From Polaribacter irgensii 23-P (GTDB lineage: Bacteria > Bacteroidota > Bacteroidia > Flavobacteriales > Flavobacteriaceae): a stretch of 64,000 bases of DNA. This document shows, piece after piece, positions 1 to 64,000 of this stretch (within the stretch, counting starts at the first letter, position 1; each line of letters begins with the position of its first letter). The translations under genes and the position numbers were made by a program. The notes under the pieces are model-generated. The model saw only the letters and a program-made list of their open reading frames with translations, was not told the DNA's origin and ran no database searches. The stretch lies in NCBI RefSeq assembly GCF_000153225.1, contig NZ_CH724148.1:1299538-1363537 (forward strand), read 5' to 3'.

Positions 1-381
1 AACTGCTGTAACACCATTAGATAGATATAGCCCAAGTTCATATCTATCCCATACATGAACATGCATATCTATAAGACCTGGTGTTAAATACTTGTTTTTT
101 GCATCAAGAGTTTCAATCCCGTTAATTTCAATCCTATCTGCAACTTTTTGAATTATTCCATCTTTTATGTGCACCATTTTGTCAACTAAAATAGTGTCTT
201 TATTCATTGGAATTATATTGACATTGGTAATAAGAAAAGAATTATTATCAGCAGAGTTAATATTATTAATTTTCAAGTAGTTGGTGTTTTGGTTGTCTAC
301 TAAAAGCAATACCGCAACAGATAGTAGTAAAACTCCAATAATTATAACGATGAATTTAAAAATTCGTTTTACTATTTTCAT
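1..381 (-). CDS. Amidohydrolase-family protein, N-terminal part (cut by window edge)
   Basis: This 127-codon open frame starts at an ATG (379-381) and runs off the left edge. Residues 9-28 form a membrane anchor or uncleaved signal. Residues 50-100 resemble the small beta-sandwich of amidohydrolases. The motif TPGLIDMHVHVWD (residues 100-112) carries the metal-binding HxH pair H107/H109 of imidazolonepropionase/dihydroorotase-like enzymes. The substrate cannot be judged because the remaining metal ligands lie outside the window. The gene begins 19 bp after attC-like site 1 and is the leftmost visible cassette cargo. A periplasm-facing catalytic domain is inferred from the N-terminal membrane segment. 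Confidence 0.8.
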   Translation of the reverse strand, partial: MKIVKRIFKFIVIIIGVLLLSVAVLLLVDNQNTNYLKINNINSADNNSFLITNVNIIPMNKDTILVDKMVHIKDGIIQKVADRIEINGIETLDAKNKYLTPGLIDMHVHVWDRYELGLYLSNGVTAV

Positions 382-400
382 ATTTAGGTTAATTATCGCT

Positions 401-525
401 AACGTTTTGGTATGAGTTTAATTGCGCATTTTAAGATACTAATTTAGTAAATACAAAACCAACTAGAAAATTCGCGAGGATTTTCGTAAGTAGAGTAGAA
501 CTAGCTATTAATTATACACGGTGTT
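401..525 (-). repeat. attC-like site 1 (short class)
   Basis: 125-bp repeat from AACG to GTGTT. Its inner hairpin (GAAAATTCGCGAGGATTTTC) differs from the other sites by paired changes that keep the stem. The outer arms end in TTAATTGC and GCTATTAATT, so the right arm is slightly diverged. Confidence 0.8.
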
Positions 526-540
526 GTAGGTTGTGTTTTT

Positions 541-1056
541 TTAGTCAATAAATTCTGTTTTATTAATTGAATCTATTTTTCCATTCTTAAAATAAAGGTC
601 GAGATTGTGAAACTTCCAACCCATTCCATGACCTTCGCTTCCCATAGAATAATTCCAGCTTTTTAAAGTGTCCATTTCTATCTTGAAATTATTCTCGGGT
701 TTTCCAAGAATTCCAACAATCTCATTTTTGGTTTTTCCAATTAATAATTTACTTTCAATTAGGTCTTTTCTCATATGATGGCGGTCTTTTTTGTTTTCAC
801 TCCATTCTATTGAGTTAAATTTTAATTCAGGATGATATTCATAAAATATAAATGAAAAGAAAATTGCAACAAATATTGAATAAACTATTGGTGTTAAAAT
901 GACTGAAGAAGCAATAGTTACGATAGTTTTCGAAATTCCTTTTCTAATAAATTTTCCAACTATCCAATTAATTATTAAATATAATAAGATTACAATTACT
1001 AATTGGAAATACCAATTTCCGGAAGATATGTTAAAATATTCAATCATTTTTTTCAT
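541..1056 (-). CDS. Two-TM protein with BamE/SmpA-like C-terminal domain (cassette cargo)
   Basis: 171 aa. Two hydrophobic segments (about residues 17-35 and 43-72) are followed by a soluble domain. Its pattern (LLIGKTKNEIVGILGKPENN near residues 104-123, then an aromatic strand and LDLYFKNGKI) resembles the SmpA/OmlA/BamE fold, in which a helix pair leads into a three-stranded sheet. Function is unknown and the family link rests on pattern only. The start lies 7 bp after site 2 and the stop 15 bp before site 1. The segment ends GTAGGT and ACCTAC are complementary, so the gene fills a complete single-gene cassette. Confidence 0.7.
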   Translation of the reverse strand: MKKMIEYFNISSGNWYFQLVIVILLYLIINWIVGKFIRKGISKTIVTIASSVILTPIVYSIFVAIFFSFIFYEYHPELKFNSIEWSENKKDRHHMRKDLIESKLLIGKTKNEIVGILGKPENNFKIEMDTLKSWNYSMGSEGHGMGWKFHNLDLYFKNGKIDSINKTEFID

Positions 1057-1063
1057 TACCTAC

Positions 1064-1190
1064 AACGTGTTTGTGTATGGTTAGTTGCGTGTTTTAAGAG
1101 ACTAATTTACTAAATAAAACAAGAACCAAGAAAGTCCGTTTGGACTTTCGTAAGTAAGCGATTTGCCAGCAATTAATTTTATACGGTGTT
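1064..1190 (-). repeat. attC-like site 2 (short class)
   Basis: 127 bp. The plus-strand left arm AACGTGTTTGTGTATGG pairs with the right end TATACGGTGTT, with about three extra bases in the left arm. The inner hairpin GAAAGTCCGTTTGGACTTTC is at 1130-1149. The end of this site supplies the stop codon (1179-1181) of the CPBP protease gene. Confidence 0.9.
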
Positions 1191-1931
1191 AGTAATAGTA
1201 CTTTCTTTTTCCCATTTCTTTATAATCAGAAACCAAATTACAACTGAAATACCTAAAATTATGATTTTTTCAGTTCCGTTAATTCCGTCTTTGATTAGGG
1301 CATTAAACATCATAATTTGGATAATCATATGAAAACAAGCACTTGCAATAATAGATTTTGTCGATTCAGCCACTTGTCCAATTCCCCAACTTCCAAGAAT
1401 CATCATTCCTAAAAAGAAAAGATTGTCGCCAAGACTTGCCTTTGTTAAAAATGTCAAATGCCATAAATACCAAAGAAATCCAATTATTAAATACTTTTCC
1501 CAAGACTTTAATCGTTTCAATTCCTCCTGCAAGTATCCTCTCCATCCATATTCCTCCATTATACAATAAAGAAAAGTGCCAATAGAAGCAATGAATCCAT
1601 AAATATGATAGTTCATTTCAAAGTCATTTTTCACTCCAATTATTATTAGAAGTGCTATTGGAATAAACATCATTATGAGACTTTTTGTCTTTGAAGTACC
1701 AAACAGGGAAATTTCTGTTTTTCGTTGTTTTTTTAATAATGGAAGAATTATTAAAGCACCAATTATAACTCCACTACCTTCTAAAAGAACAGAAGTTAAA
1801 ATAAAAATCCAAGTTGGTAATTTTTCCAATTCAGGTTTAATTTCGAAAATATCAAATCTGAAAATGTTTGATATTAATATTGAAATTAATAGAAATATTA
1901 TTATTCTTTTCCAACTTATTGGTCTACTCAT
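1179..1931 (-). CDS. CPBP family intramembrane metalloprotease (cassette cargo)
   Basis: 250 aa with about eight hydrophobic segments. The CPBP (Abi, type II CAAX protease-like) motifs are present: EEYGWRGYLQ with E126, E127 and R131, then H158 in LWHLT and H201 in CFHMI, the expected catalytic and metal-site residues. Known members process prenylated proteins in eukaryotes, and several bacterial ones give immunity to bacteriocins or act beside peptide toxins. The target here is unknown. The stop codon TAA lies inside attC-like site 2, so the cassette repeat contributes the last codons. A 105-bp leader separates the start from site 3, longer than for most cassettes here. Confidence 0.9.
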   Translation of the reverse strand: MSRPISWKRIIIFLLISILISNIFRFDIFEIKPELEKLPTWIFILTSVLLEGSGVIIGALIILPLLKKQRKTEISLFGTSKTKSLIMMFIPIALLIIIGVKNDFEMNYHIYGFIASIGTFLYCIMEEYGWRGYLQEELKRLKSWEKYLIIGFLWYLWHLTFLTKASLGDNLFFLGMMILGSWGIGQVAESTKSIIASACFHMIIQIMMFNALIKDGINGTEKIIILGISVVIWFLIIKKWEKESTITNTV

Positions 1932-2036
1932 TTATCAAGGTATTATTAATTAGGGTCAAACATCCAATAATAATTCTTTATAGAATAATATGATCTACCC
2001 AATTGTAGTTCGTTAGTTCTGAACTGTATTATTCCT

Positions 2037-2162
2037 AACGTGTTTGTACAAGATTAGTTGCTGTGGTTAAGCAATAAAGTTAATAAATAATAACTGACTA
2101 GAAAGTCCGCGAGGACTTTCGTAAGCTAAACGGAAACAAAGCAATTAATTTTGTACGGTGTT
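2037..2162 (-). repeat. attC-like site 3 (short class)
   Basis: 126 bp. The inner hairpin is GAAAGTCCGCGAGGACTTTC. The left arm has TTTGTACAAG where site 2 has TTTGTGTATGG, and the right arm changes to match (TTGTACGG), which is compensatory covariation. Confidence 0.9.
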
Positions 2163-2367
2163 GTAAGTAGTAGTTTTTTTACTGTTTATATTTTCATATT
2201 ATTTTTCTTTAGTATTTTTCATAAATTTAATACCAATAGTTTACATTTTATTAAATTCTACAATTTTGGAAGTTTCCTGTTTTCCTCTTTTGATTTTGAG
2301 AGTTAACTCCGGATTTAGTCTTTTTCTATTTTTTCAAATTTTAGAAATTCAAATTTAAATTTTATGT

Positions 2368-2547
2368 TTAATCTTTCATTATAAACTTCTCATAAAGCAG
2401 AGAGATTCCTCCTAAAATAATCCCAAAAATCAAAATAATTTTACTGTAAGGCCAATGTTGAAGTTTAAATACAGTACCAATTAATATTAATGCAGCACCA
2501 ATTTTTTGATTTCTTTGGGTTATTCTTTTAGTTCTTTTTTTTGTCAT
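2368..2547 (-). CDS. Small GldL-like membrane protein, 59 aa (cassette cargo)
   Basis: This 59-aa frame (ATG at 2545-2547, TAA at 2368-2370) starts with a basic stretch (residues 2-15, with eight Lys/Arg). Two transmembrane helices follow (about 16-28 and 36-51). The motif TVFKLQHWPYS (residues 25-35) between them resembles the FK-x-HWP signature of the N-terminal membrane hairpin of GldL, the gliding-motility/type IX secretion motor protein. Only this hairpin is present, so it cannot be a whole GldL. The segment ends GTAAG (2163) and CTTAC (2616) are complementary. The 205 bp between the stop and site 3 hold no recognised gene. Confidence 0.7.
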   Translation of the reverse strand: MTKKRTKRITQRNQKIGAALILIGTVFKLQHWPYSKIILIFGIILGGISLLYEKFIMKD

Positions 2548-2616
2548 AAAGCTATAATTAAGAGAACCTTTAATTTAAATGTTATTAGGTTTGAGTGATT
2601 TTTCGCTATTGCTTAC

Positions 2617-2741
2617 AACGTATTTGTATAAGATTAGTTGCGTATTTTAAGCACTATAGTTAGTAAATAAACACAGATAGAAAGTCCGCGAGGACTTTCG
2701 TAAGCTAAACAGAAACAAAGCAATTAATTTTGTACGGTGTT
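2617..2741 (-). repeat. attC-like site 4 (short class)
   Basis: 125 bp, nearly the same as site 3, with the same GCGAG inner loop and the TGTATAAG / TTGTACGG arms. Confidence 0.9.
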
Positions 2742-2754
2742 GTAATGCGTATTT

Positions 2755-3171
2755 TTATTCCGTTTTAATATTCAGCCATTTATTTCTCCAAATAGTTATT
2801 GTTCCAACAATTCCAATTAAAAAAATTATAAAAATGCCAATTCCAATATTTTTTGGCACCATTTTCAGATTAAAAAACATAAGTCCAATTAGTGGAAACA
2901 TTGCTCCAAATAAAGGCATTTTTTTATTCATGAATTTATTTCCGTTAACAATTATTTTTTCATGGTCGTCTGTATTCCGCAATTCCATTTTTTTACTTCC
3001 ACACCATTGAATTTTGGCTTTCAAAGATTCATTCTTTAAATCATTAGGAATTTCAATAGTTTTTTTCTCTCCGTTTTTTAATTCAGTCAGATATTTTTTT
3101 CCAAGGAATATTTCATATGAACAGTTTTTATTAAAACTCTCTTTTGGTCTACTTATCGTAATTTTTTTCAT
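2755..3171 (-). CDS. Hypothetical protein with C-terminal membrane hairpin (cassette cargo)
   Basis: 138 aa from ATG 3171 (MKKITISRP). An ATG at 3177 adds two residues, and a longer GTG start at 3219 would lie inside site 5 and is unlikely. Residues 1-72 form a predicted beta-rich soluble domain, with an apparent GKKYLTELKNGEKKTIEIP strand pair similar in style to DUF2846-like small sandwiches. Two transmembrane helices follow (about 86-101 and 108-126). No function can be assigned. The start is about 10 bp from site 5 and the stop 13 bp from site 4. Confidence 0.65.
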   Translation of the reverse strand: MKKITISRPKESFNKNCSYEIFLGKKYLTELKNGEKKTIEIPNDLKNESLKAKIQWCGSKKMELRNTDDHEKIIVNGNKFMNKKMPLFGAMFPLIGLMFFNLKMVPKNIGIGIFIIFLIGIVGTITIWRNKWLNIKTE

Positions 3172-3180
3172 ATGCATTAC

Positions 3181-3365
3181 AACGTTTAGTATAAGAAACG
3201 TAGGGCAATAAATAAGCACTATTGTTTCAGTTTATTACTGAGCTAAATATAAATATTTTGCTTTTATTTTTGTCTTAAATGCCAAATTTTATATTTAGCG
3301 GACTTTATAAATGAACACAGAACTTTGGAGTTAACACAAAAGCCCTATGTTTTTTATACATTGTT
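3181..3365 (-). repeat. attC-like site 5 (long class)
   Basis: 185 bp. The ends AACGTTTAGTATAAGAAACG and ATGTTTTTTATACATTGTT form an imperfect inverted repeat continuing into GTAGGGC / GCCCTAT. The interior differs from the short class. It shares GCCAAAT and GCGGACTT-type segments with sites 10 and 11. Confidence 0.8.
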
Positions 3366-3486
3366 GTGCTTAGTATTTTTAAATGGCAATGTATAGCATA
3401 ATAAAATTAATGATAAACATTAATAAATATTTGTTTGTCATTTTTTTTTACCTTTAATTTGCATTAATATTAAAACTTTTAATTTA

Positions 3487-3993
3487 ATGAAAACATTAAA
3501 ACATATTTCAGTAGCATTCTTAATTATGCTTATTTCAGGTTTAAGTTCTTACTATTTAAAACCTAATAACCCTATAATGATGACTTTTTTATTTTTAATA
3601 GTAGGGTTTTTTTTCTTCAATTTGATTCTTAGAAAATCACTTTCATTCAAGAGTTACTTTACAAGTCGGTATAATCTATTTACAACAAAGGTTCGGACGG
3701 AAAAGTCATATGATATACCAAAGGAATTGATGTTTGAAAAAATCATAGAGGTAATTAATCATTCAGATTTTAAATTGGTTGAAACAGATGAAAATAAATT
3801 TGAAATTCTAGCGATTTCAAAAATTACATTTAAATCTTGGGGCGAAAATTTATACATTAATTTTGAAACTAAAGGAAATGAAACAATAATGAAATTTTGT
3901 TCGTCAACACTATTCCAAATGTATTCTTGGGGGAAAAATGAAAAAAATTATGATAATTTATTAAATGAAATCGAAAGTTCATTAATAGTTTAA
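3487..3993 (+). CDS. Two-TM protein of unknown function (inverted cassette cargo)
   Basis: 168 aa. Two transmembrane segments (about residues 7-24 and 31-48) are followed by a soluble domain of about 115 residues rich in beta strands, ending ESSLIV. I do not recognise the family. It is one of only two plus-strand genes in the array and sits 12 bp upstream of a small XRE regulator, so the two probably form one unit with their own promoter in the 120-bp AT-rich leader after site 5. Small membrane protein plus Cro-like regulator pairs are common in Bacteroidota and Firmicutes, but what this one does is unknown. Confidence 0.7.
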   Translation: MKTLKHISVAFLIMLISGLSSYYLKPNNPIMMTFLFLIVGFFFFNLILRKSLSFKSYFTSRYNLFTTKVRTEKSYDIPKELMFEKIIEVINHSDFKLVETDENKFEILAISKITFKSWGENLYINFETKGNETIMKFCSSTLFQMYSWGKNEKNYDNLLNEIESSLIV

Positions 3994-4005
3994 ATTTATA
4001 AGTGT

Positions 4006-4209
4006 ATGCCTATAATAGTAAATTTAGATGTGATGTTAGCTAAACGTAAATTAAAGTTAAAAGAACTTTCTGAAAAAGTTGGTGTGTCAACAGTAAATTT
4101 ATCAATTTTAAAGCAAGGAAAAGTTAAAGCAATTCGTTTCACCACCTTAGATGCAATTTGCTTGGCATTAGACTGTCAACCTGGCGATATTTTAGAATAC
4201 GTTGAATAG
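4006..4209 (+). CDS. Small XRE/Cro-type DNA-binding protein
   Basis: 67 aa, a single helix-turn-helix domain. LKELSEKVGVSTVNLSILKQ (residues 17-36) is the HTH core and the ending CLALDCQPGDILEYVE is typical of the YozG-like group. Such proteins often sit beside a small membrane protein, as here (12 bp after the 168-aa gene). It probably controls its own two-gene unit. The stop lies 23 bp before site 6, so the pair occupies one complete cassette with ends GTGCTTA and TAAGCAC. Confidence 0.85.
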   Translation: MPIIVNLDVMLAKRKLKLKELSEKVGVSTVNLSILKQGKVKAIRFTTLDAICLALDCQPGDILEYVE

Positions 4210-4232
4210 AGTGTATCTTCGGCATTAAGCAC

Positions 4233-4358
4233 AACGTTGATGTATATGGTTTGTTGCGTGTTTCAAGCAACTAATTTAGTAAATAATTACCGACCAAGAA
4301 AGTCCGTTTGGACTTTCGTAAGTAGGCGAGAACTTAGCAATTAATTTTATAGGGTGTT
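4233..4358 (-). repeat. attC-like site 6 (short class)
   Basis: 126 bp with the GTTTG inner loop. The right end TTTTATAGGGTGTT has G where other sites have C. Confidence 0.9.
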
Positions 4359-4369
4359 GCCCACAGTAT

Positions 4370-5524
4370 TTATTTCTTTTTTATATTCGTAAGGGTTTTA
4401 AATTCCTTTTGAGAGTTTTCCAGTTTTTTTAGAAATTCCGACATTTCATTAGTTAATAATAAATATTCTTGTTTGTTCCAAAATTCTGGATTGAAAGACT
4501 TTTTTAGCTCAAAAAGATCTTTCTTAACAGATATGTTTTTATTAAGTTCTTTTTTTGTTTTACCTAATGCTATCCAAGAATATTCTACATCGTATATTGT
4601 TTTTTCTTCTTCTGCGATAACTTCGACTTGAGCTATTATTTTAGCTTTATCTAAAAAGTATATATTTTCTTCAATATTTTTTTTAAAGTATACCAAATAT
4701 TCAAAAGAAGTTGTTCTAAATTTAACTCCTCGTTTTTCCTGAAATATTTCTTTTGTGATAATGTTTTTTGATTTAAACTCTACAATAGCTTTATCTTTAT
4801 TGTTAATTAAATAATAACCTTCATTTTTTGATTTTTCTTCTGATTTTGGTGAAAAATGATGTTTGGTATATTCATCATTTTCAGATTTTGACTCATTGAA
4901 ATCATATAATTTAGTATTAATTCCTATGGAAGCAGTAAAATCAAGTATTTGCTTAAAACTGAACATTGAGAAATAAACAGCTTTTTCTTTAATTCCAGCT
5001 TTACGCATATTCAAAACTTCTATTTCGTAATTTCTTTTAGGCATTGGCTTTTTTGAAGTAGAAAAAAGTGTTTTTCTATTAACCGAACCGTTCAAATCTT
5101 GTAATTTTATTATGACTCCGTCTTTTCTTAAAAAGCATCTTAAAAAGAATGACTCAGAATAAGGCTTAAAAGGGTAGTTGTTATGTAACTCTTTGTAAAC
5201 ATTTGTTATTGAGTTTGAATTTCCTAAAATAATTTCGTCTAATGCTTCAAACTTACTTTCTAAAAAGATTGTGTCTTTTCTTATTTTTTCAAAAGTTGAA
5301 TAAATAGACTTATAACCAATTAGTCTAATTTTAACAGAATCTTTTTCTGAAACAAATAAGAATTTACCTTCAGAGTTTGTCGAAGTGAAATTAGTACTAT
5401 TGTATATATCCACATATTCAATAGGGTTTTTAGTGTCTGAATCAACTATAATTCCATTAAGTCTATTTTGACTAAAGGACTTGTTAATCACTAAGATTAT
5501 TAATATTAGTAGGGTTTTTCTCAT
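4370..5524 (-). CDS. Secreted protein with carboxypeptidase-like regulatory domain (cassette cargo)
   Basis: 384 aa. A signal peptide (residues 1-18, cleavage likely after SFS) leads into a carboxypeptidase-D regulatory-like beta-sandwich (about residues 21-90; RLNGIIVDSDTKNPIEYVDI, then GKFLF and IRLIGYKS). The remaining 290 residues are mixed alpha/beta and resemble Bacteroidota proteins of unknown function that carry this N-terminal domain. Such proteins are periplasmic or outer-membrane associated. No catalytic motif is visible. At 1.2 kb it is the longest single cargo gene here, ending 12 bp from site 6 and starting 9 bp from site 7. Confidence 0.75.
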   Translation of the reverse strand: MRKTLLILIILVINKSFSQNRLNGIIVDSDTKNPIEYVDIYNSTNFTSTNSEGKFLFVSEKDSVKIRLIGYKSIYSTFEKIRKDTIFLESKFEALDEIILGNSNSITNVYKELHNNYPFKPYSESFFLRCFLRKDGVIIKLQDLNGSVNRKTLFSTSKKPMPKRNYEIEVLNMRKAGIKEKAVYFSMFSFKQILDFTASIGINTKLYDFNESKSENDEYTKHHFSPKSEEKSKNEGYYLINNKDKAIVEFKSKNIITKEIFQEKRGVKFRTTSFEYLVYFKKNIEENIYFLDKAKIIAQVEVIAEEEKTIYDVEYSWIALGKTKKELNKNISVKKDLFELKKSFNPEFWNKQEYLLLTNEMSEFLKKLENSQKEFKTLTNIKKK

Positions 5525-5533
5525 ATTGTGGGC

Positions 5534-5660
5534 AACGTGTTTGTGTATGGTTAGTTGCGTGTTTTAAGAGACTAATTTACTAAATAAAACGAGAACCAAG
5601 AAAGTCCGTTTGGACTTTCATAAATAAGCTAAAAGCCAGCAATTAATTATACACGGTGTT
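5534..5660 (-). repeat. attC-like site 7 (short class)
   Basis: 127 bp, almost identical to site 2 over the left 80 bp. The segment to its right begins GTGCTT (5661). Confidence 0.9.
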
Positions 5661-5675
5661 GTGCTTTCGTTATTT

Positions 5676-6401
5676 CTATTTTCTAAAAATCAATTCTTTA
5701 TCTAAATGTTTAATTAATTCTTCAATAGATATCATAGCCTCTTTGTAAAAAAATAAACCTGCTTCTCTTTGAGAAATAATCCTTCCTAATATATTACTAA
5801 ACTGTTTGTTAATCTTCAAGCTTTCGAAATCATTTGGAGCAGCAGCTTGTTTAGAGTTTCTACTACTTATATGTTTATATATAAAAGGGTTAAACGCCTG
5901 TAAATTTGACCATTCTCCTTTGTCATAATCATTGATTAGTATAATAAGTTCAAACTCATACATACTTACAATTTTGTTTCTTAAAGGTAAATTTGATATG
6001 ATGTCCAAACCTTTAGTTTTTAATGTGGTATAAGCCGTTGTAATAGGATATGGGCTTTGCCAATCTCCAATCCATCCAAATGCGGTATTTAATTCAGTAT
6101 TATATGGTAAATCTTCATCAATGTAATGTTCTATTTTTCTAAACTGAAGGATTGAATTTCGATTTATAAGGGTATCATTTTTAAAACTATTTAATGTGTC
6201 TTCTAAATTTGATTTTACTTCAAGTAAAAGACTTAACTCTACATTATGAAGTTTTCGATTCTCATTCCAATTATTAATAGATAAAGCGATCAAAATACCA
6301 ATAACCACAAGTACAATTTCTCCGATTGCATATTTAAAATACTTTCCAGTTTTATTTTTCTCCATGAGGTTATATCGTATTTTTCTAAAAAATTTTATCA
6401 T
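5676..6401 (-). CDS. DUF6090 family membrane protein (cassette cargo)
   Basis: 241 aa. The N-terminus has the DUF6090 signature: a basic MIKFFRKIRYNLMEKNKTGK, then KYFKYAIGEIVLVVIGILIAL (single TM, about residues 22-41) and SINNWNENRK. A mostly helical soluble domain follows. The family is widespread in Flavobacteriia, often in several copies per genome, and has no known function. Here it fills one cassette: the start is 28 bp after site 8 and the stop 16 bp before site 7, with ends GTGCTT and AAGCAC. Confidence 0.85.
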   Translation of the reverse strand: MIKFFRKIRYNLMEKNKTGKYFKYAIGEIVLVVIGILIALSINNWNENRKLHNVELSLLLEVKSNLEDTLNSFKNDTLINRNSILQFRKIEHYIDEDLPYNTELNTAFGWIGDWQSPYPITTAYTTLKTKGLDIISNLPLRNKIVSMYEFELIILINDYDKGEWSNLQAFNPFIYKHISSRNSKQAAAPNDFESLKINKQFSNILGRIISQREAGLFFYKEAMISIEELIKHLDKELIFRK

Positions 6402-6429
6402 TGATTATCCGTTTGTTATAATGAAGCAC

Positions 6430-6555
6430 AACGTGTTTGTGTATGGTTTTTTGCGCGTTTTAAGAGACTAATTTAGTAAATAAAACATAAACCAAGAAAG
6501 TCCGTTTAGACTTTCGTAAATAAGCTAAAACCAGCAATTAATTAAACACGGTGTT
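6430..6555 (-). repeat. attC-like site 8 (short class)
   Basis: 126 bp. The inner hairpin loop variant is GTTTA. The right end AAACACGGTGTT pairs with GTGTTTGTGTATGG. Confidence 0.9.
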
Positions 6556-6557
6556 GG

Positions 6558-7217
6558 CTACAGTTTTTTTCTTTTAAATAATCTTCTGAATCCAAAAAAC
6601 AAAATTACAATTCCTATTATATACATCAAATAATTTCTGTCACTTTCTTCTTTTTCAGTTTCGGTTTTTTCTTGATTTAAAATAGTTCTAACCTCAAGAT
6701 TATTTATAACTAATTCTTTCAATTCACTCGGATTAATTTTTCTGTCAACTTTTTTTAAGTCAATTTCTAAACAGTTTAAATTGTCTCTTTTTATTTTTTC
6801 TAATTTTTCAGCTCCAACGAAACTTGTAACTGCTAATTCTATTAACCATTTTTGATTTGAGTCAGAATTTTCAATTATTACATCGGGACTAAAGTCAGAA
6901 AGAGAAACTTCAATTTCCGATTTTGTGTAGTCAAAATATTTATTTTCAGATAATTTTATTGAATTGTTTTCTGCTACTATTTGTTTTGCTAAAAGGTGAA
7001 GAGCCGTTTCAATTCCGCCCTTACAATCAGATTCAATTTCGTGTCTAAAATGTATTTCCCTTTTGTTATTTTTATTATTAATAGCAATTAACTTTTCTCC
7101 ACATTCAATACATTTGCAATTACATTTCAGTCCATTTTCAACTTTTGAAATATGAACAATTTTTTTTGTCTCAATTATTTTCCTAATGTGATTTTTGCAC
7201 TCATTCTTTAAATTGTA
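6558..7217 (-). CDS. CoiA-like nuclease, no normal start codon (cassette cargo)
   Basis: An uninterrupted frame of about 220 codons ends at TAG 6558-6560. It has a Cys cluster CNCKCIECGEKL, then HFRHE, a further Cys (SDCKGG), HLLAK, SPDVI and WLIELAV, the order expected for CoiA-like competence-associated nucleases (zinc-binding start, PD-(D/E)XK-type core with D in SPDV and E in LIELA). A single TM helix lies near the C-terminus (LMYIIGIVILFFGF). No in-frame ATG, GTG or TTG exists before residue 190. An ATG at 7204-7206 is out of frame and soon stops. The gene may use a rare start or have lost its first bases. It fills one cassette with ends GGCTACA and TGTAGCC. Confidence 0.6.
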   Translation of the reverse strand, partial: YNLKNECKNHIRKIIETKKIVHISKVENGLKCNCKCIECGEKLIAINNKNNKREIHFRHEIESDCKGGIETALHLLAKQIVAENNSIKLSENKYFDYTKSEIEVSLSDFSPDVIIENSDSNQKWLIELAVTSFVGAEKLEKIKRDNLNCLEIDLKKVDRKINPSELKELVINNLEVRTILNQEKTETEKEESDRNYLMYIIGIVILFFGFRRLFKRKKL

Positions 7218-7220
7218 GCC

Positions 7221-7344
7221 AACGTGTTTGTATAATGTTAGTTGCGTATTTTAAGCACGAAAGTTAATAAATAAATCACAGATAGAAAGTCCGTTTGGAC
7301 TTTCGTAAATAAGCTAAAACCAACAATTAATTTTATACGGTGTT
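7221..7344 (-). repeat. attC-like site 9 (short class)
   Basis: 124 bp with the GTTTG inner hairpin loop. The following segment starts AGCTTT (7345). Confidence 0.9.
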
Positions 7345-7645
7345 AGCTTTTAGTGCTTCTTTTTATTCATAATTTACCATTCAGTAACTTTTTTTTTGTT
7401 TAGCTTTAAGCCAACTTTGTTAGGTTCTTATAATTCCATGGCATTTAACCTAACATTTTTTTTTACTTGTTTTTCATTCCGCAAACCTGCTAATTTCCGT
7501 TTAGTTTTTAATTCAGGTTTGCGTAATTAATTCCGTGAATTTTTAAATTCCGATTGTGCGAGATTTCGAGTTTTAAATTCATTTTTCAATTCCAAAAACT
7601 AATTAAAAGACAGAGGTAATATAATTCAGAGTTTGAATTTTATTA
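7345..7645. other. Non-coding part of cassette 9
   Basis: About 300 bp with no long open frame. It is pyrimidine-rich on the plus strand and contains the 11-mer AATTCCGATTG (7546-7556) shared with two other cassettes. It may be a decayed second gene. Confidence 0.5.
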
Positions 7646-7837
7646 TTAAACTTCTTTTGGTTTTATCAACTTGAAAATAAAAATCAAATTCAATAAAGAG
7701 AAAATAATAGTCAATATTGAGGAAATTTTTGGGTTTGAAAATTCAAAAAATTCAAATATTTGATTCAAACCTAAAACTATTAAACCAATATTCGAAAGAA
7801 GAAGGATAATAGATGTTTTTTTATCTTTTTTATACAT
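7646..7837 (-). CDS. Small two-TM protein (cassette cargo)
   Basis: 63 aa with two transmembrane helices (about residues 9-27 and 37-56) and charged ends (MYKKDKK at the start, KLIKPKEV at the end). There is no recognised family. Such tiny membrane hairpins recur in this array (2368-2547, 12206-12439, 13742-13924). The cassette ends AGCTTT and AAAGCT are complementary. Confidence 0.55.
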   Translation of the reverse strand: MYKKDKKTSIILLLSNIGLIVLGLNQIFEFFEFSNPKISSILTIIFSLLNLIFIFKLIKPKEV

Positions 7838-7886
7838 TTTTTCTATTTAAATTCAGTTTTCACAAACTTTCTCACGCATTAAAGCT

Positions 7887-8073
7887 AACGTCTAGGCTGT
7901 GGTTAGTAAGGGAATTAAAAGTAATAAACTTTCGATTAAGCACTTAGCCAAAACTTTTTTATTTTGTTTTATCTTTTCAATTTTAAAGCCAAATCCAAAG
8001 ATTTTGCGGTTTTTGTAAAATGCACTGACCTTTTAGATGAGCACCAAAACCCGTATTAATTATAGCCATTGTT
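7887..8073 (-). repeat. attC-like site 10 (long class)
   Basis: 187 bp. The ends AACGTCTAGGCTGTGGTTAG and TTAATTATAGCCATTGTT pair imperfectly. Interior hairpins are built from GCCAAATCC / GATTTTGCGG. It is about 80% similar by eye to site 11 over most of its length. Confidence 0.85.
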
Positions 8074-8135
8074 GGCTGTTCGTTATATTTTCCTAGCGAT
8101 TGTGATAGATAAAAACAAAAACAAAAACAAAAACA

Positions 8136-8162
8136 AAAGTGAGAGTTATAAACCCTCACTTT
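8136..8162 (-). terminator. Terminator of the isochorismatase-family gene
   Basis: The inverted repeat AAAGTGAG / CTCACTTT with an 11-nt loop is followed on the minus strand by a T-rich tract formed by a run of CAAAAA units (8111-8135). Confidence 0.65.
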
Positions 8163-8186
8163 CATTAAAATAAACTTTATTCAATT

Positions 8187-8921
8187 TTATTTTTTATTGT
8201 ATTTTTTCAATTCTTTTACTGCTTCTTTAGTGGTAAAAACGTGGCTAGCAATCATTCTGAAATTTACAAGAGCTGCTTCATAACCGTTTAGTCCTGGTAA
8301 AATTGCTGCTGCGGTTGCATCTTTTACAACAGAAACATCAAAACCAGATTCTACTAAGTCTCTCATATGTGATTCTGTACAAAGATTAGCCGACATTCCT
8401 GCTAAAACTACTTTACTAAATCCGTGTTTACGTAATTGCAAGGCTAAATCGTTAGACTCTGGACCATACACTTTATGAGGGCTTGTAACAATTACATTAT
8501 CTCCATCAATATATTTCTTGTATTTATCTAACCAATCTGCTCCAGACCCCTCAAAACCTTCTGTCGATAAAGCATCTGTTCTGTCAAACATTCCAATCTT
8601 GTGCATTAATACTTCTAATGCACCTTCAATTTGCCAAGAATGGTCGTGTTTGTAATAATAATGTGGTGATACAAATACAGTGATACCTTTTTCTTTTGCT
8701 ACTTTAAAAAGTGCTTCGATATTGTCTACGGTATTGTTGTCTGTTACGCTTTGTCCCACAACTCCCCAAGTTACTCCATCTGGACTTAAAAAATCGTTTT
8801 GAGGATCTGTAATTACAATTGCAGTATTTTCATCTACTGTAAATCCTGGATCTGGTAATTGAGCAAACATACTTGTTACACATGCTACTACTAATACTAA
8901 TGTTACTGATAATTTTTTCAT
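8187..8921 (-). CDS. Exported isochorismatase-family cysteine hydrolase
   Basis: 244 aa. A signal peptide (residues 1-20, ending SMFA) predicts export. The isochorismatase fold has the D-K-C triad: D in ITDPQNDF (about residue 39), K in SPHKVYG (about 149) and C in ANLCTESH (about 181). The family hydrolyses amides, isochorismate, nicotinamide or N-carbamoyl compounds, and export is unusual for it. It lies upstream of a type B repeat in a 2.4-kb segment with an AhpD-like gene and an AraC regulator in the same direction. I infer an operon-like unit responding to a small molecule, but the substrate is unknown. Confidence 0.85.
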   Translation of the reverse strand: MKKLSVTLVLVVACVTSMFAQLPDPGFTVDENTAIVITDPQNDFLSPDGVTWGVVGQSVTDNNTVDNIEALFKVAKEKGITVFVSPHYYYKHDHSWQIEGALEVLMHKIGMFDRTDALSTEGFEGSGADWLDKYKKYIDGDNVIVTSPHKVYGPESNDLALQLRKHGFSKVVLAGMSANLCTESHMRDLVESGFDVSVVKDATAAAILPGLNGYEAALVNFRMIASHVFTTKEAVKELKKYNKK

Positions 8922-8988
8922 TTTAGTTTCATTTTAAAAATTAATTATTTAGTGATGTATTATATCTTTGAATACCTCATCACTTTTT

Positions 8989-9536
8989 TTATGATTTGAT
9001 TAATTCTAATTCTTGAGCTACTGGAAAATCAATATCGATTTGAGTTAATTTGTGTAGGTAGTTCATTACAACTTTGTCACCTACTGCTAAAATAACATCA
9101 ACTAAAGTTTCTTTTGAATAGCCAACGTTAAAAAAGTCTTCTAGTATTGTGTCATCAAATTTTCCTTTGTTGATGGTAATAGCTTTTGCTACTTTAACAA
9201 GGGCATCAAATTTTTCGTTAGTGGAAAAATAACCTTGTCTTAATTCTAAAATTTGTTCATCTGTAAAACCATTAATTTTACCAAATACGGTATGGGCAGA
9301 TAAGCAATAGTTACACCCGTTTACTTGGCTAACTATTAAGTTCACAACTTCCTTTTCTTTTTTAGAAAGAGACGTTTTAGCATTTTGAAATTGTAAATAA
9401 TTTCCTAAAGCAGTATCAGAATATGCAATCGTTGCATAAAGGTTAGGTACAAAACCTACTGCTTTTTTAAGTCTTCAAAAATTTCTTGATTTTTTGAAGA
9501 GACCTCTTCTCTTGTTGGTACATTAAAATTTGTCAT
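8989..9536 (-). pseudogene. AhpD/carboxymuconolactone decarboxylase-like gene with frameshift
   Basis: The intact reading would be about 182 aa. The ATG at 9534-9536 opens MTNFNVPTREEVSSKNQ, and the frame breaks at a run of six A (plus-strand T run 9463-9468). Seven would restore DLKKAVGFVPNLYA and join the rest. The downstream part has the CxxC peroxidase motif GCNYCLSAH (the AhpD-like E..CxxC..H site). A GTG start at 9345 would give a 118-aa fragment lacking the first helices. It could be a real knockout, a slippage site or a sequencing error at the homopolymer. Known relatives are alkylhydroperoxidase-like proteins protecting against peroxides. Confidence 0.75.
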
Positions 9537-9635
9537 AATATTCTGTTTTTAAATTTGTTTATCATTATTTATAGTGCAAAGATGCGAACAGAATACAATG
9601 TTTTATTAGGTAGGTTTTCCCTTAATGTTGGCAAT

Positions 9636-10466
9636 TTATCCCAAAAGAGATTTTTCTCGATATTTTGAAGGAGAAAGACCTTCTTGTTTCTTAAAAAATC
9701 GACTAAATGACTGAATGTCATCATAGCCAATTTTAAAAGCGATTTCTTGAATTTGTATGTCAGAATAAAATAGCAACCGTTTTGCTTCAAGCATTTTACG
9801 GTCTTGGATATAACTTAATGGTGTTTTTGTTCCTTTTTTTGAAAAAATATTGGAAATTGTTTTAGGGGATTTATACAATAAATCTGCATATTCGGCTACA
9901 GTATGTTTTGTGTTAAAATGCTGCTCTACTAAAAAATTAAATTCTCTAATAATATCGCTTTCCTTTTTAATTTTCGAAAATTGGTGTTGCTCCTTATATA
10001 ATTGTGTACATAATATCAGGTATCGTTTTAACATCATTTGCAACATACCTATTTGTAAGTTGTCTTTAGATTGCATTTCTATTGAAAACATTTTCCAGAG
10101 AATTTGAAAATGTTCTATTCCTTTATTTGGAATAGTAATAATTGGTACTTGAGATGCACCAAAAAATAAAATTCCTTTACAACTTACTTCAATATCGTGA
10201 TCTATGATACAAAAAAAAGGTCTGTTAAATCTTAAAAACTTAATCTCACCCTTTTTAATCACTTTTACTTTATGAAATTCGGTAAGAAAAATAATTTGAT
10301 TTTTAGCAAAGTGATAGTTTTTGCCATCAATTATAAACTCATTGTTACCTGTTTGAAACCATAGTACTGTTAAAATTTTTGCTTCTGGATTATCGAAAAT
10401 ACCACAATCCAGAATTCCAAGTTCTTTCAGTTCTATAAAATTGTCTGTTTTTCCTTTTATTTTCAT
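9636..10466 (-). CDS. AraC-family transcriptional regulator
   Basis: 276 aa. The N-terminal cupin-like sensor domain (residues 1-150) includes ILTVLWFQTGNNEFIIDGK. The C-terminal double helix-turn-helix (about residues 175-270) has HTVAEYADLLYKSPKTISNI and IQEIAFKIGYDDIQSFSRFF, the classic second HTH with GY-D--SFSR-F. It probably controls the AhpD-like and isochorismatase genes that follow it on the same strand. The start lies 17 bp from site 11, so this regulator occupies the cassette end nearest the recombinase. Confidence 0.9.
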   Translation of the reverse strand: MKIKGKTDNFIELKELGILDCGIFDNPEAKILTVLWFQTGNNEFIIDGKNYHFAKNQIIFLTEFHKVKVIKKGEIKFLRFNRPFFCIIDHDIEVSCKGILFFGASQVPIITIPNKGIEHFQILWKMFSIEMQSKDNLQIGMLQMMLKRYLILCTQLYKEQHQFSKIKKESDIIREFNFLVEQHFNTKHTVAEYADLLYKSPKTISNIFSKKGTKTPLSYIQDRKMLEAKRLLFYSDIQIQEIAFKIGYDDIQSFSRFFKKQEGLSPSKYREKSLLG

Positions 10467-10483
10467 TTTTTTTAATGACAGCC

Positions 10484-10669
10484 AACGTCTCGGCTATGGT
10501 TAGTGCGGGAGTAGGAGAGTAGTGAACTTTCGAACTGGAACTTAGCCAAAACTTTTTATTTTGTTTTATCTTTTCATTTTAAAGCCAAATCAAAAGATTT
10601 GGCGGACTTAGTAAATGTACCAAAACTTTAGGTTAAGCACCAAAACCCGTATTAATTATAGCCATTGTT
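10484..10669 (-). repeat. attC-like site 11 (long class)
   Basis: 186 bp. The arms AACGTCTCGGCTATGGTTAG and TTAATTATAGCCATTGTT pair, and GCCAAATC / GATTTGGC forms an inner hairpin. Beyond the arms come GTGCGGG and CCCGTAT, also complementary. Confidence 0.85.
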
Positions 10670-10680
10670 GGCAGTTGGCC

Positions 10681-11610
10681 TTATTTTTTATAGTTAATAT
10701 AATTTCTTTTATTTAAATCTAAATAGTCGTTTCTAATTGTCAAATACCATTTTCGGTATTCATCAAGTTTTTCTGGCACTCTTTTTCTAATAAATATATT
10801 ATAAATTTCAAGTAGTAAAGATGCGGTATTAAAAGTCACATTTTGAGTATGCTCGAAATCTCGAATTTGAATAATTTGAGCGCTGTCGTTACCGACATAA
10901 ACCATTCCCTTTGTCAAATTAAGTCCGTGAACATTTTCGGAATATTTTCTGTAGAAAAATTCGTAACGTATATTCTTCTTTAACTTTTGTGCTAATTGCT
11001 CCAAATTGTCAGGACCATTATATAAAGAATACCAATTTGGATTTTTCCTCTTTTTAGATGTTCTTAAATATTCTTTTTGAACTTCTGAAAATTCGGGCTT
11101 CTCCAACAAACTCTTTTTGGATTCTTTAGTTTTAATAATTTCGGGATGATCCATAAATTTGTCAAAATTCAAATTCAATTCATCTTTTTCAATTTGAATT
11201 TTAAATTGTGATGAACTATTTTCTGTCTTGATAAATTTATTATAATATTTGATGTCTTTATTGGCTTTTGCAACCATATAAGATAATACCCTTTGTCTTT
11301 CCTTTTCCTCCAACATATAAATTAACTGAAGGATATTTTCTATTAAAGTTCTTAAGATTATTTTTGAAGGGTCAATTGATGATTCTTTAATTAAGATTGA
11401 AATGGAATCACTAAGTTCTAATATATTTCTGAAAAACAAGGTCGGGATATTATTATCTTTTCCTTCCCTTTTTACTTCAACATCCCATTTTAAAATATGT
11501 GTTCCGAAATTCACAATTTCAGCAACTAGTTTCGAGAAATGATTTTGAATTTTAATCAAATATTCATCTCGATTCAATGGGAGTATGTCGTCAATTGGGT
11601 TAGTTTTCAT
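10681..11610 (-). CDS. DUF5677-like protein (cassette cargo)
   Basis: 309 aa from the ATG at 11608-11610 (MKTNPIDDILPL). A TTG further upstream at 11628 lies inside site 12 and is unlikely. The largely helical sequence, with the centre FRNILELSDSISILIKESS and ILRTLIENILQLIYMLEEKE then RKYSENVHGLN, matches the DUF5677 pattern, a helical bundle with a conserved Arg/Glu face and a late S-x-x-VH. The family is often seen in accessory regions. A role in phage or abortive defence is possible but not shown. The stop lies 12 bp from site 11. Confidence 0.75.
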   Translation of the reverse strand: MKTNPIDDILPLNRDEYLIKIQNHFSKLVAEIVNFGTHILKWDVEVKREGKDNNIPTLFFRNILELSDSISILIKESSIDPSKIILRTLIENILQLIYMLEEKERQRVLSYMVAKANKDIKYYNKFIKTENSSSQFKIQIEKDELNLNFDKFMDHPEIIKTKESKKSLLEKPEFSEVQKEYLRTSKKRKNPNWYSLYNGPDNLEQLAQKLKKNIRYEFFYRKYSENVHGLNLTKGMVYVGNDSAQIIQIRDFEHTQNVTFNTASLLLEIYNIFIRKRVPEKLDEYRKWYLTIRNDYLDLNKRNYINYKK

Positions 11611-11626
11611 TTTTCGGCTTACTGCC

Positions 11627-11750
11627 AACGTGTTTGTGTAAGTTTAGTTGCGGCTTTGAGAAGTGAAATTAGTACATAAACGACAAACAGAGGGTCTGCG
11701 AGGACTTTCGTAAGTAGGCTAGGATCGAGCAATTAAATTTACACGGTGTT
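11627..11750 (-). repeat. attC-like site 12 (short class)
   Basis: 124 bp. The inner stem is weakened (GAGGGTCTGCGAGGACTTTC) and the arm reads GCGGCTTTGAG rather than GCGTGTTTTAAG, making it the most diverged short-class site. Confidence 0.85.
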
Positions 11751-11776
11751 GCCATTTCGTTGTTTCAATTCCGTTT

Positions 11777-12043
11777 TTATTTCCTTTTTAATTTTTTTTT
11801 TAAATATAATTCACTGAAATACTTAAAACGTTTGCCAGGGATTATCATTTTCCAAATATCTTGTTTTTGGATTATGTTTTTATCTGCAAGTCTTTTCCCG
11901 TCCACATAAGTTCTGAATATTAAAGCATAAAAAAATAAAAGCAAAACGAACAATGTTGGGTTCATCAAGTCTGTTTTACTTAGCCAGTTTAATATTCCAA
12001 GTGGCAATAAGATTGTTAAATAGTAGATAAATAAATTTTTCAT
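11777..12043 (-). CDS. Small membrane protein (cassette cargo)
   Basis: 88 aa from the ATG at 12041-12043 (MKNLFIYYLT). The longer frame from 12094 adds a low-complexity stretch and is less likely. Two hydrophobic segments (about residues 4-19 and 26-43) precede a basic tail rich in Lys (ending KKKLKRK). No family is recognised. It shares its cassette with the 77-aa gene at 12206-12439. The 160 bp between them contain a frame reading ELFTQSELKKFEKEY to a stop without a start codon, apparently a gene remnant. Confidence 0.5.
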   Translation of the reverse strand: MKNLFIYYLTILLPLGILNWLSKTDLMNPTLFVLLLFFYALIFRTYVDGKRLADKNIIQKQDIWKMIIPGKRFKYFSELYLKKKLKRK

Positions 12044-12205
12044 TTTTTTTATTTTAATCGTTAGAGTAAATGTATTCAGCGTATTCTTTCTCAAACTTTT
12101 TTAATTCCGATTGAGTGAAAAGTTCCGAGACTTTCTAAATTCCGCATACAAATTGGTTTTTAGTTTTTCAATTTAGATTCTGACAACAAACTAAAACTTC
12201 AGTTT

Positions 12206-12439
12206 TTATATGGAAATGGGTTTTCTTAAAAAAATCCACATCACTTGCATTTTTTTTTCTGATTGAGTTTCATATTCTTTTATTCTTGGTGATAAAATTG
12301 CCATAATTCCAGCACTAATCATTGCTTTATAAGGATTTTCTAAATTTTCGAAAGAAAAGTGTAAAATTATCCAAACGATTAGAAAAATAATAAATGATAT
12401 TAAATATCTTAAAATAATAACTTTAGTTTTTTTGTTCAT
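12206..12439 (-). CDS. Small membrane protein (cassette cargo)
   Basis: 77 aa with a basic start (MNKKTKVIILR), one clear TM helix (about residues 10-28) and a second weak one (about 39-51). No known family. It starts 37 bp from site 13. With the 88-aa gene downstream it makes a two-gene cassette with ends GCCATT and AATGGC. Confidence 0.5.
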   Translation of the reverse strand: MNKKTKVIILRYLISFIIFLIVWIILHFSFENLENPYKAMISAGIMAILSPRIKEYETQSEKKMQVMWIFLRKPISI

Positions 12440-12476
12440 GTTTCAAATATTTGAGTGCGTTCCGTCAATGAATGGC

Positions 12477-12601
12477 AACGTGTTTGTACAAGATTAGTTG
12501 CTGTGTTTAAGCACTTAAGTTAATAAATAATAACTGAATAGAAAGTCCGCGAGGACTTTCCTAAATAAGCCAATATAAAGCAATTAATTTTGTAAGGTGT
12601 T
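12477..12601 (-). repeat. attC-like site 13 (short class)
   Basis: 125 bp with the GCGAG inner loop. The right end TTGTAAGGTGTT pairs with GTGTTTGTACAAG. Its last two bases form part of the stop codon of the HNH-like gene. Confidence 0.9.
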
Positions 12602-13364
12602 ATGTGCTGCCTTTTAACTCTTTTTCACTTCTATAGTCCATTGGAAAAGGATAATATGTTGGGTATTTATTCAAAATAATCATCGAATTTTTCATTTCTT
12701 TATTTTTGTCATAATCTTTAAAACTAGTTATTTCCGTTAATTTCATTAATTGATTAGGATTATCTAAACTCAAGACAAAACCAAAAGGGCTGAAAGTAAA
12801 TTCGCATATTGCTCCATGTAAGTTCGTATAATGAATGGTTCCGTTTCTGTTTTGACCCTCATTATTCAAATACATATAAAATCTATATTTTTCAGATAAC
12901 TCCATTAATTTTTCATTCTTAACAAATTCCAAAAGTTCAGGATAACATTCGGTAAAAACAAAATTATTTGAAGCAATGAAAATTGCCGTTATTTGTTTCA
13001 GAAATTTAAGAAGATTTATGTCAGAAATATCGAATTGAAAGGCTTTAATATTTTTATCATTTGATTGAATTATATTCATTGCTATATGTGCGAAATCTTT
13101 GTAAGTCCTAACATACTTTGAGCCGAGATATCCATTACAATCAATACAAAAACTATATTCTCCAATTCCACCCTGTTCTTTTCTTGTTTTAGGTTTAAGA
13201 TTTTCAAAAGTATATTCTTTCGCTTTTTTATAATATTCAGTCTGTTCTAAAATGTAGTATTTTGTTTCTTTATTAAATGCTGAACGTGGTGGAATATGCT
13301 CGAAATTCAATTCTTTTGTTTCTAGGCATAGTTTACATTTTCCAACTTTTGTTCTTTTTCTCAT
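12600..13364 (-). CDS. HNH-endonuclease-like protein (cassette cargo)
   Basis: 254 aa. Residues 10-13 (CKLC) and a second pair (CIDC near residues 73-76) make a four-Cys zinc site. Between them lies NFEHIPPRSAFN, with the His of an HNH/McrA-like beta-beta-alpha metal motif, and FCIDCNGYLGSKY supplies the Asn. The remaining 170 residues have no recognised domain. Such proteins cut DNA in restriction or phage-defence settings, but specificity is unknown. The stop TAA (12600-12602) overlaps the end of site 13, so the cassette carries almost no spare sequence. The start is 19 bp from site 14. Confidence 0.75.
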   Translation of the reverse strand: MRKRTKVGKCKLCLETKELNFEHIPPRSAFNKETKYYILEQTEYYKKAKEYTFENLKPKTRKEQGGIGEYSFCIDCNGYLGSKYVRTYKDFAHIAMNIIQSNDKNIKAFQFDISDINLLKFLKQITAIFIASNNFVFTECYPELLEFVKNEKLMELSEKYRFYMYLNNEGQNRNGTIHYTNLHGAICEFTFSPFGFVLSLDNPNQLMKLTEITSFKDYDKNKEMKNSMIILNKYPTYYPFPMDYRSEKELKGST

Positions 13365-13383
13365 TTTTTGTTAGGTTGCACAT

Positions 13384-13509
13384 AACGTCTTTCTATAAGG
13401 TTATTTGCGTGTTTCAAGCACTATAGTTAGTAAATAAAACACAAACCAAGAAAGACCGCAAGGACTTTCGTAAATAAGCTAAAACCAGCAATTAATTTTA
13501 TACATTGTT
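13384..13509 (-). repeat. attC-like site 14 (short class, nearest the recombinase)
   Basis: 126 bp. The left arm AACGTCTTTCTATAAGGTTA and the right end ATTTTATACATTGTT use the TTGTT ending of the long class with a short-class interior (GAAAGACCGCAAGGACTTTC). It is therefore intermediate between the two classes. Confidence 0.85.
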
Positions 13510-13741
13510 GGCAACAGTATTTTTATTTTCCGATTTCCCTTTCTTTTCTAAAACTCTAATTTTGCGTGACTTTTTAAAATTTAAAAACTTTTATTCAACT
13601 TTAATTTTTTCGTAATTTACTTATTTTCATAAACTTGTTCAATTCCGATTGAATGATAATTTCGCCATAATTTTTGGAGTTCAATTCAGTTTTTTGTAAT
13701 TTGATTCATTTCTCATTATTGGGAATTCCGCAACACTTTTT

Positions 13742-13924
13742 TCAAGAGTCAGTTCGGTTTCTCATAATTGATTTAATCAATTTATAACAATATAAAATTC
13801 CGAGTAAAAACATAGCTCCGCAAAACCAATATTCCGCTTTTGAGTAATAACTTATTCCGCCAAATATTCCAAATACTGTCCATAATAGATTCGCTAGAAC
13901 TTCGGTTTTATTCAATTTGTTCAT
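13742..13924 (-). CDS. Small two-TM protein, first cassette of the array
   Basis: 60 aa with two hydrophobic segments (about residues 9-27 and 30-49; VFGIFGGISYYSKAEYWFCG) and a basic tail. No family is recognised. In integron logic this cassette lies next to the attachment site and is therefore the most recently inserted. The segment ends GGCAA and TTGCC are complementary. The 230 bp between the stop and site 14 hold no gene, but contain AATTCCGATTG (13641-13651). Confidence 0.5.
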   Translation of the reverse strand: MNKLNKTEVLANLLWTVFGIFGGISYYSKAEYWFCGAMFLLGILYCYKLIKSIMRNRTDS

Positions 13925-13945
13925 GTTTTCTGTTTGTCTGTTATA

Positions 13946-14060
13946 TTATTGCCAACTTGTATATAGGCTTACCTTTTATCCGCATAAGACTCCATATTGG
14001 GGGGATATGCGGAAGTTTAGTGTTTATAGTATGCTTTTGTTTTTGCATAAAAATAGGGGA
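13946..14060 (-). other. Candidate attI-like attachment region beside the recombinase
   Basis: The first cassette ends TTGCC at 13953 and is followed by AACTTGTATATAGGCTTACC, which looks like a single outer arm of the cassette repeats (compare AACGTCTTTCTATAAGG in site 14). No matching right arm is present. Farther along, TCCGCATA (about 13979) and TATGCGGA (about 14006) form an 8-bp hairpin. A lone half-site between integrase and first cassette is what an attI would look like. The hairpin could instead be the terminator of the recombinase operon. Confidence 0.6.
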
Positions 14061-15185
14061 TTAAAACAAATCATTAAACGGATTTTTAATTTTTTTTAAA
14101 CTTGTTTGTGTAACATGGGTATAGATCATCGTGGTTTTGGGGCTACTGTGGCCCAAGAGCTCTTGAATATATCGAATGTCGGTCCCCTTTTCTAACAGAT
14201 GAGTGGCAAAACTGTGCCGTAAAGAATGCAACGTTGCTTTCTTGCGAATACCTGCTTTAAACAAAGCGTTTTTTAATACTTTTTGTGCACTTGCATCGCT
14301 ATAGGTGCTTCCGTTTGCTCCTTCAAATAGAGAGTTCTTCGGTCTGTAAGCAACGTAATAATCCCTTAAAATTTTTAGAAAAACTGGAGACAAAAGGGTA
14401 TATCTGTCTTTTTTTCCTTTCGCTTGCCGACCATAAATGAGCATTCTCTGACAGTCAATATCAGTTACTTCTAAAGTAATCGCCTCACCAATCCGCAAGC
14501 CAGCAGAATACAACAGGCTTAAAAGAGCTTTGTGTTTTAAGTTGGTAATTGTACTAAAAATGGCTTTTATTTCAGCACCACTTAATATAATGGGTAATTT
14601 CTTTTCTTTTCGAGGTCTTTCAATCGGGATTTCTTCGTAGGCATATCCTTTATAGGCAAAAAACTTTTGTATGCCACCGATAAACTGATTTTGATAGGAA
14701 ATAGACTTGTTGGGTACGAAAATAGAATCATAGTTAAAAGCTGCTACTGTTTTCATCGAGAACAAATCCGCTTTTTTTAAGAGAGCATACCGAATATAGG
14801 TAGCCGTGACAGTAACATAGGTATGCACTGTGTTTTTACTCAATCTTTTTTGAAACAGCCATTTTTTAAATTTGCGTACATCAGTCATATATAATTCTGG
14901 TATTTCAGCTATTAAATGCGAATTTCTTTTTTCTGCGATGCTGCTTTTATTAATAAAAGGTTGCAACTCTAAAGAGACAACAGTCCAGTTCGGTTTTTTA
15001 AAATGGGTAAAAATAAGGGCGATATTTTCTAAAGAGAGCTCCATATAAAAACAACGCAAGGTGCGACTCCAAGAAACGTTGTCAAGGTTTTGAAGATGGT
15101 TTTTGATCTCATCATCATACGAAAACCGAATAGAAAGCACGTTTTTAGTCCGATGTTTAGCGGTACTTAAAGTTATTTTTTTCAT
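14061..15185 (-). CDS. Tyrosine recombinase, probable cassette integrase
   Basis: 374 aa. It has an extra N-terminal domain (residues 1-78), a SAM-like core-binding domain (about 90-185) and a catalytic domain (about 195-360). Catalytic residues are R231 (GLRIGE), K256-K259 region (QAKGKKDR), H320 and R323 (HSLRH), H346 (LLGHSS) and nucleophile Y355 (MIYTHV). The length between R231 and H320 is like XerC/D, and the additional helix that IntI proteins carry before HxLRH is absent. The gene is 39 bp downstream of the DnaE-type polymerase gene, and its 3' end faces the cassette array, in the same direction as the cargo. I infer that it integrates and excises the cassettes. It could instead be a resident Xer-like enzyme. 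Confidence 0.85.
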   Translation of the reverse strand: MKKITLSTAKHRTKNVLSIRFSYDDEIKNHLQNLDNVSWSRTLRCFYMELSLENIALIFTHFKKPNWTVVSLELQPFINKSSIAEKRNSHLIAEIPELYMTDVRKFKKWLFQKRLSKNTVHTYVTVTATYIRYALLKKADLFSMKTVAAFNYDSIFVPNKSISYQNQFIGGIQKFFAYKGYAYEEIPIERPRKEKKLPIILSGAEIKAIFSTITNLKHKALLSLLYSAGLRIGEAITLEVTDIDCQRMLIYGRQAKGKKDRYTLLSPVFLKILRDYYVAYRPKNSLFEGANGSTYSDASAQKVLKNALFKAGIRKKATLHSLRHSFATHLLEKGTDIRYIQELLGHSSPKTTMIYTHVTQTSLKKIKNPFNDLF

Positions 15186-15223
15186 ACAGTGTATGATATA
15201 AATTTAAGCTTTTTAATTGATAA

Positions 15224-18181
15224 TCAGTGCCTAGGGTCTCCATAAATACTCATTTTCTTAGATTTCAGAACATTCATGCTGCAGAAACCAAAGCGGTTGG
15301 TAATTTTGCCATAGCAGCCGTAAATGCCCATGCCATTGATGGGATACTGCTGTACAACATCGGTAAAGTGTACCGCATCAAAATAGTTTCCGTCTGCGTC
15401 AATAAAAGTAGTCAAACGCATCAGCTTTCCCTGGGAGGTCTTGTTAAAGCGAGTGGCAACCAACTGGCCGTACAAGACCACTTTTTTGTCCGCAAATTCC
15501 GCCATTTGTTTTGCTTTTATATGTGGATGAAATTGATCTGTAACCAGTGAAAAATAATCGTGAATAGTAAATCCTAGCAGTTCCATCTCGTCATATACAT
15601 CCTCCAACCAATGCGTGTGAAGTTTCGGAATTTCAAAATTCTGATGGGGTGTTCGGAATAACTTTTCTTGTGTTTGTACTTCTTTCGAGGTGCGTGCGTT
15701 CAATTTAAAAGTAGCTTCCCATAACAGGGTCGTTTTTGGTTTGTTGGTAAATCGGAAAGCATCAATGCGAATTAAAACTGTAAGTTGTTCTATAGAGACG
15801 GCAATGCGTGCAATAAAATCTTCCATAGAAAGAAAGCAGCCATGCAATTGCCGTTCCGTTAAAAAACGCTGTATCAGTAAATGTTCTAGGTTTTTAAGAT
15901 ATCCAAAGCCCAAATAGATTGTTTTGCCTCTTACAATATTTGCATGATCGCTAGTATTAATGCAGGGCAGCGCAATGGTAGCACCACACATTTTAGCCTC
16001 ATGAATATAGTGTGCGGCAGTATAAAAGCCACCACCGTTATTTAAAACAGCTGTCATAAACTCAATCGGGTAATAGCACTTTAGAAATAAACTTTGGTAG
16101 CTTTCTACGGCATAGGAAGCAGAATGTCCTTTGGCAAAAGCGTATCCAGCAAAGCTTTTTATCTGATTCCAAACTTCAAAAATTAAGGGGTCTGCATGTC
16201 CTTTTTTCCTGCAATTCGAGATAAATTTAGCTTCTACAGCCTTAAACTCTTCAATAGAACGGTATTTGCCGCTCATTCCTCTTCGTAAAACGTCTGCCTC
16301 TCCCAAGCTGAGGTCTGCAAACTGATTGGCAACTTTCATCACATCTTCTTGATATACCATCACGCCATAGGTCTCTGGCATAATCTGTAATAAAATAGGA
16401 TGCGCCTCTTTTCTTTTCTCAGGGAACCGATGTCTTTTTATATATTCTTCCTTCATGCCAGAACCAGAAACACCAGGCCTTATAATAGAACTGGCAGCAA
16501 CCAACCCCAAATAGTCTTGGGTTTGTAGTTTCTGCATGAGACCGCGCATGGCAGGAGATTCTACATAATAGGCACCAATGGCACCGCCATTCTTTAAAAG
16601 CATATTGATGTTTTTATCTTTCTTAAAGGCCTCAATAGCTGTAATGTCTATTTCAGGGGCACCAGGGTGATTCTCTTTGATAATTTGCAGCGCATCTTTA
16701 ATTTTTGCCAATCCTCGTTGCCCTAAAATATCAAACTTAAAAACACCTACATCGTCGGCAATATACATGTCAAATTGTACGGTAGGAAACCCTTTTGGGG
16801 GCATGCTGGTGGCCGAATAATAATGAATGGGTTTGTTCAAAATTAAAACGCCTGCAGAATGTACACTTACATAATTTGGAAATCCCTCAATGAGTTTTCC
16901 GTACTTTAAAACCAAGTTAGCAATGCCGTCTACTTTAGGTTCGCGTGCTCCACGACTCAATTTGTCAATTTCTTCTTTTGGCAGACCAAAGACCTTGCCC
17001 AACTCTCGAATAACAGCCCTGTATTTAAAGGTGTTGTAAGTAGCCAGCAACGCCACATGATCAAAACGGTCAAAAATATACTGCGTCATGGTCGCTCTGT
17101 CCTTCCAAGAAAAATCAATGTCAAAGTCTGGTGGTGAGGCTCTAAACGGATTGATAAATCGCTCGAAATACAAATCCAGTTCTACAGGATCTACATCTGT
17201 AATGCCAAGGATATAGGCAACAATGCTATTGGCACCACTTCCTCGACCTACATGGAAAAAATTGTTTTTTTTCGCATAACAGATAATGTCATAATTGATT
17301 AAAAAAAAGGAAACAAATTTTAGCTCTACAATCACCTTTAGCTCTTTTTTAAGCCGCGCATGTACTTTTAGACTCGGAGCAGGATAGCGCTTGTGAAGCT
17401 TGTCTGCACACAATTGCAATAGTAGGGTACAATCCTCTTCAAAACTCCCGCGGTACACATTTAAATTCTGATTTGTACGTGCCGTGTCATAGCCAAAATG
17501 GACACGGCACTTTTTTAACAATGCCTTGGTATTATCGAGAATAAACGGAAATTCTTTAAAAGAATCCTCCAATGCAGTAGCAGTGTGCATGCGCTCAGTT
17601 TCCAAACATTCTTCTGTGGTGGGCAGCTTGCTCAAAAGTGTATTGTTGTCTATGGCACGCAGCAATCGGTGTGCATTAAAATCGTTTTTACTGCGGATGG
17701 TTACCTGTTGCTGTATGACAATTTTGTCTTCGTACTTTTTTAAATAGGAGAAACGCAATTTGTTAATTTCAGCAATTGAAATACCGATAAATTCATTTTC
17801 AGCAAAAGAGGTAAGATGCAGCTCCAAAACCTTTTCAAAAGGATAGACAATAAACACGTTTTCCAAAGGAGTCGGAGTGCTCGGAATGGCAGTCTTTGAA
17901 GTTAAAAAGGAAGATAGATACCGGTTAATATTCTGAAATCCAGTATTGTTTTCTGCAAGTGCCACAAACTGCTGGGAAGTACCATTCCTAAAATCTACGC
18001 CCACAACAGGATGGATGTCATATTTTTTTGCCTGCTGTATAAAGTTCATACAGGCAGAAGTGTTGTTGATGTCTGTAAGTGCTAGCGCATTAATATTGTT
18101 GGCAACAGCAAGCTCTAACAGTGCAACTTCAGAGAAGGTGCCATAGCGCAAGGAGTAGTAAGAGTGACAGTTGAGGTACAT
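15224..18181 (-). CDS. DnaE-type DNA polymerase (error-prone-type alpha subunit)
   Basis: 985 aa, much shorter than the replicative DnaE of Bacteroidota (about 1450 aa). An N-terminal PHP domain (residues 1-70) starts LNCHSYYSLRYGTFSE, with several metal ligands altered, so it is probably inactive. The polymerase core has GRGSGANSIVAYILGITDVD (about 313-332) and PPDFDIDFSW with D352, D354 and D356. A third Asp follows in FKFDILGQRG, and an OB-fold region lies near the C-terminus. The arrangement with an upstream dinB 5 bp away resembles the lexA-imuB-dnaE2 mutagenesis cassettes. It probably performs translesion synthesis under DNA damage. Confidence 0.85.
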   Translation of the reverse strand: MYLNCHSYYSLRYGTFSEVALLELAVANNINALALTDINNTSACMNFIQQAKKYDIHPVVGVDFRNGTSQQFVALAENNTGFQNINRYLSSFLTSKTAIPSTPTPLENVFIVYPFEKVLELHLTSFAENEFIGISIAEINKLRFSYLKKYEDKIVIQQQVTIRSKNDFNAHRLLRAIDNNTLLSKLPTTEECLETERMHTATALEDSFKEFPFILDNTKALLKKCRVHFGYDTARTNQNLNVYRGSFEEDCTLLLQLCADKLHKRYPAPSLKVHARLKKELKVIVELKFVSFFLINYDIICYAKKNNFFHVGRGSGANSIVAYILGITDVDPVELDLYFERFINPFRASPPDFDIDFSWKDRATMTQYIFDRFDHVALLATYNTFKYRAVIRELGKVFGLPKEEIDKLSRGAREPKVDGIANLVLKYGKLIEGFPNYVSVHSAGVLILNKPIHYYSATSMPPKGFPTVQFDMYIADDVGVFKFDILGQRGLAKIKDALQIIKENHPGAPEIDITAIEAFKKDKNINMLLKNGGAIGAYYVESPAMRGLMQKLQTQDYLGLVAASSIIRPGVSGSGMKEEYIKRHRFPEKRKEAHPILLQIMPETYGVMVYQEDVMKVANQFADLSLGEADVLRRGMSGKYRSIEEFKAVEAKFISNCRKKGHADPLIFEVWNQIKSFAGYAFAKGHSASYAVESYQSLFLKCYYPIEFMTAVLNNGGGFYTAAHYIHEAKMCGATIALPCINTSDHANIVRGKTIYLGFGYLKNLEHLLIQRFLTERQLHGCFLSMEDFIARIAVSIEQLTVLIRIDAFRFTNKPKTTLLWEATFKLNARTSKEVQTQEKLFRTPHQNFEIPKLHTHWLEDVYDEMELLGFTIHDYFSLVTDQFHPHIKAKQMAEFADKKVVLYGQLVATRFNKTSQGKLMRLTTFIDADGNYFDAVHFTDVVQQYPINGMGIYGCYGKITNRFGFCSMNVLKSKKMSIYGDPRH

Positions 18182-18185
18182 AATG

Positions 18186-19400
18186 TTATTGTTTTCTATG
18201 TGCTAAAACCAGCGGCGGTTCTCCATTAAAAGGGTTGCTAAACCGTCCAATAGATTTTGCACCCATGGCAGCAGCTCTCATAATACTCAGCTCACCATAT
18301 TTATTTCGAACGGTGTCCATTGCACTGTAGAGATCTAATAATTGCTCCGTATCGTCAAAAAGATTTATCTGATAATTGCCACTTACAATGTCAGATACTT
18401 TAACGCCTACCAAGCGGATGAGTAAGCGCCGTTGGTATAGTTTTTTAAACAATTCTAAAACGGCAGGAATAATAATGTGGTCTGCACTGGTGTATGGAAT
18501 TTTTACTTGCTTGCTGTAGGTGTTAAAATCAGAATATCTAATTTTTACGCTAATAGTCGCTGCCAACTTATCTCCCTTTCGAAGTTGGTACGCCAGGTTT
18601 TCTGCCATGGCAAAAATGGTGGCTTTCAACTTTACCATGTCTGTGGTGTCTTTGTTGTAAGTTCTTTCTGTGGATAACGATTTGCGTTCGTGAAAAGCAA
18701 CAATCGGAGGGTTGTCAATACCGTTCGCGCGTTTCCAAATTGTTTTTCCATTGGCGCCCAAAACACTCACCATCATTTCTAAAGGCATTTCTTGTATTAC
18801 TTTGACAGTATCTACACCAAGATTCCGAAGAATTTGATAGGTTTTATTTCCTACGGAAGGAATTTTCCGAATCGACAAAGGTGCCAAGAACGATTTTTCA
18901 AAACCGGGATCAATTAACAATTGATTGTTTGGCTTTGCTTCTCCTGTGGCAACTTTAGAAACTATTTTATTTTGTGACATGCCAAAAGAAATAGGGAGTC
19001 CAGTTTCTTTGATAATTTGTTGCCGCAGTTCAGATGCATATTTATAGCTGCCAAAAAAAGCATCCATGCCAGAGAGATCTGCATAGAACTCGTCAATACT
19101 TGCCTTCTCAAAAACAGGCACCTTCTCTTTGATGATGTCTGTAACTAAATTCGAATATTTAGAATAGGTGCCAGTGTCTCCTCGGATGGTAATTGCTTCT
19201 GGACACAGTCTTTTGGCAATCTTCATAGACATGCCAGAATGTACGCCAAATCTTCGGGTTTCATAACTACAGGCAGCTACGACACCGCGGTCTCCAGTAC
19301 CGCCAACTAACAGGGGTTTATTTTGTAATCTACTGTCAATCAGTCGCTCACAGGAAACAAAAAAAGTATCTAAATCGAGGTGTATTATATTTTTTTTCAC
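18186..19400 (-). CDS. dinB: Y-family DNA polymerase IV (DinB/UmuC type)
   Basis: 404 aa, starting at GTG 19398-19400 immediately before LexA-like control elements. The palm motifs are HLDLDTFFVSCERL (D9) and KASIDEFYADLSG (D103, E104), which bind the catalytic metals. SRNK-like finger and thumb sequences and a little-finger domain (about 240-350) follow. Because all catalytic acids are kept, it is an active polymerase rather than an ImuB-type helper. It is the first gene of the dinB-dnaE-recombinase operon and divergent from the LexA-like regulator. Low-fidelity lesion bypass is the known family role. Confidence 0.9.
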   Translation of the reverse strand: MKKNIIHLDLDTFFVSCERLIDSRLQNKPLLVGGTGDRGVVAACSYETRRFGVHSGMSMKIAKRLCPEAITIRGDTGTYSKYSNLVTDIIKEKVPVFEKASIDEFYADLSGMDAFFGSYKYASELRQQIIKETGLPISFGMSQNKIVSKVATGEAKPNNQLLIDPGFEKSFLAPLSIRKIPSVGNKTYQILRNLGVDTVKVIQEMPLEMMVSVLGANGKTIWKRANGIDNPPIVAFHERKSLSTERTYNKDTTDMVKLKATIFAMAENLAYQLRKGDKLAATISVKIRYSDFNTYSKQVKIPYTSADHIIIPAVLELFKKLYQRRLLIRLVGVKVSDIVSGNYQINLFDDTEQLLDLYSAMDTVRNKYGELSIMRAAAMGAKSIGRFSNPFNGEPPLVLAHRKQ

Positions 19401-19401
19401 T

Positions 19402-19450
19402 TTGTAAAATTAGCTACAAATTCGTACATTTGTTGCTCAATATTGTAGCA
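19402..19450. promoter_or_regulatory. Candidate LexA-like operator region between dinB and its regulator
   Basis: Half-sites in the 52-bp divergent spacer: TTGTA (19402-19406) and TACAA (19415-19419) are inverted with an 8-nt gap, ACAAAT (19416-19421) pairs with ATTTGT (19428-19433), and TTGTAGC lies at 19444-19450 opposite GCTACAA at 19413-19419. The region could hold two or three binding sites of the S24 repressor. Binding is inferred. Confidence 0.6.
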
Positions 19451-19452
19451 TT

Positions 19453-20226
19453 ATGAATAATTTATCAAAAAATATAAAACACTTAAGAACTTTAAAGAAG
19501 TTAACACAGGAGTCTTTGGCAGAGGAGCTTTCGGTAACAAGGTCTAGAATTAGTTCTTATGAAGAGAACCGGTCTTCGCCTACCATCGATTTTTTAATTG
19601 ATTTTTCTGCCTACTTCAGAATTCCTATAGACATTATCATTAAAAACGATTTGTCAAAAGCAAAAGACGTCTCTTTTATTGATGTTGGGAACAAAAGAGT
19701 CTTGTTTCCGATTGCTGTAGATCAGGACAATGAGAACCTTATCGAGGTGATTCCTGCAAAAGCATCTGCAGGGTATTTGTTAGGATATGATGATCCCGAA
19801 TACATCGAGCAATTAGAGAAAATCAAATTGCCTTTTTTACCAAAAGGAAAACATCGGGCTTTTCCTATAAAAGGAGATTCGATGCTGCCCATGAAAGATG
19901 GTTCTTATGTGGTCGCAGAATTTGTGGAGGACATCAAAGCAGCAAAAAGTGGCTGTTCTTATATTGTGGTTACAAAAGACGATGGAATGACTTATAAAAG
20001 ATTAGAAAACCAGGTAGAAGAGAAGCAGTCTTTTTTATTAAAGCCAGACAATACTAGCTATCAATCTTATGAGGTTCCTGTGGTAGAGGTATTAGAATTA
20101 TGGAAATTTACTTGCAGCATCAATACGCAAGAATATGAAGAGCACGAATTGAAGTTAAGTAGTATTATCAATATGTTCACAGAGTTAGGGGTAGAATTAG
20201 AGGCCCTTAAAAAAGCACTCGTATAA
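19453..20226 (+). CDS. LexA-like XRE-S24 autocleaving repressor
   Basis: 257 aa. The N-terminal XRE helix-turn-helix (residues 5-62) has LTQESLAEELSVTRSRISSY. The C-terminal S24 peptidase domain (residues 95-220) carries the cleavage pair A106-G107, catalytic S143 in IKGDSMLP and K182 in GMTYKRLEN. All parts needed for RecA-stimulated autocleavage are present, but the DNA-binding part is of the phage-repressor type rather than LexA winged helix. It is divergent from dinB by 52 bp, so it probably represses both directions and links dinB, the DnaE-type polymerase and the recombinase to DNA damage. The last 40 residues form an amphipathic helix. Confidence 0.85.
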   Translation: MNNLSKNIKHLRTLKKLTQESLAEELSVTRSRISSYEENRSSPTIDFLIDFSAYFRIPIDIIIKNDLSKAKDVSFIDVGNKRVLFPIAVDQDNENLIEVIPAKASAGYLLGYDDPEYIEQLEKIKLPFLPKGKHRAFPIKGDSMLPMKDGSYVVAEFVEDIKAAKSGCSYIVVTKDDGMTYKRLENQVEEKQSFLLKPDNTSYQSYEVPVVEVLELWKFTCSINTQEYEEHELKLSSIINMFTELGVELEALKKALV

Positions 20227-20832
20227 GCACCTTTTGCATTCAGAGAGAAGTAGATTTTTTATCATTGTTTTTTAAATTGTATTGCCTACCTCAAACGTGA
20301 TTTTGAGCAACTTGGAACTACAATATCTCGTTCGGCTAAAAAAAAGGTTTTTTACAACAGTTTAGGTTGCAGTGAAAAAATCGAAAAAAATTGTTTTTAC
20401 AAAACTTTTTTTATGCACATTATTGAAATGCATTTTATGTAAATAAAATCTTAAATTAGTTGTAAAAATGTATTTATTTAAGGTGTTCTGAACAATCGTC
20501 TTTTTTTGTTACAAATTATTAAAAATGAACTTTGCGCAAATAAAATCACAAATTACTTGTAATAGCATATTTATTTGTGATTTACTTAACAAAAGTTTTT
20601 TTCGTTGTAAATTATTAGAAATGAGTTTTATGCAAATAAAATCATAAATTAGTTGTATAAATATACTTATTTGTGATTTTTAACTTAAAATATGCATATT
20701 TATGTATTTATGAGCTTTTTTTTTCAAAAGTAGACTCTTTTGCGCGAATCAGTAAGAAGATTTTACTTCAACACTGCAACTTGTTATTTTATTCGTATAT
20801 ATTTATGGAATAACCAAAAATCCCCAGAAATT
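20227..20832. other. Non-coding stretch with a 96-bp tandem repeat
   Basis: About 600 bp without a convincing gene. The first 190 bp hold nothing recognisable beyond AT-rich sequence. The rest carries the repeat entered separately and the leader of the HxlR-type gene. Confidence 0.6.
20419..20706. repeat. Three diverged tandem copies, period 96 bp
   Basis: ATTATT followed by GCAAATAAAATC-type sequence recurs at 20419, 20515 and 20611. Each copy contains a hairpin; in copy 2 AAATCACAAAT (20543-20553) pairs with ATTTGTGATTT (20573-20583). Copies 2 and 3 are closer to each other than to copy 1. It could be operator or RNA structure ahead of the HxlR gene, or simply a decayed repeat. Confidence 0.7.
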
Positions 20833-21303
20833 ATGGATCCTAATAGTTTACAAACAAAAAGTGTAAAACCGCATCGTTCGTGTGCGATAGCCGAGTCTAT
20901 ACGGGTCTTGGGTGACAAGTGGTCTTTGTTAATTATGAGAGATGTTATTCTCTATAAAAAATGTAGATTTAAAGAGTTTAAAGGCTCTAGAGAGAAAATA
21001 GCAACCAATATTTTAGCAAGTAGATTGAAGTTCCTCCTTGAGGAAGGTCTGCTGAGAAAATTAGATCCAACAGGAACTAAAAAAAGCACACGCTACATAG
21101 CAACAAGTGCAGGTCTTTTAGTTTTACCTATCATAATGGAAATGTACATGTTCTCTATCAATACCGTGGATAAAACGGCTTTGGATACGGCACAAACACT
21201 GGTGAGAGAAAAGTTTTCAGTTGACCGCCACTTATTTGAAGAAAATAGAAAAGCAGCCTACCTTGATTTCGTCGAGGAGTTGTCTGAACTAATATTAACA
21301 TAA
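20833..21303 (+). CDS. HxlR-family winged-helix regulator
   Basis: 156 aa from the ATG at 20833. The longer frame back to 20740 adds 31 unlikely residues. It has the HxlR pattern: a Cys near the start (HRSCAIAESIRVLGDKWS), LLIMRDV, RFKEF, then ATNILASRLKFLLEEGLLRK as recognition helix and wing, and YIATSAGLLVLPIIMEM. The Cys may sense redox or electrophile stress, as in some relatives. The target is unknown, since no neighbouring gene is an obvious partner. The region upstream carries the 96-bp repeats. Confidence 0.85.
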   Translation: MDPNSLQTKSVKPHRSCAIAESIRVLGDKWSLLIMRDVILYKKCRFKEFKGSREKIATNILASRLKFLLEEGLLRKLDPTGTKKSTRYIATSAGLLVLPIIMEMYMFSINTVDKTALDTAQTLVREKFSVDRHLFEENRKAAYLDFVEELSELILT

Positions 21304-21796
21304 AGGCGCTAAAGCCATCTTAGAATTATAGATAAAAGCACTTACAAAATTTGGTAGGTGCTTTTATTTTGCCAGACATCAGCTACAATTAATGATACAG
21401 TTTTCCTAGCATTAGAAAGAGTATCTTTTGTAGCCTTTGGCTTTAACCCAATCTTGGCTTTTGTAACAACAGTTCTTCTTGCTATTAGTAGTCTTTATAA
21501 AATTGCTATCAAAAAACTATTAAAAGAATACAGAATGTATTTGCTGTTTTAGCCTGTGTCCTTTGATCTCGAGTACGTTATTTGTCACTTTCAGCTGCTG
21601 TTCTTTAAAAAAATACATGTAGCAGTATTCAATTAAGCAACCGTAAATCCTGTGTACTGTTATTATTGTCCTTTATATTTACTGTTGTTAGCGGTCTTCT
21701 GATTCTTTATTTGGAACAAGAAACGATATAGAAGGAACAACTTGTTCTTGTCTTTATTTTTAGCCTTATTTTTACGCGAACAAACATAGAGATAAG
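21304..21796. other. Gene-poor stretch after the HxlR gene
   Basis: About 490 bp. A terminator lies at 21334-21370. Beyond it a GTG-started frame of 64 codons (21358-21552) overlaps that terminator and looks like noise. No other gene-like content was found. Confidence 0.5.
21334..21370 (+). terminator. Terminator after the HxlR gene
   Basis: AAAAGCAC and GTGCTTTT flank an inner loop and are followed by ATTTT. Confidence 0.75.
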
Positions 21797-22162
21797 ATGC
21801 TTTTAGATATTTATAAAATACTGACAATAGAACAATGGGAAAAGGCGCAAGAAACCGGGCAGGTCAAAGTTCCTCTAGATGAAAAGGATGGTTTTATTCA
21901 TCTTTCAACAGCAACGCAGTTAGCGGCTACCTTGTCTTTCTTTTTCGAGGACTGTGAAACACTTATTTTGCTAGAGCTAAAACAGCAGGAATTTAAAGAG
22001 ACTTTAATCTTTGAAGCACCATCTCCAAAAGACACTCGCAACAGTCCGTTTCCACACTTATATGCTCCATTGAATATCGCTCAGGTTTCTAAAGTCTGGG
22101 AAATAGAACGCGGTGCCTTTCTCTTGCCAAAAGAAATTCTTTTGAAAGCTGAACATTCATAA
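21797..22162 (+). CDS. DUF952 family protein
   Basis: 121 aa. The family pattern is visible: IYKILTIEQWEKAQETG, then DGFIHLSTATQLAATLSFFF (residues about 32-51) and SPFPHLYAPLNIAQV near 84. DUF952 proteins are small, single-domain and of unknown biochemical role, though database entries sometimes label them glutathione S-transferase-like without evidence. It stands alone between a gene-poor region and convergent alr. Confidence 0.85.
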   Translation: MLLDIYKILTIEQWEKAQETGQVKVPLDEKDGFIHLSTATQLAATLSFFFEDCETLILLELKQQEFKETLIFEAPSPKDTRNSPFPHLYAPLNIAQVSKVWEIERGAFLLPKEILLKAEHS

Positions 22163-22226
22163 ATATCTTGCTCTTTGCAGAATTGCTAGTATGTAAGTTA
22201 AAAAATAGAGCTAGAAATTTAAAAAA

Positions 22227-23327
22227 TTAAGGAGTTAATGTTTTATGCACCCGTGGTGAAATCGCCGTTAGTGTTTCGTACACAATGGTTCCAGAAGTAG
22301 TTGCAATGTGTTGGATCATTTCTTGGGTATTGAAAACAATTACCTCATCCCCTTCAGAGCAATCAATATGGGTAACGTCTACCATGATCATATCCATACA
22401 GACATTTCCAATAATGGGTGCATTTTGTTGGTTGATGCGAACAAACCCTTTTGTATTTCCCAAGCGTCGCGACAAACCATCTGCGTGTCCAATAGGAATG
22501 GTAGCTGTTTTTGTAGTTGCTTTTGCAGCAAAAGCTCTGTTGTAACCAACTGTTTCGCCTGCTGCAATCGTATGGATTTGCGAAATAATTGACTTTAAAT
22601 TGTGCGTATTTTTTAAGTGCACTGTTTCTTTTGCATCGTTTCCAAATCCATACAAGCCAATCCCAATGCGAACCATATCGAACTGTGCTTTCGGGTAATT
22701 TACAACGCCAGAGGTGTTTAAAAGGTGGAGCATTGGTGTGTATTTTAAACCGGCAAAAAGTTCTTCTTTGATTGCTGTGAACTGCTCAATTTGACCGGTA
22801 GTAAACGCTTTTTCTTCTAAGTCTTCACTGGCAGCCAAATGTGAAAATAGCGATTGTACCTTCACCGCAGTACTTGCGTGTAACTGTGTCAGAATTGTTG
22901 GAATTTCGGTGGCTGAAAAGCCCAATCGATTTAATCCCGTGTTAAATTTTAAATGAATGGGGTACTGAGCACTTCCTTTTTCTTTGGCTACTTTTAAAAA
23001 AGCATTAAAAATCTTAAAATTATACAAGCCAGGCTCTAGCTTAAAATCAATAATTACCTCTAAATTTTGAAGATGCGGGTGCAATACTAAAATGGGAGTT
23101 TGAACTCCTGCTTCACGCAAAGCGACTCCCTCATGGGTATAGGCAACGGCAAAATAATCCACCTTGTGCTCTAAAAATTTAGCAACCTGAGCGCCGTCGC
23201 TCCCATATCCAAAAGCTTTTACAACCGCCAGTATCTTGGTTGTTGTTTGTAACTTTTCTTTGAAATAGTCGAGGTTGTGTACCAAAGCTTTTCCATCAAT
23301 TTCTAAAATAGTAACGTGCGTATTCAT
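22227..23327 (-). CDS. alr: Alanine racemase
   Basis: 366 aa, full length for the family. It makes D-alanine for peptidoglycan. The PLP-binding Lys is in VVKAFGYGSD (about residue 37), the N-terminal TIM barrel runs to about residue 235, and the C-terminal beta domain has VGYNRAF with the catalytic Tyr (about 259) and GNVCMDMIMVDVT. It is 13 bp downstream of tdk, so the two are probably cotranscribed. Confidence 0.93.
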   Translation of the reverse strand: MNTHVTILEIDGKALVHNLDYFKEKLQTTTKILAVVKAFGYGSDGAQVAKFLEHKVDYFAVAYTHEGVALREAGVQTPILVLHPHLQNLEVIIDFKLEPGLYNFKIFNAFLKVAKEKGSAQYPIHLKFNTGLNRLGFSATEIPTILTQLHASTAVKVQSLFSHLAASEDLEEKAFTTGQIEQFTAIKEELFAGLKYTPMLHLLNTSGVVNYPKAQFDMVRIGIGLYGFGNDAKETVHLKNTHNLKSIISQIHTIAAGETVGYNRAFAAKATTKTATIPIGHADGLSRRLGNTKGFVRINQQNAPIIGNVCMDMIMVDVTHIDCSEGDEVIVFNTQEMIQHIATTSGTIVYETLTAISPRVHKTLTP

Positions 23328-23340
23328 TTGTAGCGAGCAG

Positions 23341-23976
23341 TTATTCGGGATCGTTTATATCATTATCTAAGCCTTCAATGGGCAGTATCACTTTTTTTTG
23401 CTTTTGTAGGGCTTTGTAATAGGCCGCCCGGCTCAAAGGCTCATATTCTTCTGTTTCTCCTAGCATGACGATTTTGTCGTTTTGAGCCTTTCTAAAACTG
23501 TAATGGGCTAAATTTCCAGTATGTGTGCAAACCGCATGTACCTTGGTTACGTATTCTGCAGTGGCCATTAAAGCGGGCATCGGGCCAAAAGGATTGCCTT
23601 TGAAGTCCATGTCTAAACCAGCAACAATAACGCGAATTCCGCTGTTTGCCAAATCATTGCAAACGGCAACAATTTCATCGTCAAAAAACTGTGCCTCATC
23701 AATTCCAACAACATCGACATCATTTACCAACAGGCGAATATTAGAGGAAACGGGAACGGGTGTAGAACGAATTTTATTGTCATTGTGAGAGACAACAGCA
23801 TCCGCATCGTACCGAGTATCTAAAGATGGTTTAAAAATTTCTACACGCTGTTTTGCAAACTGCGCGCGCTTTAAACGCCTAATTAACTCTTCTGTTTTAC
23901 CAGAAAACATCGAGCCACAGATTACTTCAATCCAACCAAATTGTTCTGTGTGATTTACTGTATTTTCAAGAAACAT
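23341..23976 (-). CDS. tdk: Thymidine kinase
   Basis: 211 aa. It phosphorylates thymidine in the salvage pathway. The P-loop is [17 protein letters not shown] (residues about 19-35), the DEAQFFD motif with catalytic Glu lies at about residue 95, and lasso-region residues and a C-terminal zinc site are present. One of the usual four zinc Cys pairs is CTHT rather than CxxC, a change seen in other type II enzymes. The gene ends 13 bp before alr. Confidence 0.93.
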
Positions 23977-24076
23977 TTTGTAGTTTTAGGCTTTAAAATT
24001 TTAAATTTTGTTTTACTTTGCTGACATACAAATTTATTACAATTTACGGGTAAAAAATAACTTCAACTTACAACTT

Positions 24077-24913
24077 ATGCACAAAAAATTGGAAACTGAT
24101 TTAATGAGTTTAGCACACAGCATTTTACAGATGAAAAATAGGGAAAATGTGTTCTTGTTAAAGCAAAAGGCACAAGAGATTTATGAAAAACTGTCAGTTT
24201 TAGCTTTCGTTGAGGAATATGTAAATGGGACCCCAAATTTAAAAGAAACAAAGAAAGGGTTAACTGCGGTTGTGGAAGCAGGATATGAAAATAAAAACCG
24301 GATTTTAGATGGACACACCGCAACGGAGGAGATCGAAACTACCATTGCACAGGTGCCAGTAGCTCCCGAGCCAGACAAAATAACAGTTCTAGATGCTGAG
24401 GTGGAAGCAGTCTACTCACAAGAAGAAATACACGAGCAAGAGAAGGAGGTAGCATTGAACGAGTCTAAAGCAGAAGAGACAGAGACCGTCATGGAGCAGC
24501 CATTTGATGCTTTAGAAAATCTTATCTTTGAAGACACCACGGCAACAGATGTTGAAGCGGAGGTTCCTGAAGTTTTGAAAGCACCTGCTTTAACTTTAGA
24601 GGAGGAATTAGAGGATGTTATTTCTGTAGACTTAATTGCCGACCTTTTTGAACCTTTAAAACCGAAGTCTTTAAATGATAAATTACAAGCAAATATCCAG
24701 ATTGATTTAAATGATAGAATTGTTTTTGTGAAGAATTTATTTGACGGCAGTCAAGAAGATTTTAACAGAGTGGTCTCACAGTTAAATAGTTTTAAAACGG
24801 AAAAAGAGGCTAAAAAATTTATTAATAAAATGGTAAAACCAGACTATAATTGGGTGAATCATGAAGCCTTAGAAAATCGTTTTCTAGCTATTGTTGAACG
24901 CCGATTCGCTTAA
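24077..24913 (+). CDS. Conserved Bacteroidota protein of unknown function
   Basis: 278 aa from ATG 24077 (MHKKLETDLMSLAHSIL). The in-frame extension back to 24008 is rejected. A helical N-terminus is followed by a Glu-rich, poorly ordered middle (about 75-175). The C-terminal helical domain (IQIDLNDRIVFVKNLFDGSQ to the end) resembles conserved Flavobacteria C-termini of unassigned function. The last 77 residues recur as a decayed copy at 27973-28252, showing that it lies at one edge of a duplicated unit. A protein-protein scaffold role is possible but is only a guess. Confidence 0.7.
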   Translation: MHKKLETDLMSLAHSILQMKNRENVFLLKQKAQEIYEKLSVLAFVEEYVNGTPNLKETKKGLTAVVEAGYENKNRILDGHTATEEIETTIAQVPVAPEPDKITVLDAEVEAVYSQEEIHEQEKEVALNESKAEETETVMEQPFDALENLIFEDTTATDVEAEVPEVLKAPALTLEEELEDVISVDLIADLFEPLKPKSLNDKLQANIQIDLNDRIVFVKNLFDGSQEDFNRVVSQLNSFKTEKEAKKFINKMVKPDYNWVNHEALENRFLAIVERRFA

Positions 24914-24924
24914 AATAAATTCTT

Positions 24925-25905
24925 TTGAAACCTGTTTTAATTCACACACATTTTCACAAACGCAGCACTGGTGTTACTAGAAGTATAGAAAATGTCTTGC
25001 CTTTTTTTGAGCTAAAATACGATACTTACCTCTACGGTTACGGTGCAAAAGGAAGGTATATTGCTACAATAAAACTATTGAAAATTTTATTTTCTAAGAG
25101 AGCAGTGGTGGTGCATTGTCATCGGAATAATGAAATCATACGCTTGTTATTTTTTCGTTTTCTAGGTGCGAAATTTAAATTGATTGCAACAAGACATGCA
25201 GAGACTGTTCCCTCTGCATTGACGATGAGTCTTCTAAAAAGGACAGACAAGGTTGTGACGTTGATCAAAAGTATGAGTGAAAAATTAGGAATAGCAAATA
25301 CGATTGTTGGTCATGGAGTGGACATTGATGTATTTGCTCCAAAAGAAAAAATAAGGTTAAAAGATTGCACCCAAGAGCATATTATTTTATGCGCAGGAAG
25401 AGTGCGAAAGGCGAAAGGACAAGCAGTGTTATTAGAGGCTGCGCAAGTCTTAAGAAAATACAAAAATTGGGCCTTAGTAATCGTTGGTAAAATAGACAAA
25501 CCTGCATTTTTAGCAGAATTAAAAGCGATTGTGGAAAAGCACGAGATAAAAGATCAGGTTTACTTTGTGAACGAAACCCTAAATATTATTTCCTATTACC
25601 AGGCATCTGGTATTGTCGTGGTGCCTAGTTTTTCTGAAGGCTTTTCTTTGGTTACAGCAGAGGCCATGTCTTGTGGTTGCCAAGTAATTGCTACAAAAAA
25701 TGTAGGGGTTCATTCTTCTTTAATTTCCCACACTAAAAATGGATATTTAGTAGCGGCAGGTAATATTGAGGAGTTGAAAAAACTACTTTTAGCCACTATC
25801 AAAAATGAATTACCACATTTAGGAGAGCAGGCAAGAACGGAAGTTATTGAAAATTGGAGTGCAGAAATTGAGGCTCAAAATTTAATAAAAGTATACACTT
25901 CATGA
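24925..25905 (+). CDS. Family 1-type glycosyltransferase
   Basis: 326 aa from TTG 24925 (no ATG nearby, 11 bp after the previous stop). It is a GT-B fold enzyme like GT4/WaaG: N-terminal domain with LIHTHFHKRSTGVTRS, and C-terminal nucleotide-sugar domain with ILCAGRVRKAKGQAVLLEAA and SFSEGFSLVTAEAMSCGCQV, where the E-x7-E pair binds the donor. It probably adds a sugar to lipopolysaccharide or another envelope glycan. Its 3' end overlaps the following lipoprotein gene by 4 bp. Confidence 0.85.
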   Translation: MKPVLIHTHFHKRSTGVTRSIENVLPFFELKYDTYLYGYGAKGRYIATIKLLKILFSKRAVVVHCHRNNEIIRLLFFRFLGAKFKLIATRHAETVPSALTMSLLKRTDKVVTLIKSMSEKLGIANTIVGHGVDIDVFAPKEKIRLKDCTQEHIILCAGRVRKAKGQAVLLEAAQVLRKYKNWALVIVGKIDKPAFLAELKAIVEKHEIKDQVYFVNETLNIISYYQASGIVVVPSFSEGFSLVTAEAMSCGCQVIATKNVGVHSSLISHTKNGYLVAAGNIEELKKLLLATIKNELPHLGEQARTEVIENWSAEIEAQNLIKVYTS

Positions 25906-26903
25906 TCAGAAAAATAAGCTGTTGTGTTTTTTTAATGGTTCTAGCCAGTTGTAAATCGGTACATACAGTATCCACATTTCAAAAAAAAGACATTCCTGTT
26001 GCGCCAAATTATGAGAGCGAAAGAAACTGGGCTGTTTTACCAAATACCTATTCAGAAGGTTTAAAGGAGTTTGCTTCTCAGGAAATGGATACCTTAAAGG
26101 CAGATGTTTTTTATATCTATCCCACACTAAACATAGAAACGGAGGATATTCGTTGGAATGTGCCTATAGCAGATAGAATACAACAGAATAAAGTGTTGAA
26201 TAAAGTAGTTTTATTTCAAGCCTCCGCTTTTACTACTGCGGGTAAATTATACGTTCCCTATTACAGACAGGCACATTTAAGATCTTACAGTAGGCTTGAC
26301 CAAGGTGGTGAAAAAGCACTGTTAATCGCGTATTCAGACGTTAAAAAAGCGTTTGAAGTATACCTAAGAAAGTACAATAAAGGAAGGCCAATTATCATTG
26401 CAAGTCACAGCCAAGGTGCTACACATGCGAAGTTTTTATTAAGAGATTTTTTTGATGACCAACCTTTACAGGACAAGTTAATTGCTGCCTATATTGTAGG
26501 TACCGTTATGAAACCTGATTTATTTAAGACGATACAGCCAATGACAAGTCCAAAAGAAACTGGTGGGTTTGTGGGTTGGAATACTTACAAAAAAGGACAT
26601 TATCCAGATAAAAAGGACGCTTTTAAAGGGAGTGTAACTACAAACCCGATTACTTGGGATGCTGCAAAAACAACGACGCTATCCCAGCACAAAGGTTTTT
26701 TATATACCAATAAGAATTTATACAAAAAGGCGTTAAAAATAGAAATTACGGATGGGTTGGTATGGAGCACAAACCCACGGTTCCCCTTGCGTATTTTTAT
26801 GTCTTTTATCAGGAATTATCACGTAGGTGACATCAATTTATTTTGGCAAGATATTAGAGAAAATGCGGAATTGAGAACAAATACATGGTCACAAAATAAT
26901 TAG
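25902..26903 (+). CDS. DUF3089 lipoprotein, alpha/beta-hydrolase-like
   Basis: 333 aa. The lipoprotein signal MIRKISCCVFLMVLASC has its lipobox at about residues 14-17. The DUF3089 body contains DVFYIYPTL, the nucleophile elbow IIASHSQGATHA (G-x-S-x-G like, Ser at about 168) and AAYIVGTVMKP. It is likely an outer-membrane or periplasmic esterase-like enzyme with unknown substrate. It overlaps the upstream glycosyltransferase gene by 4 bp and convergently touches the ArsC-like gene at its end. Confidence 0.85.
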   Translation: MIRKISCCVFLMVLASCKSVHTVSTFQKKDIPVAPNYESERNWAVLPNTYSEGLKEFASQEMDTLKADVFYIYPTLNIETEDIRWNVPIADRIQQNKVLNKVVLFQASAFTTAGKLYVPYYRQAHLRSYSRLDQGGEKALLIAYSDVKKAFEVYLRKYNKGRPIIIASHSQGATHAKFLLRDFFDDQPLQDKLIAAYIVGTVMKPDLFKTIQPMTSPKETGGFVGWNTYKKGHYPDKKDAFKGSVTTNPITWDAAKTTTLSQHKGFLYTNKNLYKKALKIEITDGLVWSTNPRFPLRIFMSFIRNYHVGDINLFWQDIRENAELRTNTWSQNN

Positions 26904-27247
26904 GAAAGTGCAATTTTTAAGGCTTCAATTACTTTTGCGCTGTTTCCAATAAAAATTTCCTCATCTACAATAAACACTGGGCGTTTTAAAAAGGTATACT
27001 CGTCTAAATGATACTGTTTGTATTCATTTTCAGAGACGTGTCTATTTTTTAAATCTAATGTTTTATATTGTCTTGCACGCTTATTAAACAGCGCTTCATA
27101 ACTTCCATAAAGTGGGTGCATTTCTTCCAATTGTGCCGTGTTTATAGGTGTATATTTTATTTCTTGTAGCTCAAAAGAAGCAATAGGGACTTCTTTTAAA
27201 ATTCGTTGGCAGATATCACAAGTTTTTAAAAAATAGACTTTCCTCAT
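26900..27247 (-). CDS. ArsC/Spx-like thioredoxin-fold protein, copy 1
   Basis: 115 aa. The CDICQ motif (CxxC, residues 10-13) sits in YFLKTCDICQRIL. SYEALFNKRARQYK and FLKRPVFIVDEEIFIG are typical of the ArsC/Spx/YffB superfamily (the RPV cis-Pro site). Whether it reduces arsenate or another oxyanion or acts as a Spx-like factor is not clear. It is paralogous to 30140-30487 (about 85% identical by eye) and is part of a duplicated block. The last four bases overlap the stop of the DUF3089 gene. Confidence 0.85.
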   Translation of the reverse strand: MRKVYFLKTCDICQRILKEVPIASFELQEIKYTPINTAQLEEMHPLYGSYEALFNKRARQYKTLDLKNRHVSENEYKQYHLDEYTFLKRPVFIVDEEIFIGNSAKVIEALKIALS

Positions 27248-27279
27248 TTTAATTAATTATATTTTGTTTGAACATAAAC

Positions 27280-27735
27280 ATGAAGACACAGTTCGAAGTT
27301 TTAAGAATCGTCCGGAATATCATTTTAAAAGAATTAGAAGGGCTAACTTTAGACCAGATTCATGAAATACCGAAAGGTTTTAAAAATAATATTGCTTGAA
27401 ATATGTTGCATTTAGTGGTAACACAACAATTGCCGCATTACAAAACGGCAGGTTTAGATTGTCTATGCCCCTACGAGTTAATCGAAGAATATAGAAAAGG
27501 AACAGTTCCTAAAAAAACTTTTACTGCCTAAGAATTTGAAGAGGTAAAAGATTTATTCACGGGTTCACTAGATACTTTACAAGAAGATTTTGAAGCAGGA
27601 ATCTTTCAAAATGATACCACATATCAAACAAGTACAGGTTTGGTTTTAGACAGCATCGAAACTGCCATTGTATTTAACAATTTGCATGAAGGCATGCATT
27701 GCGGAATCATACGATCGATTAAGAAGTTTCTTTAA
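27280..27735 (+). pseudogene. DinB-like (YfiT/DUF664 type) pseudogene
   Basis: It is nearly identical to the intact gene at 30529-30984 but has two nonsense changes (TGG to TGA in ENIAWNMAHL-type context near 27399, and GAA to TAA in TAEEFEE near 27530) plus scattered substitutions. It is the decayed member of a duplicated pair. Confidence 0.9.
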
Positions 27736-27820
27736 CGATTATCGCAAATATAAAGAGAGTGGTGTTTTAATTTTAAGGGGTTTTATGTTGTACGATTGCC
27801 TTAAATAAAAGGTGTAATAA

Positions 27821-27972
27821 TTGAAATTCAATACAAAAACAATTCACGGAGGCCAAAAGCTAGAACCGATAACAGGGGCTGTAATGCCTCCTGTGTTTAT
27901 GAACGCTATGTATTCGTGCACAGCGCCTGGTGAGCCAAAAGAATTCGAGTATTCTCGTGGAGGCAATCCAAC
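27821..27972 (+). pseudogene. 5' fragment of the cystathionine gamma-synthase gene
   Basis: About 150 bp matching the first 50 codons of the gene at 31070-32218. ATG is changed to TTG, and the match ends at GGCAATCCAAC, where it is joined directly to a copy of the 3' part of the 24077-24913 gene. Confidence 0.85.
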
Positions 27973-28252
27973 CTAGAAGAGGGGTTAGAAGATCTTATTT
28001 CTGGAAACTTAATTACAGACCTTTTTAACCTTTAAATTCGAAGTCTTTAAATGATAGAATTGTTTTTGTGAAGAATTTATTTGACGGCAGTCAAGAAGAT
28101 TTTAACAGAGTGGTCTCACTGTTAAATAGTTTTAAAACGGAGAAAGAGGCTAAAAAATTTATTAATAAAATGATAAAACCAGACTGTAATTGGGCAAATC
28201 ATGAAGCCTTAGAAAATCATTTTGTAGCTATTGTTGAACGCAAGTTCGCCTA
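27973..28252 (+). pseudogene. 3' fragment of the 24077-24913 gene
   Basis: Matches about 24597-24913 with a 33-bp deletion between direct repeats (TTTAAATGATA at about 28035) and point changes. The last 61 codons remain open. Confidence 0.9.
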
Positions 28253-29266
28253 AAGAATATCTTTGATTTTAGTTACAATTTCTTCTGGAGAAATACTGGC
28301 AGCTGCATTCAAATAAGTTTTAGGATATTTATTTCCATAAACCGATGTAGGTATTTTTGGGAATTTTTCTAAATCTGGAAGGATCGCATATTCTTTTGGT
28401 TGGTTGAATGGAGCAAAACCTGCAAAAGGATGCGTAACTCCCCAAATAGTGACTACTTTTATTCCATAAATAGCAGCCAAATGTGCATTCCCAGAATCCA
28501 TAGAAATCATACAGTCTAAATTAGAAATGGTGTCTAATTCTTCAGAAAAATTCAGTTTGCCAGCAATGGACATTGTATTGGAATTTACCTCAAAAGAACT
28601 TAGAGCAATGCTGTCATTTATGCTGCCAAATAATAAAATAAGATAGTCTTCAGAAAGTTGTGCAATTACAATTTTCATTTTTTCTAGCGGATACATTTTG
28701 CTTTTGTGAGCTGCAAAAGGAGCAATACCAATAACCTTCTTGTTTTCTGCAGTACTAAAGAAGGTTTCAATTTTAGATGGTACTTTTCCTTTTTCTAGAA
28801 TACTATCGCTTGATAAATGTATTGTAAAGCCTAATTTTCTAAAAACATCTGCATATCTTTCATGAGACGTTTTGAGTTGAATAAAGTTTTTCTTTAAAAC
28901 TAATTTCCTCTTCTCTGCCCTGCCCTTATTAATTTGGACAACATTTTTTCCTAAAAATAAAGCTTTTAATATATTACTTCTAAGTACATTATGTACGTCG
29001 GCAACGGCCGTAATTTTTTTCTTTTTAAGCTCTTTATATAATTTAAATAATCCTAAAAAACCTTTGTGTTTTATTTTAGTATCAATAAAATAGACAGAAA
29101 CATTTTTTAAATCTTTAAATAAAGGTGCTAAAAACTTTTGTGTTAAGACCGTGATTTTAAGGTCTTTATTTTGGGTCAACAGAGCTTTTAATACAGGAAT
29201 TAAAATAGCAACATCTCCCATTGCAGAAAGACGTATCACGAGTATGTGACTTTTTAAATGAGACAA
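28250..29266 (-). CDS. Family 9 glycosyltransferase (heptosyltransferase-like)
   Basis: 338 aa. The GT9 pattern is visible: VIRLSAMGDVAILIPVLKAL near the start, ADVHNVLRSN at about 85, IGIAPFAAHKSKMYPLEKM at about 178, and ISMDSGNAHLAAIYGIKVV-type donor site at about 255, then WGVTHP. It transfers heptose or a similar sugar to lipopolysaccharide core at the inner membrane. The next upstream gene (DUF4254) ends 2 bp away, a pairing common in Bacteroidota and implying cotranscription. Confidence 0.88.
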   Translation of the reverse strand: MSHLKSHILVIRLSAMGDVAILIPVLKALLTQNKDLKITVLTQKFLAPLFKDLKNVSVYFIDTKIKHKGFLGLFKLYKELKKKKITAVADVHNVLRSNILKALFLGKNVVQINKGRAEKRKLVLKKNFIQLKTSHERYADVFRKLGFTIHLSSDSILEKGKVPSKIETFFSTAENKKVIGIAPFAAHKSKMYPLEKMKIVIAQLSEDYLILLFGSINDSIALSSFEVNSNTMSIAGKLNFSEELDTISNLDCMISMDSGNAHLAAIYGIKVVTIWGVTHPFAGFAPFNQPKEYAILPDLEKFPKIPTSVYGNKYPKTYLNAAASISPEEIVTKIKDIL

Positions 29267-29268
29267 AA

Positions 29269-29880
29269 TTATTGCTTAGACGCTCTTAAAACAGGGTTTA
29301 ATTCAGCGTCATTATACATTTTCATTTGTTTGTATACCTTCATGTATTTTTTTCCTAATGCTATGTCTTGCAGTAAATCATCAATTGCAGCAGATAAGTC
29401 TGTGCGTTGATCTAGTAATATAGTTAATTTTTGGGAACAATTTTCTTTGTGCGTTTTAGAAGCATCTTCTCGCACCGTTTCTAAGTGCATATGATAAATT
29501 TTTAAAGCTAAAATAGACAATCTGTCAATTGCCCAAGCAGGACTTTCTGAGTTTATTTTTGCTTCTTTCGAGACAGAAATATCCTTGTATTTATTTAAAA
29601 AATAGCGATCTACATGTTCTACAGTATTTGTTCTAACTTGGTTTGAAGTATCAATTTTTCTTTTTAAAACCAAAGCATCTTCAGCATTAATAGTAGGATT
29701 TCTAATAATGTCTTCATACGCCCATTGGGTAGCATCTATCCAACATTTTTCAAACAAAATAAAACTGATTAAATCTTCTTTTTTATTAAAAGGATTGCTG
29801 CATTTTTGTTCAACTTCTTCTTTGCTTTTGTAAGTGTTAATTGCATCTTTGAAGATGGCGTTGGCTTTTTTAGAAAACAT
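29269..29880 (-). CDS. DUF4254 family protein
   Basis: 203 aa, mostly helical, with NKKEDLISFILFEKCWIDAT and QWAYEDIIRNP and RKIDTSNQVRTNTVEHVD, matching the DUF4254 pattern. The family is Bacteroidota-specific, of unknown role and usually next to a family 9 glycosyltransferase as here (2-bp gap), so an accessory role in lipopolysaccharide core assembly is likely by context. Confidence 0.85.
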   Translation of the reverse strand: MFSKKANAIFKDAINTYKSKEEVEQKCSNPFNKKEDLISFILFEKCWIDATQWAYEDIIRNPTINAEDALVLKRKIDTSNQVRTNTVEHVDRYFLNKYKDISVSKEAKINSESPAWAIDRLSILALKIYHMHLETVREDASKTHKENCSQKLTILLDQRTDLSAAIDDLLQDIALGKKYMKVYKQMKMYNDAELNPVLRASKQ

Positions 29881-30139
29881 CTAATATACATTTGTGGTGT
29901 AAAATTACAAAAATAAATTTTAGATGTTTTGTTTTAAAAACAAAAAACAACATTTATTGTAGTGCGTCATTAAAGAAAAGAATTCGTGAAAACTAGGGCA
30001 CTAAAAGAAGAGGTGGCGAAGGCAACAAAGGGTATTTATTTTGCTCAGTTTTAAGAATAGTTTTGTCAGCTATTTGTTTAAGAATGATTGAAAATTGAAC
30101 TTAAGTCCAATGAACTTTTATTTATAAACTAGTGAAAAA

Positions 30140-30487
30140 TCATCCAATTTTGATCTGTAGTTTTTCCAAAATATCTTTACTATTTCCAATAAAAATTTCC
30201 TCGTTTACAATAAAAACTGGGCGTTTTAAAAAGGTATACTCGTCTAAAAGATACTGTTTGTACTCATTTTCAGAGACGTGTCTATTTTTTAAATCTAATG
30301 TTTTACACAGTCTCGCACGCTTATTAAACAGCGCCTCATAACTTCCAGAAAGTTGGTGCATTTCTTCCAATTGTGCCGTGTTTACAGGTGTAGATTTTAT
30401 TTCTTGTAGCTCAAAAGAAGCAATTGGTACTTCTTTTAAAATTCGTTGGCAGGTATCACAAGTTTTTAAAAAATAGACTTTCCTCAT
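30140..30487 (-). CDS. ArsC/Spx-like thioredoxin-fold protein, copy 2
   Basis: 115 aa with CDTCQ at residues 10-13 and FLKRPVFIVNEEIFIGNS with the cis-Pro. Start at the ATG 30485-30487; a TTG nine bases upstream is unlikely. It is paralogous to the gene at 26900-27247 and differs mainly in the C-terminal helix (KDILEKLQIKIG rather than AKVIEALKIALS). The neighbouring intact genes suggest that this is the ancestral location. Confidence 0.87.
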   Translation of the reverse strand: MRKVYFLKTCDTCQRILKEVPIASFELQEIKSTPVNTAQLEEMHQLSGSYEALFNKRARLCKTLDLKNRHVSENEYKQYLLDEYTFLKRPVFIVNEEIFIGNSKDILEKLQIKIG

Positions 30488-30528
30488 TTTAATCAATTAT
30501 ATTTGTTTCAACAAAAATAAACATAAAT

Positions 30529-30984
30529 ATGAAGACACAGTTCGAAGTTTTAAGAATCGCTCGAAATATCATTTTAAAAGAATTAGAAGGGCTAACTTTA
30601 GACCAGATTCATAAAATACCGAAAGGTTTTAAAAATAATATTGCTTGGAATATGGCGCATTTAGTGGTAACACAACAATTACTGCATTACAAAGCGACAG
30701 GTTTAGATTGTTTATGTCCCGACGAGTTAATCGAAGAATACAGAAAAGGAACGGCTCCTAAAAAAACTTTTACTGCCGAAGAATTTGAAGAGGTGAAAGA
30801 TTTGTTTATGGGTTTACCAGATACTTTACAAGAAGATTTTGAAGCAGGAATCTTTCAAAATTATACCACATATCAAACAAGTACAGGTTTGGTTTTAGAC
30901 AGCATCGAAACTGCCATTGTATTTAATAATTTGCACGAAGGCATGCATTACGGAATCATACGATCGATTAAGAAGTTTCTTTAA
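30529..30984 (+). CDS. DinB-like (DUF664/YfiT) four-helix protein
   Basis: 151 aa, four-helix bundle of the DinB/YfiT superfamily with putative metal ligands His in NMAHLVV (about 44), and LHEGMHYGIIRSIKK at the end (H137 and H141). Members are often thiol transferases or unknown. It is intact, whereas the duplicate at 27280-27735 carries two stop codons. No relation to the Y-family polymerase named dinB. Confidence 0.85.
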   Translation: MKTQFEVLRIARNIILKELEGLTLDQIHKIPKGFKNNIAWNMAHLVVTQQLLHYKATGLDCLCPDELIEEYRKGTAPKKTFTAEEFEEVKDLFMGLPDTLQEDFEAGIFQNYTTYQTSTGLVLDSIETAIVFNNLHEGMHYGIIRSIKKFL

Positions 30985-31069
30985 CGATTATCGCAAATAT
31001 AAGGAGAGTGGTGTTTTAATTTTAAGGCGTTTTATGTTGTACGATTGCCTTAAATAAAAGGTGTAATAA

Positions 31070-32218
31070 ATGAAATTCAACACAAAAACAATTCACGGAG
31101 GCCAAAAGCCAGAACCGATAACAGGGGCAGTAATGCCTCCTGTGTTTATGACTTCTACGTATGCGCATACAGCGCCTGGTGAGCCACAAGAATTCGAGTA
31201 TTCTCGCGGAGGCAATCCAACAAGGACCGCTTTGGAAAATAGTTTTGCAGCGATAGAAAACGGAACTCATGGTTTTGCGTTTTCTTCTGGGATGGCGGCA
31301 ATTGATTGTGTTTTGAGAACATTGAGTCCAGGGGACGAGATTATCGCAGGAGACGACTTGTATGGAGGTACTCATAGAATGTTTACAAAATTATTTCAGA
31401 AATATGGGCTGGAATTTATTTTTGTAGATGTGAGCAAAGAAGTGCGTGTTGCAGCAGCAATTACGAAAAGAACAAAATTAGTTTGGTTGGAAACACCAAC
31501 CAATCCTCTGATGAAAATTGCAGATATTGAAGTTATTTGTACCGCGGTAAAAGAGGTTAATCCAGCCATCTTAATTGCTGTAGACAATACTTTTGCAACA
31601 CCTTATCTACAACAACCTTTAACTTTGGGGGCTGATATTGTAATGCATTCTGCTACTAAATATTTGGGGGGACATTCAGATATTGTCATGGGTGCTCTCA
31701 TGGTCAAGGATGCAAAATTAGCAAAGGAACTGCATTTTATCCAGTTCGCTGCGGGCGCTATTGCGGGACCTATGGATTCTTTTTTAGCATTAAGAGGCAT
31801 AAAAACATTACATATTAGAATGCAACGTCACTGTGAGAACGGAAGGGCCGTTGCTGCTTTTTTGAAAAATCATTCCAAAGTGGAGGCTGTCTTTTATCCG
31901 GGATTAGAAGACCATCCAAGTCATGGTATTGCAAAAAAGCAAATGAAAGATTTTGGTGGAATGGTCTCTTTTCGTCTAAAAGACGCGTCTGAAGAAGCTA
32001 CTTTTAAATTTCTAAAAGGAACCAAACTCTTTACATTAGCAGAGTCCTTGGGAGGTGTCGAAAGTCTGGTAAATCACCCGGTAACCATGTCGCATGCTTC
32101 CATTCCAGAAGCAGCGCGCCTAAAAATAGGAATTACAGCTTCTTTAATTCGCTTGAGTGTTGGTATTGAGGACATTGCCGATCTATTGACAGACTTGGAG
32201 AATGCACTACACACATAG
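31070..32218 (+). CDS. Cystathionine gamma-synthase/lyase family PLP enzyme
   Basis: 382 aa, trans-sulfuration family. EYSRGGNPTRTALENSFAAI (about 44-63), SSGMAAIDCVLR, the DNTFATPYLQ Asp (about 176) that holds the pyridine nitrogen, the PLP Lys in MHSATKYLGGHSD (about 200) and SLGGVESLVNHPVTMSH with the substrate Arg region are visible. It could act as gamma-synthase (methionine) or gamma-lyase; sequence reading does not decide. It lies 85 bp after the DinB-like gene. Confidence 0.88.
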   Translation: MKFNTKTIHGGQKPEPITGAVMPPVFMTSTYAHTAPGEPQEFEYSRGGNPTRTALENSFAAIENGTHGFAFSSGMAAIDCVLRTLSPGDEIIAGDDLYGGTHRMFTKLFQKYGLEFIFVDVSKEVRVAAAITKRTKLVWLETPTNPLMKIADIEVICTAVKEVNPAILIAVDNTFATPYLQQPLTLGADIVMHSATKYLGGHSDIVMGALMVKDAKLAKELHFIQFAAGAIAGPMDSFLALRGIKTLHIRMQRHCENGRAVAAFLKNHSKVEAVFYPGLEDHPSHGIAKKQMKDFGGMVSFRLKDASEEATFKFLKGTKLFTLAESLGGVESLVNHPVTMSHASIPEAARLKIGITASLIRLSVGIEDIADLLTDLENALHT

Positions 32219-32260
32219 AATAAAATTACACTCGCAATTATAATGGCTTAATTTAAGATA

Positions 32261-32290
32261 AAAAATCCGCACTATTCATGCGGATTTTTA
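32261..32290 (+). terminator. Terminator between the convergent PLP enzyme and icmF genes
   Basis: AAAAATCCGCA and TGCGGATTTTT with a 7-nt loop. It can act in both directions. Confidence 0.9.
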
Positions 32291-32324
32291 GAGACTGCGA
32301 TCAAAGATACGAGCAGTTTTTAGC

Positions 32325-35300
32325 TTACATATTTCTGCGATATTGTCCGCCAACTTTAAACAACCCTTCGGTAATTTGTCCCAAAGAACACACCTTAGTA
32401 GCTTCCATTAGTTTGTCAAATAAGTTTTCATTTTGCACTGCAGCTTCTTGTAAAATTGCAATTTGCTGTGCTACTTTTTCAGGGTCTGCCTTGTTGAGGT
32501 TCTCTTTTGTTTGAATCTGGAATTGTTTTTCTTTTTCCGTTGCGCGAATAACCTCTGCAGGTTGCACCGTTGGGGATCCTTTAGAACTTAAAAACGTATT
32601 TACCCCAATAATGGGAAATTCACCGTTGTGTTTGAGAGTTTCGTAATACAAACTTTCTTCCTGAATTTTAGAACGCTGATACATGGTTTCCATGGCGCCT
32701 AAAACCCCGCCACGTTCTGTAATTCGATCGAATTCTAACAAGACAGCTTCTTCAACGAGATCTGTCAATTCTTCGATAATAAAAGCACCCTGAATTGGGT
32801 TTTCGTTTTTTGTCAATCCCAACTCTTTGTTGATAATTAATTGAATGGCCATAGCCCTTCTTACAGATTCTTCGGTAGGAGTTGTAATTGCTTCGTCGTA
32901 GGCATTTGTATGCAGAGAATTACAATTGTCATTAATAGCATATAAGGCTTGCAAGGTTGTTCGGATATCATTAAAATCAATTTCTTGTGCATGCAGTGAA
33001 CGTCCAGAAGTTTGGATGTGATATTTTAACATTTGTGCTCTCGCATTGGCACCGTATTTATGCTTCATTGCTTTTGCCCAAATCTTACGTGCAACACGCC
33101 CAATTACAGCGTATTCTGGGTCAATTCCGTTTGAAAAGAAGAATGATAAGTTGGGCCCAAATTTATTAATATCCATTCCACGACTTAAATAGTATTCTAC
33201 ATAAGTAAATCCATTAGAGAGTGTCAAGGCCAGTTGTGTAATTGGATTTGCACCCGCCTCTGCAATATGATATCCAGAAATGGAAACAGAATAAAAGTTT
33301 CGTACCTGCTTTTCAATAAAATACTCTTGCACATCTCCCATCAATCGCAAGGCAAATTCAGTGGAGAAAATACAGGTATTTTGTGCCTGGTCTTCTTTTA
33401 AGATGTCTGCTTGTACCGTTCCCCTCACTTGTGCCAACGTATCTTTTTTTATTTGTTGATAGATTTCAAAAGGTAAAATTAAATCTCCTGTAAGACCTAG
33501 TAATAGCAATCCCAAGCCATTGTTTCCCTCTGGTAGGTCTCCCTGATATACGGGTCTTTCGAGTCCTTTTGAATCATAGATTTCTTTAAACTTTGCTTCA
33601 ACTTGTTTTTCTAATTTATTTTTTAAAATGTATTTTTCGCAGTTCTGATCAATGGCAGCATTCATGAAGAATCCTAACAACATCGGTGCAGGCCCGTTAA
33701 TTGTCATAGAGACAGAGGTCATATGATGACTTAAGTCAAAACCCGAGTATAATTTTTTAGCATCGTCTAAACAGCAAATAGAAACTCCTGCATTTCCTAT
33801 TTTACCATAAACGTCAGGTCGGCGTCCAGGATCATTTCCATACAAAGTCACCGAGTCAAAGGCTGTTGAAAGACGTTTTGCATCCATTCCGAGACTTACA
33901 TAGTGAAACCTGCGATTTGTTCTTTCTGGTCCGCCTTCTCCAGCAAACATTCTTGTGGGATCTTCTCCGGTTCTTTTAAAGGGATAGAGTCCAGCTGCAT
34001 ATGGAAACTCTCCTGGAACATTTTCCTGTAAATTCCAACGTAACAAATCGCCCCAAGCGGTATACTTTGGTAAACTGATTTTGGGTATTTGAGATTGTGA
34101 TAAGGAGGTGCTATGTGTTTCAATATGAATCTCTTTATCTCGAACTTTAAAGGTATATGTTGGATCTTTGTATCGTTGTGCCTTTTCTTTCCAGTTTAAA
34201 ATAAGTGCCCAATTATAGGGGTCTAAATTTAATTTTACTTTTTCAAATTGTGCGAGCAATAATTTGACGAAGAAGAGCTGAGATGCTGCGTCATCTTCCG
34301 CTCCTGCTGCAGGATTTAAAGGCAACGTGTCTTTTATGGCATGGTGAAGAATCTCTTTTTCATCTAGGCCAGTTTTTGTTAATAAGGAGTTTTCGACAGT
34401 ATTAGACCATGCAGGATCTCCCAAGGATAAAATGGTTTGCTGAATGCCGTACAAGGTTTGTGCAACCACAACTTGGGCTTCAACAGTTTTGTCATAGGCC
34501 CTGTTGCTCTCTGCAATTTCAGAAAGATATCGCACTCTTGCAGGTGGAATTACAAATATTTTTTCAGACATTTCTTGCGTTATTTCCAAGGTAGAAATTA
34601 AAGCAGCTCCTGTTTTTTCTACTAATGTATCCATGATACTTTTGTACAAAGTATTCATTCCAGGATCATTAAATTGGGAGGCAATCGTGCCAAAAACTGG
34701 CAAATCGTCTTGATGAATGTGCCACAAATTATTATTGCGCATGTATTGTTTTTTAACATCTCGAACCGCATCTAAAGCACCTCTTTTGTCAAATTTATTT
34801 ACGGCTACCAAATCTGCAAAATCGAGCATGTCAATTTTCTCTAATTGGGTGGCGGCTCCAAATTCAGGTGTCATCACATACAAAGAAGTGTCAGAGTGCT
34901 CGATAATTTCTGTATCCGACTGTCCGATTCCGGAAGTTTCTAAAATAATCAAATCAAATTCGGCGGCCTTTAATACCTGCACGGCTTCATTTACATATTT
35001 AGACAGGGCCAAGTTTGATTGGCGGGTAGCTAGAGAGCGCATGTACACACGAGAATTATTAATAGCGTTCATGCGAATTCGATCTCCTAATAGGGCACCT
35101 CCAGTTTTTCTTTTTGAAGGGTCTACAGAAATTAAACCCACGGTTTTGTTAGGGAAGTCACTTAGAAACCGACGCACCAATTCATCTACCAATGAAGATT
35201 TTCCAGAACCACCAGTGCCCGTAATTCCCAAAACTGGTGTTTTAGAGTTTTTATTTTTTTTATGAATTTTAGCCAAAGTGGCTTTGGCAACTTCGGGAAA

Positions 35301-35825
35301 ATTTTCTGCTGAGGAAATAACTCTGGCAATGCTCCCAGCATCTTGATTTGCTAATTGCTTCATAGAAACATTTAAAGTGTCTCCTAGAGGAAAGTCTGAG
35401 ATCTGAACCAAATCGTTGATCATTCCTTGCAAGCCCAATTCTCGGCCGTCGTCAGGGGCATAGATTCTGGTAACGCCGTAGGTCATCAGCTCTTTTATCT
35501 CTTCTGGAAGAATAACGCCACCGCCACCACCAAAAATCTTTATGTGTCCAGCACCTTTTTCTTGCAGTAAATCGTACATATATTTAAAGTATTCAAGGTG
35601 TCCTCCTTGGTAAGAGGTAATGGCAATCGCATTTACATCCTCCTGAATGGCGCAATTGACCACCGCTTCTACACTTCTATCATGTCCCAAATGAATAACT
35701 TCCACACCGGTAGACTGAATGATTCTACGCATAATATTGATAGCAGCATCGTGGCCGTCAAATAGTGCTGCGGCAGTTACAATGCGCACTTTATAGGTGG
35801 GTTTATAAGATTTTACTTGTTCCAT
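32325..35825 (-). CDS. icmF: Fused isobutyryl-CoA mutase (IcmF)
   Basis: 1166 aa from the ATG at 35823-35825 ([12 protein letters not shown]). The frame from 35870 adds 15 residues. Three parts: a B12-binding domain (residues 1-135; [13 protein letters not shown], with H25 as the cobalt ligand, and GGGGG), a MeaB-like G-protein chaperone domain (about 190-430; P-loop [12 protein letters not shown], and DPSKRKTGG) and the mutase TIM barrel (about 560-1100; [38 protein letters not shown]). It interconverts isobutyryl-CoA and n-butyryl-CoA, or related acyl-CoA pairs, with its own chaperone for cofactor loading. Confidence 0.92.
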
Positions 35826-35992
35826 TCGTAATAAAAGTTTGATTTTAGAACTGCAACTTACGAAAATCATAAAAATATATCCAATTATTTGTCATTTTAA
35901 AAATTAGAAGAAAATCACCCGTTTTGTTTTATTCTGTTTTGAGGACGGCATAATTGTTGGTATCTTTAATATATATTACTAAATCCATTATA

Positions 35993-36541
35993 ATGAAAAA
36001 TATAAAACTAGTTTTATTACTACTGTCCATTACTCTTTCTTCTTGCAGTGCGATCAAAGTGTCCACAGATTATGACAATAAAGTCGACTTTACAGTATAC
36101 AAAACCTTTGCTTTTTATAAAACAGGAATTGATAAGGCAGTAATTTCTGACTTAGATAAAAAAAGAATTTTAAAAGCTATTGAGTCAGAGCTTCTTCTTC
36201 TTGGGTTTATGAAATCTGAGAATCCAGACATATTGGTCAGTATTTTCACAAAGTCTAGAGAAAAAGTAAACGTCAATCAAAATAATAATTTCGGTTACGG
36301 ATATGGTTGGGGCTGGAATCCTTGGATGTTCAATGGTCTAAACAATAACAATGTAAATATTTCTCAATATACAGAGGGTACACTGTTCATAGACTTTATC
36401 GACAAAGAGAAAAAAGAGTTGGTTTGGCAAGGTGTTGGAACTGGGGCTTTGAAAGTTCAAAATAGAGAAAAGAAAGAAGTTCGAATCAAAGAATTTGTAA
36501 AGGAAATTATTGCGAGATTTCCGCCGGGAAGAAATAAATAA
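35993..36541 (+). CDS. DUF4136 lipoprotein
   Basis: 182 aa from ATG 35993. The signal peptide ends at lipobox SSC (about residue 18). Features: KVDFTVYKTFAFYKTGI, DLDKKRILKAIESELL (residues 50-65), a Gly/Asn/Trp-rich stretch NNFGYGYGWGWNPWMFNG (about 102-119), then LFIDFIDKEKKELVWQGVGTG. The domain is typical of periplasmic lipoproteins with an unknown partner. A strong terminator follows at 36548. Confidence 0.88.
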   Translation: MKNIKLVLLLLSITLSSCSAIKVSTDYDNKVDFTVYKTFAFYKTGIDKAVISDLDKKRILKAIESELLLLGFMKSENPDILVSIFTKSREKVNVNQNNNFGYGYGWGWNPWMFNGLNNNNVNISQYTEGTLFIDFIDKEKKELVWQGVGTGALKVQNREKKEVRIKEFVKEIIARFPPGRNK

Positions 36542-36547
36542 ATTTTT

Positions 36548-36576
36548 AAAAAGCGCTCTATTGAGCGCTTTTTTTA
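36548..36576 (+). terminator. Terminator after the DUF4136 gene
   Basis: AAAAAGCGCTC and GAGCGCTTTTT with TATT loop, then T-run. Confidence 0.92.
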
Positions 36577-36601
36577 TGCTCGAATATATTATTTTTGTTC
36601 A

Positions 36602-36766
36602 ATGCACAATAAAAGAATACCATTATTAGAAGGCGATTATTACGAAACTGTAGAAGGGTACAGAGTTTTTACAGCCCAGTTTCATTTAAGAAGAGGGTAT
36701 TGTTGTAAAAATGGATGCAAGCACTGTCCTTATGGTTACGATAAAAAGACAGATACTTTTAAATAA
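36602..36766 (+). CDS. DUF5522-like small protein
   Basis: 54 aa (ATG 36602, TAA 36764-36766). MHNKRIPLLEGDYYETVEGY, VFTAQFHLRRGYCCKNGCKH and CPYGYDKK match the Bacteroidota DUF5522 family; the CCKNGCKHCP cluster (residues 34-43) suggests metal or thiol chemistry. It is too short to give a function. Confidence 0.85.
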   Translation: MHNKRIPLLEGDYYETVEGYRVFTAQFHLRRGYCCKNGCKHCPYGYDKKTDTFK

Positions 36767-37036
36767 AGAAAATTTGTTAAAATGAAAACTTCAAGAAGAA
36801 GTATGCAATATGCTCCTTTTATTTTTTGTAATCTTGAGAAAAGTGCCCTGTGAGCTTGTTCTTTTTATAATTGACGAACAGACTTAGCTTGGTTATAGTG
36901 GTAAATTCAGGTTTACAGCGAGTTATGAAAATTTGATGGCATTGTTTTTTTTCCTTTGTAGAGCTTTAGTATGGGTGTTTATTTTGTTTGCTAAACTTGA
37001 AGGGCCTTTATTTGAGGGATAAAATTGCTAAATATT

Positions 37037-38407
37037 ATGAGATTTTTTTTAGGTTCGTTTTTTTTATTTATTAATTTGCTTTGTGCCGCACAAACAATGG
37101 ACGACAACTCCACGGGAAGCGCTACCATTTCAAGTTGGTTTGGCGACAATTGTGGTATAGACACTTCTTTTTCAAACGAATTTAAAACAGCTGTTAATAC
37201 TTCTGAAACCGTATTAAAATACGCAGATACGGGAGGTGATTATGCGAATATAAGATTTGATGTTCCTGTAAATTTTGATTTATCAGAGAAACATATATTC
37301 ACATTGAAACTGTACATCCCTTCAAACGGTCTTTCAGGGAAAGAAGCGAATCAGATTTCTTTGAAATTGCAAGATGCTACCGATGCAGCTCCCTGGCGTA
37401 AACAAAGTGAAATTATAAAAACGGTGACTTTAGACGAATGGCAAACGATACACTTTGATTTTGAGAACGACACGCACGTCAATTTAGATTCACATTCAAT
37501 AAATCCAATTTTAAGAAAAGATTTCAATAGAATCGTGCTTCAGATTAATGGAGAAAATAATAAGAGTGCGGTGCTGGCTTATATCGACGATTTTTTATAT
37601 GGCGGGTTCTTAATAAGCGGTTCTGTGTTTGATACTTTGGTCTGGTCAGATGAATTTAATGAGAATGGAGCCATTGCATCAGAGAAATGGTTTCAGCAAA
37701 CACGGCCTATAATAGACGGGCAAATTTGGGCAAATGATGAGATTCAACACTATACTGCAAGACAAGCAAATTCTTATGTAAGTGATGGAAGTTTAAAAAT
37801 TTTAGCGAAGAAGGAAAGGTATACGGATGACAATAAGGTAACAAAAGAATACACTTCGGCGAGACTAAATTCAAAATTTGCTTTTACGTACGGTAAAGTG
37901 GATATTCGAGCAAAAATGCCTTTTGGCGTAGGAACGTTTCCTGCACTCTGGTTGTTAGGTCAAAATATTACTGAAATTGGCGGGTATTGGCATACTGATT
38001 TCGGAACCACAGCGTGGCCAGACTGCGGAGAAATTGATCTGATTGAGCACTGGGGAGACAACCAAGATTTTGTACAAAGTGCCATGCACAACCGTTCTAG
38101 TTTTGGAAGTACTGTGAATAAAGGAGGTAGAGGGATTCGCAATGCATCTTCAGAATTTCATATGTATAGTTTGGAATGGAGTGCGGATAAAATGATCTTT
38201 AGTGTTGACGGAATTGTGCATTACACCTACAATCCTGAAAATAAAGACATTGAAAATTGGCCCTATGATGCACCCCAATACCTGTTACTTAATCTTGCGA
38301 TTCTTCCAAATATAACTCCAGAATTTACAGAAAGTGCAATGGAGATAGATTACGTGCGAGTATACCAGAAAGCAACGCTACCAGTTTTTAAAGTTGGTTT
38401 AAATTAA
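37037..38407 (+). CDS. Family 16 glycoside hydrolase with N-terminal beta-sandwich
   Basis: 456 aa. The ATG at 37037 is favoured over a TTG at 37025. A signal peptide (about 1-19) is followed by a carbohydrate-binding-like beta-sandwich (about 20-185) and a GH16 catalytic domain (about 200-450) with WSDEFNENG, SARLNSKFAFTYGKVDIRAK and the EIDLIEHWG catalytic loop (E-x-D-x-x-E; nucleophile and acid/base Glu). These enzymes cut beta-1,3/1,4-glucans, such as laminarin, or related marine polysaccharides. It is placed 1.1 kb upstream of a SusC/SusD pair, so it probably belongs to that locus. Confidence 0.9.
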   Translation: MRFFLGSFFLFINLLCAAQTMDDNSTGSATISSWFGDNCGIDTSFSNEFKTAVNTSETVLKYADTGGDYANIRFDVPVNFDLSEKHIFTLKLYIPSNGLSGKEANQISLKLQDATDAAPWRKQSEIIKTVTLDEWQTIHFDFENDTHVNLDSHSINPILRKDFNRIVLQINGENNKSAVLAYIDDFLYGGFLISGSVFDTLVWSDEFNENGAIASEKWFQQTRPIIDGQIWANDEIQHYTARQANSYVSDGSLKILAKKERYTDDNKVTKEYTSARLNSKFAFTYGKVDIRAKMPFGVGTFPALWLLGQNITEIGGYWHTDFGTTAWPDCGEIDLIEHWGDNQDFVQSAMHNRSSFGSTVNKGGRGIRNASSEFHMYSLEWSADKMIFSVDGIVHYTYNPENKDIENWPYDAPQYLLLNLAILPNITPEFTESAMEIDYVRVYQKATLPVFKVGLN

Positions 38408-38659
38408 ATGCAAGTATATCCCGGTTCTTAAATAAAACAATCTACAGATATGCTTAAAAGCATTGATTAGGTGGAAAACAGAACTATTATCGTCATGATG
38501 ATGTTATTGGAAATCAGCTGTGTATCGTAAAATATGCATTTTTTAGGATGTATTAATTTTATCTAACAGTATGCTCTTTTAAAAGTAGAAAGGAATCGTA
38601 ATTCTTTGCTGTAATTTATAATATAAAGTATTCTAAATTTCCTCTAAAATACACGCCAT

Positions 38660-38716
38660 TTCCTGCTGCAAATGCAGCTTTTTCTGCAAAATCTTTATTT
38701 TTAGAAGCGTAAATTT
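38660..38716 (-). pseudogene. Remnant of the pyrF 3' end
   Basis: About 53 bp (38662-38714) matches pyrF positions 44353-44405 with one mismatch, covering the codons for AFAAGV-type sequence near the C-terminus; homology fades on both sides. Confidence 0.85.
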
Positions 38717-38898
38717 TGCTTTAAGAAGAATTACAAGGAGTAGAAAAAGGTAGATGTACATTAGGAAATGGTATTTAAGTAAGTTGAGGCGTATTGGTTT
38801 TAAGGAGGGCTACAGAAGCTAAAGTAAAACAGCAATGTTAATTTTCTCAAGGCAATGAAATAAATTTATTTTAACAGTAAAGAGCAAATTCTTTTAGG

Positions 38899-38930
<32 letters not shown>

Positions 38931-39482
38931 TTTATATTTTTCACTTTAAAAAACACACATTGGGTTAATCACTTGTAATGTAGAATTTTCAAGCTAAAAA
39001 GAGTGTAGACGAAGGTTAGAATAATTTAATTTTTTGCCTTCCACCCAATTTCTCTTTCAAATAAGTACGATGCTAATTTTATAATTATAGTACCACACAC
39101 TTTTAAAAAAAAAATACGAAGATTATATTTGAAGAGGTAGGACTTTAATTTTATTTTATTAGTTCTCGAAGGGCAAGCTTTAAAAGAGAAACAAATTGAT
39201 GCTTAAATGATCGCTCTTACAAAATACAATCATTTTTTTATGCAAGGTGATTGATGATTTTCATTTGGTTTTTAGTTTCTTCAATTTATAAAATTAAAGG
39301 ATACTTTCCACTATTTTGTAGTTTGCTTTTTGATGTTTTTAAAGAAATACTTTACTAATAAAATATTATTAGTATGTGAGCGAACAATAAAATCACTTTC
39401 GAAATACAATTTAATGTTAATTTTTTATTTCTTTTAAAGTTTAATCACCATTTTTGTTAAAACTAATTCAAATAAATTAAAA

Positions 39483-42400
39483 ATGAGGAAAATATTGAAA
39501 GGAATGTTAACGCTCTTTTTAGCGTTTATTGTGCAGCTTGCGATTGCTCAAGAAAAAACGGTTACCGGTACTATTTCAGATTCGTCAGGATCTTTGCCTG
39601 GTGTGAGTGTTTTGGTGAAGGGAACCAAGGTCGGTTCAGAAACTGATTTTAGTGGAAAATACTCAATATCTGCAAAAAAAGGAGATGTTTTGATTTTTCG
39701 TTATCTAGGATATAAAGTGGTTGAAAAGGTAATAGGTAATTCTAATCTTGTGAACGTTCTTTTAGAACAAAAGATTGATTCGTTAGACGAGGTTATTGTA
39801 ATTGCCTACGGTACAACTACTAAAGAAGCTTTTACAGGTTCAGCAAGTGTCATTACCACGGCAGATTTAGCGTTAAGAAATGTTACTTCTCCTATTGCGG
39901 CAATTGAAGGAAAGGCAACAGGAGTGCAGTTTACGTCCGCTTCGGGTCAACCAGGTTCATCTCCAGGAATTATAATTAGAGGTGTGGGTACGTTAAATGG
40001 TTCATCTGATCCCTTGTACATTGTTGATGGAATGCAATATGAGGGCGCACTAAATACAATAAATCAAAATGATATCGCTTCTTTAACAATTTTAAAAGGA
40101 GGTGCTTCTACTTCACTATATGGTGCGCGTGCAGCAAATGGTGTAGTGCTTATTACAACTAAGTCTGGAGTAAAAGGGAAAACAAGAGTAAATATCTCCA
40201 GTCAATTTGGTATGGTTACTAGAGGGGTTTCAGCATATGATTATGTAAACCCAGGGGAGTACTATGAATTAATGTGGGAAGGTTATAAGAACTCTTTATC
40301 TGGCTCAGATACGGCAGCGCAAGCTTCGGCAGGAATATACAGTCGTTTAGGATACAATCCGTTCAATGTACCAAATGATCAAATTGTAGGCACAGATGGT
40401 CAATTGAATCCGAATGCTAAAGTTATTTATAAAAGCCTAGACTGGTATGATGCTTTGGATCAAGTTGGTGCAAGATCGAATCATTCGGTGAGTATTGCTT
40501 CTGGAGGAGATAATCATAAAGTATTTTTTTCAACCTCTTATTTAGAAGAGGAAGGATATGTAATAACCTCTAAATTTGACCGTCTTACAACTCGTATAAA
40601 TGCTGATTTTGATGTGAATAAATGGTTGTCTCTGGGAGGAAGTGCAAACATCTCTATTTCAGAATCTAAAGGACCACCGTCAAGAGGAGGAAGTATTGCC
40701 AATCCTTTTGGATTTGCGAAGAATATGGGTTCTATATATCCTGTTTACATGAACGATTTGGAAGGTAACTTAATTCTAGACGCTTCTGGAAACCCTATTT
40801 ATGATGTAGGTGAAGGGGATTTTTCCTTAAACCAAGGTTCAAGACCTAACAACCCAGGACGTCATGCAATAGCGGAAGCTATTTTAAATGATGAATTGAA
40901 TAGAGATAATACGTACGGTTTTAGATATTACGCAGCTTTTGAAATTATGGAAGGTTTGAATCTTAGATTGAACTATGGTAGAGATATTAATGAAGGAATT
41001 AATAAAAGCTATGAAAACCCGATTGTAGGAGACGGACAGCCAACCGCAAGATACGGAGAAACAAGGTTTAGAAGAGACGTACAAAATATTTCTCAAGTTT
41101 TAACGTATTCAAAGTCTTTCAATGATGTTCATAATTTTGATCTTACCCTAGGACATGAAAGCTATGACAGAGCTTTTTCGAGCAATAACGGTTTGTCAAC
41201 AACAGAAACAGCGTCAGGTATTTACGAATTCGATAATTTTGCAATTCCAGTAAGAGTAGGTGGTTCCAGTACTAAAAAAACAGTAGAAGGGTATTTTGGA
41301 AGGTTAAATTATAATTTTGATAATAAATATTATATCAGTGGTTCTGCAAGAAGGGATGCTTCATCTGTTTTTAGTACAGACGCAAGGTGGGGTACTTTTT
41401 ATTCAGTAGGTGCTTCTTGGAGGTTAGATCAAGAAGATTTCATAAAGAATGTTCCTTTCGTAAATCGTCTTAAATTAAGAGCTTCTTACGGTCAAGTTGG
41501 GAATGATAACTTAGGCAACTTCTTTATTTCTCAGCCAGTATATACAATAACTTCGAATGCAGGAGCGCCAGCATTAGCCTTGTCTAATCTTGGAAATAAT
41601 GAATTAACTTGGGAAACTGTAGGAAGTTATGATGTCGCTTTAGAGTTTTCTTTATTTAATAATTTCTTAGAAGGTTCTGTAGAATACTACAAAAAAAATT
41701 CAACGGATTTACTCTATAATTTGCCTATTCCGTTAAGTAACGGAATTAATACAGCACCATTTAATACAGGGGATATTTTTAACTCTGGAGTGGAGCTTGG
41801 TTTAACAGGTCACTTAATTAATAATAAGGATTTTAAATGGGACTTGACTTTGCAGGGATCTACTTTTAAAAATGAAATTACAGATTTACCAGATCCTTTT
41901 GTTAGCGGTTCAAAAAGATGGGAAGAAGGAAGATCTAGATATGACTTCTTTATTTTTCAGTCTGCCGGTGTAGACCCAGCGAACGGTGATGCTTTATATT
42001 TCAAATATAAAGATAATGAAGATGGTAAAAGAGTGCCCGTTTTAGATGCAGAAGGAGTTCATGAAACAACGAACGACTGGCAGGATGCGGAGAGAGCTTA
42101 TGCGGATGCAAGTACAATTCCTGATATTTTAGGTTCTGTTTCTAATAATTTTAGTTATAAAGGCTTTACGCTAGATTTATTGTTTACCTACGGTATTGGA
42201 GGTGACTTTTTAGATAATGGATATTCTGCAATGATGCACTCAGGATCTTTCGGTGACTCTTATCATCCAAATGCATTAAATGCATGGAAACAACCAGGAG
42301 ACATCACAGATGTTCCTCGATTAGAGGTTGGAAATACGGAACAAGTGCAAACACAATCTACAAGGTTTTTAACAGATGCTTCTTTTTTAGCTCTTAAAAA

Positions 42401-42605
42401 TGCAAATATTGGGTATACGTTTGACGAAACCGTGTCTGATAAACTTGGCGTAAAGACGCTTAAACTTTATGTTGCAGGAGAAAACTTATTCTTGAAAAGT
42501 AAAAGAACAGGTTTAGATCCTCAATATAATTTAGCAGGTACTGGATCTGGGAATGATTATAATCCATCAAGAATTATAACTTTTGGTTTAAATGTGTCTT
42601 TTTAA
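39483..42605 (+). CDS. SusC/RagA family TonB-dependent transporter
   Basis: 1040 aa, with signal peptide (1-22), carboxypeptidase-D regulatory-like domain (about 25-95; TVTGTISDSSGSLPGVSVLV), plug (about 110-230; EVIVIAYGTTTKEAFTGSAS and GTLNGSSDPLYIVDGMQYEG, SLTILKGGASTSLYGARAAN) and a 22-strand type beta-barrel ending in the terminal Phe (FGLNVSF). It imports oligosaccharides captured by the SusD partner 25 bp downstream, powered by TonB. The GH16 gene upstream indicates glucan-type substrates. Confidence 0.95.
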   Translation: MRKILKGMLTLFLAFIVQLAIAQEKTVTGTISDSSGSLPGVSVLVKGTKVGSETDFSGKYSISAKKGDVLIFRYLGYKVVEKVIGNSNLVNVLLEQKIDSLDEVIVIAYGTTTKEAFTGSASVITTADLALRNVTSPIAAIEGKATGVQFTSASGQPGSSPGIIIRGVGTLNGSSDPLYIVDGMQYEGALNTINQNDIASLTILKGGASTSLYGARAANGVVLITTKSGVKGKTRVNISSQFGMVTRGVSAYDYVNPGEYYELMWEGYKNSLSGSDTAAQASAGIYSRLGYNPFNVPNDQIVGTDGQLNPNAKVIYKSLDWYDALDQVGARSNHSVSIASGGDNHKVFFSTSYLEEEGYVITSKFDRLTTRINADFDVNKWLSLGGSANISISESKGPPSRGGSIANPFGFAKNMGSIYPVYMNDLEGNLILDASGNPIYDVGEGDFSLNQGSRPNNPGRHAIAEAILNDELNRDNTYGFRYYAAFEIMEGLNLRLNYGRDINEGINKSYENPIVGDGQPTARYGETRFRRDVQNISQVLTYSKSFNDVHNFDLTLGHESYDRAFSSNNGLSTTETASGIYEFDNFAIPVRVGGSSTKKTVEGYFGRLNYNFDNKYYISGSARRDASSVFSTDARWGTFYSVGASWRLDQEDFIKNVPFVNRLKLRASYGQVGNDNLGNFFISQPVYTITSNAGAPALALSNLGNNELTWETVGSYDVALEFSLFNNFLEGSVEYYKKNSTDLLYNLPIPLSNGINTAPFNTGDIFNSGVELGLTGHLINNKDFKWDLTLQGSTFKNEITDLPDPFVSGSKRWEEGRSRYDFFIFQSAGVDPANGDALYFKYKDNEDGKRVPVLDAEGVHETTNDWQDAERAYADASTIPDILGSVSNNFSYKGFTLDLLFTYGIGGDFLDNGYSAMMHSGSFGDSYHPNALNAWKQPGDITDVPRLEVGNTEQVQTQSTRFLTDASFLALKNANIGYTFDETVSDKLGVKTLKLYVAGENLFLKSKRTGLDPQYNLAGTGSGNDYNPSRIITFGLNVSF

Positions 42606-42630
42606 TTAATAAAAATAAAATATAACAATC

Positions 42631-44247
42631 ATGTTAAAAAAAATAAGTTTATTGCTCTTTGTGGTTTTGACAATCACGATGACATCCTGTAACGAGGATT
42701 TTTTAGAAACGAAACCAACCGATGCGATTGCTGCTGCTGATGCTTTGTCAACTCCAGCGAATATGGCTTTAGTTTTAAATGGTCTTCACAGATTAATGTA
42801 TGCCCAGACGAGTATCATTCCAGGAGGTAGTAGTAGTAGAGCAGGAATGCAGTATTGGATTCCGATGTTCGATGTATTATCCGGTGATTTAATTCATTCT
42901 GCGCCAGCAAATGGATGGATGACCGCTGAATTACAATGGAATACTCATACTTTAGAGACAAGCACTACCGTTGAACAGTTATGGTATCAGAGATATCATT
43001 TCATTGCAAGCTGTAATGCTATTATTAATAAAGTTGAGGATGAAGGCTTAACAAAAGATGCAGATATGAATAATATCTTGGGACAAGCACATGCGTATAG
43101 AGCTTGGGCATACCATTCATTGGTTTCAACATATGCAAAAGGATACCTTATTGGAAATCCTATTACAGATGCTGGAGTTCCATTATTGTATGAAACAGAA
43201 GCGCCTTATACAAGTGCGCCGAGATCTACAGTTCAAGTAATTTATGATCAAGTAAATGCGGATCTTGCGCAGTCAATTGAATATTTTAAAAATGCTTCGT
43301 CAAGAGAAGATAAATCACAATTAAATTTGAATGCTGCTTACGGAATTAAAGCAAGAGTAGCGCTGTCTGAAGGGAATTGGGCAGCTGCCGCAGACGCAGC
43401 TGTAAAGGCCCGCGCAGGGTATGAGCTTATAAACGAAGCAGCATGGAAATCTGGCTTCAATACAACTGACCTATCTGAAGTTATTTGGGGCGGAAGAGTA
43501 ATTCCATCTGAAACTACTTTCTTCCGTTCTTATTTCTATTATATTTCTCCTACTTTTCAAGGAAGTCAAAATAGAGGCAATCCAAAATTGATAAGTTCAG
43601 AAGTTTACAATTTAATTCCCAATTCAGATTACAGAGCTGATTTGTTTTTATCTTTGGCACCGAACACAAATGGATCGGCATCTAATGGTAAAGGTGGTAG
43701 TTATTTAACCGATCCTAATTACGATGATGAGGCATCTTTCGATGCTGCTAAAGCAGCAATAATAAGTGAATGGGGCGTAACGAGCAGACATAATACACAC
43801 CCGTTTATGCATGTAAAGTTTAGAAATAAAAATCCAGGAACAATCGATCCTGATGATGTTATTTATATGAGAGCCTCGGAAATGTATTTAATAGAAGCGG
43901 AAGCTGAAGCAATGATGGAGGATATAGCAGGTGCACAAAATGCATTAAAACCGTTAGGAGAGGAAAGAGATAATGCATATGACGTTACCATTTATAATAC
44001 CAAAGAATTACTAATGGGGCATATTAAATTTCAAAGACGTCTCGAGTTATATGGAGAAGGTTTTAGTTGGCACGACCACATTCGTTGGGATGAAGGTATT
44101 GACTTAACAAATTCTGGGGCTTCTTTAGAGCTGTATCAAGACGGATTTATACAAGCGAAACCATCTATTAATAATGATTGGATTTGGAAAATTCCTCAAG
44201 CGGAAATAAATGCAAATCCCAATTTGACTCAAGCAGATCAAAATTAG
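42631..44247 (+). CDS. SusD/RagB family glycan-binding lipoprotein
   Basis: 538 aa. Lipoprotein signal with lipobox Cys at residue 20 (TMTSC), then the SusD TPR-like fold: FLETKPTDAIAAADALST, QAHAYRAWAYHSLVSTY (about 149-165), AAYGIKARVALSEGNWAAAA (about 233-252), and a C-terminal RRLELYGEGFSWHDHIRW. It holds the oligosaccharide over the SusC pore. Confidence 0.95.
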   Translation: MLKKISLLLFVVLTITMTSCNEDFLETKPTDAIAAADALSTPANMALVLNGLHRLMYAQTSIIPGGSSSRAGMQYWIPMFDVLSGDLIHSAPANGWMTAELQWNTHTLETSTTVEQLWYQRYHFIASCNAIINKVEDEGLTKDADMNNILGQAHAYRAWAYHSLVSTYAKGYLIGNPITDAGVPLLYETEAPYTSAPRSTVQVIYDQVNADLAQSIEYFKNASSREDKSQLNLNAAYGIKARVALSEGNWAAAADAAVKARAGYELINEAAWKSGFNTTDLSEVIWGGRVIPSETTFFRSYFYYISPTFQGSQNRGNPKLISSEVYNLIPNSDYRADLFLSLAPNTNGSASNGKGGSYLTDPNYDDEASFDAAKAAIISEWGVTSRHNTHPFMHVKFRNKNPGTIDPDDVIYMRASEMYLIEAEAEAMMEDIAGAQNALKPLGEERDNAYDVTIYNTKELLMGHIKFQRRLELYGEGFSWHDHIRWDEGIDLTNSGASLELYQDGFIQAKPSINNDWIWKIPQAEINANPNLTQADQN

Positions 44248-44260
44248 AAAAAGTCCCTAT

Positions 44261-44305
44261 TGTTCATTAAAAAACCACCTTTTTAAGGTGGTTTTTTAAT
44301 GAACA
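44261..44305. terminator. Bidirectional terminator between susD and pyrF
   Basis: A perfect 21-bp inverted repeat with a 3-nt loop, whose core is AAAAAACCACC / GGTGGTTTTTT. It serves the convergent susD and pyrF transcripts. Confidence 0.93.
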
Positions 44306-44319
44306 ATAAATTGGTCTCT

Positions 44320-45129
44320 TTATATGAATGGTTCCATTTCATGCTGCAATACTCCTGCTGCGAATGCAGCTTTTTCTGCAAAATCTTTATTTTTAGAAGC
44401 GTAAATAATTCCTCTCGAAGAATTTATGAGCAAACCAATATTTTCATTCAAACCATATTTACAAACTTCTTGTAAACTTCCGCCTTGTGCGCCAACTCCA
44501 GGAACCAATAAAAAGGAATGTGGAACTATTTTTCTGATTTCCTTAAAGTATTCAGCTTTTGTAGCACCTACAACATACATTAATTTGTCAGAGTTTTTCC
44601 AGGATTTTGACGTCTCTAAAACATGTTTGTACACCTCTTTTTCATTGATTTTTTTTGTTTGAAAATCAAAAGCACCTGCATTCGAAGTTAAGGCAAGAAG
44701 TATGGTGTGTTTATTTTGAAATGCTAAAAAAGGTTCTACAGAATCTTTTCCCATGTATGGGGCAACCGTAATCGCATCAAACTTTAAATCTTCAAAAAAT
44801 GCTTTGGCATACATGGATGAAGTGTTGCCAATGTCCCCCCTTTTCGCATCAGCAATCGTGAAAATATCAGGATAATTTTTATTGAGATATCGGATGGTTT
44901 TTTCTAAAGAGCTCCACCCCTTTAAACCGTAAGCCTCGTAGAAAGCAGTGTTGGGCTTATAAGCAACACACAAATGATGGGTAGCATCTATAATCGACTT
45001 GTTAAACTCAAAAATAGGGTCTTCCACAGATAATAAATGTGGCGGAATTTTTTCTAAATCTATATCCAATCCGATACATAAAAAGGATTTTTTCTTTTTT
45101 ATTTCTGCTACAAGCGTTTGTGTCGTCAT
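44320..45129 (-). CDS. pyrF: Orotidine 5'-phosphate decarboxylase
   Basis: 269 aa of the longer type II form. It converts OMP to [21 protein letters not shown] (about 16-33) and the active-site set [20 protein letters not shown] (about 92-111; K-x-x-D with DAKRGDI) are seen. The last 50 bp of sequence recur as a remnant at 38660-38716. Confidence 0.93.
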
Positions 45130-45224
45130 AATTTATTTAAAGTTTGACAAAAATACTTAAATTTGACTTTACTTTGAAAGTTTTTGAAGGAAAGAAGAAA
45201 GAACCATAAGACAATACCAACAGA

Positions 45225-45713
45225 ATGTTAAGAAAAATAGCTTTGATTTTTATAATTTTCCTGGTAGGTTGCAGTGCAGAGGAGCCGACTCAATTTTCTA
45301 AAATCGTCCTAAAATCAAAGGTTTACACTATTGACAACCGTACGGTTTCTTTGAAAGAGCTACTTAAAAAGTATCGCGGAAAGAAAGTACTTATAGACGT
45401 TTGGGCTTCTTGGTGTAAAGATTGCGTGAAAGGATTGCCTGCCGTTAAAAACCTTCAAAATAGTTTCCCTAACGTGATTTTTTTGTTTCTATCTGTAGAC
45501 AAGAGTAAAAATGCTTGGAAAAATGGAATTCAGCGATTTCAAATAAAAGGAGCGCATTACCAGCTTCCTAAGGGAATGAAATCGGGTGCTTTTGTCGATT
45601 TTATTGGCTTAAGTTGGATTCCGAGATATTTGGTAATTGATGAACTTGGAAAAATTACACTTTTTAATGCGACAAGTGCCTCAGAGAGTGCTGTTGGAAA
45701 TGCTTTGAAATAG
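45225..45713 (+). CDS. Thioredoxin-like (TlpA-type) lipoprotein
   Basis: 162 aa. Lipobox at residues 13-16 (VGCS), then a thioredoxin fold with the WCKDC redox site (about 64-68) in DVWASWCKDCVKGLPAVKNL and the cis-Pro in SWIPRYLVID. It probably reduces periplasmic disulfides, with an unknown substrate. Confidence 0.88.
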   Translation: MLRKIALIFIIFLVGCSAEEPTQFSKIVLKSKVYTIDNRTVSLKELLKKYRGKKVLIDVWASWCKDCVKGLPAVKNLQNSFPNVIFLFLSVDKSKNAWKNGIQRFQIKGAHYQLPKGMKSGAFVDFIGLSWIPRYLVIDELGKITLFNATSASESAVGNALK

Positions 45714-45832
45714 TGCATATAAATCGTTTTAGTAACTATTTCTATTTCTAAGGATAAAATAGCACTGCATTCCTTAATTTTACGATACATACTATCATTA
45801 AAAACAGCTTGAAAGGCTTTAAATTTATAAAC

Positions 45833-46591
45833 ATGAGAACAAAGATTGTTGCAGGGAACTGGAAGTTAAATAAAGACAAAGAGGGAAGCAAAAGCTTAAT
45901 TAAAGAATTAAAAAAAGCGATTCAAGAGAATCCATTACAGGATACGCGTGTAATCGTTGCACCCACATTTGTTAATTTATCAGCGTCCGTAAAAGCTGCG
46001 AAAAAATCGAAAATAGAAGTCGTTGCTCAAAACATGCATCAAGCTATAAATGGCGCGTATACAGGCGAGGTTTCTGCAGACATGTTAAAAGCAATTGGGG
46101 TAGCAACCGTAATTCTGGGACATTCAGAAAGAAGAACGTATTTTAATGAAACAGATGCGGCACTTGCAGAAAAGATGAATACCGTTCTAGAAAAAGAAAT
46201 GGAGGCAATCTTTTGTTTTGGAGAGGTATTAGAAGATCGTAAGTCAGGCAATCATTTTGCAGTGGTAGAAAGTCAATTAAAAAATGCTTTATTCCATTTA
46301 GAAGGAAAAGATTGGTCAAGTATCATTTTGGCATACGAACCGGTATGGGCAATTGGTACAGGAGAAACGGCAAGTGCAGACCAAGCGCAAGAAATGCATG
46401 CGTTTATTAGAAGTATTATTGAGAAGCAATACAGTACAGCAGTGGCAGAGGCTGTATCAATTTTATACGGAGGAAGTGTAAAGCCATCAAATGCGGAGGA
46501 GATTTTTTCGAAGCCAGACGTAGACGGTGGTTTAATTGGAGGAGCAGCTTTAAGTGTCGCTGATTTTGTTGGAATTATTAATGCCATTTAA
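45833..46591 (+). CDS. tpiA: Triosephosphate isomerase
   Basis: 252 aa from ATG 45833 (MRTKIVAGNWKLNKD, with the catalytic Lys at residue 13). H in ILGHSERRTYF, E in AYEPVWAIGTGETAS and the phosphate loop YGGSVKPSNAEE complete the active site. It interconverts DHAP and G3P in glycolysis. Confidence 0.96.
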   Translation: MRTKIVAGNWKLNKDKEGSKSLIKELKKAIQENPLQDTRVIVAPTFVNLSASVKAAKKSKIEVVAQNMHQAINGAYTGEVSADMLKAIGVATVILGHSERRTYFNETDAALAEKMNTVLEKEMEAIFCFGEVLEDRKSGNHFAVVESQLKNALFHLEGKDWSSIILAYEPVWAIGTGETASADQAQEMHAFIRSIIEKQYSTAVAEAVSILYGGSVKPSNAEEIFSKPDVDGGLIGGAALSVADFVGIINAI

Positions 46592-46670
46592 ACAGTACAT
46601 TTAGATTTAATTATAATAAATTTGCATTGGGATTTAAACATCTTGATGCATTTTTTTTGATTTGTTAATT

Positions 46671-47504
46671 ATGGATAATATTTATATAGAGTACAATTTT
46701 ATACTTTCTCCAAAAGAGCCAACTACTGAAATTTTAATTGCAGAGTTGGGAAGTGTGGGGTTTGAGAGTTTTGTAGAAAACGAAGATGGCGTCACTGCAT
46801 ATATTCAAAAAGATGCATGGAATACTGATATTTTAGATGCTATTTTTGTATTGGATTCTGGAGAGTTTTCTATCAAATATACCCAAAGTGAGGTTGCTCA
46901 GACCAACTGGAATTCAGAATGGGAGAAGAATTTTAATCCAATTCAAGTAGATGATCTTGTAAGTATTCGTGCTCCATTTCATGAAAATCCAAATTTAAAA
47001 TATGACATTGTTATCGAGCCAAAAATGAGTTTTGGAACGGGACATCATGAAACAACACATATGATGGTGCAACATTTGTTGCAATTAGAGCTGGAAGGTA
47101 AAAAAGTGTTAGACATGGGGTGCGGAACAGGTATTTTAGCAATTTTTGCGGAAATGAAAGGAGCAAATCCTTTGGATGCCATTGATATTGACAATTGGTG
47201 TTACGAGAATGCAATTGAAAACGTGGAGCGCAATGAGTGTAAAAATATTACAGTATACGAAGGAGATGCCGCACTGCTATTAGATAAAAAGTATGATGTG
47301 ATTATTGCCAATATCAATAGAAATATTTTATTGATGGACATGGAGGTATATGCCAATTGTATGAACGAAAACGGGGTGTTGCTTTTAAGTGGTTTTTATA
47401 AAGAAGATATTCCTACAATCGATGCAGTTGTTGCGAAGTATGGTTTGAAACTAGAAACAACGATTGAAAGAAACAATTGGGTTGCCTTAAAATATAATAA
47501 TTAA
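46671..47504 (+). CDS. prmA: Ribosomal protein L11 methyltransferase
   Basis: 277 aa from ATG 46671. N-terminal substrate-recognition domain (about 1-100), linker FHENPNLKYDIVIEPKMSFG with GTGHHETTHMMVQHLLQLE, then the SAM-binding GCGTGILAIFAEMKG (about 149-163) and NINRNILL motif. It trimethylates L11. It is followed by clpS 22 bp downstream. Confidence 0.95.
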   Translation: MDNIYIEYNFILSPKEPTTEILIAELGSVGFESFVENEDGVTAYIQKDAWNTDILDAIFVLDSGEFSIKYTQSEVAQTNWNSEWEKNFNPIQVDDLVSIRAPFHENPNLKYDIVIEPKMSFGTGHHETTHMMVQHLLQLELEGKKVLDMGCGTGILAIFAEMKGANPLDAIDIDNWCYENAIENVERNECKNITVYEGDAALLLDKKYDVIIANINRNILLMDMEVYANCMNENGVLLLSGFYKEDIPTIDAVVAKYGLKLETTIERNNWVALKYNN

Positions 47505-47526
47505 AAAATATTTTTTATTTTTATAC

Positions 47527-47802
47527 ATGAGCACAAAAGAAAAAATTCAGGAAGAAGTTGATGTTTTAGAAAAAGAGATTTTTCAACACGAGATTGTATT
47601 GCACAATGATGATGTAAATACGTTTGATCATGTGATAAATTCTCTTATGGATGTTTGTGAGCATACATTAGAACAGGCGGAACAGTGTGCAATGCTGGTC
47701 CATTACAAAGGAAAATGTAGCGTAAAATCCGGAGAGTTTAAAGATTTAGAGCCAAGGTGCTCTAAGTTGTTGCAATTAGGTTTGTCTGCAGAATTGATAT
47801 AA
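47527..47802 (+). CDS. clpS: ATP-dependent Clp protease adaptor ClpS
   Basis: 91 aa. The N-degron-binding pocket has VLHNDDVNTFDHVINSLMDV (about 25-44), and the HYKGKCSVKSGEFKDLEP loop follows. It delivers N-end-rule substrates to ClpA or ClpC. Confidence 0.93.
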   Translation: MSTKEKIQEEVDVLEKEIFQHEIVLHNDDVNTFDHVINSLMDVCEHTLEQAEQCAMLVHYKGKCSVKSGEFKDLEPRCSKLLQLGLSAELI

Positions 47803-47804
47803 GC

Positions 47805-48077
47805 ATGGATAATGTATTTAAATATTATGAGTTTTCAGATTTTTTTATGGATACTTCGGGGATGTTTTTCAACAACGAAATAAGTTATTCTTCATTGAAT
47901 GACACGCATTTTTTAATTTTTGAAAAAAAAGAGGCAACGTATAATCTCTACGTTTCAAAGTATAATAATAATAAAGAGATTGGTGTACATCCTGCGATTA
48001 TCTTAGAATTGCTAGTAACCGATTATGACAAAGGTAATCCAGCCCACCGAATTGCGATTAAGCAATATTTAGATTAA
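47805..48077 (+). CDS. Hypothetical protein after clpS
   Basis: 90 aa, 2 bp after the clpS stop, so likely cotranscribed. It has alternating beta strands (THFLIFEKKEATYNLYVSKY) and no known motif. No function can be assigned. Confidence 0.6.
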   Translation: MDNVFKYYEFSDFFMDTSGMFFNNEISYSSLNDTHFLIFEKKEATYNLYVSKYNNNKEIGVHPAIILELLVTDYDKGNPAHRIAIKQYLD

Positions 48078-48133
48078 ATTTCTGATGTTTCAAAGTGATT
48101 ATTGAAATTGCTCGAAGAACCAAACACAATAGA

Positions 48134-48499
48134 TTAGGGCGCTTTGATCTCATAGCGCTGTAAGACTTCCAGTGTAGTATATTTTAAAGATTTTTCGTGT
48201 GTGGCTGTCAAAATGATAGGGGGTGCTTTTCCTGCTTTCTCTGCCTGTAGCCATCTAGAGATACACAAGCACCAGCGGTCTCCTGGTTCCAATCCAGGAA
48301 ATTTCCAATAGGGTACGGGTGTCATCAAGTCATTTCCTTGAGATGCTGAGTACTCTAAAAATTCTCGAGTAACAATCGCACAAACAGTATGTGTACCAGA
48401 ATCCTGAGAAATTGTTCTACACAGACCATCTCTAAAGTAACCAGTTGCTGGGGCTGTGCAACAAGAAATTAGTGGGTCTCCAAATACATTTAATTCCAT
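48134..48499 (-). CDS. DUF2237 family protein
   Basis: 121 aa. The family pattern is clear: NVFGDPLISCC at residues 4-14, FRDGLCRTISQDSGTHTVCA, and PGLEPGDRWCLCISRWLQA, with the conserved Cys residues. Role unknown. Confidence 0.9.
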   Translation of the reverse strand: MELNVFGDPLISCCTAPATGYFRDGLCRTISQDSGTHTVCAIVTREFLEYSASQGNDLMTPVPYWKFPGLEPGDRWCLCISRWLQAEKAGKAPPIILTATHEKSLKYTTLEVLQRYEIKAP

Positions 48500-49477
48500 A
48501 GCTTAAAAATTCTTAAGTGTAAAGTTATGCAAAATAGTTGCAGTTATAACGCTAAAGATGCATGCTTTTAAAAATATCTGTAGGATCCTATGTATTGAAA
48601 ATTACGGGAGATGTCTATAGGTTAGCCCAAGGCTGGGAATGCTTTTATAATTTCAGATCCTGCGAATAGGGAAGATGAATCTAAAGAAAATTAAAGTGAA
48701 CAAAGATTCGGCCAATTAGATACGAGATGTAAATTTAATATTGAAGTAGAATGGAGCACCTTTTAAGACATTTTCAAAAGGTGACTATATGTATTGAACC
48801 ATCAAATATTTTGGCGTTTTAGAGGTGTTTACTTCTGATTTTTTAGAAAATTGAGATCGTAATAAAGAGGAAAGGATTGCGCTGTCATCAGTAAAGTTAA
48901 TAGCGCGCTTTTTATGGGCTATATTTGGACTGCTGAAGTCGATTTCTATAATTATCTAAGCCATTTTGTAAAGAATATTCATAAAGTCATATCACAACAA
49001 TCGAGAAAAGGATAAAAATAATTTTGCAGCTAGCAAAAATATTTATTTTATTTTTAGCAGTGCCTTTAGAAATTTCAAATGCATCTAAAAAAAGGGCGCG
49101 CATTAAGATTAGAAAAATAATGACTGCTAAAAATTTATTTTAGCAACAGTTCTAAGAGATGATTAAAAAATTAATTGGTGACAATAAGCAGCAAGATCGT
49201 AAAAAACTTAAAATGAACAGGCTTTAAGAGTTTCTTTACACAAACATTACTTCGAATATGTCAAGCATTAAATACAGTGGTAAATGTAGCTTTTCAGGGC
49301 AAGATATGGATATTAAGAATGCACACGAAAGTTGTGGGAACTGTTTCAAAGTATCATTAAAAATAGTATTTGCAGCATTGTTGCCATTGAAAAATATTCC
49401 GATTTCGCTTTGAGATACTAAGTTTTCAATTCGTTTAGAGCTGGGGCTTTTTGTTTTTGAAGTAGTTCTTAGTAAGG
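48500..49477. other. Gene-free stretch
   Basis: About 980 bp with stop codons in all frames. I see no recognisable gene, RNA or repeat. It may be a fully decayed gene region. Confidence 0.6.
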
Positions 49478-50710
49478 TTAAATACCAAAACTTTCAGCCA
49501 CGATGTTTTTTATTTTTTTGTTGAGTGCTTTTATGGCAGTATAGCTGGTATGTTCTAATATAATGACTACGAGGTCATCATCTAAGTACTTTATAAGTGC
49601 CGTGCTAAATCCATTCCATTTTCCGTAATGATAAATACTGTTTTGTACCTTGGTATCAATTCTAAAACCAAATCCATACGGAACCTCTCTTCCGTATACT
49701 GTCTTTCCTTTTGAGTACATTAGATCCAATGATTCTTTGGAAAGCAGTTTTCCTGTATTCAACCCAAGAGTCCATTTATACAAATCCTCTGTATTGGTGT
49801 ACACATTTTTGTCACCCACAATGGCATCGTTCACGGTGCTTGGTATTTTTAAATGTCGCCACCCTCTGTATAAGCGATACCCCGCTAGTTGCCCTTTCTT
49901 CAGGGGGTCTTTTTCAAAACTGTACACATATGAATTCTTCATTTGTAGTGGTTCAAAAATATTTGTTTCTAAAAAAGAACTAAAAGAGCTGCCAGAGACT
50001 TTTTCTACAATTGAAGCCAATACAAAATAGCCCGTATTGGAATAATCAAAATTACGGCCTGACTTAAAAAATCGCTGCACATTACTTTTTGCTAGCAGTG
50101 CGATCATTTCTGTATTTGTAGGTGCTTTTTTTTGATGCCATTTGTGCTCAGCAATCCAAAAGTATTTGGGCAAGCCAGCGGTGTGGTTTAATAGATTTTG
50201 AATCGTTACTCCTTCATAAGGGAAGTTTGGAAAATAGGTATTTACGGTGTCTGTAAGTTTAATTAGGTTTCTTTCTTTTAGCAGCATGATTGCCGCTGCT
50301 GTAAATTGCTTACTAACAGAGGCTAATTGAAAGGTAGATTCTTTTTTTAACAGTGTCTTCTTTTTAAAGTCTGCGGTTCCTACCTGACTTTGGTAGACAA
50401 TCTTATCATTTTTTGCAACGAGTATAGCTCCATTAAAATCGTGTCTTTTATGAATGCGCTTCAACAAGGAATCTAATTTAAAATGTACTCTTTGTGTCTC
50501 TTTTTCTGGATACCGTGCGAGAATTTCTAGAGGTGCTATTTTAGGATCTTCCTTTAGAGGAATTTTAACATGCACTTCCGTATTCTTAGAGTGCGATGTG
50601 TTTGAAATAAATAACAATACAGCTAAAAAAAGGAAGCATATTGAGAATAGAATTTTACTTTTTTTAGGTAAATGCAATGTGCTAATTTTAACTTGCAAGT
50701 TAACAATCAT
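49478..50710 (-). CDS. Membrane-anchored serine hydrolase (beta-lactamase class C family)
   Basis: 410 aa. An N-terminal membrane anchor (about 15-35) is followed by a penicillin-binding-protein/esterase-like fold: SVSKQFTAAAIM (S-x-x-K, about 134), YSNTGYFVLA (Y-x-N, about 228) and a late HYGKWNGF triad loop. It acts in the periplasm, as a peptidase or esterase. No proof of beta-lactamase activity. Confidence 0.85.
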   Translation of the reverse strand: MIVNLQVKISTLHLPKKSKILFSICFLFLAVLLFISNTSHSKNTEVHVKIPLKEDPKIAPLEILARYPEKETQRVHFKLDSLLKRIHKRHDFNGAILVAKNDKIVYQSQVGTADFKKKTLLKKESTFQLASVSKQFTAAAIMLLKERNLIKLTDTVNTYFPNFPYEGVTIQNLLNHTAGLPKYFWIAEHKWHQKKAPTNTEMIALLAKSNVQRFFKSGRNFDYSNTGYFVLASIVEKVSGSSFSSFLETNIFEPLQMKNSYVYSFEKDPLKKGQLAGYRLYRGWRHLKIPSTVNDAIVGDKNVYTNTEDLYKWTLGLNTGKLLSKESLDLMYSKGKTVYGREVPYGFGFRIDTKVQNSIYHYGKWNGFSTALIKYLDDDLVVIILEHTSYTAIKALNKKIKNIVAESFGI

Positions 50711-50818
50711 TTTGAAACAACCAATGAACTTTTTTTAAATGCTGTTACATGATTAAAAATCGCAGATTTTGATCCTTTTTTTTCTTTTTGGTGAAATATC
50801 TCTTAAAAGTAGTGGTAC

Positions 50819-50860
50819 AAAAAAACGCAACCCCTTATTTACTAAGTAGTTGCGTTTTTT
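50819..50860 (-). terminator. Terminator downstream of tRNA-Arg
   Basis: AAAAAACGCAAC and GTTGCGTTTTTT with a 17-nt loop, just past the tRNA 3' end on the minus strand. Confidence 0.85.
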
Positions 50861-50865
50861 GAATG

Positions 50866-50939
50866 TGACCCAGACAAGATTCGAACTTGTAACCTTCTGA
50901 TTCGTAGTCAGATGCGCTATCCAGTTGCGCCACAGGGCC
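50866..50939 (-). tRNA. tRNA-Arg (anticodon ACG)
   Basis: A 74-nt cloverleaf: D-arm GCGCAACTGGATAGCGC, anticodon stem TCTGA / TCAGA with loop CTACGAA, T-arm ACAAGTTCGAATCTTGT. A U-U mismatch occurs in the acceptor stem at pair 6-67. No CCA is encoded. Confidence 0.95.
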
Positions 50940-50999
50940 GATTTTTAAGAGTGCAAATATAGCAGAGTTTTCCCAATATAGAAAGGGGATTGCATTTTT

Positions 51000-51230
51000 T
51001 TATGAATTAATTTCTAATTTATAGGCAGCAATGATCGGTTCGGCTTTTTCTACGTCTTTTTTGAAGATAAATAGTTCCACAGAATTTACGGGCACACCAA
51101 AACCACCGAGTCTTGCGGACTCTACTCGATCAGATATTCTAGCATCAATTCCCGCTTCACTTAGCAGGCTATATAATCTATTTACTAAAATGGCATTGTC
51201 TGTAAAAACTTTGGTGTAGGTTTCATTCAT
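51000..51230 (-). CDS. DUF2007 family small protein
   Basis: 76 aa, with VFTDNAILVNRLYSLLSEAG and GIDARISDRVESA and SVELFIFKKDVEKAEPII, the DUF2007 ferredoxin-like fold pattern. Its name suggests signal transduction but function is unproven. A 53-aa gene lies 13 bp upstream on the same strand, so they probably share a transcript. Confidence 0.88.
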   Translation of the reverse strand: MNETYTKVFTDNAILVNRLYSLLSEAGIDARISDRVESARLGGFGVPVNSVELFIFKKDVEKAEPIIAAYKLEINS

Positions 51231-51243
51231 GTTTTTTCTTTTT

Positions 51244-51405
51244 TTAGTCTAATGAGTTTTGAGTAACAAATGCTCTCCATCCTATAAGCGCAAGTTGTGC
51301 TTTTGATGCTTTTGAAATATCAAGTCCTTTTTTTGTAAAAGAAGGCAGCACAGTTTTGTTCACTTTGGCAATCAGTTTGAAAAATCGCAGTTTCATTGGT
51401 TTCAT
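51244..51405 (-). CDS. Small conserved protein upstream of the DUF2007 gene
   Basis: 53 aa (ATG 51403-51405, TAA 51244-51246). The basic sequence KLRFFKLIAKVNKTVLPSF, then KKGLDISKASKAQLALIGWR and AFVTQNSLD, looks like a known short Flavobacteria protein. It is not a membrane protein. No function is known. Confidence 0.75.
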   Translation of the reverse strand: MKPMKLRFFKLIAKVNKTVLPSFTKKGLDISKASKAQLALIGWRAFVTQNSLD

Positions 51406-51671
51406 TTCTGACTCAAATTTAATGAAAATAAATGAAGGAGTGAGCTATGTTTTTCGTGAAAAACACAAACAGTAGAGGAACCGTCTTATTCGTTTGCAAG
51501 GATGATTAGTTGATAGGCAATAACGAAGCGCTTAAAGTTTTGGTTTATAGTGTTTAAATTTTATTTTAAAAGTGGAATTGTTTAAGGCCTATCTAAGAAT
51601 ACGAACCGATGCGAATATTTTTTCCTTTCGGCACAAAGGCATAAAATGTATCTTTGTCGAAAACAAGGAAT

Positions 51672-52622
51672 ATGAGCATTTTTTATGTAATTGTAGGGCT
51701 ACTACTTTTAGTCTTAGGGGGTGAGTTTTTGGTAAGAGCATCCATTAGCTTGTCCCTGAAACTGCAAATATCCAAAATGGTCATTGGAATGACCGTGGTG
51801 TCTTTTGCAACCTCATTACCAGAATTATTAGTGAGTTTGCAAGCTGCACTAGATGGCTCTCCTGCGATCGCATTAAACAATGTAATTGGCTCAAACATCG
51901 CGAACATTGCGCTTGTTTTAGGCATTACAGCGATGATCGGTCCAATAGCAGTAGACAAAGGTTTTTACAAGCTAAATTGGCCTGGGATGATGTTTTTCTC
52001 AGTACTGTTGTATTATTTTTTAAGCAACGATTCCGTTTTGAGCCAACTGGAAGGAGTGCTCTTGTTGTTAGGGTTGGTTCTTTTTCTTTTTATATTGATT
52101 CGGGATGCTAGAAAAGAGCTGGTATCTTCAGAGGTGGTGGATGGAGCGCTTGCAGAGGCTGGCTTCGCTAAAATAGGGCTTTGGTTCTGTATTGGGGGAC
52201 TTGCGCTTTATTTTGGCTCTGATTTTTTAGTGGATGGTGCAAAAGAGATCGCTACAAAGAGTGGTGTGAGCGAGGGAGTAATTTCGATTACAATGATCGC
52301 TATTGGCACGAGTGTACCGGAACTAGCTGCATCTGTAATTGCAGCGCTAAAAGGTGAGAAGGCAATTTCTTTGGGGAACTTGATTGGATCCAATATCTTT
52401 AACATTGCCTCCGTTTTAGGGCTTACGGCACTGATTAAAGAGATTCCTGTAACAGAAGCTCAGATTTTATCACGAGATATTTTTTGGATGTTAGGTTTCT
52501 CACTAGTATTATTACCCTTAGTTTTTTTTCCTAGAAAGTTGATGATCGGAAGGTTTAAAGGCGCTTTTTTATTCTTAGGCTACGCTTTTTTTATCTATTT
52601 AGTTTTTCAAACGACTGCATAA
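51672..52622 (+). CDS. Calcium/sodium antiporter (CaCA family, YrbG-like)
   Basis: 316 aa from ATG 51672. Ten TM helices, with two internal alpha repeats: GMTVVSFATSLPELLVSL with ALNNVIGSNIANIALVLG, and AIGTSVPELAASVIAALKGE with SLGNLIGSNIFNIASVLG. The GSN-type ion sites are conserved. It exports Ca2+ or exchanges cations. Confidence 0.92.
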   Translation: MSIFYVIVGLLLLVLGGEFLVRASISLSLKLQISKMVIGMTVVSFATSLPELLVSLQAALDGSPAIALNNVIGSNIANIALVLGITAMIGPIAVDKGFYKLNWPGMMFFSVLLYYFLSNDSVLSQLEGVLLLLGLVLFLFILIRDARKELVSSEVVDGALAEAGFAKIGLWFCIGGLALYFGSDFLVDGAKEIATKSGVSEGVISITMIAIGTSVPELAASVIAALKGEKAISLGNLIGSNIFNIASVLGLTALIKEIPVTEAQILSRDIFWMLGFSLVLLPLVFFPRKLMIGRFKGAFLFLGYAFFIYLVFQTTA

Positions 52623-52623
52623 T

Positions 52624-52655
52624 AAAAGCGCTTACCAAAAAAGGTAAGCGCTTTT
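52624..52655 (+). terminator. Terminator between the antiporter and GSII genes
   Basis: AAAAGCGCTTACC and GGTAAGCGCTTTT with an AAAAAA loop. Bidirectional in form. Confidence 0.93.
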
Positions 52656-52672
52656 GTATTTAAATATCGCCC

Positions 52673-53692
52673 TTATTTAACCGGCTTTACTGTTTTAATA
52701 ATTCTTGAAGCAATTTTGTAAGGATCTCCATTTGAAGATGGACGACGGTCTTCTAGCCAACCTTTATATCCTTTTTCTACAACGATAATTGGAATGCGAA
52801 TGGATGCTCCTCTGTCTGAAACTCCCCATGAAAAATCGTGGATAGATGCAGTTTCGTGATCACCAGTTAAACGTTGATCGTTGTGTTCTCCATACACCGC
52901 AATGTGCTCTTTTACCACTGGGCGGAAAGCTTCACATATCTCAATATATTTCTCTTTTGAACCACAGGTTCTTAGAATGCTATTAGAAAAGTTTGCGTGC
53001 ATTCCAGATCCATTCCAATCCATATCTTTTCCTAAAGGTTTTGGATGGTACTCAATATACATTCCTTTGCCTTCTGTTAAACGATCTAATAAGTATCGAG
53101 ACACCCAAATTTCGTCTCCTGCTTTTTTAGCTCCTTTTGCAAATAATTGATATTCCCATTGTCCAGAGGCAACTTCTTGATTGATTCCTTCAAAATTCAA
53201 TCCAGCATCAATACACAAATCAGCATGCTCTTCAACAAAAGAACGTCCGTGGGTGTTTTTACCACCAACAGAACAATAATACATGCCTTGTGGAGCGGGG
53301 TAACCACCTCTTGGAAATCCTAACGGCAAGTCAGTTTCAGTGTTCATAATGAAATACTCCTGCTCAAATCCAAACCAAAAATCTTCGTCATCATCTTCAA
53401 TTGTAGCGCGTGCATTAGAAATATGTGGAGTGCCATCAGCATTCATTACTTCATTCATTACTAAATAACCATTGATTCTTTTAGGATCTGGATAAATAGC
53501 AACAGGCTTTAAAATACAGTCAGATGCTCCTCCTGAAGCTTGTTTTGTAGAAGAACCATCAAAAGACCAAAGGCTCAACTCTTCTATGGTCCCTTGAAAG
53601 TTTTCGTGCTCTTCAACCTTGGTTTTACTTCTTAAGTTTTGAGTTGGTGTGTAACCATCTAACCAAATATATTCTAATTTAATTCTTGCCAT
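52673..53692 (-). CDS. Glutamine synthetase, eukaryotic-type (GSII)
   Basis: 339 aa from ATG 53690-53692 (MARIKLEYIWLDGYTP). Eukaryotic-type GSII with LWSFDGSSTKQASGGASD (about 41-58), FWFGFEQEYFIMN (Glu metal ligands), NFEGINQEVASGQWEYQ and the late NGSGMHANFS. It makes glutamine from glutamate, ammonia and ATP. It is divergent from the GSIII gene, which shares the promoter region. Confidence 0.93.
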   Translation of the reverse strand: MARIKLEYIWLDGYTPTQNLRSKTKVEEHENFQGTIEELSLWSFDGSSTKQASGGASDCILKPVAIYPDPKRINGYLVMNEVMNADGTPHISNARATIEDDDEDFWFGFEQEYFIMNTETDLPLGFPRGGYPAPQGMYYCSVGGKNTHGRSFVEEHADLCIDAGLNFEGINQEVASGQWEYQLFAKGAKKAGDEIWVSRYLLDRLTEGKGMYIEYHPKPLGKDMDWNGSGMHANFSNSILRTCGSKEKYIEICEAFRPVVKEHIAVYGEHNDQRLTGDHETASIHDFSWGVSDRGASIRIPIIVVEKGYKGWLEDRRPSSNGDPYKIASRIIKTVKPVK

Positions 53693-53760
53693 AATAAATA
53701 ATTGAGTGCATATTGTTAATTCCACAAAAATGAAATATTTTCCGTACATATCAAAAAATA

Positions 53761-53805
53761 TAGGGGTAAAATGTTTAAATTTGTATAAAAATAATTTTAT
53801 CCCTA
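53761..53805. promoter_or_regulatory. Candidate operator and -7 element between the two glutamine synthetase genes
   Basis: TAGGGGTAAAAT (53761-53772) and ATTTTATCCCTA (53794-53805) are inverted repeats with one mismatch. Inside them, TAAATTTG (53776-53783) matches the Bacteroidota -7 consensus TAnnTTTG for the plus strand. A nitrogen-status regulator is an inference. Confidence 0.5.
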
Positions 53806-53861
53806 ATATAAGTAGGGGTGGTTTATTTATAAGTATAAAAATATCTTAAAAAAATAGTAAT

Positions 53862-56045
53862 ATGTCAATTATCAGATTCAATGCTTTAAAAGAAACATTG
53901 CATAGAAAGCCTGTACAGGTGAATCAGAGTGAAAAAAGATCGACACTTTTTGGGCAAAATGTATTTAATAAATATGCCATGCAACAATACTTGACGCGAG
54001 CCGCTTATGAAAGTGTTATGAATGCAATTGAGCATGGTACGCGCATCGATCGTAAAATTGCAGATCAGGTTGCGGTTAGCATGAAAGATTGGGCAATGTC
54101 TAAAGGAGCAACACATTACACGCATTGGTTTCAGCCTCTGACAGGAGCTACAGCAGAAAAGCACGATGCTTTTTTCGAGTCCATAAATGGCAGCTTGGCA
54201 ATGGAGAAATTTGACGGAGAACAACTGGTACAGCAAGAACCAGATGCCTCAAGTTTTCCTAGTGGAGGAATCAGAAATACTTTTGAGGCACGTGGATTTA
54301 CTGCTTGGGATCCAACATCACCCGCATTTATTTATGAAAGAACACTTTGCATTCCAACAATATTTGTAGCATATACCGGAGAAGCTCTAGATAATAAAAC
54401 GCCCTTATTAAAGTCTTTGCAAGCAATAGACACCCATGCAACTGCTGTTTGTCGCTATTTCGATAAAAATATTAATAAAGTAAATGCAACCCTTGGTTGG
54501 GAACAAGAGTTTTTTTTAATCGATACGGCCTTGGCAGTCTCTCGGCCAGACATTCAATTGACAGGCAGAACTTTAATAGGACATTCATCCGCAAAAGGAC
54601 AACAATTAGACGATCATTATTTTGGAATAATTCCCGCACGGGCTATGAGTTTTATGCAAGACTTAGAAGAGGAGTGTATGCTTTTAGGAATTCCTGTAAA
54701 AACGAGGCACAACGAAGTAGCACCAAATCAATTTGAAGTGGCACCTATTTTCGAAGAAGTAAATCTGGCAGTAGATCACAATTGTCTGCTCATGGATGTA
54801 ATGCAGAAGGTAGCAGACAGGCACCAATTTAAAGTCTTATTTCACGAAAAACCATTTGCAGGTATCAATGGCTCTGCAAAACACAACAATTGGTCTTTGG
54901 CGCTAGAAAATGGCACTAACCTATTGAGTCCAGGGAAAACACCCATGAAGAATTTGCAATTTTTAACATTTTTTGTAAACACGATAAAGGCAGTGTTTGA
55001 AAATGAAGAACTTTTAAGAGCATCGGTAGTATCGGCGAGTAATGACCACCGGTTGGGAGCAAATGAAGCGCCTCCAGCAATCATATCTGTTTTTATTGGT
55101 GCACAGCTTTCTGCAGTTTTAGACGAGTTAGAAAATGTAACTAAAGGAAAATTATCTCCAAAAGAAAAAACAGATCTAAAACTAAATATTATTGGAAAAA
55201 TACCAGAGATATTATTAGACAATACAGACATTAACAGAACCTCTCCTTTTGCATTTACTGGAAATAAATTTGAGTTTAGAGCGGTGGGTTCTTCTGCAAA
55301 TTGTGCGGGTCCAATGACCGTTTTAAATACCATTATTGCAAAGCAATTGAAAGAATTTAAGCAGGATGTAGATCAATTGATAGAGTCAAAGAATCTAAAA
55401 AAAGACGAAGCTATTTTTAATGTGTTGAGAGAATATATTAAAGCATCTAAGAAGATTCGATTCGATGGTGATGGATATGGGCAAGCTTGGGAAAAAGAAG
55501 CTAAAAAGCGAGGATTGAGTAATAATGGGACAACGCCCGCCGCATTGAAAGTAATGATTTCTAAAAATGTCATTGATTTGTATGAGGAGATGAACGTGAT
55601 GAGCAAGATAGAAATTGAAGCACGCTACGAAATTAAGTTAGCAGAATATACCAAGCGTCTGCAAATTGAAAGTAGAGTACTAGGAGATATTTCTAGAAAT
55701 CATGTGGTACCAACAGCAATTATTTATCAGAATACCTTGTTGGAAAATACAAAGAACTTGAAAGAAATATTTGGTGGGGAGTATAAAAATATTGCCAAAG
55801 AACAAATAGAATTGATCATGACAATTTCGAAACACATAACAGAAATTAATGCCAAGGTCATTCAAATGGAAGCTGCACGCTCAGAAGCAAATAAGCAGAT
55901 TGGCTTAAAATCTGCAGAACAATATTGCGGCAGCGTGAAACCGTTTTTTGAGCAAATTAGATACCATTGCGACAAATTAGAAACGATGGTAGATGACAAT
56001 TTGTGGCCGCTCACAAAATACAGAGAATTATTGTTCACAAAGTAA
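53862..56045 (+). CDS. glnN: Glutamine synthetase type III (GlnN)
   Basis: 727 aa, dodecameric type III. Signatures: RAAYESVMNAIEHGTRIDRK, HYTHWFQPLTGATAEKHDAF, SFPSGGIRNTFEARGFTAWD, WEQEFFLID with catalytic Glu, HNEVAPNQFEVAPIFEE, SAKHNNWSL, and a late GNKFEFRAVGSSANCAGPMT. It is common in Bacteroidota and may be the main enzyme in this genome. Confidence 0.95.
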   Translation: MSIIRFNALKETLHRKPVQVNQSEKRSTLFGQNVFNKYAMQQYLTRAAYESVMNAIEHGTRIDRKIADQVAVSMKDWAMSKGATHYTHWFQPLTGATAEKHDAFFESINGSLAMEKFDGEQLVQQEPDASSFPSGGIRNTFEARGFTAWDPTSPAFIYERTLCIPTIFVAYTGEALDNKTPLLKSLQAIDTHATAVCRYFDKNINKVNATLGWEQEFFLIDTALAVSRPDIQLTGRTLIGHSSAKGQQLDDHYFGIIPARAMSFMQDLEEECMLLGIPVKTRHNEVAPNQFEVAPIFEEVNLAVDHNCLLMDVMQKVADRHQFKVLFHEKPFAGINGSAKHNNWSLALENGTNLLSPGKTPMKNLQFLTFFVNTIKAVFENEELLRASVVSASNDHRLGANEAPPAIISVFIGAQLSAVLDELENVTKGKLSPKEKTDLKLNIIGKIPEILLDNTDINRTSPFAFTGNKFEFRAVGSSANCAGPMTVLNTIIAKQLKEFKQDVDQLIESKNLKKDEAIFNVLREYIKASKKIRFDGDGYGQAWEKEAKKRGLSNNGTTPAALKVMISKNVIDLYEEMNVMSKIEIEARYEIKLAEYTKRLQIESRVLGDISRNHVVPTAIIYQNTLLENTKNLKEIFGGEYKNIAKEQIELIMTISKHITEINAKVIQMEAARSEANKQIGLKSAEQYCGSVKPFFEQIRYHCDKLETMVDDNLWPLTKYRELLFTK

Positions 56046-56118
56046 TCATAAAAACATTCTGTTTTTGGATAGAATTTTTTATCTAAAAGACTAAATTCGC
56101 ACCATACAACGCAACCAT

Positions 56119-57312
56119 ATGAGTCAAGAAGTTTCTAAAAGATACGCACAAAGAGGTGTTTCTGCATCCAAAGAAGATGTGCACAATGCTATTAAGAATA
56201 TAGACAAAGGTTTGTTTCCAAAGGCATTTTGTAAAATTGTTCCAGATTATTTAACAAATGATGCGGATTATTGCTTGATAATGCACGCGGATGGTGCGGG
56301 AACAAAGTCTTCTTTAGCGTATATGTATTGGAAAGAAACGGGTGATATTTCGGTATGGAAAGGCATTGCACAAGATGCGTTAATTATGAATATTGACGAT
56401 TTATTATGTGTGGGAGCTACGGATAATATCATGTTGTCTTCAACAATAGGTCGAAATAAGAGCAAGATACCAGGGGAAGTTTTATCAGCAATTATAAATG
56501 GAACAGAGGAATTAATTGAGGATTTAAAAGGTTTTGGAGTAACCATCCATTCAACAGGAGGTGAAACGGCAGATGTAGGTGATTTGGTGCGCACTATTAT
56601 TGTAGATTCTACCGTAACCGCCCGCATGAAAAGAACAGACGTTATTGACAACGCAAATATAAAAGCGGGAGATGTAATTGTTGGATTGGAATCTTTTGGA
56701 CAGGCAAGTTATGAAACCGAGTACAATGGCGGTATGGGATCGAACGGATTAACGTCTGCAAGACATGATGTTTTTCACAAGTACTTGGCAGAAAAATATC
56801 CAGAAAGCTTCGATGCTGCGGTGCCAGAAGACTTGGTGTATTCTGGAAATATAAAACTGACGGATACAGTTCAAAATGTGCCAATTGATGCGGGTAAATT
56901 AGTACTGTCTCCAACGAGAACATATGCCCCTATTATTAAGGAAATTTTATCAAAGTTCAATTCAGATACAGTGCATGGAATGATTCATTGCTCTGGCGGT
57001 GCGCAAACAAAAATATTACACTTTATAGAGAATCTCCATATTGTGAAAGACAATATGTTTCCAATTCCTCCTTTATTTAAATTGATACAAGAGCAATCAA
57101 ATACAGATTGGAAAGAGATGTATCAAGTTTTTAATTGTGGGCATCGCATGGAAATATACGTTTCTCCAGAAATTGCAGATGACATTATTGCAATCTCAGC
57201 GTCTTTTAATGTAGCCGCTAAAATTGTAGGAAGGGTAGAAGCGCTCGATGGCAATGGGCAACAGGAAAAGAGATTGACAATTAAGAGTGCGTTTGGGGTT
57301 TTTGAGTATTAA
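56119..57312 (+). CDS. purM: Phosphoribosylformylglycinamidine cyclo-ligase
   Basis: 397 aa of the PurM/AIR synthase fold, slightly longer than typical. KRYAQRGVSASKEDVHNAIK (N-terminus), DYCLIMHADGAGTKSSLAY, HSTGGETADVGDLVRTI (about 141-157), and a C-terminal CSGGAQTKI and GHRMEIYV. It forms AIR in purine synthesis. Confidence 0.92.
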   Translation: MSQEVSKRYAQRGVSASKEDVHNAIKNIDKGLFPKAFCKIVPDYLTNDADYCLIMHADGAGTKSSLAYMYWKETGDISVWKGIAQDALIMNIDDLLCVGATDNIMLSSTIGRNKSKIPGEVLSAIINGTEELIEDLKGFGVTIHSTGGETADVGDLVRTIIVDSTVTARMKRTDVIDNANIKAGDVIVGLESFGQASYETEYNGGMGSNGLTSARHDVFHKYLAEKYPESFDAAVPEDLVYSGNIKLTDTVQNVPIDAGKLVLSPTRTYAPIIKEILSKFNSDTVHGMIHCSGGAQTKILHFIENLHIVKDNMFPIPPLFKLIQEQSNTDWKEMYQVFNCGHRMEIYVSPEIADDIIAISASFNVAAKIVGRVEALDGNGQQEKRLTIKSAFGVFEY

Positions 57313-57369
57313 GCTGCGAATACGAGCATCTTACTTGCTATACAAATATGCGTTACTTCAAAAATAGAT

Positions 57370-57798
57370 TTACAAGCTCTTGTCTTTTTTTATTTCAGAC
57401 AAAATAAGATGGGTCATGGTATCTCCATAATTGATCAAGGCGTCTATAAACTGTTGTAAATGAAGTTGATCTCTTAAAACAGCGCGAATATGTATATTTT
57501 GCGAGCCCGTAATGCGATACGCTTCTTTTATTTCTGAAAACTGATTGACATCGTTGATAAATAACTTAATTTTTCCACTAAACAACTTTAGGATAATAAT
57601 AACTTCTAATCCAAAACCGAGTTTCGAGTAATCTACGTGCAAGGAATAGGCTTTGATAATTTCAGCGTCTTCTAATTTTTGAATGCGTTCTCTTACCGAA
57701 GACGGAGAAAGGTGTATTTTTCTTCCAATATCCGCAAAAGAAGCTCTAGAATTTCTTTTCAATTCATTGATTATTTTGATGTCGATATCACTTACCAT
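57370..57798 (-). CDS. Lrp/AsnC family transcriptional regulator
   Basis: 142 aa. HTH: INELKRNSRASFADIGRKIH and LSPSSVRERIQKLEDAEIIK (about 8-50), then RAM domain. It may govern the divergent TauE/SafE-type exporter gene, as AsnC-like regulators often do for transport of amino or sulfonated compounds. Confidence 0.9.
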   Translation of the reverse strand: MVSDIDIKIINELKRNSRASFADIGRKIHLSPSSVRERIQKLEDAEIIKAYSLHVDYSKLGFGLEVIIILKLFSGKIKLFINDVNQFSEIKEAYRITGSQNIHIRAVLRDQLHLQQFIDALINYGDTMTHLILSEIKKDKSL

Positions 57799-57930
57799 TC
57801 AATTCATTGATTTAAATCCAAAAATACATTTTTTCCCGGCAATAAATTCATTTATAGCATGGAATCAATTTTACAAATTGAAAATCTATGGATATTTTTG
57901 ACTCGGAATTTCACAAAAATAGAAGGAAGA

Positions 57931-58650
57931 ATGAGTTTAGCGATTTTGTTGGTTATCGGATTGGGTATTTTTTTAGGTTTTTTTATCCAAACATTGATCG
58001 GTTTTGCAGGAGCTTTAATTGCCCTGCCTATTTTACTTCTCGTTCTTGGCCTAAAAGATGCAATTGCGTACATTTCGATATTCTATTTTTTTTCGAGTGT
58101 TTATTTAATCGCGCAAGAATGGAGACACATAGATAGAAAGATTATTCTTAAATTAACAGGTGCCACAATTATTGGAGTGGGTCTTGGTATTTGGGTTTTA
58201 GCATATGGAAAGCCATTGTTTTTAAAGAAGGCTTTAGGTGTCTTCATTTTATTATACGTAAGCTATACGATGTATGCAAAAGATAAAGTCTTTAAACAGC
58301 CAAAACTTACCTTTATATTTGGACTTGCAGGTGGTTTTTTCTCAGGATTATTTTCAACAGGTGGCCCATTATATGTGATTATTGTCAAGAATTCATCTCT
58401 TACCATGAAAAGTTTTAGGGCAACGATGTTTGGTGTTCTTGGTTTGATAACGGCGATTCGAATTCCCACGCTATATTCTGCAGGTATTTTGAATATAGAA
58501 CAAGTGAAGTATGCAATGTATATCATGCCATTTTTTGTATTGGCAGTCTATTTGGGAAAAAAGGCATATGCAAAAATAAATGAGCTGGTTTTGAAAAATA
58601 TAGTGCTGGCCTTACTCTCTATATCAGGGATTATGTTGGTCTTTAATTAG
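57931..58650 (+). CDS. TauE/SafE-type sulfite-exporter-like permease
   Basis: 239 aa from ATG 57931. An alternative ATG at 57859 would add 24 non-membrane residues. It has about eight TM helices with the family motif LGIFLGFFIQTLIGFAGALI near the start and LAGGFFSGLFSTGGPLYVII (about 130-150). Substrate could be sulfite, sulfoacetate or similar anions. Confidence 0.85.
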   Translation: MSLAILLVIGLGIFLGFFIQTLIGFAGALIALPILLLVLGLKDAIAYISIFYFFSSVYLIAQEWRHIDRKIILKLTGATIIGVGLGIWVLAYGKPLFLKKALGVFILLYVSYTMYAKDKVFKQPKLTFIFGLAGGFFSGLFSTGGPLYVIIVKNSSLTMKSFRATMFGVLGLITAIRIPTLYSAGILNIEQVKYAMYIMPFFVLAVYLGKKAYAKINELVLKNIVLALLSISGIMLVFN

Positions 58651-58995
58651 TGGAACTGCTTCAAAAATAGTAGGAGTGTTTGTAAAAGGCAGTTCAGAGC
58701 TATTTCTTTCGTAATGCGGCATATTTTTTAAAAATTTTGATATGTACCATTCTTATGCGATGTATAAACGGAGCAGTAGTATTTTGCGCAGCAGAGGTAG
58801 CGGCGTAAAAGGGCTTTTGTTCTTTTTAAGAAAAGAAATTTTTTGTTTTCGTTTGAAAGATGATACCGATAAAAAATAGAGAAAATAAAACAGTCTTTAG
58901 AGTTTCCCAATAGAACTTCCTTAAATATACTCAAAATGAAACATTTAATTTTCCGATAAAAAGTGTAATTTCGCAATCCAAGAAAAGAGTTTCAA
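58651..58995. other. Intergenic stretch before prfA
   Basis: 345 bp without a supported gene. A minus-strand frame (58728-58976) lacks family features and is rejected. Confidence 0.6.
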
Positions 58996-60072
58996 ATGTT
59001 AGATAAAATAAGAATTGTAAAGCAGCGTTACGATGAGGTCTCGGATTTAATTATTCAGCCAGCAACTATCATGGATCAGAAGCGGTATGCGCAATTGATG
59101 AAAGAATATAAGGATTTAGGAAATGTTGTTGAAAAAGGAGACGAATATCAAGCACTGATAGACAATATTGAGGAGGCAAAAGAAATTTTGGCAGAGGGAT
59201 CGGATGCAGAAATGAATGAGATGGCGAAGTCAGAGATTGACGAGGCCAATTCAAGAATTCCAAAGCTAGAGGAAGAAATACGATTTTTGCTAATCCCAAC
59301 AGACCCCGAAGATTCTAAAAATGCAGTGGTAGAATTGCGAGCAGGAACCGGAGGAGATGAAGCAAGTATTTTTGCTGGAGATTTGTTTAGAATGTATTCT
59401 AAATATTGCGAAAGCAAAGGTTGGAAAGTGGCTACCGTAGATTATTCCGAGGGTACAAACGGGGGGTTTAAAGAAATCCAGTTTGAAGTAAATGGTGCAG
59501 ATGTATATGGAACTTTAAAATTTGAAGCAGGGGTGCACCGGGTTCAAAGGGTCCCACAAACAGAAACACAAGGACGTGTGCATACTTCTGCAGCAACCTG
59601 TATGGTTTTTCCTGAAGCGGAAGAGTTCGACGTAGAGATAAATCCAAAAGATGTAAGAATTGATTTTTTCTGTTCGTCAGGTCCTGGAGGGCAATCCGTA
59701 AATACAACATATTCTGCAGTGCGTTTAACACACGTTCCAACAGGATTGGTGGCACAGTGTCAAGATCAAAAGTCACAACATAAAAATAAAGAGAAAGCTT
59801 TTAAAGTATTGCGTTCTCGTTTGTATGATATGGAGTTGGCAAAGAAAAATGCTGAGGATGCCTTAAAACGGGGCTCTATGGTTTCTTCGGGAGATCGAAG
59901 TGCGAAGATTAGAACTTACAACTATGCGCAAGGACGGGTTACGGACCATAGAATTGGGTTGTCATTATATGATTTGCCAAATATTATGAATGGGGATATT
60001 CAAAGAGTTATTGACGAATTGATGTTGGCGGAAAATACAGAAAAGTTAAAGAGTTTGAATGACGATTTATAG
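58996..60072 (+). CDS. prfA: Peptide chain release factor 1
   Basis: 358 aa. [20 protein letters not shown] (about 114-133) and the catalytic [20 protein letters not shown] (GGQ about 233). It ends translation at UAA and UAG. Confidence 0.95.
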
Positions 60073-60098
60073 TGTACTTTTTGTTTGCGAATACAGAG

Positions 60099-60125
60099 CC
60101 TCAAGAATATTCTTGAGGTTTTTTT
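60099..60125 (+). terminator. Terminator after prfA
   Basis: CCTCAAGAATATTCTTGAGG followed by a T-run. Confidence 0.93.
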
Positions 60126-60246
60126 GTGTCTGGTCACAACAAGTTTATAAAATTAGAATGGCAGCATCGCTTTATGCCCAAATAGAAAATTTAGAAATGA
60201 GCTGCGGTTTGATGGCATTGCAGCGATGTGGTTTTTGTAAATAAGT

Positions 60247-60292
60247 AAAAGCGATTCAAGTTTTGGGGAAAACTATAAATCGCTTTTTTTGT
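60247..60292 (+). terminator. Second hairpin with T-run after prfA
   Basis: AAAAGCGATT pairs with AATCGCTTTT across a 21-nt loop and a T-run follows. It could be a terminator of an unannotated transcript. Confidence 0.7.
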
Positions 60293-60440
60293 CAAACAAA
60301 TGAGTTATTATAAACTTTATAATAAAGGGGAAATAAATTCATCAACAGTACAAATATAAGAAGCTGATTGAAACCTCACAATCCCAGAAAATGGTATAAT
60401 TTCAAAGACCCTGAATATGGGGTTTTTATATTTGTACTTC

Positions 60441-62846
60441 TTATTTTCCGAACAAATGCAATTCTGAAAATTCTTTTTTAATACTGATTGTTTGGCTTCC
60501 AGAGATGTTTAAATCTTCTAATTTAATAGCAACATTATCTATTTGAATTGCAGTAATCGTGAAGGGTAAATTGTGAAACACCATTTTATATTTACTGTAG
60601 TCGGCGTTAAATTCTCCACGTTTGTGCTGTTGGATAATTAATTCTTCTTTTTTCCCAGTTACTTGAAAGGTACGCAGGCTAAATCTACCTTTTTTATAGT
60701 CATATCCATCGTGTGCATCGTCATATAATATCGAAGCTTCTTTTCCTTCTTTATAATATACCTCTAAGGTTATTTCATCAAATTTCTTTTCCCCGACGTA
60801 CTGTTGTACCGGATATTTTGGGATGATAGCACCTTCTTTTATGAAAATAGGCATGCTGTCTATATTGGCATCCACCCAGTACTCTTTTCCACCTTCTAGC
60901 AATTCGTTTGTCCAGAAATTATACCATTTTCCCCTTGGAATATACATTCTTCTTCCTTTGGCATTTGGTTCTAATATAGGACAAATTAAAATTTGTTCTC
61001 CGTAGACAAATTCATCACTTCGGTAGTGGGTTGCGGTATCTTCTTGGTCATACAAAACAAGGGACTTTAAGATTGGAGTTCCGTCGTTTACATAGCGCCA
61101 AAAGGCAGTATACAAATAAGGTAGCAATTGGTAGCGTAATTCAACAAATTTTCTAACAATATCTGTAACTTCATCTCCAAAAACCCAAGGCTCTTGATTT
61201 CCATGATCTCCTGAAGAATGAACTCTACAAAAAGCATGGAAGACACCTAGCTGAATCCATCGGGCAAACAACTCTCCTTGTGGTTGGCCCGCAAAACCAC
61301 CAATATCACTTCCAGCAAATGAAAACCCAGACATCGCCATACGCTGCGCTTGGTTGTTTGCAATGGCTAGGTGTTCCCAGGTAGCCACATTGTCTCCCAT
61401 CCAAGTAGAGGTATACCGCTGTGCACCAGAATAGGCGGATCTTGTAATTACAAAGGGTCTTTTAGGATAGGCATATTTCTTTAAACCATGGTAGGTTGCT
61501 CGTGCCATTTGTGTTCCATAGATATTGTGTGCTTTTCGATGGGAACAAGGATTTCCATCGTAATCATGACGTACATCATCTGGGAATGATTTGTTGGGAA
61601 CATCCATTACTGCTGGCTCATTCATATCGTTCCAAACGCCTTTTACACCAATATCTTCGATCAATTCTTTAAATAAACCAGACCACCATTCTCGAACTTC
61701 TGGCTTGGTATAGTCAGGAAAATAGCATTCTCCTGGCCATACTTTACCTTTCATATAAGGACCGTCTGCACGTTTGCAAAAATAATCTTTATCCAATGCT
61801 TCTTTAAAGACATCGTATTCTAAATCAATTTTTATTCCTGGATCTATGATTACAACCGTTTTAAAACCGTCATCTTCTAGTTCTTTTACCATTCTTTTAG
61901 GGTCTGGAAAATGTTTTTTATCCCAAGTAAAACAACGGAACCCTTCCATGTAGTCAATATCTAAATAGATGGCATCACAGGGTATTTTTAAATCTCTAAA
62001 CGTTTTTGTAACTTCTTTCACATTGCTTTCTGGATAATAACTCCATTTGCATTGGTGGAAACCTAATGCCCATAATGGCGGCAAAGTATGAGGCTTTCCA
62101 GTTAAGTCTGTGTAGTTTTTAACAACATCTTCCATCGCAGGCCCGTACATGAAATAATAATTCATTTCCCCTCCTTGCGCCCAAAAGCTAGTCACATTTC
62201 GTCTTTCTTGTGCAAAGTCAAAGTGGGATTTAAAGGTGTTATCGAAAAAGATACCGTAGGCTTTGTTTTCTTGAATTGCCGTATAAAAGGGAATTGCTTT
62301 GTATATAGGGTCTGTATCTTTGCCAAAAGCATACGAATCTGTAGCCCAGTTTTCAAAACGCTTTCCCTTTAAGTTTACCTCAACAGGTTTGTCTCCAAGG
62401 CCATAAAAACTTTCTGCTTTTTGACACGCTTTACTCATCTTTACAATATCACCACCGAACTCGTAGCTTTCTTCCCAATGAAAGCCAATTTCATCTTCAT
62501 TAATTAGTTTTAAATCTAGGGCGTCAAATAGGCTTACTTGTAAACTTAGTTTTTCCACTTTGCAAATTAATTTGGAAGTAGTAAGGATATAATGAGTCGC
62601 ATTTTCAGTGACATCTAAAAAACTATATCCTCGGCTGGCATGGATGGTAACACCATACGAAAAATCATTTTCAAATTTTCCAGTAGTGCTGTATCTGAAG
62701 CGGATTACACTGTCTCGAACTACGGTAACCTGAAGTACAACTCCATTTTTTGTAAAAAAATGTAAGGTGTCGACTTCTTTCTTGTAATTTATTATTTCAG
62801 AAGGAAATAAATTCCCTTTTTGTTCTAATTCTGTACTAACAATCAT
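60441..62846 (-). CDS. Family 31 glycoside hydrolase, alpha-glucosidase-type
   Basis: 801 aa. GFHQCKWSYYPESNVKEVTK (about 262), DIDYMEGFRCFTWD, and the GH31 nucleophile loop GVWNDMNEPAVMDVPN (about 404-419). Acid/base Asp lies in TSTWMGDNVATWEH. No signal peptide is seen, so it probably acts in the cytoplasm, cutting alpha-1,4 oligosaccharides. The next gene left on that strand is glgB. Confidence 0.93.
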   Translation of the reverse strand: MIVSTELEQKGNLFPSEIINYKKEVDTLHFFTKNGVVLQVTVVRDSVIRFRYSTTGKFENDFSYGVTIHASRGYSFLDVTENATHYILTTSKLICKVEKLSLQVSLFDALDLKLINEDEIGFHWEESYEFGGDIVKMSKACQKAESFYGLGDKPVEVNLKGKRFENWATDSYAFGKDTDPIYKAIPFYTAIQENKAYGIFFDNTFKSHFDFAQERRNVTSFWAQGGEMNYYFMYGPAMEDVVKNYTDLTGKPHTLPPLWALGFHQCKWSYYPESNVKEVTKTFRDLKIPCDAIYLDIDYMEGFRCFTWDKKHFPDPKRMVKELEDDGFKTVVIIDPGIKIDLEYDVFKEALDKDYFCKRADGPYMKGKVWPGECYFPDYTKPEVREWWSGLFKELIEDIGVKGVWNDMNEPAVMDVPNKSFPDDVRHDYDGNPCSHRKAHNIYGTQMARATYHGLKKYAYPKRPFVITRSAYSGAQRYTSTWMGDNVATWEHLAIANNQAQRMAMSGFSFAGSDIGGFAGQPQGELFARWIQLGVFHAFCRVHSSGDHGNQEPWVFGDEVTDIVRKFVELRYQLLPYLYTAFWRYVNDGTPILKSLVLYDQEDTATHYRSDEFVYGEQILICPILEPNAKGRRMYIPRGKWYNFWTNELLEGGKEYWVDANIDSMPIFIKEGAIIPKYPVQQYVGEKKFDEITLEVYYKEGKEASILYDDAHDGYDYKKGRFSLRTFQVTGKKEELIIQQHKRGEFNADYSKYKMVFHNLPFTITAIQIDNVAIKLEDLNISGSQTISIKKEFSELHLFGK

Positions 62847-63115
62847 AGTATTGGATGTTTATTGTCGAGCACAAAAATCGTGAAAGTTTGGGTAATAAGA
62901 ACCGCTAATATTTCTTTTTAACGATAACGTATTCGCCCTTTAAGACCTAAATTATTTCTTATTTATTTAAAAATAAGAGAAATATAAATTCTTTTCAAGA
63001 TTTTATTGCGATTTTTTAAAGTCTTAGAAAGGCATACTTTTATTGTGAATATTTAAATAAGTACTCCCTTTTTTTATCAAATAAACAATGAGATGAAAAA
63101 GTGGGTTTTACATGA

Positions 63116-64000
63116 TTATTTCGTGTATTTCAGCGCCAACATTGCCAAAGGAGGTAACGTCAAGACTAAAGAATGTGCTCTGTGATTCCATGCTTTGTTT
63201 TCAGAGGTTAGTTCAGTGTTTTTGAAGTTGTCGCTGCCGTTATACTCTTCACCATCACTATTGAAAATTACCTTTAAATCTCCAGGGGCGGGCAATCCAA
63301 TTCTATAATTTTCTCGAGGTACAGCAGTGAAGTTTAAAAGAATGACAAGCGTTTCTTTTTGGTCATTTCCTTTTCGAAGAAATGTCATTACTGAATTTTG
63401 ATGATCTCCGTGGTCAATCCATTCAAAACCTGCTGCAGAAAATTGTTGCGCGTGCAGTGCAGGTTCTATTGTATAGAGTTTATTTAAATGCTTTACCAAT
63501 GTTTGTACTCCTTTGTGCACTTTGTGGTCTAATAAATGCCAATCTAAACTGCCATTAAAATTCCATTCGCTAGTTTGCCCAAATTCGGCGCCTTGAAAAA
63601 GCAACTTGCTCCCAGGGTGCATGTACATAAAGCAGTACAACAAGCGTAAATTTGCAAATTTTTGCCACGCATCACCAGGCATTTTTTCTACGATTGCCTT
63701 TTTTCCGTACACCACTTCATCGTGAGATAATGGGAGCATAAAGTTTTCTGTAAATGCATAATTTAAACTAAAAGTAAGTTCGTCTTGATGGTGTTTTCTG
63801 TAAACGGTCTCTTTCGCAAAGTAGTCTAATGAGTCGTGCATCCATCCCATCATCCACTTCATTCCAAAACCCAATCCACCAGAAAAAACAGGACTGGAAA
63901 CCTGTGGAAATGAAGTGGACTCCTCTGCGATCGTTTGGACATCAGGGAAGTTCTTATAAACGGCGGTATTCATTTCTTTGATAAATGAGATGGCCTCTAA
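63116..64000 (-). CDS. glgB: 1,4-alpha-glucan branching enzyme, C-terminal part (cut by window edge)
   Basis: The frame is open to the right edge ([20 protein letters not shown]), so the ATG at 63973 is internal. GH13 features: TIAEEST (catalytic Glu), [12 protein letters not shown] (transition-state Asp/His), [16 protein letters not shown], and the C-terminal beta domain. It makes glycogen branches. It lies next to the GH31 gene on the same strand. Confidence 0.93.

What the first reader, a model, noticed from the sequence alone, without database searches (positions are those of the whole stretch)
401..15185. Integron-like cassette array with its own tyrosine recombinase in a Flavobacteriaceae genome
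Fourteen attC-like palindromic repeats separate unrelated, mostly minus-strand single-gene segments, ending at a tyrosine recombinase gene. The layout (gene, repeat, gene, repeat, half-site, integrase) is that of an integron. Yet the repeats are longer than attC covariance models expect, the recombinase lacks the IntI insert, and integrons are rarely reported in Bacteroidota. I suggest it is a distinct integron-like platform.
Basis: partly seen in the sequence, partly recalled or inferred. Interest (0 to 1): 0.96.

Follow-up and report, generated by a model that had tools for sequence, protein, structure and literature searches.

The report
Bacteroidota integron with non-IntI recombinase
Fourteen gene units, each with matching ends, sit beside a recombinase gene that likely inserts and removes them, as in the integrons that spread antibiotic resistance, but this enzyme lacks the insert that marks integron integrases and belongs to a separate branch.

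Summary
Window 401-13953 holds 14 cassettes. The variable bases outside each AAC...GTT repeat are complementary across the cassette, not across the repeat: 88 of 98 positions, at most 72 in 100,000 shuffles. Integron R''/R' chemistry predicts this. The recombinase (14061-15185) keeps all catalytic residues, lacks the ~42-residue IntI insert (63-69 residues between two catalytic residues in 66 of 66 family members, 106 in 17 of 17 IntI) and falls outside the IntI clade. Around 20 relatives, 17 loci carry such repeats, all 85 hits downstream and on the gene's strand. A predicted attI ((A)TATAAACAA^GTT or similar) lies 101-228 nt after the gene in 11 of 17 loci. Whole cassettes recur with ends at the predicted crossover. 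Canonical IntI passes its cut-off in 0 of 15 genomes of this family. Remnants of this recombinase family lie upstream of tet(X3), tet(X5) and blaVEB-3 on plasmids, and the blaVEB-1 cassette of a class 1 integron shows this system's end signature. Recombination itself is untested.

The parts
14061..15185 (-). Tyrosine recombinase (integrase), 374 aa; R231, K256, H320, R323, H346, Y355 invariant in an alignment with 38 relatives; no IntI insert
   Evidence: Pfam PF00589 E=1.5e-35; alignment A3; spacing 63-69 against 106 in IntI; model pLDDT 85.7
13954..14060 (-). Predicted attI: AAC/GTT boundary of the first cassette and the stretch to the recombinase stop (cassette strand: ...CCTATATACAA^GTTGGCAATA)
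   Evidence: GTT plus complement of the first cassette's R'' flank (5 of 6), 105 nt after the stop; like place in relatives
13384..13509 (-). attC of cassette 1 (126 nt); body 13510-13953 with a 60-aa ORF 13742-13924
12477..12601 (-). attC of cassette 2 (125 nt); body 12602-13383 with a 254-aa ORF; the whole cassette recurs at 84% in genome G227 with ends at the boundaries
11627..11750 (-). attC of cassette 3 (124 nt); body 11751-12476
10484..10669 (-). attC of cassette 4, long variant (186 nt); body 10670-11626, DUF5677 gene
7887..8073 (-). attC of cassette 5, long variant (187 nt); body 8074-10483 with isochorismatase, carboxymuconolactone decarboxylase and AraC-type genes
7221..7344 (-). 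attC of cassette 6 (124 nt); body 7345-7886
6430..6555 (-). attC of cassette 7 (126 nt); body 6556-7220, no ORF of 60 aa or more listed
5534..5660 (-). attC of cassette 8 (127 nt); body 5661-6429, DUF6090 match
4233..4358 (-). attC of cassette 9 (126 nt); body 4359-5533, 384-aa ORF; recurs at 73% in genome G300
3181..3365 (-). attC of cassette 10, long variant (185 nt); body 3366-4232 with two plus-strand genes (168 aa; HTH_26 67 aa)
2617..2741 (-). attC of cassette 11 (125 nt); body 2742-3180; a stretch covering it recurs at 93% in another array of this genome
2037..2162 (-). attC of cassette 12 (126 nt); body 2163-2616, no ORF of 60 aa or more listed
1064..1190 (-). attC of cassette 13 (127 nt); body 1191-2036, CAAX protease-like gene
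401..525 (-). attC of cassette 14 (125 nt); body 526-1063; the array continues beyond the window's left end
15224..18181 (-). dnaE2-type DNA polymerase gene directly upstream of the recombinase (38-nt gap)
   Evidence: Pfam; same order in L094, and C-terminal part of dnaE2 in L076
18186..19400 (-). imuB-type (IMS family) polymerase gene, upstream of dnaE2
   Evidence: Pfam
19453..20226 (+). Divergent HTH plus peptidase S24 regulator, predicted LexA-like SOS repressor
   Evidence: Pfam HTH_3, Peptidase_S24

Best explanation
Window 401-15185 is an integron-type system in which 14 gene cassettes with complementary ends are likely cut out and inserted at a predicted attI site by the adjacent tyrosine recombinase, which lacks the IntI insert and groups outside the IntI clade. 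Shown by sequence: each cassette starts with (G)TTnnnnnnn and ends with nnnnnnnAAC followed by a 124-187 nt attC-like repeat; the n-stretches are complementary within the cassette; array and recombinase are linked and co-oriented across relatives; whole cassettes recur with ends at that boundary. Inferred: crossover at G^TT, excision as a circle whose restored attC folds as a single strand, capture at attI 3' of the recombinase gene, and joint expression of recombinase and first cassettes with the imuB-dnaE2 operon under a predicted S24 (LexA-like) repressor, which would tie cassette shuffling to DNA damage.
For: End-complementarity: window 88 of 98 over 14 cassettes, 0 of 100,000 shuffles, same-repeat control 38 of 98; genome-wide subset 18 of 22 pairs at 5/6 or better against 0 of 42 within one repeat; relatives 29 of 37 against 5 of 53. 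Restored circle attC folds better than the integrated site in 12 of 14 (mean -22.4 against -17.6 kcal/mol; wrong-flank control -17.7). Linkage: 85 of 85 model hits downstream and co-oriented, in 17 of 20 loci. attI found beside the gene in 11 of 17 loci and, by a search without that motif, a partner in 21 of 62 loci of a genome collection: 25 of 255 GTTs against 6 of 510 control GTTs. Recurrence: a 934-nt identical stretch twice in L089 and 554-nt identical copies in L095 with ends at AAC; cassette 2 in G227. Four tyrosine recombinases in the genome; the other three lie 79 kb or more from the clusters found. Genomes of the genus with the recombinase carry more sites (median 26 in 27 genomes against 4 in 9, one-sided p=0.0004; without seven incomplete genomes 23 against 6 genomes, p=0.003). 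Catalytic residues invariant. The same blaVEB start follows a remnant of this recombinase in L100 and attI1 in L101.
Against: No recombination was observed. Three integrated repeats, both strands, fold only modestly better than shuffles (z -1.3 to -2.2). RNAalifold predicts just 5 pairs, and two of five pair measures for my hand-set structure do not exceed shuffles, though three do. In one search, 2 of 14 circle folds were weaker than the integrated site. L080, L083 and L085 show no R1 hit. Genomes without the recombinase at E 1.3e-58 or better still have sites (G004, G006, G012, G015, G022, G032), so linkage is not absolute. The imuB-dnaE2 link holds in a minority: 4 further loci (2 of them remnants) of 72 searched.
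Confidence: 0.88

Rival explanations
1. The cassettes are real, but another recombinase (XerCD or one acting in trans) moves them; the adjacent gene is a passenger or regulator.
For: Xer-type recombinases occur in the genome; arrays without the recombinase gene occur in relatives; the closest solved structures are archaeal Xer and IntI.
Against: The linkage is one-sided, with 85 of 85 hits 3' of this gene and co-oriented; the attI-like junction tracks this gene in chromosomes and a plasmid; the other recombinase genes here lie 79 kb or more from the clusters found.
Confidence: 0.07
2. A fossil: the arrays were built by such a system, but it no longer recombines in this genome.
For: No activity data; some repeats in other clusters are truncated or split.
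Against: Intact ORF with invariant catalytic residues; the ends of all 14 window cassettes match in 6-7 of 7 positions; identical copies of whole cassettes in relatives.
Confidence: 0.12
3. The repeats are ordinary palindromic intergenic elements (terminators or MITE-like elements) and the cassette picture is chance.
For: The repeats hold inverted stretches and lie between genes.
Against: Each repeat's own two flanks do not match, while the flanks of one cassette do; an element with target duplication would show the opposite pattern. Cassettes recur as gene plus repeat units.
Confidence: 0.01
4. It is a canonical integron with a diverged IntI.
For: Second-best NCBIfam model is integron integrase, 178.7 bits; 2a3v (an integron recombinase) is among the closest structures.
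Against: Below the IntI cut-off of 265 bits; insert absent; outside the IntI clade, support 100 for IntI.
Confidence: 0.05

Closest known systems
Sedentary chromosomal integrons with IntI (Vibrio, Xanthomonas, Treponema and others)
   Same: Cassettes with attC at the 3' end of the gene, R''/R' complementarity within the cassette, attI beside the recombinase gene, long one-strand arrays (G013: 147 sites in the genome, a run of about 100 kb beginning next to its recombinase), possible SOS link.
   Different: Recombinase without the IntI insert and with a ~95-residue N-terminal extension; separate clade; array lies 3' of the recombinase gene and reads in the same direction (the classical layout has it on the other side, recalled; archaeal attI are described as downstream of intI, PMC9668308, passage); variable stem of about 7 nt after GTT, then a conserved mismatch, then about 3 more pairs.
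TnpF / 'XerD' fragment upstream of tet(X3) and tet(X5) (ISCR2-tpnF-tet(X); PMC7722449, passages read)
   Same: 53% identical to residues 161-373 of this recombinase and 189 nt upstream of the resistance gene.
   Different: N-terminal part missing (221 aa left); no R1 hit and no matching R'' downstream of tet(X) on the cassette strand; the main text of that paper does not hold the word integron. The name XerD for it is recalled.
blaVEB-1 cassette of class 1 integrons (PMC3518468, passages read)
   Same: 125 nt between AAC and GTT, hit by the model (22.1 bits, E=0.004, filters off, one 5.9-kb record), and the 7-match, mismatch, 3-match end signature.
   Different: Resident in an IntI1 integron in L101; GC-richer (0.55); the score is far below that of the family's own sites (111-141 bits in the window).
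Xer recombinases, archaeal XerA
   Same: Same fold and catalytic core; also without the IntI insert (68-72 residues in the two Xer-type proteins of this genome).
   Different: This family has an N-terminal extension and an array beside it; the Xer-type genes of this genome have no array near them.

Membership tests
Integron (IntI-based) | IntI integrase with the additional domain around patch III | tested here: not met
   63-69 residues between aligned K256 and H320 in 66 of 66 family members, 106 in 17 of 17 IntI; 25 against 68 residues between matched blocks in the 2a3v alignment
Integron (IntI-based) | Integrase groups within the IntI clade | tested here: not met
   17 IntI rows one clade (100), 52 of 55 family rows another (SH-aLRT 91, quick tree); the relation between the two is unresolved
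Integron (IntI-based) | attC sites with complementary R'' and R' split across the cassette junction | tested here: met
Integron (IntI-based) | attI site beside the integrase gene | tested here: met
   sequence level only: predicted by complementarity in 11 of 17 loci with a downstream site, plus L095 as seen, and supported by a second search; function untested
Integron (IntI-based) | Array of cassettes, mostly in one orientation | tested here: met
   14 in the window, about 80 sites in the genome
Integron (IntI-based) | Recombination of the folded bottom strand of attC | tested here: inconclusive
   restored sites fold better than integrated ones on average on both strands; bottom -22.4, top -19.8 kcal/mol; no enzymology
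Integron (IntI-based) | Integrase-dependent excision and insertion | not testable with these tools
   needs experiment
Xer recombinase | Above a curated XerC, XerD or XerA cut-off | tested here: not met
   XerA_Arch 189.5 of 220, XerD 165.6 of 329.6, XerC 154.9 of 335.15
Cassette shared with class 1 integrons | Cassette start at the same position in two platforms | tested here: met
   blaVEB sequences of L100 and L101 agree from the A before GTT onward (87 bases from GTT before the first mismatch) and differ upstream of it

The most novel reading that the evidence does not exclude
A second class of integrons, spread through the Bacteroidota and run by a recombinase lineage separate from IntI, with its own attI and attC code; it is the home platform from which blaVEB, and probably tet(X), entered the mobile gene pool of Proteobacteria.
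Probability: 0.6. Interest if true: 0.96.

Novelty: new variant of a known kind. Interest (0 to 1): 0.93.

Why it matters
IntegronFinder looks for integrases with HMM profiles and reports one complete integron in Bacteroidetes proper, Salinibacter ruber M1 (PMC9024848, passages). Here a different recombinase family appears to do the same job: in this genus 27 of 36 genomes have it (fragments counted) and 33 of 36 have its sites, up to 147 in one genome. If true, cassette capture works with an enzyme that lacks the domain described as necessary for integron recombination (PMC9668308, passage), which makes the role of that domain directly testable. It also gives a likely source platform for the blaVEB cassette and a lead for tet(X).

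Tried and rejected
Rfam at gathering threshold found only a tRNA in the window. A first regex with a wrong right-end pattern found no repeats; corrected. Folding the window protein alone gave pLDDT 36.6 and was not used. RNAalifold on the plain alignment was uninformative, so the structure was set by hand and the model R1 built from it. An attC after tet(X5), tet(X3) or blaVEB-3 was not found: no R1 hit in L096, L097 or L100, and no exact 8-9 nt complement for tet(X) on the cassette strand. Phage records held only partial relatives, 0 of 980 covering 80% of the query. The motif count was ambiguous (17 of 66 family rows also had a second loose match at 106-107), so the insert was measured again on an alignment. 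Strain-level comparison was not possible: the genome collections hold one genome per species. IntegronFinder's attC model is not available here. In the structure comparison the N-terminal ~95 residues are barely covered by the listed matches, so nothing is claimed about their fold.

Papers: search listings; passages only of PMC8618304, PMC9668308, PMC9024848, PMC7722449, PMC3518468, PMC8565304. None of these listings showed me a report of this recombinase family as an integron integrase; most subscription papers and bioRxiv preprints are not in the library. SOS control of intI (Cambray 2011) was seen only as a reference entry.

Rows dropped: sites without full model ends or without AAC/GTT ends were left out (42 of about 80 own sites used; 53 of the relatives' sites used). 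In one search family proteins over 430 aa were left out (55 of 66 used), and L045 gave no protein. A3 leaves out L125, L130, L136 and the two plasmid rows. In one search, 18 of 80 loci were not tested (no usable hit, no stop, or under 900 nt downstream). One search scored 40 of 86 candidates and one search kept the best 80 of 582, so neither is complete.


Full report
WHAT IS THERE. The window lies at G000:C1:1299538-1363537 of a 2.76-Mb genome. Window 401-13953 holds 14 repeat-bounded units. Eleven repeats are one family (124-127 nt from AAC to GTT), and three are longer variants of 185-187 nt. Sites of the main family form five clusters in the genome (about 0.99, 1.291-1.313, 1.736-1.788, 2.146-2.150 and 2.311-2.381 Mb), about 80 in all; one search gave 83 rows, of which one is the window's own site seen again at a locus edge and two look like split halves. 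Within each cluster the sites share one strand, apart from weak opposite-strand shadows of the same sites. The search for Phage_integrase finds four tyrosine recombinases. One is the window gene 14061-15185, 0.55 kb from the first repeat; two (about 300 aa) lie 79 kb or more from any cluster found, and a 415-aa one lies at 0.18 Mb.

THE END TEST. In an integron the crossover splits the R' box, so the variable bases that pair with R'' sit at the far end of the same cassette, not on the other side of the same repeat (established integron knowledge, recalled). That is the pattern here. Over the 14 window cassettes, 88 of 98 positions (7 per cassette) are complementary; 100,000 shuffles reach at most 72; the two flanks of one repeat match at 38 of 98. 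With sites that have full ends elsewhere in the genome, 18 of 22 neighbouring pairs match at 5 or 6 of 6, against 0 of 42 within one repeat and 67 of 1,678 unrelated pairs; in relatives 29 of 37 against 5 of 53 and 121 of 2,682. The eighth position is almost always a mismatch (3-5% matched), and most of the next two or three pair again. When a cassette's own ends are put together as in a circle, the site folds better in 12 of 14 cases (mean -22.4 against -17.6 kcal/mol; wrong-flank control -17.7, sd 0.4 over 200 draws). Weak points: three integrated sites fold with z of only -1.3 to -2.2, RNAalifold predicts 5 pairs, and two of five pair measures of the hand-set structure do not beat shuffles.

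LINKAGE IN RELATIVES. Of 59 genomes searched, 58 have some match to the protein, many only Xer-level; a separate full-length group stands out. I fetched the surroundings of 20 of its members from 18 genomes. The model R1 hits 17 of the 20 loci, 85 hits, all 3' of the recombinase and on its strand, none upstream. L080 (recombinase with stops), L083 (other family, with its own repeats) and L085 (3.3-kb contig) gave none. In the genus, R1 finds sites in 33 of 36 genomes counting this one; in 23 genomes of other families of the order, in 2. With more sensitive settings G013 has 147 sites, listed in at least two runs, one of about 100 kb that begins next to its recombinase, and G016 has 75.

ATTI. 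Taking the complement of the first cassette's R'' flank and looking for GTT plus that string after the recombinase stop finds a junction at 101-228 nt in 11 of 17 loci with a downstream site, preceded by (A)TATAAACAA, ATATAACCA or variants. Two of the 11 match at 5 of 6 (window, L090; in L090 a 6-of-6 site lies farther on), and in L076 a second 6-of-6 site ties. In L095 the hit at +644 is the next boundary, and an attI-like end is visible beside the gene. In the remaining five the best junction lies farther on and looks like an attC end, as expected if the first cassette has an attC type that my search misses. A scan of named genomes (best 80 kept) without the motif found a partner in 21 of 62 testable loci, 17 of them with the 7-match, mismatch pattern, among them Algoriphagus, Cyclobacterium, Rufibacter, Winogradskyella, Seonamhaeicola and Zunongwangia; 25 of 255 GTTs near the gene had a partner against 6 of 510 inside it.

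MOVEMENT. L089 holds a 934-nt stretch twice at 100% identity that begins at AAC of one boundary and ends at AAC(GT) of the next; L095 holds 554-nt identical copies with such ends. Cassette 2 of the window occurs in G227 (84%, window 12474-13390 against boundaries 12477-13386) and cassette 9 in G300 (73%, 4232-5555 against 4233-5536), with other flanks. L201-L205 hold relatives of window cassette genes without clear site ends. The nearest relative (recombinase 83%, dnaE2 part 84%) shares no stretch of 350 nt or more at 88% identity with the window's cassettes.

SOS CONTEXT. The recombinase lies 38 nt after a dnaE2 gene and an imuB gene on the same strand, opposite a divergent HTH plus S24 peptidase gene. 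The same order is seen in L094, and the C-terminal part of dnaE2 precedes the gene in L076; dnaE2 remnants precede it in L077 and L078; the other 68 of 72 loci searched do not show it, many with short flanks. S24-family regulators control the SOS response, with evidence for imuA-imuB-dnaE2, in Bacteroidetes (PMC8565304, passages). SOS control here is inferred.

CLINICAL GENES. In plasmid records a fragment of this family (residues 161-373, 51-53% identity) lies directly upstream of tet(X3) and tet(X5) in Acinetobacter and of blaVEB-3 in Klebsiella. The Chryseobacterium plasmid L098 carries a longer member (347 aa) with an attI-like end (ACATATAAACAA^GTT) 105 nt after its stop; L099 carries a second member. 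The blaVEB-1 cassette in a class 1 integron has 125 nt between AAC and GTT, is hit by R1 (22.1 bits, E=0.004 in 5.9 kb, filters off; next hit 9.0 bits), and shows the 7-match, mismatch, 3-match ends; aadB (first 9 paired) and arr-2 (first 5 paired) in the same record do not. blaVEB in L100 and L101 agrees from the A before GTT onward and differs upstream. R1 finds nothing after tet(X) or blaVEB-3 in L096, L097 and L100. So blaVEB likely came from this kind of system; for tet(X) only the neighbouring remnant speaks for it. Aubert and colleagues found that the veb1 attC (133 bp) diverges in 2L and 2R from the consensus (PMC3518468, passages; author name recalled).

VERDICT. It works like an integron at the points that sequence can show. 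It is not a member of the IntI-based family, because the insert and clade tests are not met. I rate it a new variant of a known kind.

Noticed in passing
window 3366-4232: Cassette 10 carries two plus-strand genes (168 aa and a 67-aa HTH_26 protein), opposite to the rest; it may have its own promoter, as toxin-antitoxin cassettes do elsewhere (recalled).
   Followed up: no
window 8074-10483: Cassette 5 is a 2.4-kb unit with isochorismatase, carboxymuconolactone decarboxylase and AraC-type genes; relatives of two of them lie next to each other in G012 and G228.
   Followed up: partly
L095 1182-9688: Five near-identical 554-nt cassettes (four identical) whose end resembles attI (CATATAGGTACTA^GTT) rather than the 125-nt attC.
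   Followed up: partly
L077 and L078 (genome G034): Two recombinase platforms in one genome with 98% identical stretches around them, so the platform itself appears duplicated; dnaE2 remnants lie upstream of both.
   Followed up: partly
window 19401-19452: The stretch between imuB and the S24 regulator gene holds perfect dyads (TTTGTA-N8-TACAAA, ACAAAT-N6-ATTTGT), candidate operators read by eye.
   Followed up: no
phylum sample: Canonical IntI passes its cut-off in 45 of 111 phylum genomes outside this class, more than the literature passages I read suggest.
   Followed up: no
L139 (Spirochaetota MAG): A relative outside Bacteroidota shows the same attI-junction signature; contamination or transfer.
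   Followed up: no
window 50866-50939: A tRNA gene on the minus strand, the only Rfam match in the window at gathering threshold.
   Followed up: no
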